In this document: piece after piece, positions 1-64,000 of the stretch
Position numbering within the stretch: the stretch's first letter is position 1
Layout of the letters: every line of letters starts with the position of its first letter
Origin: Diphasiastrum complanatum
Taxonomy: Eukaryota > Streptophyta > Lycopodiopsida > Lycopodiales > Lycopodiaceae
Reading direction: 5' to 3'
Length of the DNA stretch: 64,000 nucleotides
NCBI GenBank assembly: GCA_029204225.1
Contig: CM055102.1
Coordinates: forward strand, 47,772,870 to 47,836,869
Notes under the pieces: generated by a model
The model's database searches: none
What the model was told of the DNA's origin: nothing
The model's input: only the letters and a program-made list of their open reading frames with translations
Position numbers and translations under genes: made by a program

Positions 1-735
1 AGTCTATCGGATGTGGAGATGAGACTTTGAACATGGGAAGGCTCCAGCAAAGCAAAGAATGTTGAAATTCAAAACATGTGATGACTTCAAAAATGCGATG
101 GAGACAACTCCTGACACTAGGGTGCATGATCATTATATTGTAATGAGACATCATCATCTGCATCACATTTTTTATTCAAGAAAGTTGTATACGTATTAGA
201 AAGAAGAATCAAGATCACATCCTGAGCAATCTTTGTGCCTCATCATTGATGGAATGGATCAAAATACAACAACATTATCCCGTTTTAAGAGGACTCCTCC
301 CAAATTGGAAGGTAGTCATTTTTTTGAAAATGCATGTTTGCGGGGTGCTAGTTCATGGATTCAAATTGCTTTGTGATGTTTGGATTGATACCTTGCATGC
401 TCATGATAGCAACCAAGTTGCCATATCAATAATGCGAGCAATAAGAAATGTGCATGCATCACGTGGTAATTTGCCTCCGATTTTGCATGTCCAAGCTGAC
501 AATTGTTGGAGGGAGAATAAGAATAAATTTATCTTTGGTCTTTGTTCTATGTTAGTGGTGCATAACATCCTTCAAAAAGTGGAAATGGGATTTTTAATGG
601 TTGGACACACACATGAAGACATCGACCAGGTTTTTACTGTCATCTCCAGAACATTGAAATCCCATTTAGTTCTTACAATGCTGGATATGCTAGCATGAAT
701 TAGTCAAAAGATAGGTGGTAGTCGTACCTATTAAA
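1..735 (+). pseudogene. DUF7869-type element, partial and frameshifted (copy D1)
   Basis: This is the 3' part of a coding region of the DUF7869 type, a family of unknown function often seen in repeats. An IIDGMDQ motif lies in one frame at about 242-262. The rest of the domain is in another frame from about 300 to 695, with LPPILHVQADNCWRENKNK and MGFLMVGHTHEDIDQVF as the diagnostic blocks. The frame change near 290-340 shows a small indel, so this copy is broken, and the window edge removes its 5' part. The same blocks recur in the longer copy at 50977-53718. Family assignment is from recalled motif order. Mobile nature is inferred from the multiple decayed copies. Confidence 0.65.
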
Positions 736-1190
736 AACTGAACTTCACTTTCCTTCATCCTTGACGTTCCACGCGGCACAGTCTGATCTCATAGAGACAG
801 ACAACCGCAAGTACAATATGTTACAATGGAAGCTGACAACCGCAACTAACCAGCGTTTAGCATAGCCTTTACTTTAAAAGATTAAGTTGAGCGTGATAAC
901 ACTGCCCACAGATAACTCTGATTAAAAACAAACACTTACATAGCTTGATTCAACTAGTATATATATTTACAAGTGTCGAGAGACAAATATCTTATAAGCC
1001 TTAAATGCTATTTATGTCAGTCTTTGTGTATGTACAAAGTGGGTAACTGCCCTTGGGATATTTAGCGGTCTAGGTGTTTTAGGGTTGATGATAAGTTGGC
1101 GACGTCGGTCTGCCACTGTTGGGAAAAACCCGAAAGTGCCCTTAGACTAAAGGTATGTAAATCCCGAAGGTGCCTTTAGAGCGAAGGCGA
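736..1190. other. Stretch with no recognised gene
   Basis: AT-rich sequence after the DUF7869 fragment. I see no convincing ORF, splice-linked exon, LTR edge or RNA gene. Confidence 0.5.
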
Positions 1191-1194
1191 AAAA

Positions 1195-1375
1195 ATGCGA
1201 AAAAGACGAAGGTGGTCTTGAAATGAATTCCAAGGCATTCTAGCCACTGTGTCGCATTTTTCGTGAAGGTGCAAAAATGGTGAAAAAGACGAAGGTGGTC
1301 CAAAAATGGATTCCAAGGCATTCTGGCCACTATGTTGCATTTTTCGCGAAGGTGCGAAAAAGGTGAAGGTGTCTT
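1195..1375. repeat. Tandem repeat, about 82-bp unit, two copies
   Basis: Two adjacent copies begin near 1201 and 1283 with AAAAAGACGAAGGTGGTC and share TTCCAAGGCATTCTGGCCACT and GCATTTTTCGCGAAGGTGC. Shorter pieces (GCGAAGGTG, AAGGTGC) flank the pair, so this is the core of a small degenerate minisatellite. A 62-aa antisense ORF across it is a by-product of the repeat. Confidence 0.75.
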
Positions 1376-1439
1376 AAAAATGTTTAAGGCACAAAAAATC
1401 TCAAAGGGAAAAATGTAAAGGTCCGAAACATGTAGTCAG

Positions 1440-2460
1440 CCTTCGATTTTCAGGATGCTCATTACTTGAACGATTTATTTAAGACTGAGCATAAGAAATC
1501 TAACACTAAATCTATAACTCTACTTATTGATAACAGATTTGTAGAGAGTTTAGGAGCATATAAAGTCTTTGATAGTAGTTTGAATTGATCATGCTAGAAT
1601 CGCAATCTTATAGTACCTTTACCTTCAATAGTGTGAGTACTATTGTCACCAAGATGAACAAATTTCTTTGTGTTGTAAGGCATGTAGGAGCTGAAAATCT
1701 CACGTTGATTAGTCATGTGTTGAGTTGCTCCAGAATCAATAAACCATGAATCATCCAAAAATGCGCTTTGGTCTTTGACCATAAATGCGCCTTCGTCCAC
1801 TTCGACCTAGGGAGATGATGAAACCGTGTTTGCTTATTTATCAAGTTGCTTAGCTGCATTCTTCACTTGGAGAATTCAACAATCCTTGATCTCATGATTA
1901 TTGTGCTTGCAATACCTGCAAAACATCTTCTTCTTCGACTATGGATTTGATGATTGTCCTTGACTTTGAGTCGGCTTCTGATTCGTTGCAGCCTTCTTGG
2001 AGCTTTTCTACTTTTGTCACTTAGAACCTTTGTTGAAATATAGAGTTTGAGAGGAGGAAGTAGACAAAGCATCTTGACTTCTTCTATTGTCTTCTTGCAG
2101 CAACATAGTGATAACTCTAGTAAGAGTTAAATCTGAGTGTGTCGATATGATTATCACCCAACTCTCATATAGTGGTGGCCTAGTCGTTATAGATTTCCAC
2201 AAAATCAATGAATTAAGTAGTATAAAAGGTATGATCATTCTCCAAGAGAGAAAATAATCTCTTCTTTTGTATGATAAGTGTATGTAAGAAGGTAAATGGA
2301 ATGAGATGTGTAATATTCACAATGAATACTACAGCGACATATCTAGTTATCCAAAGATATTTGGATAAATTGGCATCCAAAAACACCAATGGTGAAACGA
2401 TTTGGTCAAGGTCTATGATTATAAAGGTTACTTTATCTTTCAGGATCTACAGATAACAGT
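1440..2460 (-). pseudogene. Ty1/copia remnant: gag zinc knuckle and protease
   Basis: Read on the minus strand this is a dead copia gag-protease piece. A CCHC zinc knuckle, CRYCKHNNHEIKDC, lies near 1880-1922. The aspartic protease follows at about 1800-1594 with WFIDSGATQHMTN; D-S-G is the active-site triplet. Gag-like sequence lies upstream to about 2460 in shifting frames. Integrase, RT and RNase H are absent. No LTR pair or primer site was found, so the ends are approximate. The protease resembles the remnant at 37320-37500, suggesting the same subfamily. Confidence 0.7.
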
Positions 2461-3707
2461 AAGTAATCAAATCAAACAGCAACTAGCAAATAGATTCCTC
2501 AAACATAATCGTATTGGCTAATAATTCCTCTCAATCGAATACAGAGAATTAGTTCTTATCAGAGGTAGCAAACAGAACAGAGCATCAAACAAGTTCATTA
2601 TAGCACATAGCTCATTCAGAATTGAAAGAAGTTCTGCTTATGGTTATGCTTAATAGCTTCGTCACTAGTTAGAATTGTCGCTCTTTGGTGATGCCTGAAA
2701 ATCCACGTTAGAGAACTGAAATTCAGTAATTTAATGAGAAATATGTGTGATGCAAACAGAGAAGTATCACAAATAGTTACAAATCGTAGAGAGTGTATTT
2801 GCTCAATTGATAAGAAGTAATGATATAAGAGATGGCAGAGGAAAAGAATGCTCAAGCTTATAGAAATTGGCTTTTTTCTCTCTCTATTGACACTCGAATC
2901 TATGCGTATGTACAATGGCACAAAGTGTCGACCTTATAGGAACAATCATCGGCCTCAATGTCATCTACCAACTATTAAGATGTCGGTTGAGATCTACTAA
3001 TGCATCTCTATAGAATGTCGCACAAAACGTCGCGAGTTCTAACCTAAAAGTGAATTTACAAGGTGCAAATAGGCCTTTACATGAATTTAGACACTATAGC
3101 ACATTCACATGTATAAACATTGAAATTTTTGCAATATAAAATAATAACTTTGGATAATGTGAAATTATGAGGCTCCACATATCCCCTTCCTCGGAGATAA
3201 GCATTATCTACAATGAGAAATATTTTGACTATGGTTGAGGTAAAAGAGCATTGGAAGCTTGATTTTATCAGAACAGAGCTCATGCTATTACAAACCAATC
3301 TACCAACATATTTCAAATTTATCATCAACGGAAGACTCGTAAGTACTTTATGTTTATTGCCATTTCAAAATAGAACAAAATAATAGAAAATGTCATCATT
3401 TACAATTGCACATTCACTAATATTTGCCATGTCATAGATGCGAAAAAGACAGGAGCTGATAACATGCTGCAAAGATCTACCTACAACAATCACCATTGTG
3501 GGAGAACAATAGTTTCAAATAAACTTTAGTAAAAATCTGTGTATACACTCTTTCATTCAATAAATGAAAGCCCAAGTTGGGCATCTATACATGTATTTTG
3601 TGCTTTCAAATTCATAAACTGGAACAGCATTTGATATATCAATGTATATTTTTCTATGAAGTCTATACATGTATTTTTGTTCTATGCTATTTATATTTTT
3701 TCTGATC
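2461..3707. other. AT-rich stretch without a recognised gene
   Basis: Short ORFs at 2616-2921 and 3077-3328 (minus) have biased composition and no recognisable motif. The part just above 3708 is the 3' flank of the H3/ULP1 gene. No terminal repeats were seen. Confidence 0.4.
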
Positions 3708-5402
3708 TTAATTTAGTATAACTACATCATCCTTTGCACCGTCATCAATAATGGGAGGCTGAAGCCTTGCCTTAGCCAGTATACTCAAGATAATTTCTTG
3801 TCTAAATCTGTACACCTGGCTTGATGTGTACTCAGAAAGTGTAAACTGCAAAATAGAACATTCATGTATTAGTAATGGCCAAAAACATCACCATAATAGA
3901 AAACTAATCATGAATCCAAAATAAGAATAAACAAAATTTATTACCTTAGAAATATCAACATCTTGTTTAAGGACGAACCACTCTAAAAACAACTTGGCAT
4001 TGTATAATGTGTACCACCCACAGCTGAATGAATCATTTTGCTGGGGTGACTGCAAAATAATTCAGCACACAAGAAATCAATTATGAAACAGAAGGTTAGA
4101 TTGAAAATATTTCATCAGAATACTGATTTTCAAAAGCAATTAAGAAAGACATAGTTTACCTCCAAACTGACGATCTGCCAATCCACGGAATGGGGAACGT
4201 CTGTAGGAATATATTTACTTAGATATGGAAGGTACATATCTACATCCTTATGCGTATTTCTCGCCGAATTCATCTTGACACAAAAGCCTTTAATAATATT
4301 ATTTATAGATCTCTTAATAGAGATCAGGTTTAAACTCCAGTGGTCATTGCAAAATAAGATTGAAATTTCTTTAGCTGCAATTCTGAGAACTATTTCCATT
4401 GACAATGCCAATGTTAATACATAAAACAGCAAGAAGCATTTAATATATCTTACTTCGTATGATAAGGTATGAGTAGATACTTTGTTGCTGGTGTGAATCC
4501 ACTTGTCAGACACTGTGACAATGTGTCATTGTTCTCCTTGAAGGCCTGAAGCAGAAAGTTGCTCAGCACCAACAACTCATTTGATGAATCTCTTGCAATG
4601 TCATATTGCAAGAGTGTGAGTCCGGACTCTATCACAAGATCACTGATAGGAGTCCGTCTGACTTTGAGATCCAAGCAATCTATAACTCTAAAATTGATAC
4701 TAAAATCAACTTCATCTAGTCTAAAGCAAAAAGGAGTACCAATAGTATCTATAGCATCGGATATGTCTTTCTCAAATTTAAGATAATCATCTGAATCTAT
4801 ATATGTATAAAAATTTGGAGGAGGAGGAGGAGGAGGTGAATGTGTAGTATTTATAGCAATTGAAGGGGTATCCAAAACAGAGCTAGCTATATTTATAACA
4901 TTATCTACAATGGATTTCGGGTTAGGCTTCACTTTCTTAGGAGCACGCTTGGGGGCTGTCTGCTTCCTAGGATGCTTCATAGGAAGATCAGTCCTATCTA
5001 CAAGAGTTGGTCTAGGAACAGCAGGCTGAAATATATGTAACCTACAGTACCTATCCCTCATCCTCTTCAGGAGCTGAAAATCCTTGGGCATTATGGTAAC
5101 CCTCTTGGAATGGATGGCAAGCAAAAAAGAATCCTAAAAAAAAAGACTAATGTAATCTTCAACAGCCTCCTGAAGGCACTGAAGAGCAGTCCAAGATCAT
5201 TTCTTATTATGTTCCGGACAACACGGTAGAATGGAGCTCTTGGGATCAACAGAATTGTTGATCTCTGATACTTGCGTATCTCAGAGAGCCTCCTGCTACG
5301 GTTGTGCATTCTAGGTCTAGCGGGTGGTGTGATGGCAACCGTAGGGGATGAGGATGAGCCAGGAGAGAAGAAGTCCTTCCTTGTCTGCTTTCTCCTATCC
5401 AT
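3708..5402 (-). CDS. Histone-H3-like fold fused to ULP1/C48-type cysteine protease (H3 part frameshifted)
   Basis: Four exons on the minus strand: 5402-4454, 4382-4160, 4049-3945, 3845-3708, joined by GT-AG introns that keep the frame. The N-terminus is H3-like: RKQTRKD tail, then LSEIRKYQRSTILLIP, WTALQCLQEAVEDYI and HSKRVTIMPKDFQLLKRMRD. LLIP in place of LIRKLP, and the WTA, recall centromeric H3. A Lys/Pro-rich linker with seven prolines follows. Exons 2-3 look like a ULP1 (SUMO-protease) core: DHWSLNLISIK holds the catalytic His and PQQNDSFSCGWYTLYNA the Gln and Cys. The usual catalytic Asp appears to be Asn (KMNS). Lesions: a frame change between about 5230 and 5195, and TAG at 5136-5134 in a T-run. 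Exons 2-4 are open. It may be a transposon passenger gene, a domesticated protein or a recent pseudogene. The domain fusion is read directly; function is unknown. Confidence 0.7.
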
Positions 5403-6611
5403 GGATGTGTACTATGTGATAGTAGACTTGTGCATGACGGTTAGGATGAGCAGGGAGGGATGATAAAGAAGTCGCAGAGGACTGATATGTACGGACAGAA
5501 TGTACGGTATATTGGACCTGTGTGAGCCGAATATCAAAGAGAACGATTAGTTTTGAGGAAAGACGCACAAGTGCGATATGGGGTGACATGTAGGCAGACG
5601 TATCGGACCTGTGCGCATGGAAGGTGGTAGGAGGAATTTTGATTGTGAAGGAAACGCACAAATGCGATATGCGGAGCCTAAAAAACATTAGAGGAGTTTT
5701 GAGCTCCAAAAAGACCCTTTAAGAATTCGTGCAAGATGTAGTTTATATTATTAACGTATTATAACGCTAATACTTTTGACTTGCCATAACTTTTTAATCG
5801 TAGCTCAGAAGTATGTCATCTAACATATCATTGAAAAGCCCTTGTCGAGCGCTTTCCAATGCACCAAACTCCGCTAAATTCGGACTTACCACTAAAAAGT
5901 TATTCAATTTTTAGTGTGGATTCAAAATGTGGACTCAAAAAGTTACGTTACATAGATTTCAAATTTGAGTGTTTTGATTGGTCCATGTGTAAGAAAAAAT
6001 TGAGAAAAAATATAAAAAGAATCTTTACAAAGGGTCTTTTTTGGATTTAGAACTCCTCTAATGAAGGGAAAAAAATTCATCGAAGTTTGTAATTTTATAT
6101 CGCAGTTCGCACGTGCGAAAGAACGTCCTATCACACGTGTGGGAGTTGTACAGACAAATGCGAGAGTGACACATGTCACCCTGTCACATTACACGTGTGG
6201 GATTTGTACGATCTAATGCAAAAGCGACACACGTTGTTGAGCAAACGAATGAACATGCGACACGTGTCCAGGTGTCATTTCACACCTGTGTTGGTGTCAC
6301 CTCACACGTGCCTGCGCCTGTAGTCCAATTGAAAATTGACACGTGTCCTAAGTCCGTTGACTACACGTGCAAAAATTTAGTATAAATGGCATGAAAATCG
6401 ATTAATTTTTTACCTTTTCCGTTCTCAAAATTTGTGGCATATCGCTCTTGTGCGCGCTCATTGCCTTCTGTCTGCTTGCAACTATACCTACTCGCACACA
6501 AGTGCGATATTCGGTATCTGTCTGCCATACATATCCCTCTTGTGCGCCATTTTGATAGTTAGTTTTGGTTGAGTTCTCCCTCACGCACAAGTGCGATATT
6601 CACGTTACACC
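5403..6611. promoter_or_regulatory. Divergent intergenic region with repeated palindromes
   Basis: This separates the minus H3/ULP1 gene from the plus acidic gene, so it probably holds both promoters. Near-palindromes of consensus CGCACAAGTGCGATAT occur at 5564-5579 and 5655-5670 on one side. On the other they occur at 6439-6454 and 6531-6546 (inverted, diverged), 6493-6510 and 6584-6599. Between 6105 and 6375 there are about ten ACACGTGT/CACGTG-type (G-box-like) palindromes. A MITE sits between the two sets. Repeats are seen directly; regulatory use is inference. They could equally be transposase or methyltransferase recognition sites. Confidence 0.5.
5686..6063. mobile_element. MITE with about 35-bp terminal inverted repeats
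   Basis: The left end CATTAGAGGAGTTTTGAGCT (from 5686) is the approximate inverse of the right end at 6029-6063, which finishes TTAGAACTCCTCTAATG. The GACCCTTT/AAAGGGTC blocks are also inverted. The 378-bp element is AT-rich and non-coding. A second copy lies in reverse orientation at about 41363-41714. Flanks are A-rich and no clean target-site duplication is visible, so the superfamily is undetermined. Confidence 0.75.
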
Positions 6612-8044
6612 ATGGCCTCTTCCTCATCATCCTCACAATATTCAGGCTTGAGTTCATTTCTTAGTGAATTTGGGATTACTGAAAACCTAGACTATTTCCA
6701 CAGTCTATTAGGGCCATATCTACATGTTTTCAGGACTGCACAATCAAATTCTGACGTATTTTATGACCATTATGTCAAATTCAGAGATATACTTAGTAAG
6801 CCTGTTTTCTCCATAGGTTCACTCAAGTACATGCATTATACTGATCTTGTTCAACATGCATTATACTGATCTTGTTCATTTCTTCCCAGCTTTCAGACAT
6901 AGACTGGATAGAATGTTCACCAAATTGTTTGATCTTTTCAAAAGCAGTTCAACATGTCCGTATTGCAACAAGAAATGTCGATTGGTTGAATTTCAGAGTG
7001 GTTTTGTACTTTTCCTAGTTCAGATCCCAGATGATGATGAAGTTTCTGTTGCTGACCCTCCTTTTGCACCATCCTCTATTCAGTCAACTATTAAGGATAT
7101 CAGTCACTTTCTTATCGACACTCCTGATAAGGAAAGTGACTTTATTGATGTAAATACTGATGTTCTCCGGGATTCTTTCATTGGCCAAAATACATCTGAT
7201 GATGAATCCAAATCTATGGAGGAGTCAAAATGTCTTTTCAATTTGTCTGTATATTATATTAATGATGATGTATATCTTACTACTGCTGATTTATGTAAAT
7301 TTTTTGACTATCGTGAGGACGAGGTTCTATGTTTATTATCCGACACAATTTCCGAATTCTTCGACTTTGTAGTTTTTGAAACAGATGACCTTGTTGCTGG
7401 TATTGATTTTGATGATGAGGAGGGACTTATGACCGGTGAAGAATGCCTGAATAAGACTTTATCAAATATAGCTGAGGATGGGCGAGGCAGACCATCCGAT
7501 GAAGAATTCACGACATTTCAATCCCAAATGGGCTTCCCTCGTCCATCATTAATGCATTTCACTAATGATTCCACTTCAGTGCGTGGTCATTATATTGATC
7601 ATCCTGATTTGGTTGCTGCTGATGAAGAAGAATGTTGCATTTGAATGTTTTCAATCATTGAATGTGTTTTTGCTAACATATTTCCTATTGCAGGATGCTC
7701 TCATAGTAGATGATTTTGCTACGAGACGAGGTGGTTATTCCAAGCTGAGCCCAGTCGGGGAGAGTCTTATAATGGCAGTTAAAGCTTTATCATTTTACCT
7801 AGGAGGACATAAATTTGTTAAGACGAATAAGATCATTTTTGTCAAAAGATCTTATGTTTTGAACATTTTAGACTTTACTGATGGGAATGTTCCTTTAAGG
7901 AGCTCCCATTATTCATTGTATTCCACTTATATTGAGCTTAGTGGAAATAAGGATAATGCACATCTATTAGATGCATACGCTAGCAAAGAATTTCTTCATG
8001 ACAATACTACCATAGAATCTGATACAAGATCTGATGATGAATAA
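6612..8044 (+). CDS. Acidic protein of unknown family, divergent partner of the H3/ULP1 gene
   Basis: Start chosen at the ATG at 6612 (Ser-rich MASSSSSSQYSG). A 25-bp tandem duplication (6831-6855 and 6856-6879) shifts the frame; with one copy the ORF would run from 6612 to about 7640. A possible metal site, CPYCNKKC, lies near 6955. The protein is then very acidic (DDDE, DESKSMEE, DDEEGLMTGEE). A second exon probably starts at 7694 after TTGCAG and runs to the stop at 8044, also ending acidic (TRSDDE). The intron donor is unresolved; a weak GT at 7612 would keep phase. No family recognised. A histone-chaperone-like role beside an H3-like gene is tempting but unsupported. Confidence 0.5.
6831..6879. 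repeat. 25-bp tandem duplication causing a frameshift
   Basis: ATGCATTATACTGATCTTGT plus TCAAC is followed by a second copy ending in TTCA. Both translate as MHYTDLV, and the reading frame changes exactly here, so the duplication is probably recent and inactivating. Confidence 0.85.
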
Positions 8045-8250
8045 CACTTTGTATTTTGGTATAATACAATCAATACATTTACATTGGGTATTTCTCCTCT
8101 CTTGTTCAATGAATTTGCAAAGCAATTCTGAACATGTCATGATTTGATGACAATGATGATTTTCTACTCATCAATCATCTAATTATCTCTTCCTATATGA
8201 ACTTGCATGCTTTTCTAAACTTGTTGTATTGTGTGGACTTTGTTATATAT
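8045..8250. other. Short convergent intergenic stretch
   Basis: This separates the 3' ends of the plus acidic gene and the minus transposase-like gene. It is AT-rich with TATAATAC-like runs that may serve polyadenylation. Nothing else seen. Confidence 0.4.
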
Positions 8251-10793
8251 CTAAACTCTGCGGTAGAACCACTGAAACAATTGACAAATGTAATTTTGTT
8301 TTTCATTGGTTCCTCCATGTTGTGTATTTCGATAAAATGCTGCTCGTGCTTGCCAGTGTGACTTCTCCATCCCTTGTGATGACCATACACTCAAGCTTCC
8401 ATATGTATCTACAAAAAATGTTGTATGATCTCTTAGTATGTGCTACATATGTCAAAATCATAATGTTAGTCTTATGTTTGGATCTAAATATATATGGAAA
8501 TTCGAAAGCATTTTGAAAATTTTATACTAACCATGTAATGAGTGATGTGATCTTCTTGCTTTTGATACTGCATTAACAAACTTGACACAAGTCCTTTGGA
8601 CAGCTTTCTTATCAATATCAGAGTATTTTTCTTTTCTTAAAATAGTAATCATACTATCAAGCTTTTTCCATACATCAACTTTTAGTACTTTGGTTTTGCC
8701 GTCTTTCTCGAAGTCTTGAGTGGTATCAATAATATCTGTCCAGACTGAGTGTTGAATATTAGAAGCCTTACCAAGATGATTTGATAGAAAACGATGTGCT
8801 TTTGCTCCTCCCATGCTTGGCTTAGTTGGCATGTTCCCATTCTTTCCTGAAAGCTTTTCATCTTTTTGAATTTTGACATGTCCTTTATGGAGTCCTGCTT
8901 TTGATAAAACATCTTCTAATCGAGAGATAGCTTCCTTTGCTAATGATGTTGGCTTAGTATTCCAAGCAAAAACTATATGAAGACAAATGATCTTTTCTAT
9001 TAATCTAACTTCTGCATGAAGAGTGCAAACATGCACATATTTTAAGGGGATAGGTAGCACAGGCTTCCAGTTTGAATCTGCATATTCTCTAGTAATTCAT
9101 GTACTCCTAGTTACATCTTTTGCCATTTTCATGCAGTACAAACAAGGGTGTTTTGATGTAGCACCATGAGAGACATTATACATACATTTCAATGTTTTCA
9201 AATCACCTGCTAAGTGCCATTCAACATTGAAGTCTCCAACTCCTTGAACATTGAGAAGTCCTCCATCCATATGGTCCTTGATGATCCTAGGATAAGATGT
9301 CCTTGAGAATATCCATGATAATATATCACGATCCTCTTTCAGCACCTGTCCAAAGAATTAAGCAGACTTAGTTTACAATGTATTAATACTATTCAATGAA
9401 TGTAATGTAATAATGAGGCTAGTTACCTGAAACACTGCCAACCACCATATATCATTTTCTGATTGGACATTGAATCTGAAATCTTTTTGGTTCTCTGTTT
9501 GTGATAGGGGCACCATTCATGAGAGTTATACTAACCCTCTCCATCTTCTGCCCTTTCACAATTTCTGACTCATCTAACTTAAGTACTATGATTATTTTGC
9601 CATTCACATTTTCATAGGTTATATCATAGAATGTGACGATGTATCTTAGCAAGTAATTTAGATCAACAAATAAATTGTTTGATGAATTATAGAATATCGA
9701 TCTTCCATCAGTTTCATACACCTCCTCAATATGAAATGGAGTTCCAGTGATCTTATGCATACCTATGTTTAATGTATCCCTCTCTTTCTTCAAATGATAT
9801 TTCCTATAAATTGGGACTTTTCTAATTTGAACTTGCTTAAAAGCTTCTCGAATTAGTTTAAATATTGTTGCATATGCTTCCCTGCTAATACCTGCAAAAT
9901 CACAAGCACCCTGAACTATAGTCTTATCTAAATTTTTTTGAATGTCCACCATCAAAGACTCTGCTATTTTACACTTTACATTTGAGATCCTATTGCTCAT
10001 CATGATACCCTTAGTGAATTTGCAAGTCAATATTGTGCCCAATGACATTCCTAGTGAGGCATTGTCTTTAATATTCCGAGGAGCTACTAATGCAGATCTG
10101 CAAAAAAAACAGATAGTTAACAGAATATCACCATAGCTGAAATTAAATCCAAATGTCATTGAAAAACTTACAAAAATTAGAATATGCTTACTTGAATACA
10201 TGGATCTTTCCATTTCGAGAACCTCCTTTTGAAAGCATTTGAATATCCTTGCAACTTTGTCGCTTTCGTTTCTTACTTTCAGCCTTTTTCTTTTCCAAAT
10301 CCACATCCTTCATTAATTGTAAGTTTTCAATACGAATAGACTGTAAGACTGATTGCATTTGCTCTAGTTCTGATTTGATATTGATTGTTATCTTCTGTAA
10401 TGATTCATTATTTTTTGTAAGTTGTTCATTTTCTTCTAACGTCTTTTGGACATGACAATCTCTATTCTGACAATAAGAGGATATCCGAATTAACTCACAT
10501 TCTAAAAAGTGAACTTTATTCATATAAAGTTGTTTTCCATGGTTCTGCAATCTTTCACAATATCCTAGTAATCTACTATGCCCATTGCATATCCATGTAA
10601 CTAAATGAGTTATTGAAGAGAATGTGGGATGTGTCAAAGTGCTTGGATCTTGTGGATATAATATTTCATCTATCCATAAATCCAAGTTTTTTTTTTCCTT
10701 CTGCCCTGTAACGAGAATGATCCTCAGCAGATATTTAAATTCCTTTGCCTCCTCTTCTTTGCAAAGGTGCCAAATCAATAGGGATATCCACAT
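8251..10793 (-). CDS. Spliced transposase-like gene, nearly intact
   Basis: Exons on the minus strand: 10793-10193, 10097-9427, 9345-8532, 8408-8251, with introns of 95, 81 and 123 bp, all GT-AG and phase-compatible. The N-terminus carries a coiled coil (NEQLTKNNESLQKI and onward) and a basic cluster KKKAESKKRKRQ. The middle holds LIREAFKQVQIRKVPIYRKY, then IIVLKLDESEIVKG with Asp and Glu. Next come GDFNVEWHLAGDLKTLKCMY and a Cys/His block HGATSKHPCLYCMK. The end reads SQGMEKSHWQARAAFYRNTQ followed by HGG. The Asp blocks and CxxC resemble transposases of poorly described DNA transposons. Lesions: one frame change in exon 2 near 9515 and one in-frame TGA near 9095 before the LHAEVRL block. Exact superfamily not recognised. 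Start taken as the first in-frame ATG. Confidence 0.55.
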
Positions 10794-11235
10794 GTAAATG
10801 ATGTAATGTCATCATCAAAAAAATAATAGAGTAATCAGTTGCATCAAATTACTATGACCAGATTCTATGAAGCAAAATAAAATACTCATCTTTGATTATA
10901 TTATATACTATGTACGATCAATCCAATCTCCATGCTTGTATGCTTGATTCAAATTTGAAAATGCCGCTCATTTTTTCATTCCAATAGGTAGTTGGCGCTC
11001 ATATTTCCATTCTCGTGGAAGGAATACATATGTAAACATTTTGCAATTTTTCAGATTCGAATTTGAGGATGGCAGTCATATTCTAGATCCAGTGAAAATA
11101 TTGCCCTTTTCGTAACCAATGGAGGGAATATTTTTGAATTTAGTCAAGTTATATTGCGAATTGTTAACAGTTCTTAACTGTGACTATAGACATTGTGGTT
11201 AGATCATTGGGAGTTGGGGAGGCCTTGGGAGTGGT
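10794..11235. other. AT-rich 5' flank of the transposase-like gene
   Basis: No coding signal. It probably contains the promoter of the gene ending at 8251. The 11100-11235 part has no detectable match to the MITE interior. Confidence 0.4.
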
Positions 11236-11264
11236 TCTTTTTGATATTGAGAACTCCTCTAATG
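11236..11264. repeat. Isolated terminal repeat matching the MITE right end
   Basis: A 29-bp stretch ending GAGAACTCCTCTAATG closely matches the MITE right end (6029-6063), but the interior next to it differs. It has the same orientation as the MITE right end, so it could close a larger element whose left end is the repeat at 5686. No matching target-site duplication was found. Confidence 0.5.
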
Positions 11265-11899
11265 GATAAGAGATATCTATTCGACGTGCAAACGTGCCAT
11301 TTGACGCTGACCTTGGTCGCACTAAAAAGATATCCCATTTTTTTGTCAGCTATAACATTTGATTAGTACATTGAAATTCAAAACTGATTACACCATTAGA
11401 AAGAGAACTTTAAAAGCTTTTCAACATACCATATTGCTATAGTTCCACCAACAAACAAAGAATTTATAGCTTAAGAAGACAAGATATTTAAAAACGAATC
11501 TTATCCTTAGTTTCATCATAATTGAGAGCTTGAAATTCTGTGAATAAATTTTAATATTTTCAAAGATAAAATATTACCAATTTTGATAATATTCATTAAT
11601 TTTTTGAGAATATAATTCTAGAATAAATTCAAAACAGTATTTTCATTCTAAAATAACATTCATTAAAATAAATATTTATCAAATTTATATTTAAAGAGTA
11701 ACATTGAAAATAAATTTTAAAATATTTCAAATAGCAAATAGTATAAAAAAATACGAATTTAAAAACTTCATGCCACAAAAGTTTAAAATTCATATATAAT
11801 TGTCAAAATGATAAAATAGTCATGTACATGCTCCCAAAATTATTAAGGTCGTTGACATCTTTGGGCTTTTCTGGAGCAACCTCAATAGACAGAACGACA
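11265..11899. other. Very AT-rich stretch, nothing recognised
   Basis: Long A/T runs between 11500 and 11800, no ORF of note and no repeat that I could match elsewhere in the window. Confidence 0.4.
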
Positions 11900-14870
11900 A
11901 CCTCTTCAGCAGTTTCTTTTACAATGATAACATTATAATCTTGAACTAGGACATCTGCAAAGTCCCCTGTGTCATCCACTTCTCACTAGTGGAAGGTCGT
12001 GGTTCTTTCGATAGAGGAATTACAGAGTCTTCGTCATCTGTAGACTTTCCTGCCTCAACTAATTCGTTTAGCAAAACTGATATGGATTTCATTTGCATTT
12101 TTATTAATTCTACTAAACTAGAATCTAATTTTACAAAATCTGCTGGCTGGAGAAAAATTTAAATAATAATTTAATTTCAATCTAATTGTTGTGGCTTTTG
12201 ATAAGGACAAGCCACAGAACTTGTCATCGGATTTTTCAGTTTTTTTGTGACTGCTAGAAATTGGAACAAATTCTCAAAGCTAGTCAAACCGGTGGTGTTG
12301 TAATGCAATATAGATCGTTTGCCATTCAATGAATAATAACCAATGGTTATGTATACAATCTCATTGCACGGTCGTGCACCACCAGCATTGCGAACATTGG
12401 GCTTGTATCTAAAGAAAAGTAAATTATTAATTTAAACAATGATCTATGCTAAGCATAGAACATATAAAACCAATAAAATTAAGTTTTAATAAAATTGAAA
12501 ACGTACCAAATAGCATTTTCAATTCTAGCATTGCAAAAGTCAAAAGATCTTTTTGCACTGAAGTCGACTGCCAACTTGAACGAAATATTATAACTCTCCA
12601 AATAGGAGAAGTTGTGCTTTCAAGGAATCCCTGCATCACACTATGGATCTCAGTAAATTTGGAGAATCATCATTTAGTGATTCTTTCATTTGAAATCCAT
12701 AGGGGATGTCTGCAATGCAAAGAGTATAGGGCCTTTTCTTTATAAACTTAGAAATCTCCCTACAATCTCCTTCTTCCACAGTGTAAAAACACGGTTGATC
12801 ATCGACACATTTCGGGATGTATGTTTCTATTGAATCCACCTCGACAACGGTCTCACCCCATGCCAATCTTTCTCTGTCTCTTTTCTTTGTCTTCACTTTT
12901 AAAATGTGTTGTTTAAACTGCCTTGGAAGGACTTTATTTTTTTTGTCTTCAGCAGACTGAAAGAAGAGAGAATGAAACTATGCTTAGCATAGGATGTTAA
13001 CCAAGGAAAAATGAATGCTCAGCATAGAATAAACACAATAAATAATCAAAAAATAAAGTTTTTTCTAAGCTTGAGATCCTAGATTTTTGAGATCCTAGCT
13101 TAGAGAATACAATTCTATGCTTAGTATAAGCTATAAATGTTTGAAATAAAAAATTAATATATTTCTATGCTAAGCATAAGTGAAGTGAATACCATATCTC
13201 TAAATAAAATAAAAAATTGAATGAGGGCTTCATTTTTATTGTTCATAGGATAAATCCTCTGGCACTCCTCAAAATCTTTACAGTTCAAGCTTGTCACCGT
13301 GGCCTCTTGAACTTTCATGAATAATTTATGCTTGTATAAAAAAACAAATTAGTGATTAATGTCACAAAAAAATAAAACAAATTGCAATTAATATTAAAAA
13401 ATGCTATTTAAAAACCAAAGAGAATTTGACTTCTGAAACTTCTCGTCCATTTCAGCAAGGGAGAGCTGGCCATCATCAACCCTCGAGAGGACATTGATTC
13501 CTTGCATATTCTTTTACTCAAAAATATCCATCTCAGTTGGTATGGGTTTTAATGTGTGAGTGGTGGCAACACTATCAACCCAACAAAAGCAATGGCACTA
13601 ATAGATCAGAAAGAAGCTACATGAGGGTACTCCTAGGATAATTGCTTTCTGGCTTGTAAACTATGAGTGTCTACCAAAACAAAAAAATGATAAGAATCTA
13701 AAGAAGAAAAATCAAATTCAAAAACAGGTCTACATTCAGCCGGATCTACCAAACAACAAAAGGTATCACAATTGCTCGCATATGATCTTTAGATTTAGTT
13801 TTTTAATTATGTACATGTGTGTCGTTAGGCTCTTGAACATCCATTGGTCGATCTCTAGTGACTGGGTCAATGGGAGGTCAATCACATTGGTCTATATCCA
13901 GAATTAATGTAGTTTCTCTAATTTTTTTTGTTTTATGAATTTGATCTCTAATTTTAGAGATTTCGAATGAATTTTTCAATGATTGGATAGTGGCTCCAAG
14001 CAAAACTAAAGTGGCCTCTCTTCTGACTTTCTTTTACTCTATTCAGAAGGAACTACTTTTGGTCGCTTGGCCATGGATTTGATTCTGGACCTTGGTTTTT
14101 TGGTTGCGAATTTAATATGTACAACAGCCTGAGATCTCTTTTTTTTGGGAAAGGGGGTTGATTCAGAAGGTGCAGACTTACCAGTAGCATCTGTGTGAGA
14201 TGGGACAGTGGAAGAAGCTATATTGCCACATGTCACTACCACTGACCTTGTACTACGAGAAGAAAAGACTGGATCCTTCCTCTCAGCAATAGCACATAGC
14301 ATGTTTCTTAAACATTGTTTGAGGCTCTACATGAAAGAAAACAAAAGAATAATGTTAGAGAACTTCGAGTATTCATAAAGTAATCTATGCTCAACATAGA
14401 TCAGATTTATTATAATACTAGATAATATATAACCTAATTCATTGCAAATAATATATTTTATTTCTTTTAATATGTTAATACCAATGTCACAAGGGCTTTG
14501 TCAAAATACACTTTAATGGCATCGTCTTTGCAAAGTCGAATCTTAAACATTCCCTCATCCAAAATGAATATCAAATGATTTTGTCAAGTTCTTTCACAAG
14601 AATATTGACCAAGCTCTCTTGTTCCACATCGTCATCAGGGCTGATCAGCAAGGACTCTACCTTGCACTCAAAATTGACCTTCACTTCTTTCGCTCTTCTC
14701 AGCAATATTAATAAACAGTTCATTCATTTTACTGTTATTTAAACTTTTTGTAAAATAACACATGTATTTCTTTTTGTCCTTCAGAGGAACATCCTGAGCC
14801 TGGCCTGACATCCGCAAGAAAATCTTCGACATCCTTAATTTTTCAGAAATTTCGCTCTAAGTATGCAAAA
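11900..14870 (-). pseudogene. ParB/beta-class-type DNA amino-methyltransferase family, decayed copy M1
   Basis: Minus-strand exon pieces are scattered over 3 kb. At 14302-14039 lies a basic region (FPKKKRSQAVVHIKF, MAKRPK) matching the N-terminal region of M2. At about 12960-12636 is YTLCIADIPYGFQMKESLND; DIPYG (12710-12696) fits motif IV of N4/N6 amino-methyltransferases. IWRVIIFRSSWQ (12603-12570) follows, then CNARIENAIWY in another frame. Near 12310 is VYITIGYYS and at 12212-12183 ACPYQKPQQLD, matching the HPTQKP block of beta-class enzymes. The order motif IV, then QKP, is that of beta-class enzymes. Two frame changes (near 12640 and 12550) make this copy dead. A ParB segment is not clear here. 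Splice sites look plant-like, which argues against bacterial contamination. Confidence 0.6.
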
Positions 14871-16130
14871 TACAATTATTATTGGCAATTTATTAGAATT
14901 TCAAAGAAATTCTTTAAAATTCGAGTATAAATGACAAAAATTCACCCGAAAATTTGATTAAAAAATAACATTTTTGTTTGGATTTTTAGATTTTTTTTAA
15001 CATTTTTAAGTCGAAGTCAAAAAAAAGAAACTATTTTCTTTGCTAAGCATAGAAAATTCTTTTTTTTACAACTATTGCCTATGCTCAGCATAGAAACCTC
15101 TCTTCTTCGCTCTCAAGTCTTATGCTGAGCATAACACCTTTTCAATCTTTAAGTGGCTATGTTATGCTCAACATAAGATATTCTCTTAATAGTTCTATGC
15201 TAAGCATAGCGTGCTATCTCACTCCACGCAGATATGTTATGCTGAATATAGGATCTTCTCTTTCACTCGCCCATGATCTATGCTCAGCATAACATGTGGG
15301 CGAGCGAAAGACGAGTTCCTATGCTCATCATAACATAACCACGTGGAGTGAGAAATCACGCTATGCTCAACGTAGAACTAGGGAGAAATTAAGAGAATAT
15401 CTTATGCTGAGCATAACATAACCACTTTAAGATTGAAGAGGTGTTATGCTCAACATTAGACATGGGAGCGAGGAACGAAGGTTTCTATGCTGAGCATAGC
15501 CAATAGTTGCAAAATAAAACAATTTTCTCTTCTCAACATAGAATTTTAAAGAAATTAAACATTTCCTTTAAGAATATGGCGACACAATACCATGCTGAGC
15601 ATAAAGAAAATCTTTTAAAGTTTAAAAATTACAAATATTACTTGGACAAGAAGTGGATTGCTGATAGCTATGCGTGAGATTACAGAAGGTCATCCAATGA
15701 ATGATCCTATCGCTCTGATGACAACCTTGAACACAAATGAGGTGCCATGTCTTACTCTTGGGGTCCTTAAGTAAAATAGTTTGACCTCTAAACTTTAATG
15801 GGCCCTCATTTTACTTCGCGACCAACTTTTTTCTTCACGACCAACTTGTTCGACGACCAACTATTAGAACGAACCCGTGTCAAGTATATCAACCCTAATC
15901 CTACTGTTAGAAGGAAGACCTAACCCTAGCCCTAATCTTTTAACATTTAAGAGCAATCTTTTGTAGTTGAAAATTATCTTTGTTATTGTTGATTTCATGC
16001 TAAATGTGCTCTTTGCGAATTTTAGTGTGTAGTTCTATTGATGTTGGCCATAGTCTGTTTAACTCTTTCTATGACTAGCATACAATAATGTAAAATTTTT
16101 GTTTTTATTCATGCTTGGCATAGGACTAGA
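12440..16130. repeat. Cluster of about 20 short palindromes, consensus CTATGCTNAGCATAG
   Basis: Near-palindromes built on TATGCTNAGCATA occur at about 12446, 12977, 13016, 13113, 13165, 14383, 15040, 15080, 15120, 15162, 15203, 15237, 15278, 15316, 15361, 15403, 15447, 15484, 15591 and 16112. They lie in introns and flanks of M1 and are densest at 15035-15605. I did not see this motif elsewhere in the window. Confidence 0.85.
15026..15552. repeat. Large foldback (inverted repeat with arms of 200-240 bp)
   Basis: The left arm (about 15026-15269) and right arm (about 15292-15552) are imperfect reverse complements. Examples are TCACTCGCCCATG against CATGTGGGCGAGCGA, AGTGGCTATGTTATGCTCA against its inverse at 15400-15430, and AACTATTG against CAATAGTT. 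The loop near 15270-15290 is itself a TATGCTCAGCATA palindrome, and each arm carries several smaller palindromes. RNA from here would form a long hairpin. It could be a foldback transposon, a hairpin small-RNA locus or a recombination product. Confidence 0.8.
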
Positions 16131-16153
16131 ATCAAAATTTTAAATTTTTTGCA
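15600..16153. other. Flank of the foldback, no clear gene
   Basis: AT-rich sequence with the last palindromes of the cluster (15591, 16112). A short unpatterned stretch reads CGACCAACTT several times (15820-15870). No exon could be supported. Confidence 0.4.
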
Positions 16154-16336
16154 ATGGCAATTAGTTCTTCTTCTTCTTCTATTCCCGTAGTTGAAACTCA
16201 GTACATAGCCACATCTGAGTCATCCTCCTCTGATATTCCTAATGAAAGTTACTATTATGAAGTCACTCTTCAGATTCTCATCCTAATACCCTTTGTGTTT
16301 CCATGTCAACAACATCATCTGAAATACCTCATTTAA
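16154..16336 (+). CDS. Short Ser-rich ORF, doubtful gene
   Basis: ATG at 16154 begins MAISSSSSSIPVVETQYIAT with more Ser/Asp further on (SESSSSDIPNES). It recalls the Ser-rich start of the acidic gene at 6612, and it also stands divergently from a minus-strand gene across a palindrome-rich region. No downstream exon found. It could be a chance ORF or the first exon of a related protein. Confidence 0.25.
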   Translation: MAISSSSSSIPVVETQYIATSESSSSDIPNESYYYEVTLQILILIPFVFPCQQHHLKYLI

Positions 16337-16972
16337 CTACTTTTTAAGAAATGACACCTTTGACATTGATAAAATTTCAGCAAGCTCACACATGTGGGAA
16401 ATGATCCTCAAGTGTGAATGATCTTGTTAAGCTTTGTGTCTAGCACATAATTGATTCTAGATTGAATGCCAAGTCTAGTACAAGATTTTATGGCTAAATC
16501 ACAGTCTAGCATGCTAAGAATCAAAGAATGATTGCTTTGAAAAACAAAAGAGAAGAAGTACAAGAATTTAATGCATTAGCATAAGCCTCTACTTGAGTTA
16601 GAGAGAGAAAGAGAGAGAGAGAGAGATTCAAGCAAACTATAGTATAGATCCAAATTGACATGGAATAGCTTCAAACGTTGGTTCTTCATCCAAAAATTAT
16701 GAGAGAGTCTACATATATTTATGGAGATTGGAGTAGCTCGAGGTAGAACCATCTCTCTTCAACTTTCATCCACATCTAAAAGGGAGAACTAGAGAACTAG
16801 TGACATTTGTCACTTTACATGCATGCATTTCTACCTACTTTTACCAAGTGTCAAATTTTCAACTAGAATTGTACAAATCATCATGCATGTGTCCAATTTA
16901 TTTTGTGCATGCCTTGCATGTCACTGCATATAAAATTGGAGCAATGTAAATGGATCTAGATTAACATGGGAT
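16337..16972. other. AT-rich stretch, probably 3' LTR of the next copia
   Basis: The minus-strand copia that follows has a purine-rich tract (AAGGGAGGG) whose complement lies just right of 17000. It is followed on the minus strand by TGTTGGATTT, the expected start of an LTR. This stretch is therefore probably that LTR and flank. It includes a short (GA)n near 16604-16626. A second LTR copy was not found. Confidence 0.45.
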
Positions 16973-18905
16973 TTAGGAGAGTAGAAAAATAAATCCAACA
17001 CCCTCCCTTAATCTGGATCCATGAATGCTTAGTGCCTTTGTAAACACATTTGTTGTCATGTCTTGAGTTTGATAGTACATCAAGACTATCTCTTTGTCGG
17101 GAACCTTACTCTTGACATAGTGATATCGAATCTCAATGTGCTTACTCCCAGAGTGAAATCTAGGGTTGGCCGATAAGGCAATGGCACTCTGATTATCACA
17201 GAACATAATTGTCGGAATGTATTAATTCAGACATATGTCTAATAGTAAATTTCTCAATCAAATTGCTTCTTTAATGGCTTTAGAAACAACAACGTATTTT
17301 GCTTGTGTGGAGGAAAGAGCAATACAGGTTTGCTTACAACTTTTTCAAGAAATAGGACCTCCGTTGAAGAAGAATATAAATCCAGATGTGGATTTACGAG
17401 TATCTACATCTCCTCCTCAGCTCGCATCTGAATATCCACTAAGCCAATGGAGATTGTTGTTGTCGACTTTCCCATAGCAGATGAATAGGTCCATTGTAGC
17501 TCCAATGTATCTCATGACTTAAATAAGAGCTTTCCAAGGGGTGATGTCAGGATTAGCCATGAATTGGATTAGTGAGCTTATTGCAAAAGGGATGTCAAGT
17601 CTTGTGCAGACCATTGCATACATGAGAGATCCGACTACTAATTGATAAGGATACTCTCTCATTTGCTCTTTTTTCTGCTTTGTGTGAGGACATTGGTCCC
17701 TCGACAATCACAGGCCTGGATCCATCGGTGAGTGAGCTTCTTTGCAATTGATCAGATTATATCTTATAGGAGTATTATGAAGATACCTTTGTTGAGTAAT
17801 GTAAATTAGCCACCTCGCTCTGTCTTTGAATTCCCAAATAGTAGTGAGCCTCACCCAGAGTCTGGTTCTTGATCAGAGAGGAATAATCTATGTCCATCAT
17901 TTCTCTCCAGAGATCGGAGTCTAGTTGGTTAAGTGCCTCTTCGACTGTAGTCGGTTTTCGAATTAAAAGACATGCAGACTCATGCATATATCTTGTGGGT
18001 TGTGTGCACACTCAATTCGATCTTCTTGGAGGTGGCATCGGCTGATGATCCGATCCTTGGTTGTATTGCCCATGAATAACAACAACATCTTCTTCTGATT
18101 TGTTGTTGAATAGTTGAATTGACTACTGGCACGCTTGAACTAGAGGCTCAAATTGTCGTGTCATAGGCAGGGGCAGTCGAAGGTTCGCATGAAACTTTGC
18201 TCTTGCCTTTGAATTTAATGATCTGATCCTCGATAAAGAAAATATCCATACTAAATAAAATTTGCTGGGTATCAAGGTCATACAGCTTGTAAGTGTTGTT
18301 AGAGGAAGTGTAACCAATTAGGATGGTTTTGAGACTTTGGAAGTCAAATTTCTTCCTTGACTCCTTTAGGATTTACATGTAGGCAATGCATACGAACACT
18401 CATAGATTCTTCACTGAAGGCTTAGATCCTGTCCAAACCTCATAAGGTGTCTTTTATGAGAGGGCCTTAGTCGAGCATCTGTTCTGGATGTAAGCTACAG
18501 TGGAGACAACTTTAGCCTAGAAACTCTTCGGTAGTGATGCATGAGTCAACATGCATTTGGCTGACTCAACCAGGGTATGATTCTTCCTCTCCGCTATCCC
18601 ATTCAATTGAATCGAATAGGGAGTAATGAACTATTGTTCGATGCCTTGGCTTTTAGCCATACTCCTTGAATTCAGTAGAGATGTACTCTCCACCGCTGTT
18701 GGACCTCAGAGCTTTTATCTTCTTACCAATTTCTTTCTCTGCATGCTTCTTGAAGGTTTTAAAGAGGTTGAAAGCCTCTAATTTCTTCTTGATAAAATAC
18801 ACAACTGTCCTTTTGGAAAATTCATCAATAAAAGTAATAAAATTCTTTGCATCCTTCACTGAAGGATTTTGCATTAGGCCACATATGTTTGTATGTACTA
18901 TCTAA
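16973..18905 (-). pseudogene. Ty1/copia remnant with internal deletions
   Basis: Minus-strand order: integrase core at 18905-18653 (NFITFIDEFSKRTVVYFIKK, LRSNSGGEYISTEF), post-integrase sequence at 18640-18123, an RT piece at 18011-17775, an RT/RNase H connection at 17707-17519, and RNase H end at 17206-16973 (MFCDNQSAIALSANPRFHSG, SKHIEIRYHYV). Inside the RT piece, SLIKNQT is joined directly to LGEAHYYLGIQ, so the central RT with its YVDD box has been deleted. Many stops and shifts. It is similar to the ruin at 36148-37500. Confidence 0.8.
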
Positions 18906-19229
18906 TAGTCCTCTAGCAACATGCTGGTGGCTTGATCTAAAATCTGATTCCACAGGATTGGAGATTTTAGAGAGAGTAAAAGTAATTCAAGAAGTAAAAA
19001 TAGTATTCAATTTGTACCTAGCATAGTAGGATCACAACACACAGTGCACTACTACTATGAACCATTCTCAAATACAAGATCATGATCTGATCGTGTTATT
19101 CACAACAACCTAATGCAAATTCTCTATTTTCTTAATGTGTGTTTTACATTGTCGAATGCTTTCTGATAATTCCATTCTCTTACATTGATACTCGTTCCAC
19201 GATTCATTTGGAATATCTAATCTTAAAGG
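18906..19229. other. No recognised feature
   Basis: AT-rich spacer between two copia remnants of opposite orientation. No LTR or primer site recognised. Confidence 0.4.
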
Positions 19230-21060
19230 AAGCATGGCTGTCATAGACGCATCATAGGTGATGAGCGAAGACCACCAAATGAAGCGGATATCAAAGTGTT
19301 CAACAAGAAGATGAGAAAGGCGTTGGCCTTTATCAACTTATCAAGGAAGGGCGACATCATTACCTGCATCAATGATGTTGTAACACCAAGACAAACCTGG
19401 AATGTACCGAAGGAGCAATTCGAGACATCAAATCCATCAAAAATTATGTTTCTAAAGTCAAAATTGAATAGTTCTTGAATGGATCAAGGGGAGGACATTC
19501 AAACTTAGATGACCAGAATAAAGGCAATAAGAGATGAACTATATTCCATAGGCGAGTGCATACGTGATGTTGAGTTGGTACACACTACATTGTGTGGCAT
19601 TTCAAATCCTTATCAAGTTTTTGTGAGTGGGATAGCGTCAAGAGAAAGGCTACCAACCTTTGACGAGCTCATAGGAATCTTGATGCAGGAGGATTAAAGA
19701 TGGAAAATGGTGTGAAGGCATACATATGGGTGTGGATACTATCGTGTGGAGCATTCTATGTGGATGTTCCATGCAACGTCAAAATACTTATGATCAGGCA
19801 CTTGCGGCATGCCATAAACAAGGCAAAGAAAAGGGCAAACAGAATTCTAAGTAGCAATGTGCTAAGAGTCAAGAGGAAGAGCCAACAAGAACAAGAAGAA
19901 AGGAAAACGTTTCTATTGCGGCAAGAAAGACCATTGGAAGAGTTTGTGTTGAAAATTCTTGGTAGAATTAGGGAAGGGAAAACCAAATCAAGTGGGTAAG
20001 CTTGTTGATGAAGGTGAAGTTGAAACCTATAGCATCTTCATATCAGCATTGTTGAAACCAAGAAGATCAGACTTGGTACATTAACTCAGGAGCCACTACA
20101 CATATAATGGGCAACAAAGACTAACATGAAAGAAGTAGACAAAGGAATGTCAGTCTCACAGACAAATGCTGAAGTATGCAAGATTAGTGGGTGGGCAATG
20201 TTTCTATTTATTTATCAAAATGATCAAGGAGGTACATTACATTCTAGGTTTACAAAAAATCTCCCTTCCATTGGTGTCATTATATATCAAAAGTTGAAAG
20301 TAGAGTTTGTGCACGATCATTGCTTTGTAAACGACATAAACCAGAAGTTCAAAGTCATTGCGGATGGTACAAGAGAGCCCAAGATGAAATTGCACATATT
20401 GAACTAAAGGGCAACATGGACTTATCTCGTCCATTCCCTCGCAAAATGATTTATGTGGTAAAGGGATTGCCCATAATGGAAGATCACTTGAAAACAATTT
20501 GCAAATTATGCATGTATGGAAAGTAGCATCAAGAGAAGTACAAGCATGGTAGTATTGCATGGGCAAAAAACATGATCTTGGATCTGATCCACACAAATAT
20601 GTGTAGACGTATGAGGACTATGTCCATAGGTGTTAAACATGCCCCACATGTGTTGGTATAGCATGATTGATGCATACTCTCTTTATGTTGATTACTAAAA
20701 ATAAAAAAGAAATGACGATATGATCAAGAATGATCTCATGGATTCATTCGAGATGATAGATCTCAACCTGATGCACTATTGTCTTGGAGTGAAAGTGTGG
20801 CAAAAAGAACATGAAGTAGGACTAACACAAGTCAAATCTGTGAAAGGATTGCCACAGGTTCAGGTTACAAGATTATAAACTGGTGAACACTCCCATTGAG
20901 CCAGGTATTTTCATGCATTGAAACCAAACCAAAATTCCTAAATAAGATGACCAATATTGTGCATTGCTAGCAAGCTCGAAGCAAAGAGCCACTTAAGCAA
21001 TAGTAGTAGAACGACAACACCATCCAGTTCAATTGCTACCAAAAATAGGTAAAAATCGTG
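19230..21060 (+). pseudogene. Ty1/copia remnant (gag, protease and RT pieces)
   Basis: Plus strand. Gag-like sequence at 19296-19700 includes LHTTLCGI/VFVSGIASRERLPTFDEL-type text typical of the copia gag helical domain. A zinc-knuckle region with YCGKKDHWKSLC in a shifted frame lies near 19915, then a degraded protease near 20080 and pre-integrase sequence near 20300-20600. Around 20715-20830 is RT sequence reading SFEMIDLNLMHYCLGVKVWQ. Integrase is mostly missing. Many stops; no terminal repeats identified. Confidence 0.65.
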
Positions 21061-21364
21061 AACTAAGCGCAACGTCTAAGGTCATGCAAAGTCCAATCAG
21101 ATTCCTTAAGAATATATAAAATTACACATTATTCTATCTTGTCTTGCATTTAATGATCTTATTCATAAAATAGCCTGATCCTTTTGGGCACGTATATGCT
21201 ATATTGTAAGTTGCTGAGGTAGAATTGATATGTAGCATTTATATTTTAGTGCATAGGCTCCACGCCAGGCCACATCACTGCTAGCCTCACCACATTCATG
21301 CCCCAGTTCCTCATCAATTAATTAGGAGCCACAAATAAACAACTCTAGACCACACAATTGAATA

Positions 21365-21560
21365 TACCTTTTGTTGGCCTTGCCTTGCAAAGGCAATACT
21401 ATGTATTGAGGTTGTTTAATGGAGTTTGGAAAAAAGTCACTAAAGGTCAATTCTGATGCTGGCCCAAACTTTTAAGCTTGAACCTTGACTGAAGGTTAAA
21501 GTAACATTTCTCATTAAAAAAGTAACATTTCCCATAAAAAAGCCTTATGAAGGCATGCAT
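21365..21560. repeat. Dispersed repeat, copy 1 of 3
   Basis: Shares GCAAAGGCAATACTATGT, TTGAGGT and ATGGAGTTTGGAAAAAAGT with 22157-22330. An inverted, more diverged copy lies near 23640-23830 (CGAAACTCCATTGGTC, CAACACATAGTAT). About 170-200 bp each. No coding potential. Confidence 0.75.
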
Positions 21561-22156
21561 GATTCATAAGACCAAAAACCGTTTGTTGTTTTAAATATTT
21601 CTACAAAGACATGCTAATGCATCTTTACATGTAGCGCAAAAAAGTGTAGTTGTATATATGCATTGTTTTTGGACAGTCCAATAAATGGCCATGGTATAGG
21701 TCCACCCAGACATGTCAACTAGCATCGAGGTTTACATGAAAATTTATCATAGCACAACTCAATATTGTTGGCTCCTATCCTAGTTGGACCATAGTTTATA
21801 TAAGACTTCTTTTTACTATATAGTATTGCGAATTTTATGCAGAAGGTAATATTTTTATGAAATACATTTTTTTACTAAGCACCTTCGGTCAGATTCTATG
21901 AGAGAGAAAAGGAAATATTTTATTCATGAACTTCCTACTGAAGTTTGTATTACCCTTATAAGGTCTAGTTCCCAGGGTATTTGGGTTATTTGAGACATGA
22001 GAATAGACATGGTGAGCATTGATCTTATTAGTTGCAAATGCTATCCAAGATGATGTTACAAGGGAAAAAGAGATGCTCACTTTTTTTTGATGGATATTGA
22101 GGAAATATTTGGCATATAAGAATGCATGTCATTGACACAAATTTTTGCAACCTTTT

Positions 22157-22330
22157 CTTGTTGGCCTTACCTTGCAAAGGCAATACTATGTGTTGAGGTA
22201 GATCAATGGAGTTTGGAAAAAAGTTAAAATTAAAGGTCAATTTGTGGTGGCAGCCCAAAATTTTAAGACCTAAATCTCCGTCGAGAGTTAAAGTAACATT
22301 TTCCATTCAAACTTTTGTATGAAGGCATGC
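22157..22330. repeat. Dispersed repeat, copy 2 of 3
   Basis: Direct copy of the repeat at 21365, sharing GCAAAGGCAATACTATGT and ATGGAGTTTGGAAAAAAGTT. Spacing between copies is about 790 bp. Confidence 0.75.
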
Positions 22331-22914
22331 ATGATTCATAAGGCCAAAAACATATTTGCTACCTTCAATTATTTCTACAAAGATATGAGAATGTATCATG
22401 CATCCCTTTTTAAATTTGGACCTTGGTTAAAGACCCAAGTACACTCCACATGTAAGTGATCATGTATGCATGAAAAATAGCAATTGACATTTGGTGAATG
22501 GCCAAAAAGTGACTTGCATAGCATGCATACATAGGAAAAAAGAAAAAAAACAAACGAATCTCTTTGGCTATTGCATGTTTGATTGTGAACATGCAGATTA
22601 TAATAATCACATATGTCAGTAGGAGACTTGAAAGTTGATGCATGTTTGATTCTAATTTCTTTTTCTTTCTCTTGTCCTCTTGCATGCTTGAATGAAGAAA
22701 TATGACAAGTGACAAAATATTGTCGTAATTTATTGACAATATTTTTTTATTGTTTCAATATTGTCTTCTTTTGCAAGATGTGTACAAAATGCATGTCTTC
22801 CATATATTGGAAGAAGGACTGATAAACTTTTTCGAGATGCATCTTGAAAACATGTGATTGATGGTTGGCAACGATTATCTAAAATCGTCAATACTGAAAA
22901 GTGAATATCTTGAA

Positions 22915-23125
22915 TAATAATCATGGTTATTTTGAATGTTGATCATGAATATTGTGAATACGTGAATATTAATCGTGAATACTGGTCGTGATTATTGTGG
23001 ATATTGATCGTGATTATTGTGAATACTATTTGTGATTATTCCGAATATGGATCGTGAATACTCGTGAATACAGATCATAAATACTAGAATATTATGTATA
23101 TTGACTATGATTATTGTGAATATTT
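22915..23125. repeat. Degenerate minisatellite, unit about 22 bp
   Basis: Repeated variants of GTGATTATTGTGAATATTGATC (read in two parts: GTGATTATTGTG and AATATTGATC) run for about 200 bp with substitutions and length changes. Non-coding. Confidence 0.7.
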
Positions 23126-23639
23126 TTGAATCTTTGCCAACTTCAAAATTTCAAAACAACGAACGTATGTCGTGATCAAAACATTAAATTGATTGTAAGA
23201 AACTATCATCAAATGAAGATCACCTATTTATTGGCGAAGTCATTTTATACACAATTTTAAGTCTTTTAAAATCTCAATATGCAATCTTACAACTTAGAAT
23301 GTTAAAGAAAAAAATGAATTGTCATGATAACTAAACATATCGATACCTATCTCTTTTTAGCCAAAAAAAACTCATAAATTGCATTTGTCTAGACCTCAAA
23401 GAAAAGAAAGAAAATTATAGATAATTATTTTTCTTGAATTCAACATTTTCAATGTTATGGCGAGGCCTTTCTCGTATAATACCACAACCTTCTTGTTACC
23501 TTTTGCTTTTGGGAATCTATCCATGCATGCATAATAAAGCACCATTCATGCATAGTAAAGTACCACATTTTTTGGTTTTATGGATTATGAATTGTTTGCA
23601 TGCGCCTTTGTAGAAATTTTTATGGATTATGCATTGTTT

Positions 23640-23830
23640 GCATGCTTTCGTAGGAACTTTTTTAATGGAAACAAATGCATTTAGTTTATGCCTCAACCAA
23701 GGTTTAGGTAGTAAAAGTTTAGGTTGCCCGCAAGAGTATCTTTTAATGTTGACTTTTTTTCGAAACTCCATTGGTCTATCTCAACACATAGTATAACACA
23801 TAGTATTGCATTGCAAGGCAACGCTAAAAC
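23640..23830. repeat. Dispersed repeat, copy 3, inverted
   Basis: Reverse-complement relative of the repeats at 21365 and 22157. CTCCATTGGTCTATCTCAAC and ATACTATGTG-type blocks appear in inverted order. Confidence 0.6.
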
Positions 23831-24439
23831 TAATGAGATGCTACTGTCATTATGCTCTAGATAATGGTAATCTCAAACACAATTCAGTTTGATTGGTGCA
23901 AGATTGGAGAAAACACACATCAAGGTAACTACAAGTGGGTATATGCCCCTAATGATTGCACCACGTGGGCCAAAAAATGCCTGATGTCAACTTAAAATAG
24001 TGCAATGATTGATCCCTCTAATGCTGATAGTTAGCTATTAGTCTTATAGAATGCGTAAGAACCTGATTCTCAGAAATATAGATTATTGTGAGAGTAATCA
24101 TGTCGCCCTCCAAATCACTATGGATCGTAGAAAATTCAAGGTCTTAAGATACATGTGGGGTTGGTGGGGGGACCGACAGCACACGCAGCATATGGGTTGT
24201 ACTTCAACTACACGGGTGGTTTAATGTTCCATCACTATAGATGATAGATATTTATCTATGTTTTCTTTTTATATTGCTTGTGGTATCTATCTGTTCTTTG
24301 AGCAGCTATTTTTGTAAGACAGTCCTTCGACCAGAAAATTTGTTGAACGCAGTTGAAAGGCTGCTATGTTAAATGACTTTCAACTGAGGGTCAGTAGCTT
24401 GTAATGTACAATCTAAGCAGAACTTTGTTTTTGAGCAAT

Positions 24440-24645
24440 CGATTAGGATGTAAAATGACAAGGATGACCTGCATATTCGGTCACTCTCAAGATCAAAGCA
24501 GACTGATTTTGACTGAGCATTTTTAAGAATAACAAAGACTCCATAAATAACTGAGATGAATAGTGTAGACAACACTTTTTTAGCAGTCGATTATGGTGTA
24601 AAATCACGAGGATGGCGTGCATATTCGGTCACTCTGAGCATAAAG
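24440..24645. repeat. Two direct copies of a 40-bp block about 150 bp apart
   Basis: GCATATTCGGTCACTCT with upstream GTAAAAT and GAGGATG/AAGGATG occurs near 24450-24490 and again near 24598-24640. The meaning is unknown, though it lies 500-650 bp upstream of the lipase start. Confidence 0.6.
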
Positions 24646-25092
24646 CTGAGATATCTTTTATAAATTAGTTGTTATTCTTTAAAAAATGCTCAACCAATTG
24701 TAGTCTGACTTCGGCACCCATGCGATAAACGCAAGTGACTGTGCATCAGGGCTGTGTGCAAATAAAAGCATATTGGGTGTTGAACACTTGAACTGCGTCC
24801 TCGTTGTGGTATTCGATCAGAGATTTTAGTTGATCAACACAATTTGCTTTGAAGGGGAAACTCTGTCCTGATTACAGGCCTACCAGAGTAGACGATCATG
24901 CAGACTCAAGGCATATTTTACATTCAGATACAGCTTTCTAAGTGTGGGAAGCGATGAAGAACTATACAATTAGTTTACGAAGCTCTGCATTTCTCAGCAG
25001 ATTCTCTCTTGCTAAGTAGTAAAGGATGAACATGAGCTGCTCTGCTGCATTTTTTAGATCCTGATTGATAGCGAATCATTACCATCATCGTC

Positions 25093-25375
25093 ATGGCCGA
25101 ATACGTCATTTCACAGCATCATCGATCCAGCATTTTTCAGCAATTTCTATCGCTTTTCAAACTTCATCCCACGGCAACTTTTTCATCTTCGCCAACTTTG
25201 AAGCAAGAGCTGGACACTTACTGGAGGACGCAAGTCTCTATGTTTATTTTATTTGTACTGCAAATCCTATGCGTGCCATTGCAGATCATTGGAAACAGTC
25301 TGGAGCTTCTGCTGAACACGCTGTCTGTCAACGGCGGCTTCTTTGGGCTCATGTATCTCGTACTGAACCGGAAGC

Positions 25376-25419
<44 letters not shown>

Positions 25420-27421
25420 ACTCACACACACACACACACACATCTTTCAGTGACACCCGTAATAAGAGTGTTGCATTCCATTTCTCTCTTGATGATGAAG
25501 GTGTTGAGAAGATTCTTGGTAAATCTATGGATGAAAACGTGTTGCATCCAGATCACAGGCAATTTGTTTTCTTGAATGCGAGATTAATGCAGCTGTCAAG
25601 AAGCCGACTGATGATCCCAGCATATACTACTCCTTGATAGGACATCTGGATTGGAGGACCAGCTTAGATAGAGATCTGGTAGTACAGCATATTGGCAGAT
25701 CTGAAATCAACAGAAGTATCTCAAAGACCCTCTTCCCGGAAGAAAACCAGGGACCTCTATTTATGGCGGAGCTCTCCGTTATGTCCTCAAAATTGGCTTA
25801 TGAGAATCCTCAGGTGATCAAAAGAGTTGTGACTAAAGTCTGGAACGTAAGTTAACCATGCCTTATCTAGTGTTCAGAGATTTTTTTCTCTTGTATGCAA
25901 GCTTGAGTAATATTTTCAGAATAAAAGTAAGGTGGAACAAGGTCTGACATGCAAGCTTAGTAAGTAAGGTGGCACAAGGTAGCACAGTGACATGTCTGTG
26001 GTTGCTTTCATATGATGTCAGATGAATTTTGTTGCGCAGTACGACTGCTGGAATGGTGAGTATAATTTGGGAACCATATATCCATTAGTGCTGCATGCCC
26101 TGCTTAGTATACTGCTTTCATGTTGAAACTAGATTTTAGCGTTTGATTAAAATGGCAACATCAAGTTGAGAACAAATTTTCCCAGCCAAAAAGGGTCGGT
26201 ACTGGACCTTTTTATGAGTTTAAGAACTAAGACAAAATGCTATTCATGTTGACTGCAGAATGCCAGAGACGAAAGTCCACAGGAGTGTTTGTGTTCACAG
26301 ATAGGGATGTGGACGCAAATGTCGTGGTTGTTGCGTTCAGAGGTACAGAGCCCTTCAATACATACAACTGGAGCACGGATTTTGATTTCTCTTGGTACAA
26401 GCTACCTACGTTGGGGCGCGTGCATGTGGGATTTCTGGAAGCTTTAGGACTTGGCGATCGAAATGATCTGACTACTTTTGCCCAAATACATAGAAAACTG
26501 TCTCGGCTTGACAGCATGCAACCTGATGAATCCTTATCTGGCTTGTCAGAAGATGTCATAGCAGACGACGAAAAGCTTCTTGCATTTGATGTAGTGACGA
26601 AGCAAGTCACAGACATCCTTCAGTCCAACAAAAACGCAAAGCTGTACATTACAGGACATAGTCTAGGAGGCGCTTTGGCTTGCCTCTACTCTGCGCTACT
26701 CTTCTGCAAACAAGAAGATCAACTCACGGATCGGATCGATGGAGTTTATACATATGGGCAACCAAGAGTGGGAGACAAGGAGTTTGCCCGGTATGTGGAC
26801 AAAAAACTGTGCTCCCCAGTAAATCGCTACTTCAGAGTTGTTTACTGCAGTGACATGGTTCCTAGGGTGCCATTTGATGATCACGTGTCCCAGTTCAAGC
26901 ACTCTGGATTATGCTGGTACTTTGATATCTTCTATTCTGCAAAGGTAAGATCACCCAATAACTTATGTCAGACTAACATGCCTTCACATTACCTCACCAA
27001 AAATTTGTTAGTACTGATCAACATTCTTCCTTGGGATACCAATTAGATAATCTGTATTATGGAACAGCTCGATAATATTGCAAGTTTACTAACAGAAGCA
27101 TGCGTCATGCCAAGTGTGTGTATGCTCCAGATTATGCATGAAGAGCCCAACAAGAACTATTTCTCGCTGCTGTACTTGCTACCAATGGAAATGTACGCCT
27201 TATGGGAACTCATCTTCAGCTTTTTCATAGCAAAGATTCACGGCGAGAACTACCGCGAGTCAGGCTCGTCCACGCTGTTTCGACTGGCTGGTCTACTGTC
27301 GCCCGGAGTGGCAGCACACAGCCCAGTAAACTACGTGAATGCAGTGAGGCTGGGATTGAAGGCTCGTCTACTTCACATTAATCATTCAACTCCTCCTCCT
27401 CCATTTCATCCAAGTAATTAA
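25093..27421 (+). CDS. OBL1: Oil-body lipase, OBL1-like class 3 triacylglycerol lipase
   Basis: Five exons: 25093-25375, 25593-25846, 26022-26055, 26259-26944, 27131-27421. All junctions are GT-AG with matching phase, giving 515 aa, close to plant OBL1 lipases (about 530). A hydrophobic segment at residues 48-90 should anchor the enzyme in the oil-body surface. It is followed by NGGFFGL and YYSLIGHLDWRTSLDRDL, which are family signatures. The alpha/beta-hydrolase core has VVVVAFRGTEPFN and ITGHSLGGALACLYS. The likely triad is Ser325 in GHSLG, Asp389 in CSDMVPRVPFDD and His482 in AHSPVNYVN. EEPNKNYFSLL and WELIFSFF match the family C-terminus. The enzyme hydrolyses triacylglycerol stored in lipid droplets. 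All motifs are present and no lesion is seen, so it is probably functional. The 34-bp third exon is very small. Intron 1 holds a CT/CA microsatellite. Confidence 0.9.
25378..25442. repeat. Compound (CT)n-(CA)n microsatellite in lipase intron 1
   Basis: About 18 CT units from 25379, then CACT-type transition and about 10 CA units to 25442. It begins two bases after the inferred GT donor at 25376, so the donor consensus runs straight into the repeat. Confidence 0.85.
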
Positions 27422-28180
27422 GTGGGCACTCGCTCATCTGTGTAAAGCTGCATAGAGCTTATCAATTAAATCATAACGGTTGGCAGCTAGACATCAGAGC
27501 AACAAAATTATGAATCATAAGGTATCAGATTAGAAAGGAATGAGCATGCTCTATAGAACCTTGCTCAAACACTATGCATATAAGCTTTGGTGGATGGTAA
27601 ATTTTCTTTTTTGGCAAATTGTAAATTTTAAAGTTGCTCTAATGACCCTAAAGTGTGTGTTCACTTTTTGCACACTCAATGATGAATACCTAAGTGCAAA
27701 ATGGGAAAACTTTTGGCTCCCATTTAATGTTTCTATGGTAACATGTGAACTATTTGCACCAATCCTCAATCATCAATGCATCATAATAGCTATTCTTTTG
27801 ACAATTTTTTTTTTGAACATAGTAGAGCTTATATTCCTCTTCAATTGGCTCTCTGTCATAGATCATAGTCTGTAAACACATCAAATCAGTAGTTAAGCTA
27901 TGAATAGAACCTAGTTGATAATCATACAATGAAATTTAGGTTTAAAACTCACTCACAAAGTATTCTACAAGTTGTCGTTCCCCCTTCCCCCCGAGTCAAG
28001 ATGACTAATTTTTTTTACTCACTCTTATTGTTGTAGCTTCTCGATGCTTGTCATATTTATGAGAGGTGAAGTCCAAGTGCCTTTGCTACACGAGTTTGGC
28101 TTGCCTGGTCTGGCTAACCTTCAACATCACAACTACATATATGTACATACCTTTTGCCATGTGATACTACCACATGAAAT
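27422..28180. other. 3' flank of the lipase gene, no second gene
   Basis: Includes the lipase 3' untranslated region (AATTAAATC near 27462 may aid polyadenylation). A 111-aa ORF at 27540-27875 is Phe/Leu-rich and matches nothing I recognise. Confidence 0.45.
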
Positions 28181-29306
28181 TTGGACATAGTTGAAATTCG
28201 AACTTTTTTTTGCGCGGCTCTACCAGGCATGGCAGATGCATCCAAAAGAAATATCGACAGCCCAACCAGTCAACCGTGTGAAATGTGGGTTCATGGAACA
28301 AATTTTTCTTTTCACATGGTAGTGCCACGTGGCAATGCCACACAAATTTTTCTAAAAATGTTAAATGTTTTTGTTTTGAGAATGAAGGCTTTGAATGATG
28401 AGTTAGCTTGCATTGATGAGAGCATTAAGGAAGGAGAGCTTGTTCAAGTTATTCTTAATGGTTTGTTGGATGCTCATGCTAACATTGTACAAAGTCTTGC
28501 CATTCAAAGAACTTTGCCAAGTTTGATGGATCTTCAAGAGATCTTGATCAATGAAGAATATAGGCTTCAAGCACGAGGTGGATCTACATCAACATCTCAA
28601 GTTGGAGAGGAGGCTATGTTCATCAAGGGCAAAAGCAAAAAGCAAATGGTCTAAAGGGCAAGATCAAGGGGAGGCTTCTTCAGATGGAAAAAAGAAAGAT
28701 AGGTCAAAGCTAATGTGCTTCTTTGTGGCATCAAAGGACACTTTGCAAGTGAGTGCTACAAGAAGAAGAGAGATCAAAGAGACACGCAAGGTAATCTTAC
28801 TCATGATGAAGATGGTTTGGATGTTCAAAACTCAAATGATGATGCTTTTGTGATGTCTTCATGTATGCTTGCTAATGATGGAGATCTAGATCCATGGTGG
28901 ATTGATAGTGGTTCACGCTCACACATAACTTTTCACAAAGAGTACTTCACTTCTTTGTTGGCATATGGAGATGACAAGGTGATCTACACGGCCAATGATG
29001 GTGAGTGTGCAATCAAAGAAATTGGCACAATTCTTATTTCTCTCTCTACAAATAGGAATGTTCATTTGAAGGATGTTTTGTCCATACCTTCCATTACCAA
29101 GAATTTACTTAGTGTGAGTCAATTGCTAAGACTTTGATGGAGATGCTTGCATGATCAAAAGGAAGGATATCTTGATTGCAAAAGGTAAAAGACAACGAAA
29201 ATTGTTCAAACTAGATGCTTGTGTTATTGCTAACCAGGTTGGATGTATGGCAAGTGAGCAAATACCTATTCAAGAGGTTTGGCATAGAAGGATGGGGCAC
29301 CTCAAC
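28181..29306 (+). pseudogene. Copia element B, 5' part (gag, zinc knuckle, protease, start of pre-integrase)
   Basis: Gag at 28355-28654 (LNDELACIDESIKEGELVQV, LQEILINEEYRLQ) is followed by a zinc knuckle split by a frame change (CGIKGHFASEC at 28718). The protease at 28894-29130 has WWIDSGSRSHITFH and NLLSVSQLL. The pre-integrase block VWHRRMGHLN is cut at 29306 by element A. The sequence resumes in frame at 35559 as FKSLEVMAKKQ. No LTRs of B found, and the gag N-terminus is missing. Confidence 0.85.
29302..29306. repeat. Target-site duplication of element A (left)
   Basis: TCAAC here is repeated exactly at 35554-35558 on the other side of element A. Five bases is the usual copia duplication. 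Confidence 0.95.
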
Positions 29307-30047
29307 TGATGAATTTCACACGTGTGGACTGTCCAGTACATGTACTTGTGATCTCCTAAGGTGTGTAGATGCACCAAGATCAAGACTAGATTGAGATTCA
29401 AGATCAATCTTGAATCCTATGGCAAAAACACACTACTACATGCATTCAATCACTTCCAACTCTCACTCACACGTATGGGAAGTATTCCAAAAATAATCTA
29501 AGTAAAAACAAGCTGCTCTCCTCAAGTAGAGAGAGAAAATGCATCATGAGCTCTCGGGTAGAGAGAGAAAGCTAGAAATCCAATAACTCACAAAATCCAT
29601 GAAATCACCAAATCAATTGCATTCAAAATGAGGAGTACAATGATACTAGTAAGTCCACGAGCTACCACTATGCTTAACTATGATTGGACCATATTTTGTC
29701 ACCTCTTGATCCTATTGGATCATTGATCTATGCACCTCTTAATTCTATTGGACTATATTTAAGCACACCTCAATTTCCTATTGGACCTCACAAGGTTCCA
29801 CCTCTAAATCCTATTGGACCTCTTGGAATTCATCAAACAAAAACTTTACACTTGTCTACACTCTAATTAGCAAGTGTTTAGCCTCTTACTCTATTTTGGC
29901 TCAATAGTGGCATTACAAGTGGAAATGCATAATTTGCCATCTATGCCAAATTTATTCCTATCAACATCCTACACCTAGATGCTTGATGTAAAAAAAAAAC
30001 ATAAGACCCCTATATCTAACATAGATAATCTTTTTCAATTCTTTACA
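29307..30047 (-). repeat. 3' LTR of element A
   Basis: 741 bp. On the element strand it starts TGTAAAGAATTGAAAAAG and ends ATTCATCA. Contains the degenerate 33-bp tandem array with GTCCAATAG motifs. Confidence 0.93.
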
Positions 30048-30065
30048 CTCCTCCTAAAAAATTAT

Positions 30066-33000
30066 CTATGAAGATTTGAGCATTGATCTTGATATAACTC
30101 CAAGATTAGATCTATGCTTGATGAAAGCACTTTTGCTCAAAGGCTTGGTGAGTAGATCGGCAATACAAGAGGACAAGTTGACATGCTCCAAATAGATTTC
30201 TCCTCCAATAAGCTTTTCTCTCACAAAATGGTGTGCCACTTCTATGTGCTTACTTCTTGCATGAAATATGGGATTATTGGCAAGAGCTTGGGCCGATATG
30301 TTATAACACTTGATCATTGGTAGATCATCCTCCTTGATGCACTTTAGTTCCATTAATAGCCTCTTGATCCAAAGCACTTATTTGGTAGTTGTAGTGAGTC
30401 CTTTGTACTCGGCCTCACATGAAGAGAGAGATATAGTATCTTGCTTTTTGGAAAGCCAAGATATTAGATTGCTTCCAAGAAAGATAGTGTATGCACTAAT
30501 AGACTTTCGATCCATCTTGTCACTTGCAAAGTCCGAATCCGAGTAGCCAATAATGGATAGATCTTCACTTTTATAGAGTAGGCCATAATCACAAGATGAA
30601 GATACATATCTTAGAATCCTCTTGGCCATCTTCCAATGATGGATCTTAGGATTTTGCATAAATTGACTCAATTTGTGCACACAAAAACTTAGATCGGGCC
30701 TAGTAATGGTAAGCCAAATCAAGGAGCCTACAAGACTCCTAAACAGTGTGATGTCCTCAAAGGATCTTTCATCACCTTTATTAGGATCTTTTACAATTTG
30801 CTCCATTGGAGTATCTATGCTCTTAGAATTTTCTATATGGAATTTTTTCAACATAGAGTGAGCATATCTAGATTGGCATATACAGACATGATTTTCATAA
30901 AAATCAATTTCTAGGCCTAGGATGTAATGCATCTCTCCTAGATCTTGCATTTTAAACTCACATCCAAGTGCTAGCTTGGTTTCATCAACTAGCTTGATAC
31001 AACTTCCACAAAGAATAATGTCATCAACATAAAATTAGAAGAATGACAGTATTGCTATCAACAAACTTTAGATACATGGAAGGATCATAGTCACTTAGAG
31101 TAAATCCTAGTGAGATAAGAAAAGAATTAAGTCTTGAATACCATGATCTTGGTGCTTGCTTGAGTCCATAAAGACTTTTGAAGAGCAAGCACACTTTGGA
31201 CTCATCCTTGATGAATCCTTGAGGTTGTTCCATATAGATCTTCTCCTCAAGATAACCATTTAGAAAAGCATTGGATACATCTAATTGGAACACCTTCCAC
31301 TTGAAAAAACAAGCAAGAGAAATAAGAATTTTTATTGTCACCATCTTTGCAATGGGTGCAAAGGTCTCCTCATAATCAAGACCATGGATTTGAGCAAATC
31401 CTTTGGCACATAATCTTGGTTTATGCTTGTTGATGGTGCCATCATGATTGAACTTGATCCGAAATACCCACTTGCAACCAATCACATGCTTGTTGGATGG
31501 AGGATCCACAAGCTTCCAAGTATTGTTGGTGATCAATGCATCATACTCTTGCTTCATGGCATCATACCACTCCTTGGTATTGAGTGCCTCTTGTACATTC
31601 TTTGGCTCTTCATGAGAGACATAAAAAACATAATTAGTGGAATCAAGATCCACTTGTTTGCCTTTGTCAACATATGAGAGCCTCTTAGGCTCGGATATAT
31701 CTCTCATGGATCTTCTTGGTGAGAAAATCCGAGGAGAGTCCTCTTCAAATATCGACCCCATCACATCATGATTGTCTTCAAAATCAATAATTGATGATGC
31801 ATCCATAGATTTCTTGATCTTGGCCTCTTCAAAAGATGAGTGTTGATCTTCATGAAAGACAACATCTCTACTTTCAGTAACTTGAGAAGTAGAGAGTATA
31901 AAGACTCTATAGGCCTTCTTGGTGGATGAGTATCCAACCACGATCGCTTTTCATGCACTAGAATCTTCCTTCTTCCTTGTTTCCAAGGGAATATGGACAA
32001 AGCATAAGCATTCAAAAACTCTAAGGTGATCAACCTTAGGCTTCTTCAAAAATAAGATTTCATATGGTGACTTTCCTCCAAGAGCTATATGTGGGAACCT
32101 ATTGCAAAGATAATTTGCACAATTAATGGCTTCTCCCCAAAAATCTTTGGGAAAAGATGCCTCAATTCTCATAGATTTTGCACATTCACATAGAGATCTA
32201 TTCTTTCTCTCGGCCACTCCATTTTGAGAGGGAGAGTAGGCACAAGAAAACTCTCTTTTAATGCCTTCAAGCTCACAAAAATCTTGAAATTTGTTGGAGA
32301 TATATTCACCACCTCCATCACTTCTAAGAGCTTCAATCTTGAATGAGAATTGCTTCTCTACATAAGCTTTGAAAATAAGGAAATGATCAAACACCATAGA
32401 TTTTGAAGCAAGAAGATATATCCAAGTGAATCTTGTGTAATCATCAATGAAAGTAACAAAACAAGTGGCTCCTCCCTTGCTTGTAGTTGTTGAGAAATGC
32501 ACATCCGAGTGGATTAACTCCAAAGGATGCTTGCTTTTGATAGAAGATCTTGTAAATGGCTTTTTGTGAGATTTAGCAATAGCACAAGCCTCACAAGGCT
32601 TGATCTTCTTGGAGAATGACTTTGGCAAGCCAATAGCTTTGGATTCTTTGATCATAGAGAGCATGGATTTGTAGTTGGGATGACCCAACCTCCTATGCCA
32701 TAATTCCTCCATAGAGAGCTTGTTCACAAGAGCAACATTACAAGCATTCACATACTCATTTGGATCTAGTTTATAGATGCCACCAAATCTAGATCCTAAT
32801 GCAAGTATCTCATCATTCTTCTTGATAGTGCAAGTATCAACATTGAATTTTACATCAAGGCCATTATCAAGCAATTGGCCAACACTAATAAGATTCTTGG
32901 TAAGCTTAGGTACATAAAGAACTCTAGAGAGAGAAAGAACATTAGAGGATGCAAGCTTCAAGGGAATGTTCCCTATGCCTTCAATAGGACATTCAAAATC

Positions 33001-34056
33001 ATTTGCAGTGTATATTGATTTCTTCACTCCACCATAAGGTGCAATAGAAGAGAAAGAGTCCTTGGAGCTACACATATGTGAAGAGGCTCCACTATCAATA
33101 TACCATAGGCCGTCCTTCTTGAAAGGAGTAGATGAGAAACTAGAGACCATAAGAGATCCCTCTCCATCACTTGCAATAGTGTCTTCCTTCTCATTGGTAA
33201 TATTGGCTTGCTTGAGTTGATTCTTCTTTTTGAAGGAATTGGTGGCATAATGACCTTTCTTGCCACAATAAAAGCACTTGATCTTCTTCTTCTTCATGAG
33301 CTTGGATGATGGAGCATTAGAGGAATCATCTTCCTCCTCATCTTTGTCTTTGGATTTGACTTTGTCCTTGCTTGAGGATTGTTGATATTGGTTCTTGCTC
33401 CTCTCTTTGTGCTTATCCTTGGCAAAGAGAGCTTTGCCATCATTATGAGTGAGAGAAAGCTTGTCCATCCTCAAGAGCTTGTACTCTTGTCTTGATTCTT
33501 CTGAAATTAGCACACTTTGGAGAGCCTCCAAACTTGGTAGCTCCTCCTTAATGGCATAGGATTGGACAAGGTTATCAAATTCACTTCTCAAGCCATTGAG
33601 AATGACTTGAACTAGCTCATTTTGATTGATGGAATCACCAATGCAAGCAAGCTCTCTATGAATATCTTTTACTCTCAAAACATAACTAGATGCACTCTCA
33701 TCACTCTTTTGGCTACTTTGAAAGATTTGATTCCTAAGAGTGAGAAGCCTAGAGGTATTCTTAGCCTCATAGATAGTCTAGAGACAATCCCAAGCTTCTT
33801 TGGCTATTGTACAAGTACCTATCTCCCTCAATATCTCATTAGAGACATTCATCTTAATGTAGTGGAGAGCCATCCTAGCTCTCTTTCTGTATTTTTGAAC
33901 CTCTTGAAGAACTTGTGGTTCTTCTTCAAGGCCAAGAACTATGTCCATCACGTCTTGAAGGATCAAGATGGACTCCATCCTCATTTTCCAAATTGAACAG
34001 TTTGAAGTGGTCAATCTTTCGCTTGATTCCAACAAGGATGAACCCATTGAAGACAT
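30066..34056 (-). pseudogene. Gag-pol of element A, inactivated
   Basis: Order: gag from 34056 (MSSMGSSLLESSERLT), zinc knuckle FYCGKKGHYATNS near 33270 (last Cys replaced by Ser), protease WYIDSGASSHMCSS near 33100, pre-integrase ELWHRRLGHPNYKS near 32690. The integrase core follows (CFVTFIDDYTRFTWIYLL, LRSDGGGEYISN, YSPSQNGVAERKNRS), then RT (GCKWVFRIKFNHDG, FQLDVSNAFLNGYLEE, YVDD at 31031-31020) and RNase H (WLSKKQDTISLSSCEAEYKG to the end). About 1,330 codons, normal for copia. Lesions: TAG at 33780, TGA at 31953, a frame change just before YVDD, TAA at 30380. The TGA and the frame change are also in element C. Confidence 0.93.
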
Positions 34057-34800
34057 TTAAAGTGAAGAAAACTCAAATGATGAACAATAAATGTTGCTAC
34101 ACACTCTCAATAGGATCCAATAAGAGAGTACTATCTCCTCCTATGAAAGATCTTGCAACCATTTGTGAATTGATTCTCACTAGCTACTCAAATCTCTCTA
34201 AAACAAGATCTATTTCACATCAAATGATGGAGTATAGGCAAAGTTAGAATCTAACACTCTTAGCACATGTGAAATACACTAAGAAACCAAATTTGACTCA
34301 AATACAATGATATTGCATGAAACAAAATGGCTAAGATCTCAAAACAGTGCCTAGATCACATATAGATGAGATTGGCAAGCATACAACTGTGATTTTGGAT
34401 TAACCAAGAAATCTCTTGACCAAACCAAATGTGTCCACCCAGGTCTAGGTGCCCTACCTAACCCTCTTCAAAAGTTTATAACTTTTGATTGGCTCAACCA
34501 AATGGAATGAAACTGATTGCAACATAAACTAGACAAAAATAGCTTCAAAACAAGCTATCAAGCAAGGTAAATGGATCAAACATGAGAGAGAACTTCCAAA
34601 CTGAAATTGGATGTTCCTCACACGTGTCTGAGCACTTGATTCTGTACAGTACCAGGTCAGATCCAATCAATGTCCTTTTGATCTCTTTTGATCCAAGATT
34701 GAACAAGATAGCTAGGAAAATGGGCCTTGACAACTTCTAGCTCAAGATTGATGAAAATTTTTTACTTAGATGGATCAAAATGCATGGTAACCTTAGGTAG

Positions 34801-34812
34801 GCTCTGATACCA
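34801..34812 (-). other. Primer binding site of element A (initiator-Met tRNA)
   Basis: TGGTATCAGAGC on the minus strand directly follows the 5' LTR. It is the usual plant copia site complementary to the 3' end of initiator methionine tRNA. Confidence 0.95.
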
Positions 34813-35553
34813 TGATGAATTTTACACGTGTGGACTATCCACTACATGTACTTGTGATCTCCTAAGGTGTGTAGATGCACCAAGATCAAGACTAGATTGA
34901 GATTCAAGATCAATCTTGAATCCTATGGCAAAAACACACTACTACATGCATTCAATCACTTCCAACTCTCACTCACACGTATGGGAAGTATTCAAAAAAT
35001 AATCTAAGTAAAAACAAGCTGCTCTCCTCGGGTAGAGAGAGAAAATGCATCATGAGCTCTCATGTAGAGAGAGAAAGCTAGAAATCCAATAACTCACAAA
35101 ATCCATGAAATCACCAAATCAATTGCATTCAAAATGAGGAGTACAATAATACTAGTAGGTCCATGAGCTACCACTATGCTTAACTATAATTGGACCATAT
35201 TTTGTCACCTCTTGATCCTATTGGATCATTGATCTATGCACCTCTTAATTCTATTGGACTATATTCAAGCACACCTCAATTTCCTATTAGACCTCACAAG
35301 GTTCCACCTCTAAATCCTATTGGACCTCTTGGAATTCATCAGACAAAAAATATACACTTGTCTACACTCTAATTAGCATGTGTTTAGCCTCTTACTCTAT
35401 TTTGGCTCAATAGTGGCATTACAAGTGGAAATGCATAATTTGCCATCTATGCCAAATTTATTCCTATCAACATCCTACACCTAGATGCTTGATGTAAAAA
35501 AAAAACATAAGACCTTTATATCTAACATAGATAATCTTTTTCAATTCTTCACA
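34813..35553 (-). repeat. 5' LTR of element A
   Basis: 741 bp, same length as the 3' LTR, with a few substitutions (for example TTCACACG against TTTACACG at the inner end). Starts TGTGAAGAATTG on the element strand. Confidence 0.93.
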
Positions 35554-36116
35554 TCAACTTCAAGTCATTGGAGGTAATGGCTAAGAAGCAAGTTGTGATT
35601 GGTCTTCCAAGTTCCTTAACTAGCATCAATCATGTTTGTGAGTCTTGTGCTATGTCAAAGTCACATTGACTACCTTACACTAGATCTACATCTAGATCTA
35701 CAAAGCCTTTTCAAGTTATACATTTGGATATTCATGGAATTACTACAATTAGAAATAGTCGAGCTAAGATGTATGTAACTTTTATTGATAATTTTAGTAG
35801 ATTTTGTTGGAAATATCTACTAAAGAGCAAAGAGAAAGGGGATATAGTGAGGTGAGTAAAGCCTACAACGTTTACATTCCTTCTACGAATAAGGTGATTA
35901 TTGGTAAATATGTCATTTTTTATGAGGGGAATATTCCAAACTGATGATGGTGTGGATGGATCTAACATTCTTGATGTTAATGTGATGGATCCTACTTTAG
36001 ATGGTGATGATGAAGCATCTTGATCAAGTCAAAAGCCAAGGAGAACATCAGGGGAAAGACAAATTCCTTCAAGGCTCACATATGATGAAAAGACTGGGTG
36101 TTTCATCGACTATGGT
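35554..36116 (+). pseudogene. Copia element B, 3' part (integrase fused to post-integrase by a deletion)
   Basis: After the second TCAAC the pre-integrase domain of B resumes (FKSLEVMAKKQVVIG, CESCAMSKSH), then the integrase start (FQVIHLDIHG, MYVTFIDNFSRFCWKYLLKS). Near 35830 the text jumps to SKAYNVYIPSTNKVIIGKYV, which normally lies about 200 residues later. Most of the integrase catalytic core is therefore deleted. It ends near 36116 in RRTSGERQIPSRLTYDEK-like linker. RT and RNase H are absent. Confidence 0.85.
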
Positions 36117-37507
36117 CAGTTTTCTAATGAGATAACAGACAAACTCATCAATATTTGTTGATCTTCTTGGAGGTAGCGTGGGTTGATTGTCCAATCCTTG
36201 GTTCTGTTGTTTTAGAGTAGTGACATCTTCTTCTCGTTTGTCTTTCATAAGCTATAGACGTATTCGTATTTGAGACAAGAACTGCTGTAATGGCAGGAGT
36301 AGTTGATGATTCATCTAAAATTATGCTCTTGCCTTTTAGGTCGATGAATTGATCCTCAATAAAATTGACATTTTTGCTGAAGAAAATCTTTGAGGTGTCA
36401 GAATCATATAGCTTGTAGGTTCTATCAAAAGAAGTGTAACCAACGAAGATGGCCTTGATGTTGTGAGATTCCAACTCCTAGCTGGTCTCTTTTTGGATTT
36501 GCACATAAGCAATGCATTCGAATACTCTGAGGTTATGCAATAAAAATTTGGGGCATGTCCAAATTTCAGAAGGCTTTTTACTTAAATGGCCTTCAAAATC
36601 ATGTTCTGATTGTAGGCTACTCCGGCCCAAAATCATATAGGTAGTGATGTGTAAACAAGCATGCACTTAGTCGATTCAACTAAATCTCTATTCTTCCTCT
36701 CAACAAGTTCATTGGACTGAGGTGAATTCAGAGTGATAGATTGGTGCCCAATGTCTTGGCAAAGACAATACTCCTTGAAATGGGTTGAGATGAACTCTCC
36801 ACCTTTGTCTGACCTCAGTGCTTTGATCCTTTTACCAATTTCCTTCTCAGCTCACTCAAATGATCTAAAGAGGTTGAATGCCTTTGATACGTGCTTGAGG
36901 AAATATATTGTTGCTCTTCCCGAGTATTCATCAATGAATGTAATAAAGAATCTAGTACCTTTCAATGATAAGGTGTGTATTGGGCCACAAATGCCTATAT
37001 GAATAACGTCTAAAAAATCTTTAGTTTATACTGACTAGACATGTTCGTAACATATGCATAATTCATATGGCCAAGCTTATTGTGTCGTAGTGATTTTTTA
37101 TTACTCTAAACAATAATATTCAGTGTTTGAATGATATCATGATAGCAATGACTCAATCTATACAAGTTTTAATGTCTCTTTTTGAGTGCAAGGACCGTGT
37201 TTGTCTTTTTGACAAACTTGCAATGATCATTTTTAAATTCTACTCTATGTCCTAAATCCATAATTCTACTAATAGAAAGCATATTTGTAGAAAGATTAGG
37301 AACATAAAGGACTTTGGAGAGTAGCCTTGATTTATCATTCTAGAAGTGCAATTATGATAGTGCCTTCACCTTTAATAACATGTGTGCTGCTATCACGAAG
37401 GTGAATAAGCCTTTTGGTACCGTAAGGCATATAGGGCTAGAAATATTCAATATGATTGGTCATATGTTGGGTGGCTCTAGAATCAAGAAACCAAGCACTA
37501 TGGTTTT
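36117..37507 (-). pseudogene. Ty1/copia remnant (protease to post-integrase), minus strand
   Basis: Protease-like sequence near 37500-37370 (RATQHMTNHI, MPYGTKRLIHLRDSSTHV), pre-integrase debris, then integrase at 37002-36735 (LRSDKGGEFISTHFKEYC), AECMLVYTSL-type and pre-RT text at 36666-36478, and IKAIFVGYTSFDRTYKLYDS at 36456-36397. RT and RNase H are missing. The protease is close to the remnant at 1594-1800, and the integrase to 18653-18905: one old subfamily. Confidence 0.75.
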
Positions 37508-37624
37508 GTGCTCTTTGATGATTCATCGGGAATGCATGTGACAAAACATGAAGTTTCTACCCATAGAACATTGCTGGCTTATGAACCAAAACCTACAGAA
37601 ATACAAGAAAACTACCCACAGACA

Positions 37625-38730
37625 GAAACCGTAAACAACCGCAATGCAACGTCCACCAATGAAGGCACCAAAGGCAACCGCAAAGCAAGAGTCAACATTA
37701 CGATTATAAGCAAAGACCAAATAAATTGCAATGTGCCTCAACCGCAACACAACCACAACGAAGGCATTGTAGTCACTTACGTCATTTCGACGGGAGAACC
37801 AAACTGAAGGCTACCGAAGGAGCCTCACATACAGCCTGCAAATGGTTTCAACGAAGCCACCGCAACAAGCCTGCAAGGACTCACTGTGCGAAGACCAACA
37901 AAATGAGTCAATGCGAGGAACCGCATGTGGTCAGCTTATGCCAAAGCAACAAACCACAACCGCATTGCCAAGACAGATGAAACTTGTTGTCACCTATGAG
38001 GCAAACTGAAGTCAGCTAACCGACGACCGCTCATGATTGAGGCACCGTAGAGAAATGATTGCGATCACAGATGGCTGCAAAAATGGCGGATCTTCACGAC
38101 CCAAGTATAGGGAAGAAGCAAAGTACTAGATATAGAACAAACTCCACGGACAAAGGAGATAGCAAACTGGAAGCCGTTAGAACATGCTTAAACCAATTCT
38201 CGTAATCAAATGATTAGCATAAACTCTTTTTCTTTGTTCTTATATAAATAGGATGAACACGAGAGAGAAGGTTGCGTAGGTTAATGTTGTATAGATGAGT
38301 TGATGTCAAAGTCCACTAGTAAGCGATATCAATTGATAAGTTAGAGTTCATAAGAGACAGAGTTTTCTCTTGTGGTAATGCGTTGCTTTGATATGCCAAA
38401 CATCACTCAAAGATCATTGATATAATACAGATGCTATTTGCACCTATTGCTAAGTGTACAATCTTGAATGCCTTTATGCTTGTTCATTGTTCATGTGTTT
38501 TCAATTGTTACTCTGTTTTTTCGGGCTTAGGCTCACTTCAATGATGCATGAAAATCAGTATTAGACAGGCAATGTCCATCTAGTGCTTGGAGGAGGATAG
38601 AACTCAGTTAGCAACAGTAGCTCTGGTTGAGAGTTCGACTCATTCTAAACTTGCCAGGAATAAAAGAATGAGAGCATCTCAGACAGATATCCCAACCTAG
38701 TTTATCAGGGCCTGGGCTATCAAATCTTAA
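37625..38730 (+). repeat. Left LTR of element F
   Basis: About 1.1 kb. Contains a likely TATA box TATATAAAT at 38242-38250, the expected U3/R landmark. Rich in short CCGCAA/CGAAGG-type repeats at its 5' end. Confidence 0.7.
38242..38250 (+). promoter_or_regulatory. TATA box in the F-type LTR
   Basis: TATATAAAT, conserved at the same place in the other two F-type LTR copies (41050-41057 and 62144-62153) within CCTATATAAATAGGATGAAC-like context. Conservation supports a core promoter role. Confidence 0.65.
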
Positions 38731-38926
38731 CAGCGGTGTCAAAGCTCACGAGAAAATGTGTCTACTAGATTCTATTACATTCCAACAGTGTTAGAGCAGG
38801 TTACTCAAAATCTCAAAGCAAGGTCATTCAAATCAAAGAAGCCTAATACAAGCTGAAATGTTGTATACAACAATGGCATCTACAAGCAGCATTCTACTTG
38901 AATCATGCACTTACCACCTGAGTTGA

Positions 38927-40340
38927 GTGACGACTCTGACGACGAAGGGGCTGCGGACCTACCTACAATTAGAACACCAAGAACCCACAATGGTTTCGCA
39001 CCTAGCCGCAAAGACAAAGACAAAGCATAAGCATCACCTGAGCATTCTCTACGAAGATCCACGAGAGAATGCAAAGCACCTATTAGATATGCACCTAAAA
39101 ATTCATCCTCAACAATGAAAGAATTTTGTGGATTCAGAGGTGAACCACAAACCTATGAAGAAGCCATTGATAGTCTAGAGAAGGACAATGGATAGAAGCC
39201 ATGGAAGTAGAAATACACTCCATGGAAACGAACAACGTCTGGACACTTGAACTGGTACTAGAAGGCAAAAAGACTGTTAAATGCAATGGATCTATAAGTA
39301 CAAGTATGGAGCTAATGGCAAGGTATCACGACACAAAGCAAGGCTGGTATCCAAAGGAATCTCTTAGAAATATGGCATTGACTACACCGAAATCATGTCC
39401 ACATCGGCTATCCTTGCAACTGATAGTAGATCCTTTTGCAACATAGGCATGTACAGGACGTCATACAGTCTTCTGTCTCTACCATTGGTGTTGAGCCATA
39501 GCACTCTAGTTCCGCTCACTTTGTGTCTCGATCCATCTCCTAAAATGATGTATCTTGAGGAGTTGTTGGTAGATTCTCTACCAATATCAAGATTAACTGA
39601 CTGCCAAATAACTATGTATGCTTATTGATCGCATATGTAGCAGCATGCAACCCGAAGATCCACATTTTGGACGAGAAGGCTGCATTCCTACATGGAGAAC
39701 TCAAAGAGGAACTCTAGATGGATCAGCCACCAAGTTTCAAATGCAAATCATTCTCTAATTATGCATGCAGAATGCACAAAAACATCTATGGACTGAAACA
39801 GTCTGCCAGACAATGTTATAAGAAAAAGGATCATGCACTAAGATCCTTGGGCTTCTACCCTTTGATAGCAGACTATAATGTCCATGGAGAGATCATCATA
39901 ATCGGTGTTTATGTAGATGACATGCTCATCCTATTAAGAAGCGATGACCTGATTGCACAAGTGAAGCAGGATATCTCCAAACACTTTGAGATATCAGACT
40001 TGGGTGAAGCACAATGCTACCTAGGATTGGAAATCAATCGATACTTTGAGAATGGTAGATTGTATTTACACCAGTCGATATATATTCAAAGGATCATTGA
40101 TCACTTTCAGATGACTGAATGTAAAGGAGTAAACACTCTGATGATTGCAGACACAATACTAACAAATGCAAACTGTCCGAAGAATGACGAAGAGAGTGAA
40201 GCAATGCTCAACAAGCCCTACAAAAGACTGATAGATTCTTTAATGTATTTGGAAGACAACACCAGACCGGATATTGCATATGCAGTATCTAGAATGAGTT
40301 AGTTCAACATCAATCCAGGACCAACACATTGGAAGATTGC
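38927..40340 (+). pseudogene. RT region of element F
   Basis: RT sequence in pieces. At 39100-39640 it is heavily frameshifted. From 39718 a 194-codon ORF reads MDQPPSFKCKSF, NIYGLKQSARQCYKK, VYVDDMLILL (the YVDD catalytic box) and HFEISDLGEAQCYLGLEINR, then DNTRPDIAYAVSRMS. RNase H is missing and the right LTR follows at 40414. Dead. Confidence 0.85.
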
Positions 40341-40413
40341 TAAAAGAGTAATAAACAAAGGATTATGGACTCTGCTATTCACGCGAAACAGGACTTCAAG
40401 TCAACTCCTATAA

Positions 40414-41355
40414 GAAACCATAAACAACCGCACCACAATGTGCACCAACGAAGGCACAAAAGGAAATCACAAAGCAAGGTCAACATTTTGGTTATAAGCG
40501 AAGACCAATGAAACCGCAATGTGCCCCAACCGCAACACAACCACAATGACGTGATTGCAATCGCTTACGTCGTTTCAATATTCAAGGGAGAACTGAATTG
40601 AAGGCTATTGAAGGAGCCTCACATATGGCCTACAAACGGTGTCAACGAAGGCAATGAAGGCCACTACAACCGCACCACAACAAGTCCACAAGAACTCACA
40701 ATGCAAAGACCAATGAAAGGAGTCAACGTAAGGTGCGGTCAGCTACAGCCAAAGCAATGAACCACAACTGACTGCCAAGACACCACAAGATGAAACTTGC
40801 AGTCACCTACAAAGCAAACCGAAGGCAGTTGATGACCGCTCACGACCAAAAGGCACCATAGAAAAATGATTGCGGTCACAGATGGCTGCAAAGCAAATCT
40901 TCATGACCCAAGTACAAGGAAGATCGAGCAAAGTACCAAATGCAGAACGAACTCCATGGACGAAAAAGACAACAAATTAGAAGCTGTTAGAACGTCTTAA
41001 ACCAGTTCTTGTAATCAAATGATTAGCATAAACTCTTTTTCTAAGTTCCTATATAAACAGGATGAACACAAGAGAGAAGGTTGCGTAGGTTAATGTTGTG
41101 TAGATGAGTTGATGTCAGAATCAGCTAGTAAGGGAGGATAGTTGATAAGCTAGAGTTTGTAAGAGATAGAGTTTTCTCTTGTGGTAACGTGCTGCTTGGT
41201 ATGCCAAACAGTGCTCAAAGATCATTGATATAATACAGATGCTATTTGCACCTATTTCTAAGTGTACAATCTTGAATGCCTTTATGTTGTTTATTGTTCA
41301 TGTGTTTTTAGCTGTTACAATGTTTTTCTGCAATTAGGTTCACTTCAATGAATGC
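40414..41355 (+). repeat. Right LTR of element F, 3'-truncated
   Basis: Matches 37625-38560 with many substitutions. TATATAAA at 41050. It loses similarity at about 41355, where the MITE copy begins. Confidence 0.75.
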
Positions 41356-41362
41356 ATGAAAA

Positions 41363-41714
41363 TGACCCTTTGTAAAGATTCTTTTTATATTTTTTCTCTA
41401 TTTTTTCTTACACATGGACCAATCAAAACACTCAAATTTGAAATCTACATAACGTAACTTTTTGAATCCACATTTTGATTCCACACTAAAAATGGCATAA
41501 CTTTTTAGTGGTAAGTTCAAATTTAGCGAAGTTTAGTGCATTGGAAAGCGCTCAACAAGGGCTTCCCAATGATATGTTAGATGGCATACTTCTAAGCTAC
41601 GATAAAAAGAGTTATGGCAAGTCAAAAGTATTAGTGTTATAATATTTTAATAATATAAACTACATCTTGCACGAATTCTTAAAGGGTCTTTTTGGAGCTC
41701 AAAACTCTTCTAAC
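41363..41714. mobile_element. Second MITE copy, inverted relative to 5686-6063
   Basis: Reads GACCCTTTGTAAAGATTC at the left and AAGGGTCTTTTTGGAGCTCA then AACTCTTCTAACG at the right, the reverse complement of the MITE at 5686-6063 with modest divergence. The outer part of its left terminal repeat is missing. Confidence 0.75.
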
Positions 41715-42090
41715 GGATTCTCAAAGTAAAGCTTGTCTCATCGTAGACAAGTACAAAACAAATAATGATCCACTATCTGGAAGCCAAACGAAAGGTTGCC
41801 AAACAATCGTCATCCCTTTTCACAATGAGAAATTGATGATTGAAAACTACGATCATTTAATCAATAAATGTTGTTGGGGCTTGGTGAGACATTACCATAC
41901 CATGTATATGGATTAGATTGATCTAGAGTAGGAAATAAGTGTGAGGAGATTCAAATAGATAGCAATAAATGAGATTTTTAGGCCAATTGAGGAAGTTAAA
42001 TAGTTTAGAGGCCTAAAAGTCAAGTTAGTGAATGGAGGGTCCATTCCCACCAAAATTCAAATTCAAATAATAAGGGAGGTAGAGATTGGT
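41715..42090. other. No recognised feature
   Basis: Short ORFs without motifs. AT-rich spacer between the MITE and a tandem repeat. Confidence 0.4.
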
Positions 42091-42094
42091 CAAT

Positions 42095-42285
42095 AGCCAT
42101 TGAGGTCAAGTGCACAAAAACTATTATAAATAGTGGTACATTGTATTTTCTTTTTCATGTACATTGTATTTTGATAAATAGTGGCCAGTAGCCATTGAGG
42201 TCAAGTGCACAAAAACTATTATGAATAGTGGTACATTGTATTTTCTTTTTCATGTACATTGTATGTGTATAAATAGTGATACATT
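42095..42285. repeat. Tandem repeat, unit about 95 bp, two copies
   Basis: AGCCATTGAGGTCAAGTGCA begins copies at 42095 and 42190. Both continue into ACTATTATAAATAGTGGTAC and TTTTCTTTTTCATGTACATT-like text. A partial third unit follows to about 42285. Confidence 0.85.
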
Positions 42286-42439
42286 GTATTCCCAAAAATA
42301 GTAGGGTTAGCATTTTGGAGGGAAAACCAAGTGGCAAATAGGGTTGGACCTATTATAAAAGGAGAAAACTCATGGAGAGACAAATCTTCTCTCTTCTTTC
42401 TCTCATTTCATCATTATACATGGTTCTCTTTGGGTTTCA

Positions 42440-42738
42440 CTACTCATTGGTGCACTCTCTTGATGATATATTGCAGTCTTGTGTGGAGAGATTGATGCGA
42501 GGTCAAAGAAATGTTGTCTTCGATGGAAGAGGAGATGACAACTATTGCTTTGTCGTTCTTCTCTTTCCACTCTTGAAGTTCTTTGTTTGTTGGCATCTCT
42601 TCGGTGCCATCCACCCACAACCATAAGGCTTCTCCTCTTAGGATGAGCGAGGTCTTCACTATCCAAGCAAGGAAGTTTGATCCATCTCTTCAAGTACCTT
42701 GCAAATCTTTGATTGGATGCTGTGTATGGAAGCCATAG
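42440..42738 (-). pseudogene. Copia gag N-terminus next to an LTR
   Basis: Minus-strand start MASIHSIQSKICKVLEE at about 42738, then (next frame) LWLWVDGTEEMPTNKELQEW and DKAIVVISSSIEDNI, the usual copia gag pattern of 'W..DGTE...EW..KD.KA'. Sequence to the left of about 42430 is unrelated, so only the 5' end of this element survives. Confidence 0.65.
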
Positions 42739-42770
42739 TCTTAGTGACAAGGCTCTGATTGAGTCTTGTG

Positions 42771-42782
42771 GCTCTGATACCA
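42771..42782 (-). other. Primer binding site of a minus-strand copia
   Basis: TGGTATCAGAGC on the minus strand, one base from CATTCCAACA, the expected LTR 3' end. Orders LTR, primer site and gag correctly. Confidence 0.85.
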
Positions 42783-42783
42783 C

Positions 42784-43390
42784 TGTTGGAATGAAACCGG
42801 ACAATCGGGTCGCTCTGTAGGAACTGTTGAAACCGAGTATTCAAGCTCTAGAGACAATTCTAATTTGAGCTTAGATGGAGGCAATCTATCAAATAAGGCT
42901 ATTGTCTCAAACTGTGATCAATCATCCCCCGAACAGTAGATAGCTACTGCTATTCTGACAATGAGTTTATGAATAGCAGATAATGTCTAGTGACAGCAGA
43001 AATGTATCTACTAATAAAATTGGACAATCATCACAAGATTCAGAGATTGCACATTGAGCAGAAAAATTGTAACTCATCTATATTATCAAAATCGAGTATA
43101 CATCAGAAATTTCTTTTGAGCATTGTCTGTTTCCCAGATCAACGCATCAGTGTGAAATAGGTGTTCTCTGCTCACGAATGGAACTAGCTATTGCTAGAAC
43201 TATCTCTCTTTCTTGATACGCACCTCAGTGAGTGCTATGTTTAGGATTGTGTTTTTCTATGTATGTTATGCATGTCTATGCAATACATATATCGTATTGA
43301 ATTAGATTACAAAATTTGATTAGCTAAATGCTCATTATCTATTTTCTCTATTAGCGTTGCATGGAGGTGATGGATCGTGATAGTTTAAAA
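42784..43390 (-). repeat. Probable 5' LTR of the copia with gag at 42440-42738
   Basis: The inner edge (TGTTGGAATG on the plus strand at 42784) is supported by the primer site. The outer edge is not defined, since no second copy lies in the window. Confidence 0.5.
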
Positions 43391-43628
43391 AACTTCACGC
43401 CCAAGTAGCTGAGGTTCGATAGTTTGTCCATGCCCGATATGTCATCTTGGACTTAGCTTGTGGATGTCCAATTAGTTGACATAGCCCAATAGAGAGAACT
43501 AAAAGGATAGATATAAAAACAGTAAAGCTTTGAAATGTAGAAACACAAGGTCTCTTCATGAGGTGCTCTAGTTTATTCAAATGGGTTATTAGGCCACAAA
43601 GGAGCACACACATGTGCACATGCATGGG

Positions 43629-44200
<572 letters not shown>

Positions 44201-45020
44201 ATGTTTGAAGACTATGAATCGTCGTCTAGCTCTAGTGACGATGACAACAATCACGCCATATCCAAAACAAAATTGGCATACGATGGACCACACATAAATC
44301 AATTGTCACGTCGTGAGCATATGAGATTTAGAGCCATGATGAAAATACATTAACAACAACGTGCCAAAACAAATAAGCCTTGACCTACTACTACTACTTC
44401 TTCTTCAGAATCAAGTTCAAGTGTTGAAAATGAGTTTTGCATTCAAGATGAACTTGAAATAATGAACAACTTGATAAATAACATCTATGAGCATAATGAC
44501 ATGGAAGAATGGACTAAACATGATAGTGAATCATTTATTAGTGCCGAGGAAAAAAAATTGAGAGAAAAAACAAATACACCATTATATCTTGGAGCAAAGA
44601 CATCTAGTTTGGCCGCTTCGTTGCTTATATTGAGCCTCCAAGCAAAACATAAATGGAGTGATACAATTGTTACATCCTTACACAACAGGGAAATCTTATG
44701 ACGCACTGATCAAAATCGATTTTGATTCCCCCAGATCAAATATAACATGCTCTACTGACAAGAAATAGTTTGGTCTCAGTATCATACAACACTCCTCTCC
44801 GAAGGAAAAATTTATAAGGCAAGGTTTGCCAGAAGATCAATGCTACATATTCAAGATGTCAATGCAAGGCCATTCTTTTGGAGTTGATATTGTGAGTAGA
44901 ATGAAAAGAGTCGACAACGGGGACCTAAAGAATGCTTGGATGCAGTTTGACCACACAAGGAGAGTGTGCAAATGGACCATAATGGCTTGTCACATCTACA
45001 ACCCTAGGTACCCATAGGAA
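44201..45020 (+). pseudogene. TNP2/CACTA-like or related transposase N-terminal remnant
   Basis: Plus strand. Ser/Asp-rich lead (DYESSSSSSDDDNN), then TNTPLYLGAKTSSLAASLLI and LQAKHKWSDTIVTSLH. This fits the 'PLY.G...S.L...L..L..KHNWS......LL' pattern at the start of TNP2-type transposases. After stops near 44700 another frame reads LPEDQCYIFKMSMQGHSFGV and RRVCKWTIMACHIYNPRY (to 45015), whose family I do not recognise. Frame changes and stops make it dead. The TNP2 link is by pattern only. Confidence 0.4.
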
Positions 45021-45408
45021 CATAACACAATTTCCTATTGAGTGGGTAATTGAAAAGGTTTCTCCTAAGAAGATTCCCTTCAAAACTTTAAAAATCAAGG
45101 TACAAAAAATAAAATCACATTTTTGGGTAAAATTATTTTTTTAAGTGCAGGCTTTTTGACTTTTTTAAAATCTTCAAAATGCACATACCATATTCTCAAA
45201 AATACATTAGTGATAAACTGCACAATTATGTGCATTGCAAATTTGATATTGTTTTAAAAAAATATTACAAACAAAAAATGAACCTAAAATTCATATAGCT
45301 AATTAACTCTTCACTGAAATTTTGTTATAGGTACTTTCATAAATCATTAATAAGTTATTCATATTTTAAATGTCATCTGAATATTGGCATCTAGATATTT
45401 TCAAAACA
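45021..45408. other. AT-rich spacer with a short dispersed repeat
   Basis: Around 45027-45080, CACAATTTCCTATTGAGTGG and following bases match 63620-63715 (same strand) and 60149-60232 (inverted). Otherwise nothing is recognised. Confidence 0.5.
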
Positions 45409-47054
45409 TTATAATGATGTATTACATTGCATAAAAATTTCATAACAAATAAATTTATCAAAATGCAGAATAATAGTGCATAAGTACATCTTCATACATG
45501 TTCCTGCAAACATGTCCAGAATCCAATCACCCTCATTTGAAAACATATCAATCAACTTATTGATTAATCTCTGAGGCTTTTGGTAAGGGTTAACCAAAGA
45601 CCTATCACCCTCTAAGTGTTTCAATTTTTGAGTGACAGCTGGACAAGAAATCACATTACTACATTGCTCATTGCAATAAATCCACAATCTATTTTTCTCA
45701 TCTGCATCATAGTAGCCCACAGTCATCATTTCAAAAGAACTGATAAGCCAGCAGCCCAGTGCACGTTCAAGATTTGTTTTGTTCCTGCATATGTAATACC
45801 ATATTAGTATTCAGACATACTTAGCTCCTTATCCTCCCATATTCCGAAAATAGTGTCTTGAATATCCCACACATGTCCTTGTCGAAAAGCCAATTGAAAC
45901 CATGAATCATATTTACGAAGGCCATGTGACTTTTCAGACTCATCAATGACTACTCCAACTCTAGCAAACATTGGCGTCTCAATGCACCATCAGCTTTTTC
46001 GTGAGATTCAAGATAATCAACATATTCATGGTGAAAAACCCTAATATTTTCAACAAATGACATCCAAGCCCTGTAATCGTTATCATTATTGTGATCCCAG
46101 GTAAGTAACTTTGCTTCTTTGAGTGTCAGATTACAGAATATTTTACATTCAACAAATCGAAAAATGCTGGTAGTCGGATAAGCGGCCACTAGATGTCTTC
46201 GCGCCTCGGCTAAGTGGGATCCACCAATAACATAATAATCATGAAGTTCAGTTTTTTTCTCATTAAAAACCCCCTTTGAAGGACATTGGTAAGGATCAAC
46301 TAACACAATGAAAGGCACAACAGGCGCATGTGGATTTAGCTTCATTTTGTTCATCAAATTAGTGACATGCACTTTTTGAGGAGCTCTTACTTCCATCATC
46401 CTCCTACCTATATCGGGGTCAATAGGAGGCCTATGAACTTTTTCAATAGGCAAGGCAAAGATCTTGCATGACGCCAACTTTTTGTTCTGAATAGTCTCCT
46501 TAATTTTATTCTGACCAGTCTTGATTACACTTTTCTTTAGCAAACCACCAGGAAGTATGGCCTCGCTTTCGAAACCACCATCACTACCAGAGCTGCTAGA
46601 TAATCCATCATCATTTTTTAATTTTCTCTTGGCCATGACTTTGACTCTCTTCGTCTTCTCAGGGGAGTGCACTTGAACCACAACTTTTGTAGCCTGAGGT
46701 GGAGGGCGTTTCTTTTTTGGAGAAGGCCCTTTCGGTGAGGACAGGTCTTTACTAATTGGCACAAATTGCTGAATGAAAGGCAACAAATCTTTTATTAAAT
46801 TCTTCGAGTTTTTAAATATTATCTTCAACTTTTTAGGAAGGGCAGTTGTTAAACACATGTTAGCCTCCACCAAAGAGAATAATCTACCATCGTCATTTGT
46901 TCCACGGGTTCAATGACTCCCCAAAGTCACCCTCATAGTCTATTCTTTGAATATGACCACAACACTTCGAATTAATGTCTGTCAAAGGAGTTGCTTTCAG
47001 CTTGCACACATACAAAAATAGGCCTTCCTTTGGAGAATACGATATTGTCCCAGA
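45409..47054 (-). pseudogene. ParB-like plus DNA amino-methyltransferase family protein, copy M2
   Basis: Minus strand. A 307-codon open stretch (46873-45950) has a basic Ser/Pro/Lys region (SPKKKRPPPQATKVVV, KRVKVMAKRKLK). A ParB-like fold follows: VVPFIVLVDPYQCP, then YYVIGGSHLAEARRHLV (ParB box-II-like), LTLKEAKLLTWDHNNDN and WMSFVENIRVFHHEYVD. Further on are KYDSWFQLAFRQGHVW and, at 45729-45409, MMTVGYYDADEKNRL. Next is NPYQKPQRLINKLIDMFSNE, then GDWILDMFAGT. The last two match HPTQKP and DPFxGSG of beta-class N4/N6 methyltransferases (motifs X/I). The motif-IV segment seen in M1 was not found here. A frame change near 46900 separates an upstream piece (SYSPKEGLFLYVCKLKATPL). Copia E interrupts at 47055. 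Broken copy; methylation substrate unknown. Confidence 0.7.
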
Positions 47055-47745
47055 TGTGAAAGGTACAGTACTAAGGACCATAAATGGATCTTTGAATGAT
47101 CCACAAGGTGATTGTATGCTTGTTAAACAATCTATCAGAAACTAGTCATCAGAAAACAAGATCTAGTTTAGCAGCTTGATAGGAAACAAGTAGAGACAAT
47201 CAAAGCATTGATCAAATAGTCTAATCCAACTCCACACATGTGGAAATAAGGCTGTAGTACGGCCTGTAGACAGTGTTTACAAAGTGCCGAAGCTGGGTTT
47301 CATTGGAAAAATAGAGTAATCACCATACAATGAGAGGAAACTTGAGTTTCTCCTTGAGGCTCCAAAAAGTTTCTATCTTCTCACTATGGAGAATGGAAAT
47401 ACATAGTAATACACACTTTCTTTGCAAAGTTAGGTGAAAATCCAGCATGTAATAAGGAAGTAGACTCCACTTTCTTGCCCTAATGTGAAAATTCTAGCCT
47501 AGATCCAAGAGTCATGCTTGGTAGGTGCATGGTAGGTACAAATCTCATCATAAATCATGGTCTAGATCCTACAAAGTAGGAATCACTACCAAATAGACAC
47601 AACCGCTCCTCTTGACTCGTGGTAACCTACTTTAGGTGTGTATGTACAAGTGGCACTTTGGCCATTTAAGTAACCAACAAACAATATTGACAAAATGTAC
47701 AATATTCTACATGGCTAGATTTGCCAATGTAGGCAATTTTTCACA
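47055..47745 (-). repeat. 3' LTR of element E
   Basis: 691 bp, starting TGTGAAAAATTGCC on the element strand and ending at 47055 with CA. Nearly identical to 50670-50976 over the shared 307 bp. Confidence 0.9.
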
Positions 47746-47832
47746 CTCCTCCTCAAATCTAGCCTTGGAGATCACAATGCTTTTATAAATAACTCCAATT
47801 GAAGATCTAAGCTTGACAAATGAATCTTTAGG

Positions 47833-50282
47833 TCAAGGTTTAGTAAACAAATCAGCCAAGCAACTTGATGGTGGCACGTGTTGGAGCTTGATCTCTTTAG
47901 CTTGCACTTTTTCCCTCACGAAATGATGAGCAATTTCGATGTGTTTGCTCCTTGCATGGAATGTAGGATTAGTTGCAAGTGATTGGGCTGATTGGTTGTC
48001 ACAATAGATGATAGGGATCTCCTCCTCCATGACATGAAGCTCCACCAATAGCCTTTTGAGCCACAAGACCTCCTTGCATGTTGATGTCAAGGCCTTGTAT
48101 TCGGATTCTGTGGAAGATAGGGAGATGGTATCTTGCTTTTTGGAAAGCCATGATACTACTCCATCACATAGAAAGGTGGCAAAGGCACTTGTTGATCTTC
48201 TATCCACTTTGTCACCTACAAAATCCAAGTCACTATAGGCTCTTAAGCCAAGATTAGCTCCTCTATATAAAATACCAAAATTCTTAGTGAATGAAATGTA
48301 TCTAAGAACTCTTTTGGCCATCTTCCAATGTGAAACTAGAGGACTTTGCATGAATTGGCTTAACTTTCCAACACTATAACTAAGATCAGGTCTAGTTATA
48401 GTTAAATAGATCAAGGAGCCAATAAGCCTTCTATATAATGTGATGTCCTCAAAGGATGCTTCATCACAACCAATAGATGCTTTTACATATTGCTCCATTG
48501 GTGTCTCAATGCCTTTACAATTCTTCATTCCAGATCTATCTGGGATGGATGTAGCATATTTAGATTGAGAAATGAAGCTAAAATCACATCCTCTAATAAC
48601 CTCTATTCCAAGAATGAAGCTCAATAGGCCGAGATCTACCATCTTAAACTCTTTTGCTAAAGCAATTTTTACATCTCTAATTCCATCTAGATCATTACCA
48701 CTCAAGATAAATGCCATCATGAAAACTTATATACAATGATGGATCATAGGCACTCATTACAAAATTGATGGAAATGAGAAAAGAGTTTAGCCTAGAGTAC
48801 CATGCTCTAGGGGCTTGCTTGAGCCCATAAAGGCTCTTCTTCAAAAAACACACCTTTCCTTCATGCTTTGCCTTGATGAAGCCCTCGGGTTGCCTCATGT
48901 AGATCTCTTCCTCCAATTAACCATTGAGGAATGCATTTGTGAAGTCAAGTTGGAATATCTCCCAATTGAAGGTTGTAGCAAGACTAATGATCAACCTGAT
49001 AGTAACAAGCTTAGCCACAGGAGCAAAAGTCTCATCATAGTCAATGCCTTTGGTTTGTAAAAAACCTTTGGCAACAAGCCTAGCTTTATGCTTGCTTATT
49101 GATCCATCTTGATTATACTTCAATCTAAACACCCACTTGCAATCAAGAGGTTTCTTCCCTTGAGGAAGATCCACAAGATCCCAAGTATGATTCTCAATAA
49201 GAGCATCATACTCTACTTGCATAGCATCCATCCAACTTTTAGACTTACAAGCATCTTCATAGCATGTTGGCTCATCTAACATTGAAGTAAGAAAGGTGTA
49301 AGATGTGAAAGATGATGAGCCTTCCCTTTGATCACCTTGACCATCATAGGTGAGCCTCAATGGCTCGGATCTTGCCCTTGTAGATCTTCTTGGAGTTCTT
49401 GGAGTTCTTGGAGTTCTTGCACCTGGAGGTGGATCCTCAAGTTCTTCTTCACTTGGAAGCTCCTCCTCCATCCTAGCATGATCCTTGGCATCAAGATGAT
49501 TAGTAGCATTATCATCCAAATCATAAGCATGTCCTTCATCAAAAATAACATCCCTAATCACTATCATCTTGCTAGTGATGGTATTGAAGACTCTATAACC
49601 TTTGCTATTCTCACCATATCCCACAAAGATGCCTTTGATGGATGTTGCATCATCCTTCCTTCTCTTATCCAAGGATTGGTGTACATAGCAAGTGGATCCA
49701 AAAACTTTGAGATCTTTGAGATTGGGCTTCTCTCCAAATAGAGCTTCAAATGGTGTGATTCCTCCAATGGCTTGGTTTGGCAATCTATTGCACAAATAGT
49801 TAGCACAAGTTATTGCTTCACCCCAAAATGGTTTGGATAGAGAAGCATCTAGCCTTAAGGCCTTAGCACACTCACAAAGAGATCTATTTCTTCTCTCACT
49901 CACTCCATTTTGTTGAGGGGTGTATGGACATGACAACTCCCTCTTTATGCCATTAGAAATACAAAAGTCAATCAACTTATTGGAGACATATTCACCTCCA
50001 TTATCACTCCTTAATACCTTAATCTTGGTACTAAGTTGATTTTCTACCAAAGTCTTGAACTTTACAAAAGAATCAAACACCATTGATTTGCTAGACAAGA
50101 GGTACATCCAACAAAATCTAGAATAGTCATCAATGAAGATTACATAGTACTTGGCACCACCATTAGACTCATGTGAAAAACTATGAACATCCGAATGGAT
50201 GAGTTCACGAGGAGAGTTTGATCTTGATGTAGATCTTGAGAAGGGTAGCTTGTGAGCCTTTGAGAGGCTGCATGCTTCACTT
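47833..50282 (-). pseudogene. Integrase-RT-RNase H of element E, inactivated
   Basis: From 50282: KLPFSRSTSRSNSPRELIHS, IFIDDYSRFCWMYLLSSKS, LRSDNGGEYVSNKLIDF, YTPQQNGVSERRNRSLCE (integrase). Then IKGIFVGYGENSKGYRVF, RT (LDCKWVFRLKYNQDGSISKH, FQLDFTNAFLNG) and RNase H (WLSKKQDTISLSSTESEYKA, CDNQSAQSLATNPTFHARSK). A TAA at 48919 and a deletion with frame change near 48710 remove most of the YVDD box, so RT cannot be active. Confidence 0.9.
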
Positions 50283-50656
50283 TAATGTACTTTCAAGACC
50301 TGGTTTCCACTTTAAGAAGGTCTGAAATCAGCCTAGATTAATTAGTTTTCATGAAACAAATTCAAAACTAATCAATGGCAAGTGATTTTGGTAGCTTATC
50401 CTAGGATTTGCACCAAAAAAATTACATCAAACTGACACCATATGAATTTTCTATGATCCAATGAATATGAGTTATTAAATGCTGGTTCAGAGATGCCCAC
50501 ACGTGTAAACAGTATGGATTTTGATCCTGAAAAAGTTTGGGATCAAATCCCCTCACCAAAACCTGGATACCAGCTCGCCCTTCCAATACTAGCTTTTTGC
50601 ACCAAAACCTGCTAAAACTGGATTAGATTCAAACACAGATCAATGGCCTTGTACTT

Positions 50657-50669
50657 GGCTCTGATACCA
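50657..50669 (-). other. Primer binding site of element E
   Basis: TGGTATCAGAGCC on the minus strand, directly after the LTR end at 50670. Confidence 0.93.
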
Positions 50670-50976
50670 TGTGAAAAGTACAGTACTAAGGACCATAAAT
50701 GGATCTTTGAATGATCCACAAGGTGATTGTATGCTTGTTAAACAATCTATCAGAAACTAGTCATCAGAAAACAAGATCTAGTTTAGCAGCTTGATAGGAA
50801 ACAAGTAGAGACAATCAAAGCATTGATCAAATAGTCTAATCCAAATCCACACGTGTGGAAATAAGGCTATAGTACGGCCTGTAGACAGTGTTTACAAAGT
50901 GCCAAAGCTGGGTTTCATTGGAGAAATAGAGTAATCACCATACAATGAGAGGAAACTCGAGTTTCTCCTTGAGGCC
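50670..50976 (-). repeat. 5' LTR remnant of element E
   Basis: The inner 307 bp of the 691-bp LTR. Similarity to the 3' LTR stops at about 50976 (TTCTCCTTGAGGC), so the promoter half is lost. Confidence 0.88.
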
Positions 50977-53718
50977 CTCATATGAAGGAGCCCTAGTGAT
51001 CGGTGTAAACAACATATCAAAAAATGTGTAGAAAATGTGTCAGAGAACATGTCAGAGAATTTGTTAAATCTTGTGCATAGCGAGGACAATGTTATCGTTC
51101 TCATCTATTGATGTCCCATCATATTTACAACCATGTGTTGGGGATAAACCAATATTCTCTAACGTTATATTATCATTTGGGTCATTTGGTTCTGACAATC
51201 ATTGTGCCAATGTTGACACTCGATTCGGGAGCGTGGAAATTGACATGCTCACTGAGTCAAGCAGCAATCAATCAAATAGTGAGACTAATAAAGAAAATGA
51301 TTACCAAGAATGTTCGCTAGTTGTATTTTGTCGTAGGAGGCATTCCTTTGGTAAGGATAGGAAAGATTTTTTGACAGCTGATCAACAAGTTCAGGCATTG
51401 CATTCATTTTGTGGCAATGCAGGTTGTTTAATAAAGTTAGGAAAACAAAAGATAAAAAGATGGAGGACTTTTTATTTAGGTCTGAGTCCTAGTGAGCAAG
51501 ACATGTTTCTATCCTCACAATTGATATCTTGTTTAAAAAAAATGTTTGACTATAGTATGGAAAATGACCTCATCTGTAGAGGGGCATTTAAAATTGTGTT
51601 GAGCCTCGGCAACTCTCGACTGGAGAGGATAAAGTATAGAATTAATAAGTTTGGTCATATCCAACCATCTCCGAAGGTTGTGGGTGATGTTGCACAACAC
51701 ACATTGTTATGGATGGAGAAATATTTTCGTCTTCATTGCAAGGTAATGCCAACGACTGGTAAATTCCATCTTGCTGATAACTTTACTCGAATGGAAATCT
51801 TTTCAGTATACAATTAGCATCTAATTCAAAACAATGATAGGTATATATCTTATTCATATTTCACAAAACTTTGGAAAAAAGATTTTAATAATGTCTCTAT
51901 TCCATGAAAAGTGCGAATGTGAGTATGCAGTACGTGTGTAGAATTGAAAAGTAAAAGAAAAGCCTTAAGGTATCCGATGGAGATTGCGATGGTGAAGTCA
52001 GCTTTGAATGATCATAGAGAGGAACAAGCAGCGGAACATCAAAAAATAAAGCATCACCGTAAAAAATGCTTTGGGTTTCCAGAGAAATATATTGGCATTG
52101 TCATTGACGGGATGGATAAAAAAAAGACATAGTTGCCTCATGGCTACCAAAGGATCTTCACGAAGAAACTATGATTCAAGCACATTTGGTCGGTTGCTTG
52201 ATATACAATGAAATTGTTCATCACCGAGTATTTTTCACATACCCTAACGTGCATAATGATCCCAACTTGACCATGACTATTATTCATCATGTTTTTTCTT
52301 CGTGGCGAGGATTGCTTCCGGCTATTTTATATGTTCAGTTGGACAACACAACAAGAGAGAATAAGAATCAAATGGTCTTCGGTTATTTGGATATGCTTGT
52401 GGAGAAGGGCATTTTCAGAAAAGTAAAGGTTAATTTTCTATTGGTTGGACACACACACGATCATATAGATCAAATGTTCAGCACTTTCTCTAAAAAGTTG
52501 TCGTGGCAAGATGCATTTACACTTCCTATAATGATGTCATCATAGAGGAAGCCTACACTCCTAAGCCAAGCATATTTCATCTCAAGGAGACCATTGACTT
52601 CAAGGAGTTTGTAAAGTCTTCAAGAGAACTATGATTGAAAAAGTTAAATGACATAAGCTATCAGCACTGCTTTCTTATTAAAAAAAATATGGAAAATGAG
52701 GTGTTAATGTATGGGAAACAATTGTCAACATGTAAACAATGGCTTCCAACAAATGGTTTGAAATTCTTGATACATGTATCAGTTGCTCAGATGAAGTCTG
52801 CAAAGTAGATGCCTATGTTGCTAGCCAAAGAGCTTAAAGATGCTGAAAAACAAACAAGACCTATTGATTATTGAAAGTACATAGAAGAGCATAAATTCTA
52901 ATCGAGAAAGCAAAAAAATATGTGGGAGAACAGGATACTAAACGGTGGGATACATTTTATGAGGAGAAAATGGTGATATTGAGTAATATTGAGGACAACA
53001 AATGGGAACTCTCATTTGACTTCGTGTGGCCTGTCCATCAAAATTATACTGAAACAAAGCACGTATAGATAACAGAACATCATGAATGTGTTATAGAGAC
53101 TAGAGAGATGTATCTTGGAGCAAGGTGGTCAACAAGTAGAAGGGACAGACTAGCCCAGATGTGGAAGGGTGACCCCCAAGATATCCAAGAGGGTACTTTG
53201 GTAGCTACACTGTAACAGATGATGATCTTGGTCACCTCTTTTGGATTGGAAAAGTACTCACGCTTCATCGAGATGATATCACATTCAAGATTAAAGACAT
53301 AACTGTGCATTGGTTTAAAACATATCACATTGATCCATTTAAAGGGAGGTACAACCTCAAGATGGTCCGTACAGTGCATGGTAAAGGGAAGAAGCAAAAA
53401 ACAAAGAATACTCAAATTCTTCTTTATTGTCTTTAGAGGAAGTGGGTACTTTATTGTATGACTTTATGCTCACCACAACTAGTCATTTGAGAAAGTCCAC
53501 TATTGAAATCCTAAAGCAAAAAATTATCATGACAAACGATGTGGGACCGTCCTCACGAACCAAAAAGAAGAAACTATGAAAATTACAGCTTGCATTATGA
53601 GGAAGGCAATGTTTTAGTACATAGTGAAGAAGAGGATGCTTCTTGCACCACTTCAGGATCATCAACACCTATAACTACTGATAGTGATGGGATTGATAGT
53701 GACTAGCGTTTGGACATG
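50977..53718 (+). pseudogene. DUF7869-type element, longer copy D2
   Basis: Plus strand, read through several frame changes. The N-terminal part at 51071-51817 includes QVQALHSFCGNAGCLIKLGK, LICRGAFKIVLSLGNSRLER and VMPTTGKFHLADNFTRMEIF. A CSTCVELKSKRKAL block is near 51925. IVIDGMDKKKT at about 52090 is followed by a stop. The DUF7869 core at 52171-52545 has IQAHLVGCLIYNE, LPAILYVQLDNTTRENKNQ and VNFLLVGHTHDHIDQMFSTF. Further C-terminal text (QWLPTNGLKFLIHVSVAQMK near 52740, LFWIGKVLTLHRDDITFKIK near 53240) follows. At least four lesions. It was then hit by copia C at 53719. Family placement is from motif order. Its biochemical role is unknown. Confidence 0.7.
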
Positions 53719-53723
53719 TATGA
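53719..53723. repeat. Target-site duplication of element C (left)
   Basis: TATGA, repeated at 59932-59936. Confidence 0.93.
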
Positions 53724-54460
53724 TGTGAAGAATTGAAAAAGATTATCTATGTTAGATATAGGGGTCTTATGTTTTTTACATCAAGCACCTAGGTGTAGGA
53801 TGTTGATAGGAATAAATTTGGCATAGATGGCAAATTATGCATTTCCACTTGTAATGCCACTATTGAGCCAAAATAGAGTAAGAGGCTAAACACGTGCCAA
53901 TTAGAGTGTAGACAAGTGTAAAGCTTTTGTTTGATGAATTCCAAGAGGTCCAATAGGATTTGGAGGTGGAACCTTGTGAGGTCCAATAGGAAATTGAGGT
54001 GTGCTTGAATATAGTCCAATAGAATTAAGAGGTGCATGGATCGATGGTCCAATAGGATCAAGTGGTGACAAAGTATGGTCCAATTATAGTTAAGCATAGT
54101 GGTAGCTCGTGGATCTACTAGTATCATTGTACTCCTCATTTTGGATCTAATTGATTTGGTGATTTCATGGATTTTGTGAGTTATTGGATTTCTAGCTTTC
54201 TCTCTCTACCCGAGGGCTCATGATGTTTTTTCTCTCCCTACCCAAGGAGAGCAGCTTGTTTTTACTTAGATTATCTTTTGAATACTTCCCACACGTGTGA
54301 GTGAGAGTTGGAAGTGATTGAATGCATGTAGTAGTGTGTTTTTGCCATAGAATCAAAGATGGATCTTGAATCTCAATCTAGTCTTGATCTTGGTGCATCT
54401 ACACACCTTAGGAGATCACAAGTACATGTAGTGGACAATCCACACGTGTGAAATTCAACA
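53724..54460 (+). repeat. 5' LTR of element C
   Basis: 737 bp, TGTGAAGAATTG to AAATTCAACA. Five GTCCAATA motifs at 53948, 53981, 54014, 54047 and 54078 mark a degenerate 33-bp tandem array. Confidence 0.93.
53948..54086 (+). promoter_or_regulatory. CCAAT-containing 33-bp tandem array in the family A/C LTR
   Basis: TCCAATAGGA-type motifs recur every 33, 33, 33 and 31 bp on the element sense strand. CCAAT is the NF-Y core. The array is present in all four A/C LTRs (also about 29695-29835, 35200-35340, 59410-59550). An enhancer role is inference. Because 33 is divisible by 3, the opposite strand stays open for about 60 codons. Confidence 0.55.
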
Positions 54461-54472
54461 TGGTATCAGAGC
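54461..54472 (+). other. Primer binding site of element C
   Basis: TGGTATCAGAGC directly after the 5' LTR. Confidence 0.95.
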
Positions 54473-55216
54473 CTACCTAAGGTTACCATGCATTTTGATC
54501 CATCTAAGTGAAAAATTTTCATCAATCTTGAGCTATAAGTTGTCAAGGCCCATTTTCCTAGCTATCTTGTTCAATCTTGGATCAAAAGAGATCAAAAGGA
54601 CATTGATTGGGTCTGACCTAGTACTGTACGGAATCAGGTGCTCAGACACGTGTGAGGAACATCCAATTTCAGTTTGGAATTTCTTTCTCATGCTTGATCC
54701 ATTTATCTTGCTTGATAGCTTGTTTTGAAGCTATTTTTGTCTAGTTTTTGATGCAATCAGTTTCATTCCATTTGGTTGAGCTAATCAAAAGCTATAAGCT
54801 TTTGAAGAAGGTTAGGTAGGGCACCTAGACCTGGGTGGACACATTTGGTTTGGTCAAGAGATTGCTTGTTTGATCCAAAATCACAGTTGTATGCTTGCCA
54901 ATCTCATCTATATGTGATCTAGGTACTGTTTTGAGATCTTAGCCATTTTGTTTCATGCAAAATCATTGTATTTGAGTCAAATTTGGTTTCTTAGAGTACT
55001 TCACAAGTGCTAAGAGTGTTTGATCCTAACTTTGCCTATACTCCATCATTTGATGTGAAATAGATCTTGTTTTAGAGAGATTTGTGTAGCTAGTGAGAAT
55101 CAATTCACAAATGGTTGCAAGATCTTTCATAGGAGGAGATAGTACTCTCTTATTGGATCCTATTGAGAGTGTGTAGCAACATTTATTGTTCATCATTTGA
55201 GTTTTCTTCACTTTAA

Positions 55217-58200
55217 ATGTCTTCAATGGGTTCATCCTTGTTGGAATCAAGCGAAAGATTGACCACTTCAAACTGTTCAATTTGGAAAATGAGGATGGAG
55301 TCCATCTTGATCCTTCAAGACGTGATGGACATAGTTCTTGGCCTTGAAGAAGAACCACAAGTTCTTCAAGAGGTTCAAAAATAAAAAAAGAGAGCTAGGA
55401 TGGCTCTCCACTACATTAAGATGAATGTCTCTAATGAGATATTGAGGGAGATAGGTACTTGTACAACAACCAAAGAAGCTTGGGATTGTCTCAAGACTAT
55501 CTATGAGGCTAAGAATACCTCTAGGCTTCTCAGTCTTAGGAATCGAATCTTTCAAAGTAGCCAAAAGAGTGATGAGAGTGCATCTAGTTATGTTTTGAGA
55601 GTAAATTCCATCAATCAAAATGAGCTAGTTCAAGTCATTCTCAATGGCTTGAGAAGTGAATTTGATAACCTTGTCCAATCCTATGCCATTAAGGAGGAGC
55701 TACCAAGTTTGGAGGCTCTCCAAAGTGTACTAATTTTGGAAGAATCAAGACAAGAGTACAAGCTCTTGAGGATGGACAAGCTTTCTCTCACTCATAATGA
55801 TGGCAAAGCTCTCTTTGCCAAGGATAAGCACAAAGGGAGGAGCAAGAACCAACATCAACAATCCTCAAGCAAGGACAAAGTCAAATCCAAAGACAAAGAT
55901 GAGGAGGAAGATGATTCCTCTAATGCTTCATCACCCAAGCTCAAAAAGAAGAAGATCAAGTGCTTTTATTGTGGCAAGAAAGGTCATTATGCCACCAATT
56001 GCTTCAAGAAGAAGAATCAACTCAAGCAAGCCAACATTACCAATGAGAAGGAAGACACTATTGCAAGTGATGGAGAGGGATCTCTTATGGTCTCTAGTTT
56101 CTCATCTACTCCTTTCAAGAAGGACGGCCTATGGTATATTGATAGTGGAGCCTCTTCACATATGTGTAGCTCCAAGGACTCTTTCTCTTCTATTTCACCT
56201 TATGATGGAGTGAAGAAATCAATATACACTGCAAATGATTTTGAATGTCCTATTGAAGGCATAGGGAGCATTCCCTTGAAGCTTGCATCCTCTAAAGTTC
56301 TTTCTCTCTCTAAAGTTCTTTATGTACCTAAGCTTACCAAGAATCTTATTAGTGTTGGCCAATTGCTTGATAATGGCCTTGATGTAAAATTCAATGTTGA
56401 TACTTGCACTATCAAGAAGAATGATGAGATACTTGCATTAGGATCTAGATCTGGTGGCATCTATAAACTAGATCCAAATGAGTATGTGAATGCTTGTAAT
56501 GTTGCTCTTGTGAACAAGCTCTCTATGGAGGAATTATGGCATAGGAGGTTGGGACATCCCAAATACAAATCCATGCTCTCTATGATCAAAGAAGCCAAAG
56601 CTATTGGCTTGCCAAAGTCACTCTTGAAGAAGATCAAGCCTTGTGAGGCTTGTGCTATTGCTAAATCTCACAAAAAGTCATTTACAAGGTCTTCTATCAA
56701 AAGCAAGCATCCTTTGGAGTTAATTCACTCGGATGTGCATTTCTCATCAACTAGAAGCAAGGGAGGAGCCACTTGTTTTGTTACTTTCATTGATGAATAC
56801 ACAAGATTCACTTGGATATATCTTCTTGCTTCTAAATCTATGGTGTTTGATCATTTCCTTATTTTCAAAGCTTATGTAGAGAAGCAATTCTCATTCAAGA
56901 TTGAAGCTCTTAGAAGTGATGGAGGTGGTGAATATATCTCCAATAAATTTCAAGATTTTTGTGAGCTTGAAGGCATTAAAAGAGAATTTTCTTGTGCCTA
57001 CTCTCCCTCTCAAAATGGAGTGGCCGAGAGAAAGAATAGATCTTTGTGTGAATGTGCAAAATCTATGAGAATTGAGGCATCTTTGCCCAAAGATTTTTGG
57101 GGAGAAGCCATTAATTGTGCAAATTATCTTTGCAATAGGCTCCCACTTATAGCTCTTGGAGGAAAGTCACCATATGAAATATTATTTTTGAAGAAGCCTA
57201 AGGTTGATCACCTTAGAGTTTTTGGATGCTTATGCTTTGTCCATATTCCCTTGGAAACAAGGAAGAAGGAAGATCCTAGTGCATGAAAAGCGATCGTGGT
57301 TGGATACTCATCCACCAAGAAGGCCTATAGAGTCTTTATACTCTCTACTTCTCAAGTTATTGAAAGTAGAGATGTTGTCTTTCATGAAGATCAACACTCA
57401 TCTTTTGAAGAGGCCAAGATCAAGAAATCTATGGATGCATCATCAATTATTGATTTTGAAGACAATCATGATGTGATGGGGTCGAGATTTGAAGAAGACT
57501 CTCCTCGGATTTTCTCACCAAGAAGATCCATGAGAGATATATCCGAGCCTAAGAGGCTCTCATATGTTGACAAAGGCAAACAAGTGGATCTTGACTCCAC
57601 TAATTATGTTTTTTATGTCTCTCATGAAGAGACAAAGAATGTACAAGAGGCACTCAATACCAAGGAGTGGTATGATGCCATGAAGCAAGAGTATGATGCA
57701 TTGATCACCAACAATACTTGGGAGCTTGTGGATCCTCCATCCAACAAGCATATGATTGGTTGCAAGTGGGTATTTCGGATCAAGTTCAATCATGATGGCA
57801 CCATCAACAAGCATAAAGCAAAATTATGTGCCAAAGGATTTGCTCAAATCCATGGTCTTGATTATGAGGAGACCTTTGCACCCATTGTAAAGATGGTGAC
57901 AATAAGAATTCTTATTTCTCTTGCTTGTTTTTTCAAGTGGAAGGTGTTCCAATTAGATGTATCCAATGCTTTTCTAAATGGTTATCTTGAGGAGGAGATC
58001 TATATGGAACAACCTCAAGGATTCATCAAGGATGAGTCCAAAGTGTGCTTGCTCTTCAAAAGTCTTTATGGACTCAAGAAAGCACCAAGATCATGGTATT
58101 CAAAACTTAATTCTTTTCTTATCTCACTAGGATTTACTCTTAGTGACTATGATCCTTCCATGTATCTAAAGTTTGTTGATAACAATATTGTCATTCTTCT

Positions 58201-59171
58201 AATTTTATGTTGATGACATTATTCTTTGTGGAATTTGTATCAAGCTAGTTGATGAAACCAAGCTAGCACTTGGATGTGAGTTTAAAATGCAAGATCTAGG
58301 AGAGATGCATTACATCCTAGGCCTAGAAATTGATTTTTATGAAAATCATGTCTGTATATGTCAATCTAGATATGCTCACTCTATGTTGAAAAAATTCCAT
58401 ATAGAAAATTCTAAGAGCATAGATACTCCAATGGAGCAAATTGTAAAAGATCCTAATAAAGGTGATGAAAGATCCTTTGAGGACATCACACTGTTTAGGA
58501 GTCTTGTAGGCTCCTTGATTTGGCTTACCATTACTAGGCCCGATCTAAGTTTTTGTGTGCACAAATTGAGTCAATTTATGCAAAATCCTAAGATCCATCA
58601 TTGGAAGATGGCCAAGAGGATTCTAAGATATGTATCTTCATCTTGTGATTATGGCCTACTCTATAAAAGTGAAGATCTATCCATTATTGGCTACTCGGAT
58701 TCGGACTTTGCAAGTGACAAGATGGATCAAAAGTCTATTAGTGCATACACTATCTTTCTTGGAAGCAATCTAATATCTTGGCTTTCCAAAAAGCAAGATA
58801 CTATATCTCTCTCTTCATGTGAGGCCGAGTACAAAGGACTCACTACAACTACCAAAGAAGTGCTTTGGATCAAGAGGTTATTAATGGAGCTAAAGTGCAT
58901 CAAGGAGGATGATCTACCAATGATCAAGTGTGATAACATCTCGGCCCAAGATCTTGCCAATAATCCCATATTTCATGCAAGAAGCAAGCACATAGAAGTG
59001 GCACACCATTTTGTGAGAGAAAAGCTTATTGGAGGAGAAATCTATTTGGAGCATGTCAACTCGTCCTCTTGTATTGCCGATCTACTCACCAAGCCTTTGA
59101 GCAAAAGTGCTTTCATCAACCATAGATCTAATCTTGGAGTTATACCAAGATCAATGCTCAAATCTTCATAG
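55217..59171 (+). pseudogene. Gag-pol of element C, inactivated
   Basis: Gag from ATG 55217. Zinc knuckle CFYCGKKGHYATNC near 55960 (complete, unlike element A), protease WYIDSGASSHMCSS near 56140, integrase (CFVTFIDEYTRFTWIYLL, LRSDGGGEYISN), RT (FQLDVSNAFLNGYLEEEIYM, YVDD 58205-58216) and RNase H to 59171 (WLSKKQDTISLSSCEAEYKG, FHARSKHIEVAHHFVREK). Lesions: TAA at 55382-55384, a 33-bp in-frame deletion in gag near 55605 relative to A, TGA at 57284-57286 and a one-base frame change before YVDD. The last two are shared with A. Otherwise open. Confidence 0.93.
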
Positions 59172-59186
59172 ATAATTTTTTAGGAG

Positions 59187-59931
59187 TGTGAAGAATTGAA
59201 AAAGATTATCTATGTTAGATACAGGGGTCTTATATTTTTTACATCAAGCACCTAGGTGTAGGATGTTGATAGGAATAAATTTGGCATAGATGGCAAATTA
59301 TGCATTTCCACTTGTAATGCCACTATTGAGCCAAAATAGAGTAAGAGGCTAAACACGTGCCAATTAGAGTGTAGACAAGTGTAAAGCTTTTGTTTGATGA
59401 ATTCCAAGAGGTCCAATAGGACTTAGAGGTGGAACCTTGTGAGGTCCAATAGGAGATTGAGGTGTGTTTGAATATAGTCCAATAGAATTAAGAGGTGCAT
59501 GGATCAATGGTCCAATAGGATCAAGAGGTGACAAAGTATGGTCCAATCATAGTTAAGCATAGTGGTAGCTCGTGGATCTACTAGTATCATTGTACTCCTC
59601 ATTTTGTTCTAATTGATTTGGTGATTTCATGGATTTTGTGAGTTATTGGATTTCTAGCTTTCTCTCTCTACCCGAGAGCTCATGATGTTCTTTCTCTCTC
59701 TACCCGAGGAGAGCAACTTGTTTTTACTTATATTATTTTTTGAATACTTTTCACACGGAGATAGAAGTGTGAGTGAGAGTTGGAAGTGATAGAATGCATG
59801 TAGTAGTGTGTTTTGCCATATAATCAAAGATAGATCTTGAATCTCAATCTAGTCTTGATCTTGGTGCATCTACACACCTTAGGAGATCACAAGTCCATGT
59901 AGTGGACAATCCACACGTGTGTAATTCAACA
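59187..59931 (+). repeat. 3' LTR of element C
   Basis: 745 bp. Differs from the 5' LTR by scattered substitutions and small indels, including an extra ATAGAAG-type insertion near 59760. Confidence 0.93.
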
Positions 59932-59936
59932 TATGA
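59932..59936. repeat. Target-site duplication of element C (right)
   Basis: TATGA, identical to 53719-53723. Confidence 0.93.
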
Positions 59937-61140
59937 GTCCAAAGAGATTTGAATATGGCGTGTGTCACAAGATATAAGTAATTACTTTTTTTTGTTTGTC
60001 ACTTTTATATCGTAAGAGTATGGGCATTTTAAAAATGTGCTTCTTTTTTAAACATGGTACTCTTTGAAAGGAAGAACATTTCTTCTAATGTAATTTGAAA
60101 GACACTTTGCGCATGCGTATTGCTTTTTTGTTGACACCCATAAAAAGAGGTCTTTTTTGAAGTATCTTAGGGATTATTCCAAATGTTTCCCCTTAGTTGG
60201 AAAAACTACCCATTCAATAGGAAATTGTGCTACATGCATTCATTTGGAATTCTCTTTTTAGAACTTCTAAAATGTTATGTATTATTTGTTTCTAATATGT
60301 CTTTGTTTTGCAACATACAAGAATAGCTCACAATTGCCATTTGTGAGATAAAAGAGGAGGATATCGTGTCCCAATGCTGTTTTAGAACCAATTGAACTCC
60401 CAAAGGAATAATCTAGGCATTCAAAGACAGATTTTCATGGTTTCATGGCGGATGAACTGCATGCCAATTGGAGGGGGCAATGCACATAGCCAACAAACAA
60501 TGAAATGGTCAGGTGTGAACACTCTTGCTTGTTTCAATGGGATCAAAGCCTACACATCCACACAAAGAAGTTCATACATCAAGACTTTTAAAAATAGCAT
60601 AAGGGGATGTGTGAAAAATGGAGGCTAGATGGATCTAAAGATGAGGCACTTGTTGAATGTAGAATAATTCAACAATGGTGGCATACTGGGAATGTCAAAG
60701 ACTACAATCTTTCATCAATAGATGACTAGATGAGTTGGTGAAATAATCACATCCCCCATTGGGGAGAATACATGGTTGTAGTAGTGCTACACATTTTAGG
60801 GTAGACAATTGCGTGTGGTCCATGTAGAGAAAAAAATTAACCCTAAACCATCGTTGTGTTGTTTTATTCAGGTCTTGAATGTCATATAAGGAGCAAACAC
60901 ACTACGCACAAACTTGTCAAGATCCTTGGTGATGGATGCAAAAAGTTGATTTCTTTGTATGATGATGCATGTGTGTCTGATATGGCAAATGTGACCAACA
61001 TATTGGAGAGATCCCAAGCTTGGAAAATCTTATAAACAAAAGTAATTCTAGAAAGCCAACAAACAAACCCATAATGGTTGTAAGAACTGTGAATGAGGTA
61101 GTGAGTAGAACACCAATGCATCAACAACCGCTGATTCTAG
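59937..61140 (+). pseudogene. Decayed coding sequence of unknown family
   Basis: Plus-strand pieces in changing frames look protein-like: SKTDFHGFMADELHANWRGQ near 60420, VECRIIQQWWHTGNVKDYNL near 60655, HIPHWGEYMV near 60750 and GLECHIRSKHTTHKLVKILG near 60875. I do not recognise the family. Many stops, hence a pseudogene. A 90-bp block at 60149-60232 matches 45027-45080 and 63620-63715. It could be downstream D2 sequence displaced by copia C, or another element. Confidence 0.35.
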
Positions 61141-61469
61141 AAGGAGACAGAGAGACTATTTGCAATAAGAGAACTTCTTTGATCAACATGTGGTAGGCCT
61201 TATGGCTTGGGCCTGCTACAAGCCAATGTCAAGAAAGCAAACAAAGTTTTAGGAATTCATTGGCATTAACTATCAAAAACTAATATCACAAACTTTTTGA
61301 CAATTTTCCATATAAGCTTGTATATCCTCTTATGAGTAATGGAATTTATAAATGTAAACAACCATAAAGACATGGTCACAATGTGAATTTCAACCAATGT
61401 GAGTTTGAATAGTGATATTGGATCGTAGTGTAGCCATACACAAATGTGCACTTGTCTATGGTGACTACG
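61141..61469. other. AT-rich spacer
   Basis: Nothing recognised before the F-type LTR begins. Confidence 0.4.
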
Positions 61470-61484
61470 ATATGTTTCGATGAA

Positions 61485-61935
61485 GGCAGAAACCGCAAAG
61501 TCTTGCATACGGTTTCAACAAAGCCAGAATTCGCAAACAACCGCAAAGTCTTGCATACGGTTTCAACGAAGGTAGAAACCGCAAACAATCGCAAAGTCCT
61601 GCATACAGTTTCAATGAAGACTGAAGGTCAACCTTACGATTACAAGCAAACTTGACCATCGAAGCCGAAGGAAACTACAATGTCAAAGATTGTGGACCAC
61701 AAGCAAAGACTGAAGGAACCAAACCGCACCGCAATGCACAAGCATACAGTTTATACGAAGTTGAAGCAAACCGAAGGAAACCACAATGTCAAAGATTGTG
61801 GTCCACAAGTGGAGACCGAAAGAACCAAACCGCACCACAATGCACCAACATACGGTTCATACAAATCTGCAGAACGAAGAAAACTACAATGTCAAAGATT
61901 GTGGTCTGCTAGCGAAGACCAAAGAACCATCATGA
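61485..61935. repeat. Tandem repeats inside the third F-type LTR
   Basis: Two nested arrays. CGCAAAGTCTTGCATACGGT recurs about three times at 61495-61605. A unit of about 105 bp with CTACAATGTCAAAGATTGTG recurs near 61674, 61782 and 61884. The second array stays open in one frame, giving repetitive ORFs that are not genes. Confidence 0.8.
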
Positions 61936-62258
61936 CTACAACGCACCATAGAAAAACAATTGCGGTCACAGATGGTTGCAAAATGGTAGATATTGACGAC
62001 CCAAGTACAAAGAAGATCAAGCAAAGTACCAAATGCAAAGCAAACTCCACGAATGAAGGAGACGTCAAACTGGAAGTCGTTGGAACGTGCTTAAGCCAAT
62101 TCTTGTAATCTGATGATTAACTTAAGCCCATTCTCTATGTTCCTATATAAATAGGATGAACGCGAGAGAGAAAGTTGTTGAGTCACAAAGCATAGTTGTT
62201 GTTGTTGATGTAAGTGACTACTAGTAAGCAAGACCACTTTTGATCAGCCTGATAAGGC

Positions 62259-62259
<1 letters not shown>

Positions 62260-62352
<93 letters not shown>
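62260..62352. repeat. (GA)46 microsatellite in the F-type LTR
   Basis: About 92 bp of pure GA, absent at the matching place in the two other F-LTR copies, so it expanded or arose after this copy separated. Confidence 0.95.
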
Positions 62353-62354
<2 letters not shown>

Positions 62355-62773
62355 TGCAAGCTAGTAAGCTACACATAATTCATAAGAGACAGAGATTCTC
62401 TTGCATCAACACGCTGTGCAGTATGCCAAGCAATGCTCACAAAGATCATTTGAGAAAACAAATGCTATTTGCACATCTCGCCCCTAGTGTATAATCTTGA
62501 ATGCTATATGCTTGTTTATTGTTCATGTGTATTCAGTTGTCATTAACTTTTTTAGCACATAGGATTGTTGATTGAATGATTATAAATCAATACTAGTTAG
62601 GCAATGTCCATCTAAAGGCTTGGAGGAGGATAGATGTCAGTTAGCGGCAATGCCTGTGACTGAGAGTTTGACTCTATCTAGTTTAATCATAGGAATCAGA
62701 ATCAAAGAGCGGGTTATTAGAGCTAGAAGACCTAGAGTGCCTCACTAAGTGACATATCTACATCTAGAAATAG

Positions 62774-62785
62774 TGGTATCAGAGC
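62774..62785 (+). other. Primer binding site after the third F-type LTR
   Basis: TGGTATCAGAGC, perfect, whereas element F at 38732 has a degenerate version. Confidence 0.85.
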
Positions 62786-62879
62786 ATGAGGTTGAGAAGC
62801 ATCCCGTCTGATCACATTCCAACAAAAACATATATTTAAAAAATGCAAACATTTTAATATCAAGACAATTATTTAAATT

Positions 62880-63300
62880 AGAATGTTTCATAAAAGATCA
62901 TGGATTTGTATCCATGAGTTTCATCCTTAAGAGCTTTTGCAATAGTAATAGGTTGATTTGTAGAATAACAAAATAAAAACCTCCACAGTGATGGAGTGGT
63001 TATATTTGTAAATGATTTGATTAACTATATAATTTGCTGATACGTAAAAATTTGCATCATCATATGATGACCCCTTCAATTTGTAGCCATAAGAAATATT
63101 AGCAATTACAAGTATATTAACTTTTTTCAAAATTGTCATTGCAAGATCTTTCACATCACAATTGAACAGAAGCCAATGCTAGACATGTAAAGGATCTCTC
63201 AAAGATGTAAATGATCTGAGGGGATCAACAACACTAGCATCCATTAGATTTTTTCTTTCTTTCTTGAGCCTTGACAAATCCATATGAAACAAAGAGTTTC
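62880..63300 (-). pseudogene. DNA amino-methyltransferase family fragment, copy M3
   Basis: Minus strand: WLLFNCDVKDLAMTILKKVN then ILVIANISYGYKLKGSSYDD, and later VNQIIYKYNHSITVEVFILL. This lines up with M1: FYTVEEGDCREISKFIKKRP, YTLCIADIPYGFQMKESLND, and FLESTTSPIWRVIIF. The motif-IV core has decayed from DIPYG to NISYG, which would abolish catalysis. Upstream text (FGNSLFHMDLSRLKKERKNL, VDPLRSFTSLRDPLHV) is probably the same gene. No C-terminal motif found; the F-type LTR lies just beyond. Confidence 0.5.
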
Positions 63301-63830
63301 CAAACACAGACAACTCGAGAGAGTATGTGTTAGCTCTTGATTTCTAACAAAACAAAGAAAACAAGTTTCTGGTAAGATAGGAAAAAGCAAATATGATAAA
63401 AAAAATCATCTCAATAGTCACATTATTGGATATTGAATAGTTAAAACTTACAGTGTTTTAAAATTTAATATACAATTGCTTCAGTGTCTTTTTAGAGCTC
63501 GATTGGGCATAATTTCTCAAAACTTGTTCCCAAGAGGAGCAGTTCACTCTGATCATTATCTGCTCTTGCATTCTCATATATGTCTTATATGTATGCATTT
63601 AAGAGTATAAAACTTATTAACACAATTCCCTATTGAATGGGTGATTTTTCCAGCTAAGGAGAAACATTTGAAATATTCCCTAAGATTTATCAAAAAAAGA
63701 CCTCTTATTGAGTATGTCATCAAAAAACCATTACACATGTGTAAACATTTTTTCAAAATTTCTTAAAAACTATGCTTTTGCTTGCAACGTAAAAATAAAG
63801 GAACATACGTATTTTAAGGTCTTCTTATTT
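63301..63830. other. AT-rich flank of M3 with a dispersed repeat
   Basis: 63620-63715 is the inverted partner of 60149-60232 (about 90 bp) and a direct relative of 45027-45080. No gene called; introns or 5' sequence of M3 are possible. Confidence 0.45.
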
Positions 63831-63980
63831 AACTCAATGCACTGCATTGAGTTGGACACACCAACTCAATGTAGGGCATCAGATTTTAGAAAGAAAAAAA
63901 TTATTATTATTTTTTTAAAATCCGATGCACTGCATCGAGTTGGATACACCAGTTCGATGCAGTGTATCGAGTTGGAGTAT
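63831..63980. repeat. Palindrome cluster at the window edge
   Basis: 63831-63853 is a perfect palindrome: AACTCAATGCA, one central base, TGCATTGAGTT. Related ones at 63923-63937 (CGATGCA, C, TGCATCG) and 63955-63969 (CGATGCA, G, TGTATCG) follow, with GAGTTGG between copies. The set differs from the palindromes at M1 and at 5.5-6.6 kb. It is cut by the window end. Confidence 0.85.
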
Positions 63981-64000
63981 CTTCTCCCATGGTTTCGATG

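What the first reader, a model, noticed from the sequence alone, without database searches (positions are those of the whole stretch)
11900..47054. A ParB-like plus beta-class-type DNA amino-methyltransferase family in plant DNA, three broken loci
M1 (11900-14870), M2 (45409-47054) and M3 (62880-63300) share text and together show a basic N-terminus, a ParB-like fold, motif IV (DIPYG), then a HPTQKP-like block and D-x-F-A-G-T. That order is the beta class of N4/N6 amino-methyltransferases. ParB-like domains joined to such enzymes are familiar in bacteria and phages, not in plants. Introns, basic tails and copia insertions argue for residence in a nuclear genome. Several dead copies in 64 kb suggest it multiplied, either as a mobile element or on one. 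The full order is assembled from different copies: ParB and HPTQKP from M2, DIPYG from M1 and M3.
Basis: partly seen in the sequence, partly recalled or inferred. Interest (0 to 1): 0.9.

Follow-up and report, generated by a model that had tools for sequence, protein, structure and literature searches.

The report
Plant jumping gene with DNA methyltransferase
A family of plant DNA transposons carries a bacterial-type DNA-methylating enzyme fused to a DNA-clamp-like domain, and the three broken stretches in this window are remnants of such transposons, which suggests that a mobile element may write its own chemical mark on DNA.

Summary
M1-M3 are broken copies of one gene: a ParB-like domain fused to a beta-class amino-methyltransferase. 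Six related loci, probably from the fern Azolla, show the gene's layout: five exons, and in L003 one 960-aa frame with ParB fold, DIPYG, QKP and FSGTGTT in that order, under strong purifying selection. The gene is half of a mobile element: a DUF7869 gene lies head-to-head beside it, inverted repeats enclose both, and in L003 removing the 7,724-bp unit and one 4-bp duplication rejoins a gypsy frame. M2 is such an element (45024-60231, duplication ACAT, two nested copia); M3 is split by a short derivative with the same ends. In the window's genome 30 of 111 listed ParB sites have a DUF7869 relative within 12 kb, 27 head-to-head; about 0.2 expected. A 15-bp palindrome, CGATGC-N3-GCATCG, recurs in the control regions in both plants. 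Best reading: a TIR DNA transposon family that encodes its own DNA methyltransferase. Enzyme activity, modified base, DUF7869 as transposase and the purpose are inferred; no intact copy was seen in the window's genome; novelty in print was only partly checked.

The parts
45024..60231 (.). M2 transposon copy, end to end, with two nested copia elements; methyltransferase-side end at left, DUF7869-side end at right
   Evidence: ends found; terminal DNA aligns with Azolla copies; C3 copy L053 runs uninterrupted across the place of the second copia
45020..45023 (.). target site duplication ACAT, left copy
   Evidence: flank printed
60232..60235 (.). target site duplication ACAT, right copy
45024..45105 (+). 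methyltransferase-side terminus (starts AACACAATTTCCTATTGAGTGGGTAATT)
60143..60231 (-). DUF7869-side terminus (reads inward from 60231)
   Evidence: 83% over 42 bp with the L003 end, E 3e-7
45412..45810 (-). M2 methyltransferase exon 4: NPYQKPQ and DWILDMFAGT
   Evidence: PF01555 E 1.1e-8
45834..46909 (-). M2 exon 1 remnant with ParB-like domain (frame break near 45956; N-terminal part, end of exon 1 and exons 2-3 not found)
51068..53703 (+). M2 partner gene: DUF7869 protein, frame-broken, head-to-head with the methyltransferase gene
   Evidence: PF25273 E 8e-42 for 52120-52542; tblastn with the L001 protein 2e-111
47054..50975 (-). nested copia element (LTRs 47054-47360 and 50669-50975, 97.7% alike)
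53724..59932 (+). nested copia element (LTRs 53724-54461 and 59187-59932, 95.2% alike)
12183..14009 (-). M1: older broken copy of the same gene, with DIPYG; no DUF7869 partner or ends found nearby; weaker basic N-terminal text continues to about 14350 (read)
62884..63598 (-). M3: exons 2-3 of another broken copy; its exon 1 lies beyond the window, on the far side of an insertion
63619..64000 (+). non-autonomous derivative inserted in M3; 1,151 bp, running on past the window to the position that would be 64769; has one end of each type
63923..63937 (.). 15-bp palindrome CGATGC-ACT-GCATCG inside the non-autonomous derivative

Best explanation
M1-M3 are dead copies of a family of class II (DNA) transposons in a land plant. 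The layout, seen best in contigs that are probably from the fern Azolla, is: terminal inverted repeat - DUF7869 gene read outward to the left - a shared control region with palindromes CGATGC-N3-GCATCG - ParB/beta-class methyltransferase gene (five exons) read outward to the right - terminal inverted repeat; insertion makes a 4-bp target duplication. Shown here: the layout, the ends, one clean insertion, the multiple copies, the fused reading frame, the selection on it, and the shared palindrome. Inferred: DUF7869 is the transposase (it keeps acidic blocks, but no fold was obtained); the methyltransferase is active, most likely on adenine N6; and its ParB-like part, or its target-recognition part, binds the palindromes, so that the element marks its own control region and perhaps its daughter DNA. 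Most likely purpose of the mark: to shield the element from host silencing or to set when the two genes and transposition are on.
Against: No intact copy was seen in the window's own genome; the copies I read there (window, C11 sister, C7, C3, C22) are broken. The DUF7869 model was unusable (mean pLDDT 31.8) and its profile finds no transposase in the PDB, so 'transposase' is not shown. No Foldseek hit of the ParB model is below E 0.001, and no Pfam ParB match exists. Of five insertions with two readable flanks, two have identical 4-bp duplications, two agree at 3 of 4 bases (L005, the M3 insertion) and L001 does not agree. 81 of 111 ParB sites have no DUF7869 relative within 12 kb on the list, which was cut at 150 matches; 3 of 30 pairs have another orientation. 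M1 has no recognised ends or partner. The nearest sister, C11 at 49.18 Mb, shares flanks with the window and is a segmental duplicate, not a second insertion. The ParB nucleotide motif GERR is not kept (GGSHS instead). The palindrome was noticed in the Azolla loci first; L004 and L005 and 9 of 30 own ParB loci, the window's M2 among them, lack it; no protein was shown to bind it.
Confidence: 0.88

Rival explanations
1. A host gene family (an old bacterial gene kept by ferns and lycophytes) that spread by ordinary duplication and often lies beside unrelated DUF7869 transposons.
For: Strong purifying selection, and at least one pair of copies is a segmental duplicate. DUF7869 genes are very common in this genome: 2953 first-look candidates, 150 scored.
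Against: The inverted ends lie outside both genes, and the terminal DNA is alike in the two plants. One 7.7-kb unit with both genes sits cleanly inside a gypsy frame. Pairing is head-to-head in 27 of 30.
Confidence: 0.07
2. The methyltransferase is a passenger within the transposon: DUF7869 alone moves the element, and the enzyme gives another benefit, such as protection against host silencing or against rival elements. (A sub-case of the best explanation, differing only in what the enzyme is for.)
For: Another group of DUF7869 genes exists in the genome; the 10 loci of it that were fetched (1.5-kb flanks) have no palindrome, so DUF7869 may work without the enzyme. Precedent: retrotransposons that carry cytosine methyltransferases (PMC5890265, abstract and passages).
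Against: The enzyme is under strong selection, and the two genes share one control region with a common palindrome. Neither point excludes this rival.
Confidence: 0.45
3. Remnants of an integrated large DNA virus or other viral element.
For: ParB-like and N6/N4 methyltransferase genes occur in viruses (general knowledge); phage methyltransferases match at up to 45% identity over 62 residues.
Against: Scans of 2.9 million viral contigs with the ParB exon, the methyltransferase exon and the DUF7869 protein, each by two short peptide patterns, found no relative. The L003 unit is 7.7 kb with two genes and no further frame of 80 aa or more that does not overlap these or the palindromes.
Confidence: 0.02
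4. Bacterial contamination or chance resemblance.
For: The six best-preserved loci come from a MAG labelled uncultured Trichormus.
Against: Four GT-AG introns at the same places in all six, insertion of L003 in a gypsy element, and over a hundred relatives in a 1.74-Gb chromosome-scale assembly that holds the window.
Confidence: 0.01

Closest known systems
Beta-class DNA amino-methyltransferases (CcrM, DpnA, MboIIA, RsrI; Pfam PF01555)
   Same: Motif order IV - X - I in one chain; DxPYG, QKP, DxFxGxGTT; best PDB matches are N6-adenine enzymes.
   Different: Split over five exons, DIPYG instead of DPPY, fused behind a ParB-like domain with long basic and acidic stretches, and carried by a eukaryotic transposon.
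ParB / Noc / KorB / sulfiredoxin fold
   Different: No Pfam ParB match; GGSHS in place of the ParB GERR box (motif recalled); fused to a methyltransferase.
Retrotransposons with DNA methyltransferases (SymbioLINE-Dnmt, SymbioDIRS-Dnmt3, charophyte gypsy; Dam-like enzymes in DIRS)
   Same: A transposable element that encodes a DNA methyltransferase, in the charophyte case under purifying selection (PMC5890265: abstract and passages read).
   Different: Those are retrotransposons with C5-cytosine or Dam-like enzymes; this is a TIR DNA transposon with a beta-class amino-methyltransferase and a ParB-like domain. The same paper mentions DNA transposons with a DNMT in marine viruses (passage seen).
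Bdelloid rotifer N4CMT
   Same: The same Pfam domain (PF01555), bacterial in origin, in a eukaryote and tied to transposons (PMC8885841: abstract and passages read).
   Different: N4CMT is a host gene with a chromodomain that marks transposons for silencing; here the transposon itself owns the enzyme. A passage of that paper states that the bdelloid enzyme has no eukaryotic homologues.
VANDAL/MULE elements with the VANC anti-silencing protein (recalled, no call)
   Same: A plant DNA transposon with a second gene, acting on methylation of its own sites through short repeated motifs.
   Different: VANC is no methyltransferase; the proteins are unrelated as far as I recall.

Membership tests
Beta-class N6/N4 amino-methyltransferase | Profile match above the curated cut-off | tested here: met
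   PF01555 60.8 bits against 26.7 for the spliced L003 protein; 35.8 bits for the M2 exon
Beta-class N6/N4 amino-methyltransferase | Catalytic motif IV before SAM motif I, with motif X between them, in one protein | tested here: met
   L003 960-aa frame: DIPYG, then NPYQKPQ, then DLFSGTGTT; CcrM matches in two stretches in order, 13.1 and 27.1 bits
Beta-class N6/N4 amino-methyltransferase | Methyltransferase activity and the base modified | not testable with these tools
   Needs expression and sequencing of modified DNA
ParB superfamily | Sequence profile match (Pfam) | tested here: not met
   No ParB family for P0002, for 8 of 28 exon-1 homologues, or for the spliced L003 protein, E up to 1
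ParB superfamily | ParB/Srx fold | tested here: met
   [not shown]
ParB superfamily | GERR nucleotide (CTP) box | tested here: not met
   VIGGSHS(A/T)EARR at the equivalent place in the 16 exon-1 homologues; the motif is recalled
TIR DNA transposon | Terminal inverted repeats enclosing the genes | tested here: met
   L005 34 nt 94%, L003 33 nt 79%; window ends 45024 and 60231
TIR DNA transposon | Target site duplication of fixed length | tested here: met
   4 bp identical in 2 of 5 insertions, 3 of 4 bases in 2, not in L001
TIR DNA transposon | Clean insertion in a recognisable target | tested here: met
   L003: 360-aa gypsy frame restored by taking out the element and one TGTT
TIR DNA transposon | DDE-type transposase | tested here: inconclusive
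   DUF7869: the first Asp (ID) and DN..REN are kept in the window copy and 10 of 10 loci, IDGMD exactly in 6 of 10, VGHTHxxIDQ in 8 of 10; but the model is unusable and there is no PDB sequence match
LTR/DIRS retrotransposon with methyltransferase | Reverse transcriptase in the element | tested here: not met
   Frames of 80 aa or more inside L003 698-8421 are DUF7869, the methyltransferase exons, or overlap these or the palindromes; gypsy frames lie outside. Judged from the frame list; no separate profile search for reverse transcriptase was run on it
Known DNA transposon superfamilies (KDZ, MULE, CACTA and others) | Transposase homology | not tested
   No transposon library was on hand; Pfam gave DUF7869 as the one family above its cut-off

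The most novel reading that the evidence does not exclude
A new superfamily of eukaryotic DNA transposons that moves with a parS-like system: the element's ParB domain loads on an array of palindromes (CGATGC-N3-GCATCG) between its two genes and carries a bacterial-type adenine methyltransferase to them, so that the element writes a private, non-5mC mark (probably at GATGC/GCATC) that keeps it out of host silencing and times its own transposition. The mark would be a self-made epigenetic state in ferns and lycophytes and a source of genuine 6mA or 4mC in plant DNA.
Probability: 0.35. Interest if true: 0.95.

Novelty: new variant of a known kind. Interest (0 to 1): 0.86.

Why it matters
Transposon-encoded DNA methyltransferases are known in retrotransposons, and one PF01555 enzyme is known as a host gene of rotifers (PMC5890265, PMC8885841, abstracts and passages read). 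A TIR DNA transposon in land plants that owns an amino-methyltransferase fused to a ParB-like domain, with copies held open by strong selection, is to my knowledge of another sort. It gives the disputed question of whether plants have enzymatic 6mA or 4mC a concrete enzyme and a concrete candidate site, and a new case of how an element may handle host silencing.

Tried and rejected
Rejected: M1-M3 as separate or chance resemblances; viral origin; the inverted repeat 45021-45040 / 53984-54003 as the element's ends: the right arm lies in a copia LTR, and the right end is 60231; the C11 49.18-Mb sister as an independent insertion. The DUF7869 piece at 147-698 was considered as a partner for an element further left, but it belongs to the other DUF7869 group.

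Not done because tools did not complete: count of the element's ends in the whole genome; count of the methyltransferase exon or of PF01555 in the whole genome; relatives of DUF7869 in the protein database. In-print check: searches (20 of 98 hits listed; 20 of 107 listed; 0 hits for 'DUF7869'; 0 hits; 6 of 6 listed) were answered; from titles and the starts of abstracts, no listed paper is about such an element. Some searches failed. So 'not in print' is not claimed.

The organism is not given. 1.74 Gb in about 23-24 large contigs made me think of the lycophyte Diphasiastrum complanatum (n = 23); that is recall, not a test. 'Azolla' for L001-L006 is likewise inferred from the MAG title (Trichormus, run ERR2144891), introns and the gypsy target; 'both plants' in this report rests on these inferences.
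Full report
What is in the window. M2 consists of two neighbouring - strand frames, 45953-46909 and 45409-45810. The second matches Pfam N6_N4_Mtase with E 1.1e-8. A search of 5.8 billion proteins found 28 relatives of the first and 41 of the second. The relatives of the first that I aligned (16 of 28) are long exons that share an N-terminal stretch, a basic linker and a very conserved core, KMKINPHATVVPFLVMVDP...YFVIGGSHSAEARRQL...LLAWDHNNDNDYRQKMSSIERIRFFHHEYLD; the relatives of the second that I aligned (27 of 41) are single exons around NPYQKPQRL...DDWVLDLFSGTG. No source gives any of them a name beyond 'hypothetical protein'.

The intact gene. A scan of prokaryotic genome contigs with the second exon gave six loci (of 12 pattern matches), all from one MAG labelled uncultured Trichormus. 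They have introns and one sits in a gypsy element, so I read them as plant DNA (probably the fern Azolla, host of that cyanobacterium; inference) binned with the symbiont. All six carry the same five exons with four GT-AG introns. In L003 the exons give one 960-aa frame; L002 gives 961 aa; L004 is open for 960 codons but has ATT where the others start. L001 has a frameshift in exon 3, L005 lacks its 5' part and has a stop, L006 has several stops. The order in the protein is: N-terminal part, basic linker, ParB-like core, helical stretch, DIPYG, NPYQKPQ, DLFSGTGTT, acidic tail. The spliced protein matches PF01555 with 60.8 bits. The best solved relative is CcrM (6.5e-10), which matches in two stretches in the same order, the DIPYG one weak on its own (13.1 bits); DpnA, MboIIA and RsrI follow, and the N4 enzyme PvuII is far weaker at 0.045. 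This favours N6-adenine, but base specificity cannot be read from sequence.

Selection. Between L002 and L003, dN is 0.054 in the ParB part and 0.051 in the methyltransferase part, with dS 2.3 and 1.7, close to saturation; N-terminus and tail are looser (0.25 and 0.17). For the pairs with L004 dS could not be computed in most parts (saturated). So the enzyme's frame has been kept through many silent changes.

The element. In the three Azolla loci that reach far enough (L001, L003, L005), a DUF7869 gene lies upstream on the other strand: one frame of 888 aa in L001 (PF25273, 1.8e-52) and 873 aa in L003, a broken frame in L005. Outside both genes are inverted repeats: 34 nt at 94% in L005, 33 nt at 79% in L003. 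In L003 the unit is 7,724 bp long, flanked by TGTT on both sides, and removing it with one TGTT gives a continuous 360-aa gypsy frame. L005's flanks agree at 3 of 4 bases and L001's do not (read).

The window copy. AACACAATTTCCTATTGAGTGGGTAATT at 45024 recurs with 3 mismatches at 63619 and, inverted, at 60231. These are ends of the same element family: the DUF-side ends of three Azolla loci and two in the window align over 91 columns at 76% mean column identity (83% over 42 bp, E 3e-7, between the window and L003); the methyltransferase-side ends of six Azolla loci and one in the window over 84 columns at 69%. The unit 45024-60231 has ACAT on both sides. It holds M2, the DUF7869 gene (51068-53703, +) and two copia elements (LTRs 47054-47360/50669-50975 and 53724-54461/59187-59932). 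A copy on C3 (L053) is continuous across the place of the second copia, has the same DUF-side end and another flank. M3 is cut by an insertion that starts at 63619 and, in DNA fetched beyond the window, ends 1,151 bp later with the other type of end; M3's exon 1 lies on its far side. Its flanks are TATT and CATT, 3 of 4. So a short derivative, in which neither gene was found, has used the same ends. M1 is older; no ends or partner were found.

The genome. The window lies in a 1.74-Gb assembly. P0002 has 129 matches on the list (1822 first-look candidates, only the best scored), 111 sites after merging. Of the 111 ParB sites, 30 have such a partner within 12 kb, 27 of these head-to-head; 0.19 would be expected if the DUF sites lay at random. 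Some sites are duplicates on small contigs; on contigs C1-C24 it is 24 of 91, with 21 head-to-head. 81 sites have none on the list, which was cut; 3 pairs have another orientation. 21 of the 30 ParB loci fetched (L007-L036, the window's own included) have exon 2 or methyltransferase sequence downstream on the same strand within the 1.5-kb flank, 9 do not. The copies that I read more widely in this genome (window, C11 sister, C7, C3, C22) are broken. One, at C11 49.18 Mb, shares its flanks with the window and is a segmental duplicate. Another group of DUF7869 genes exists, probably larger (2953 first-look candidates for the family); in the 10 loci fetched, the first Asp (ID) and DN..REN are kept in 10 of 10, IDGMD exactly in 6 and VGHTHxxIDQ in 8. 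The piece at 147-698 of the window belongs to it.

The palindrome. Between the two genes in L001 and L003, and 5' of the methyltransferase gene in L002 and L006, stand copies of CGATGC-N3-GCATCG, arrays in the first three. L004 (152 bp of 5' flank) and L005 (region deleted) have none. I noticed these in the Azolla loci and then looked in the window's genome: the exact 15-mer is in 21 of 30 own ParB loci (L007-L036), or 15 of 23 if look-alike pairs in the table are counted once, and in 0 of 10 loci of the other DUF7869 group. Over the copies examined the spacer is 3 bases in 50 of 54 cases, 4 in three and 13 in one, spacers of 0 to 30 being allowed. In L053, L054 and L039 the half-site TCGATGC clusters both between the mapped parts of the two genes (5, 8 and 3, against 0.07-0.18 per shuffle) and just behind exon 1, which in L053 and L039 is intron 1 (3, 4 and 4, against 0.01-0.04). 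Elsewhere in their loci, L003 has none and L001 has 2. The window's own M2 copy has none near it (L007) and seems to have lost both regions; the derivative in M3 keeps one palindrome at 63923. A site kept in two plants, in the control region, in a palindromic form, is what a ParB-type binder or the enzyme's target-recognition part would use.

How it most likely works. Shown: a two-gene DNA element with inverted ends, a 4-bp target duplication, repeated copies, a derivative, and an enzyme gene under selection. Inferred: DUF7869 cuts and pastes; the ParB-methyltransferase binds the palindromes and methylates there or nearby. I think a protective or timing mark is most likely, by analogy with retrotransposons that carry cytosine methyltransferases (PMC5890265) and, in the opposite sense, with the rotifer host enzyme N4CMT that marks transposons for silencing (PMC8885841).

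What is known. Methyltransferases in retrotransposons and Dam-like ones in DIRS are in print (PMC5890265, passages). The rotifer paper says that its PF01555 enzyme has no eukaryotic homologues (PMC8885841, passages); the present family has the same domain in plants. Five answered paper searches showed nothing on this element in the titles and abstracts listed, but seven failed and no transposon library was at hand, so it may be catalogued elsewhere. I therefore call it a new variant of a known kind, not a new kind.

Noticed in passing
window 147-698: Piece of a second DUF7869 group (ADNCWRENK, VGHTHEDIDQVF), probably more abundant; the genome has 2953 first-look candidates for the family.
   Followed up: partly
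L001-L006: A MAG labelled uncultured Trichormus holds what look like plant contigs, with introns and a gypsy element: a misbinned symbiont genome.
   Followed up: partly
window 43632-57175: Segmental duplicate of C11:49.18 Mb, 97-99% alike in the aligned pieces, including flanks and part of one copia.
   Followed up: partly
window 15040-15480: Dense palindromic text of the kind TATGCTCAGCATA next to M1; looks like the arms of another element.
   Followed up: no
window 29307-35556: A further copia of the same family as the one nested at 53724-59932, opposite strand.
   Followed up: no
window 62260-62353: Long AG microsatellite.
   Followed up: no
L001:10952-15592: Array of diverged direct and inverted repeats that starts right at the element's methyltransferase-side end; may explain the missing target duplication there.
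   Followed up: no
[not shown]
   Followed up: partly
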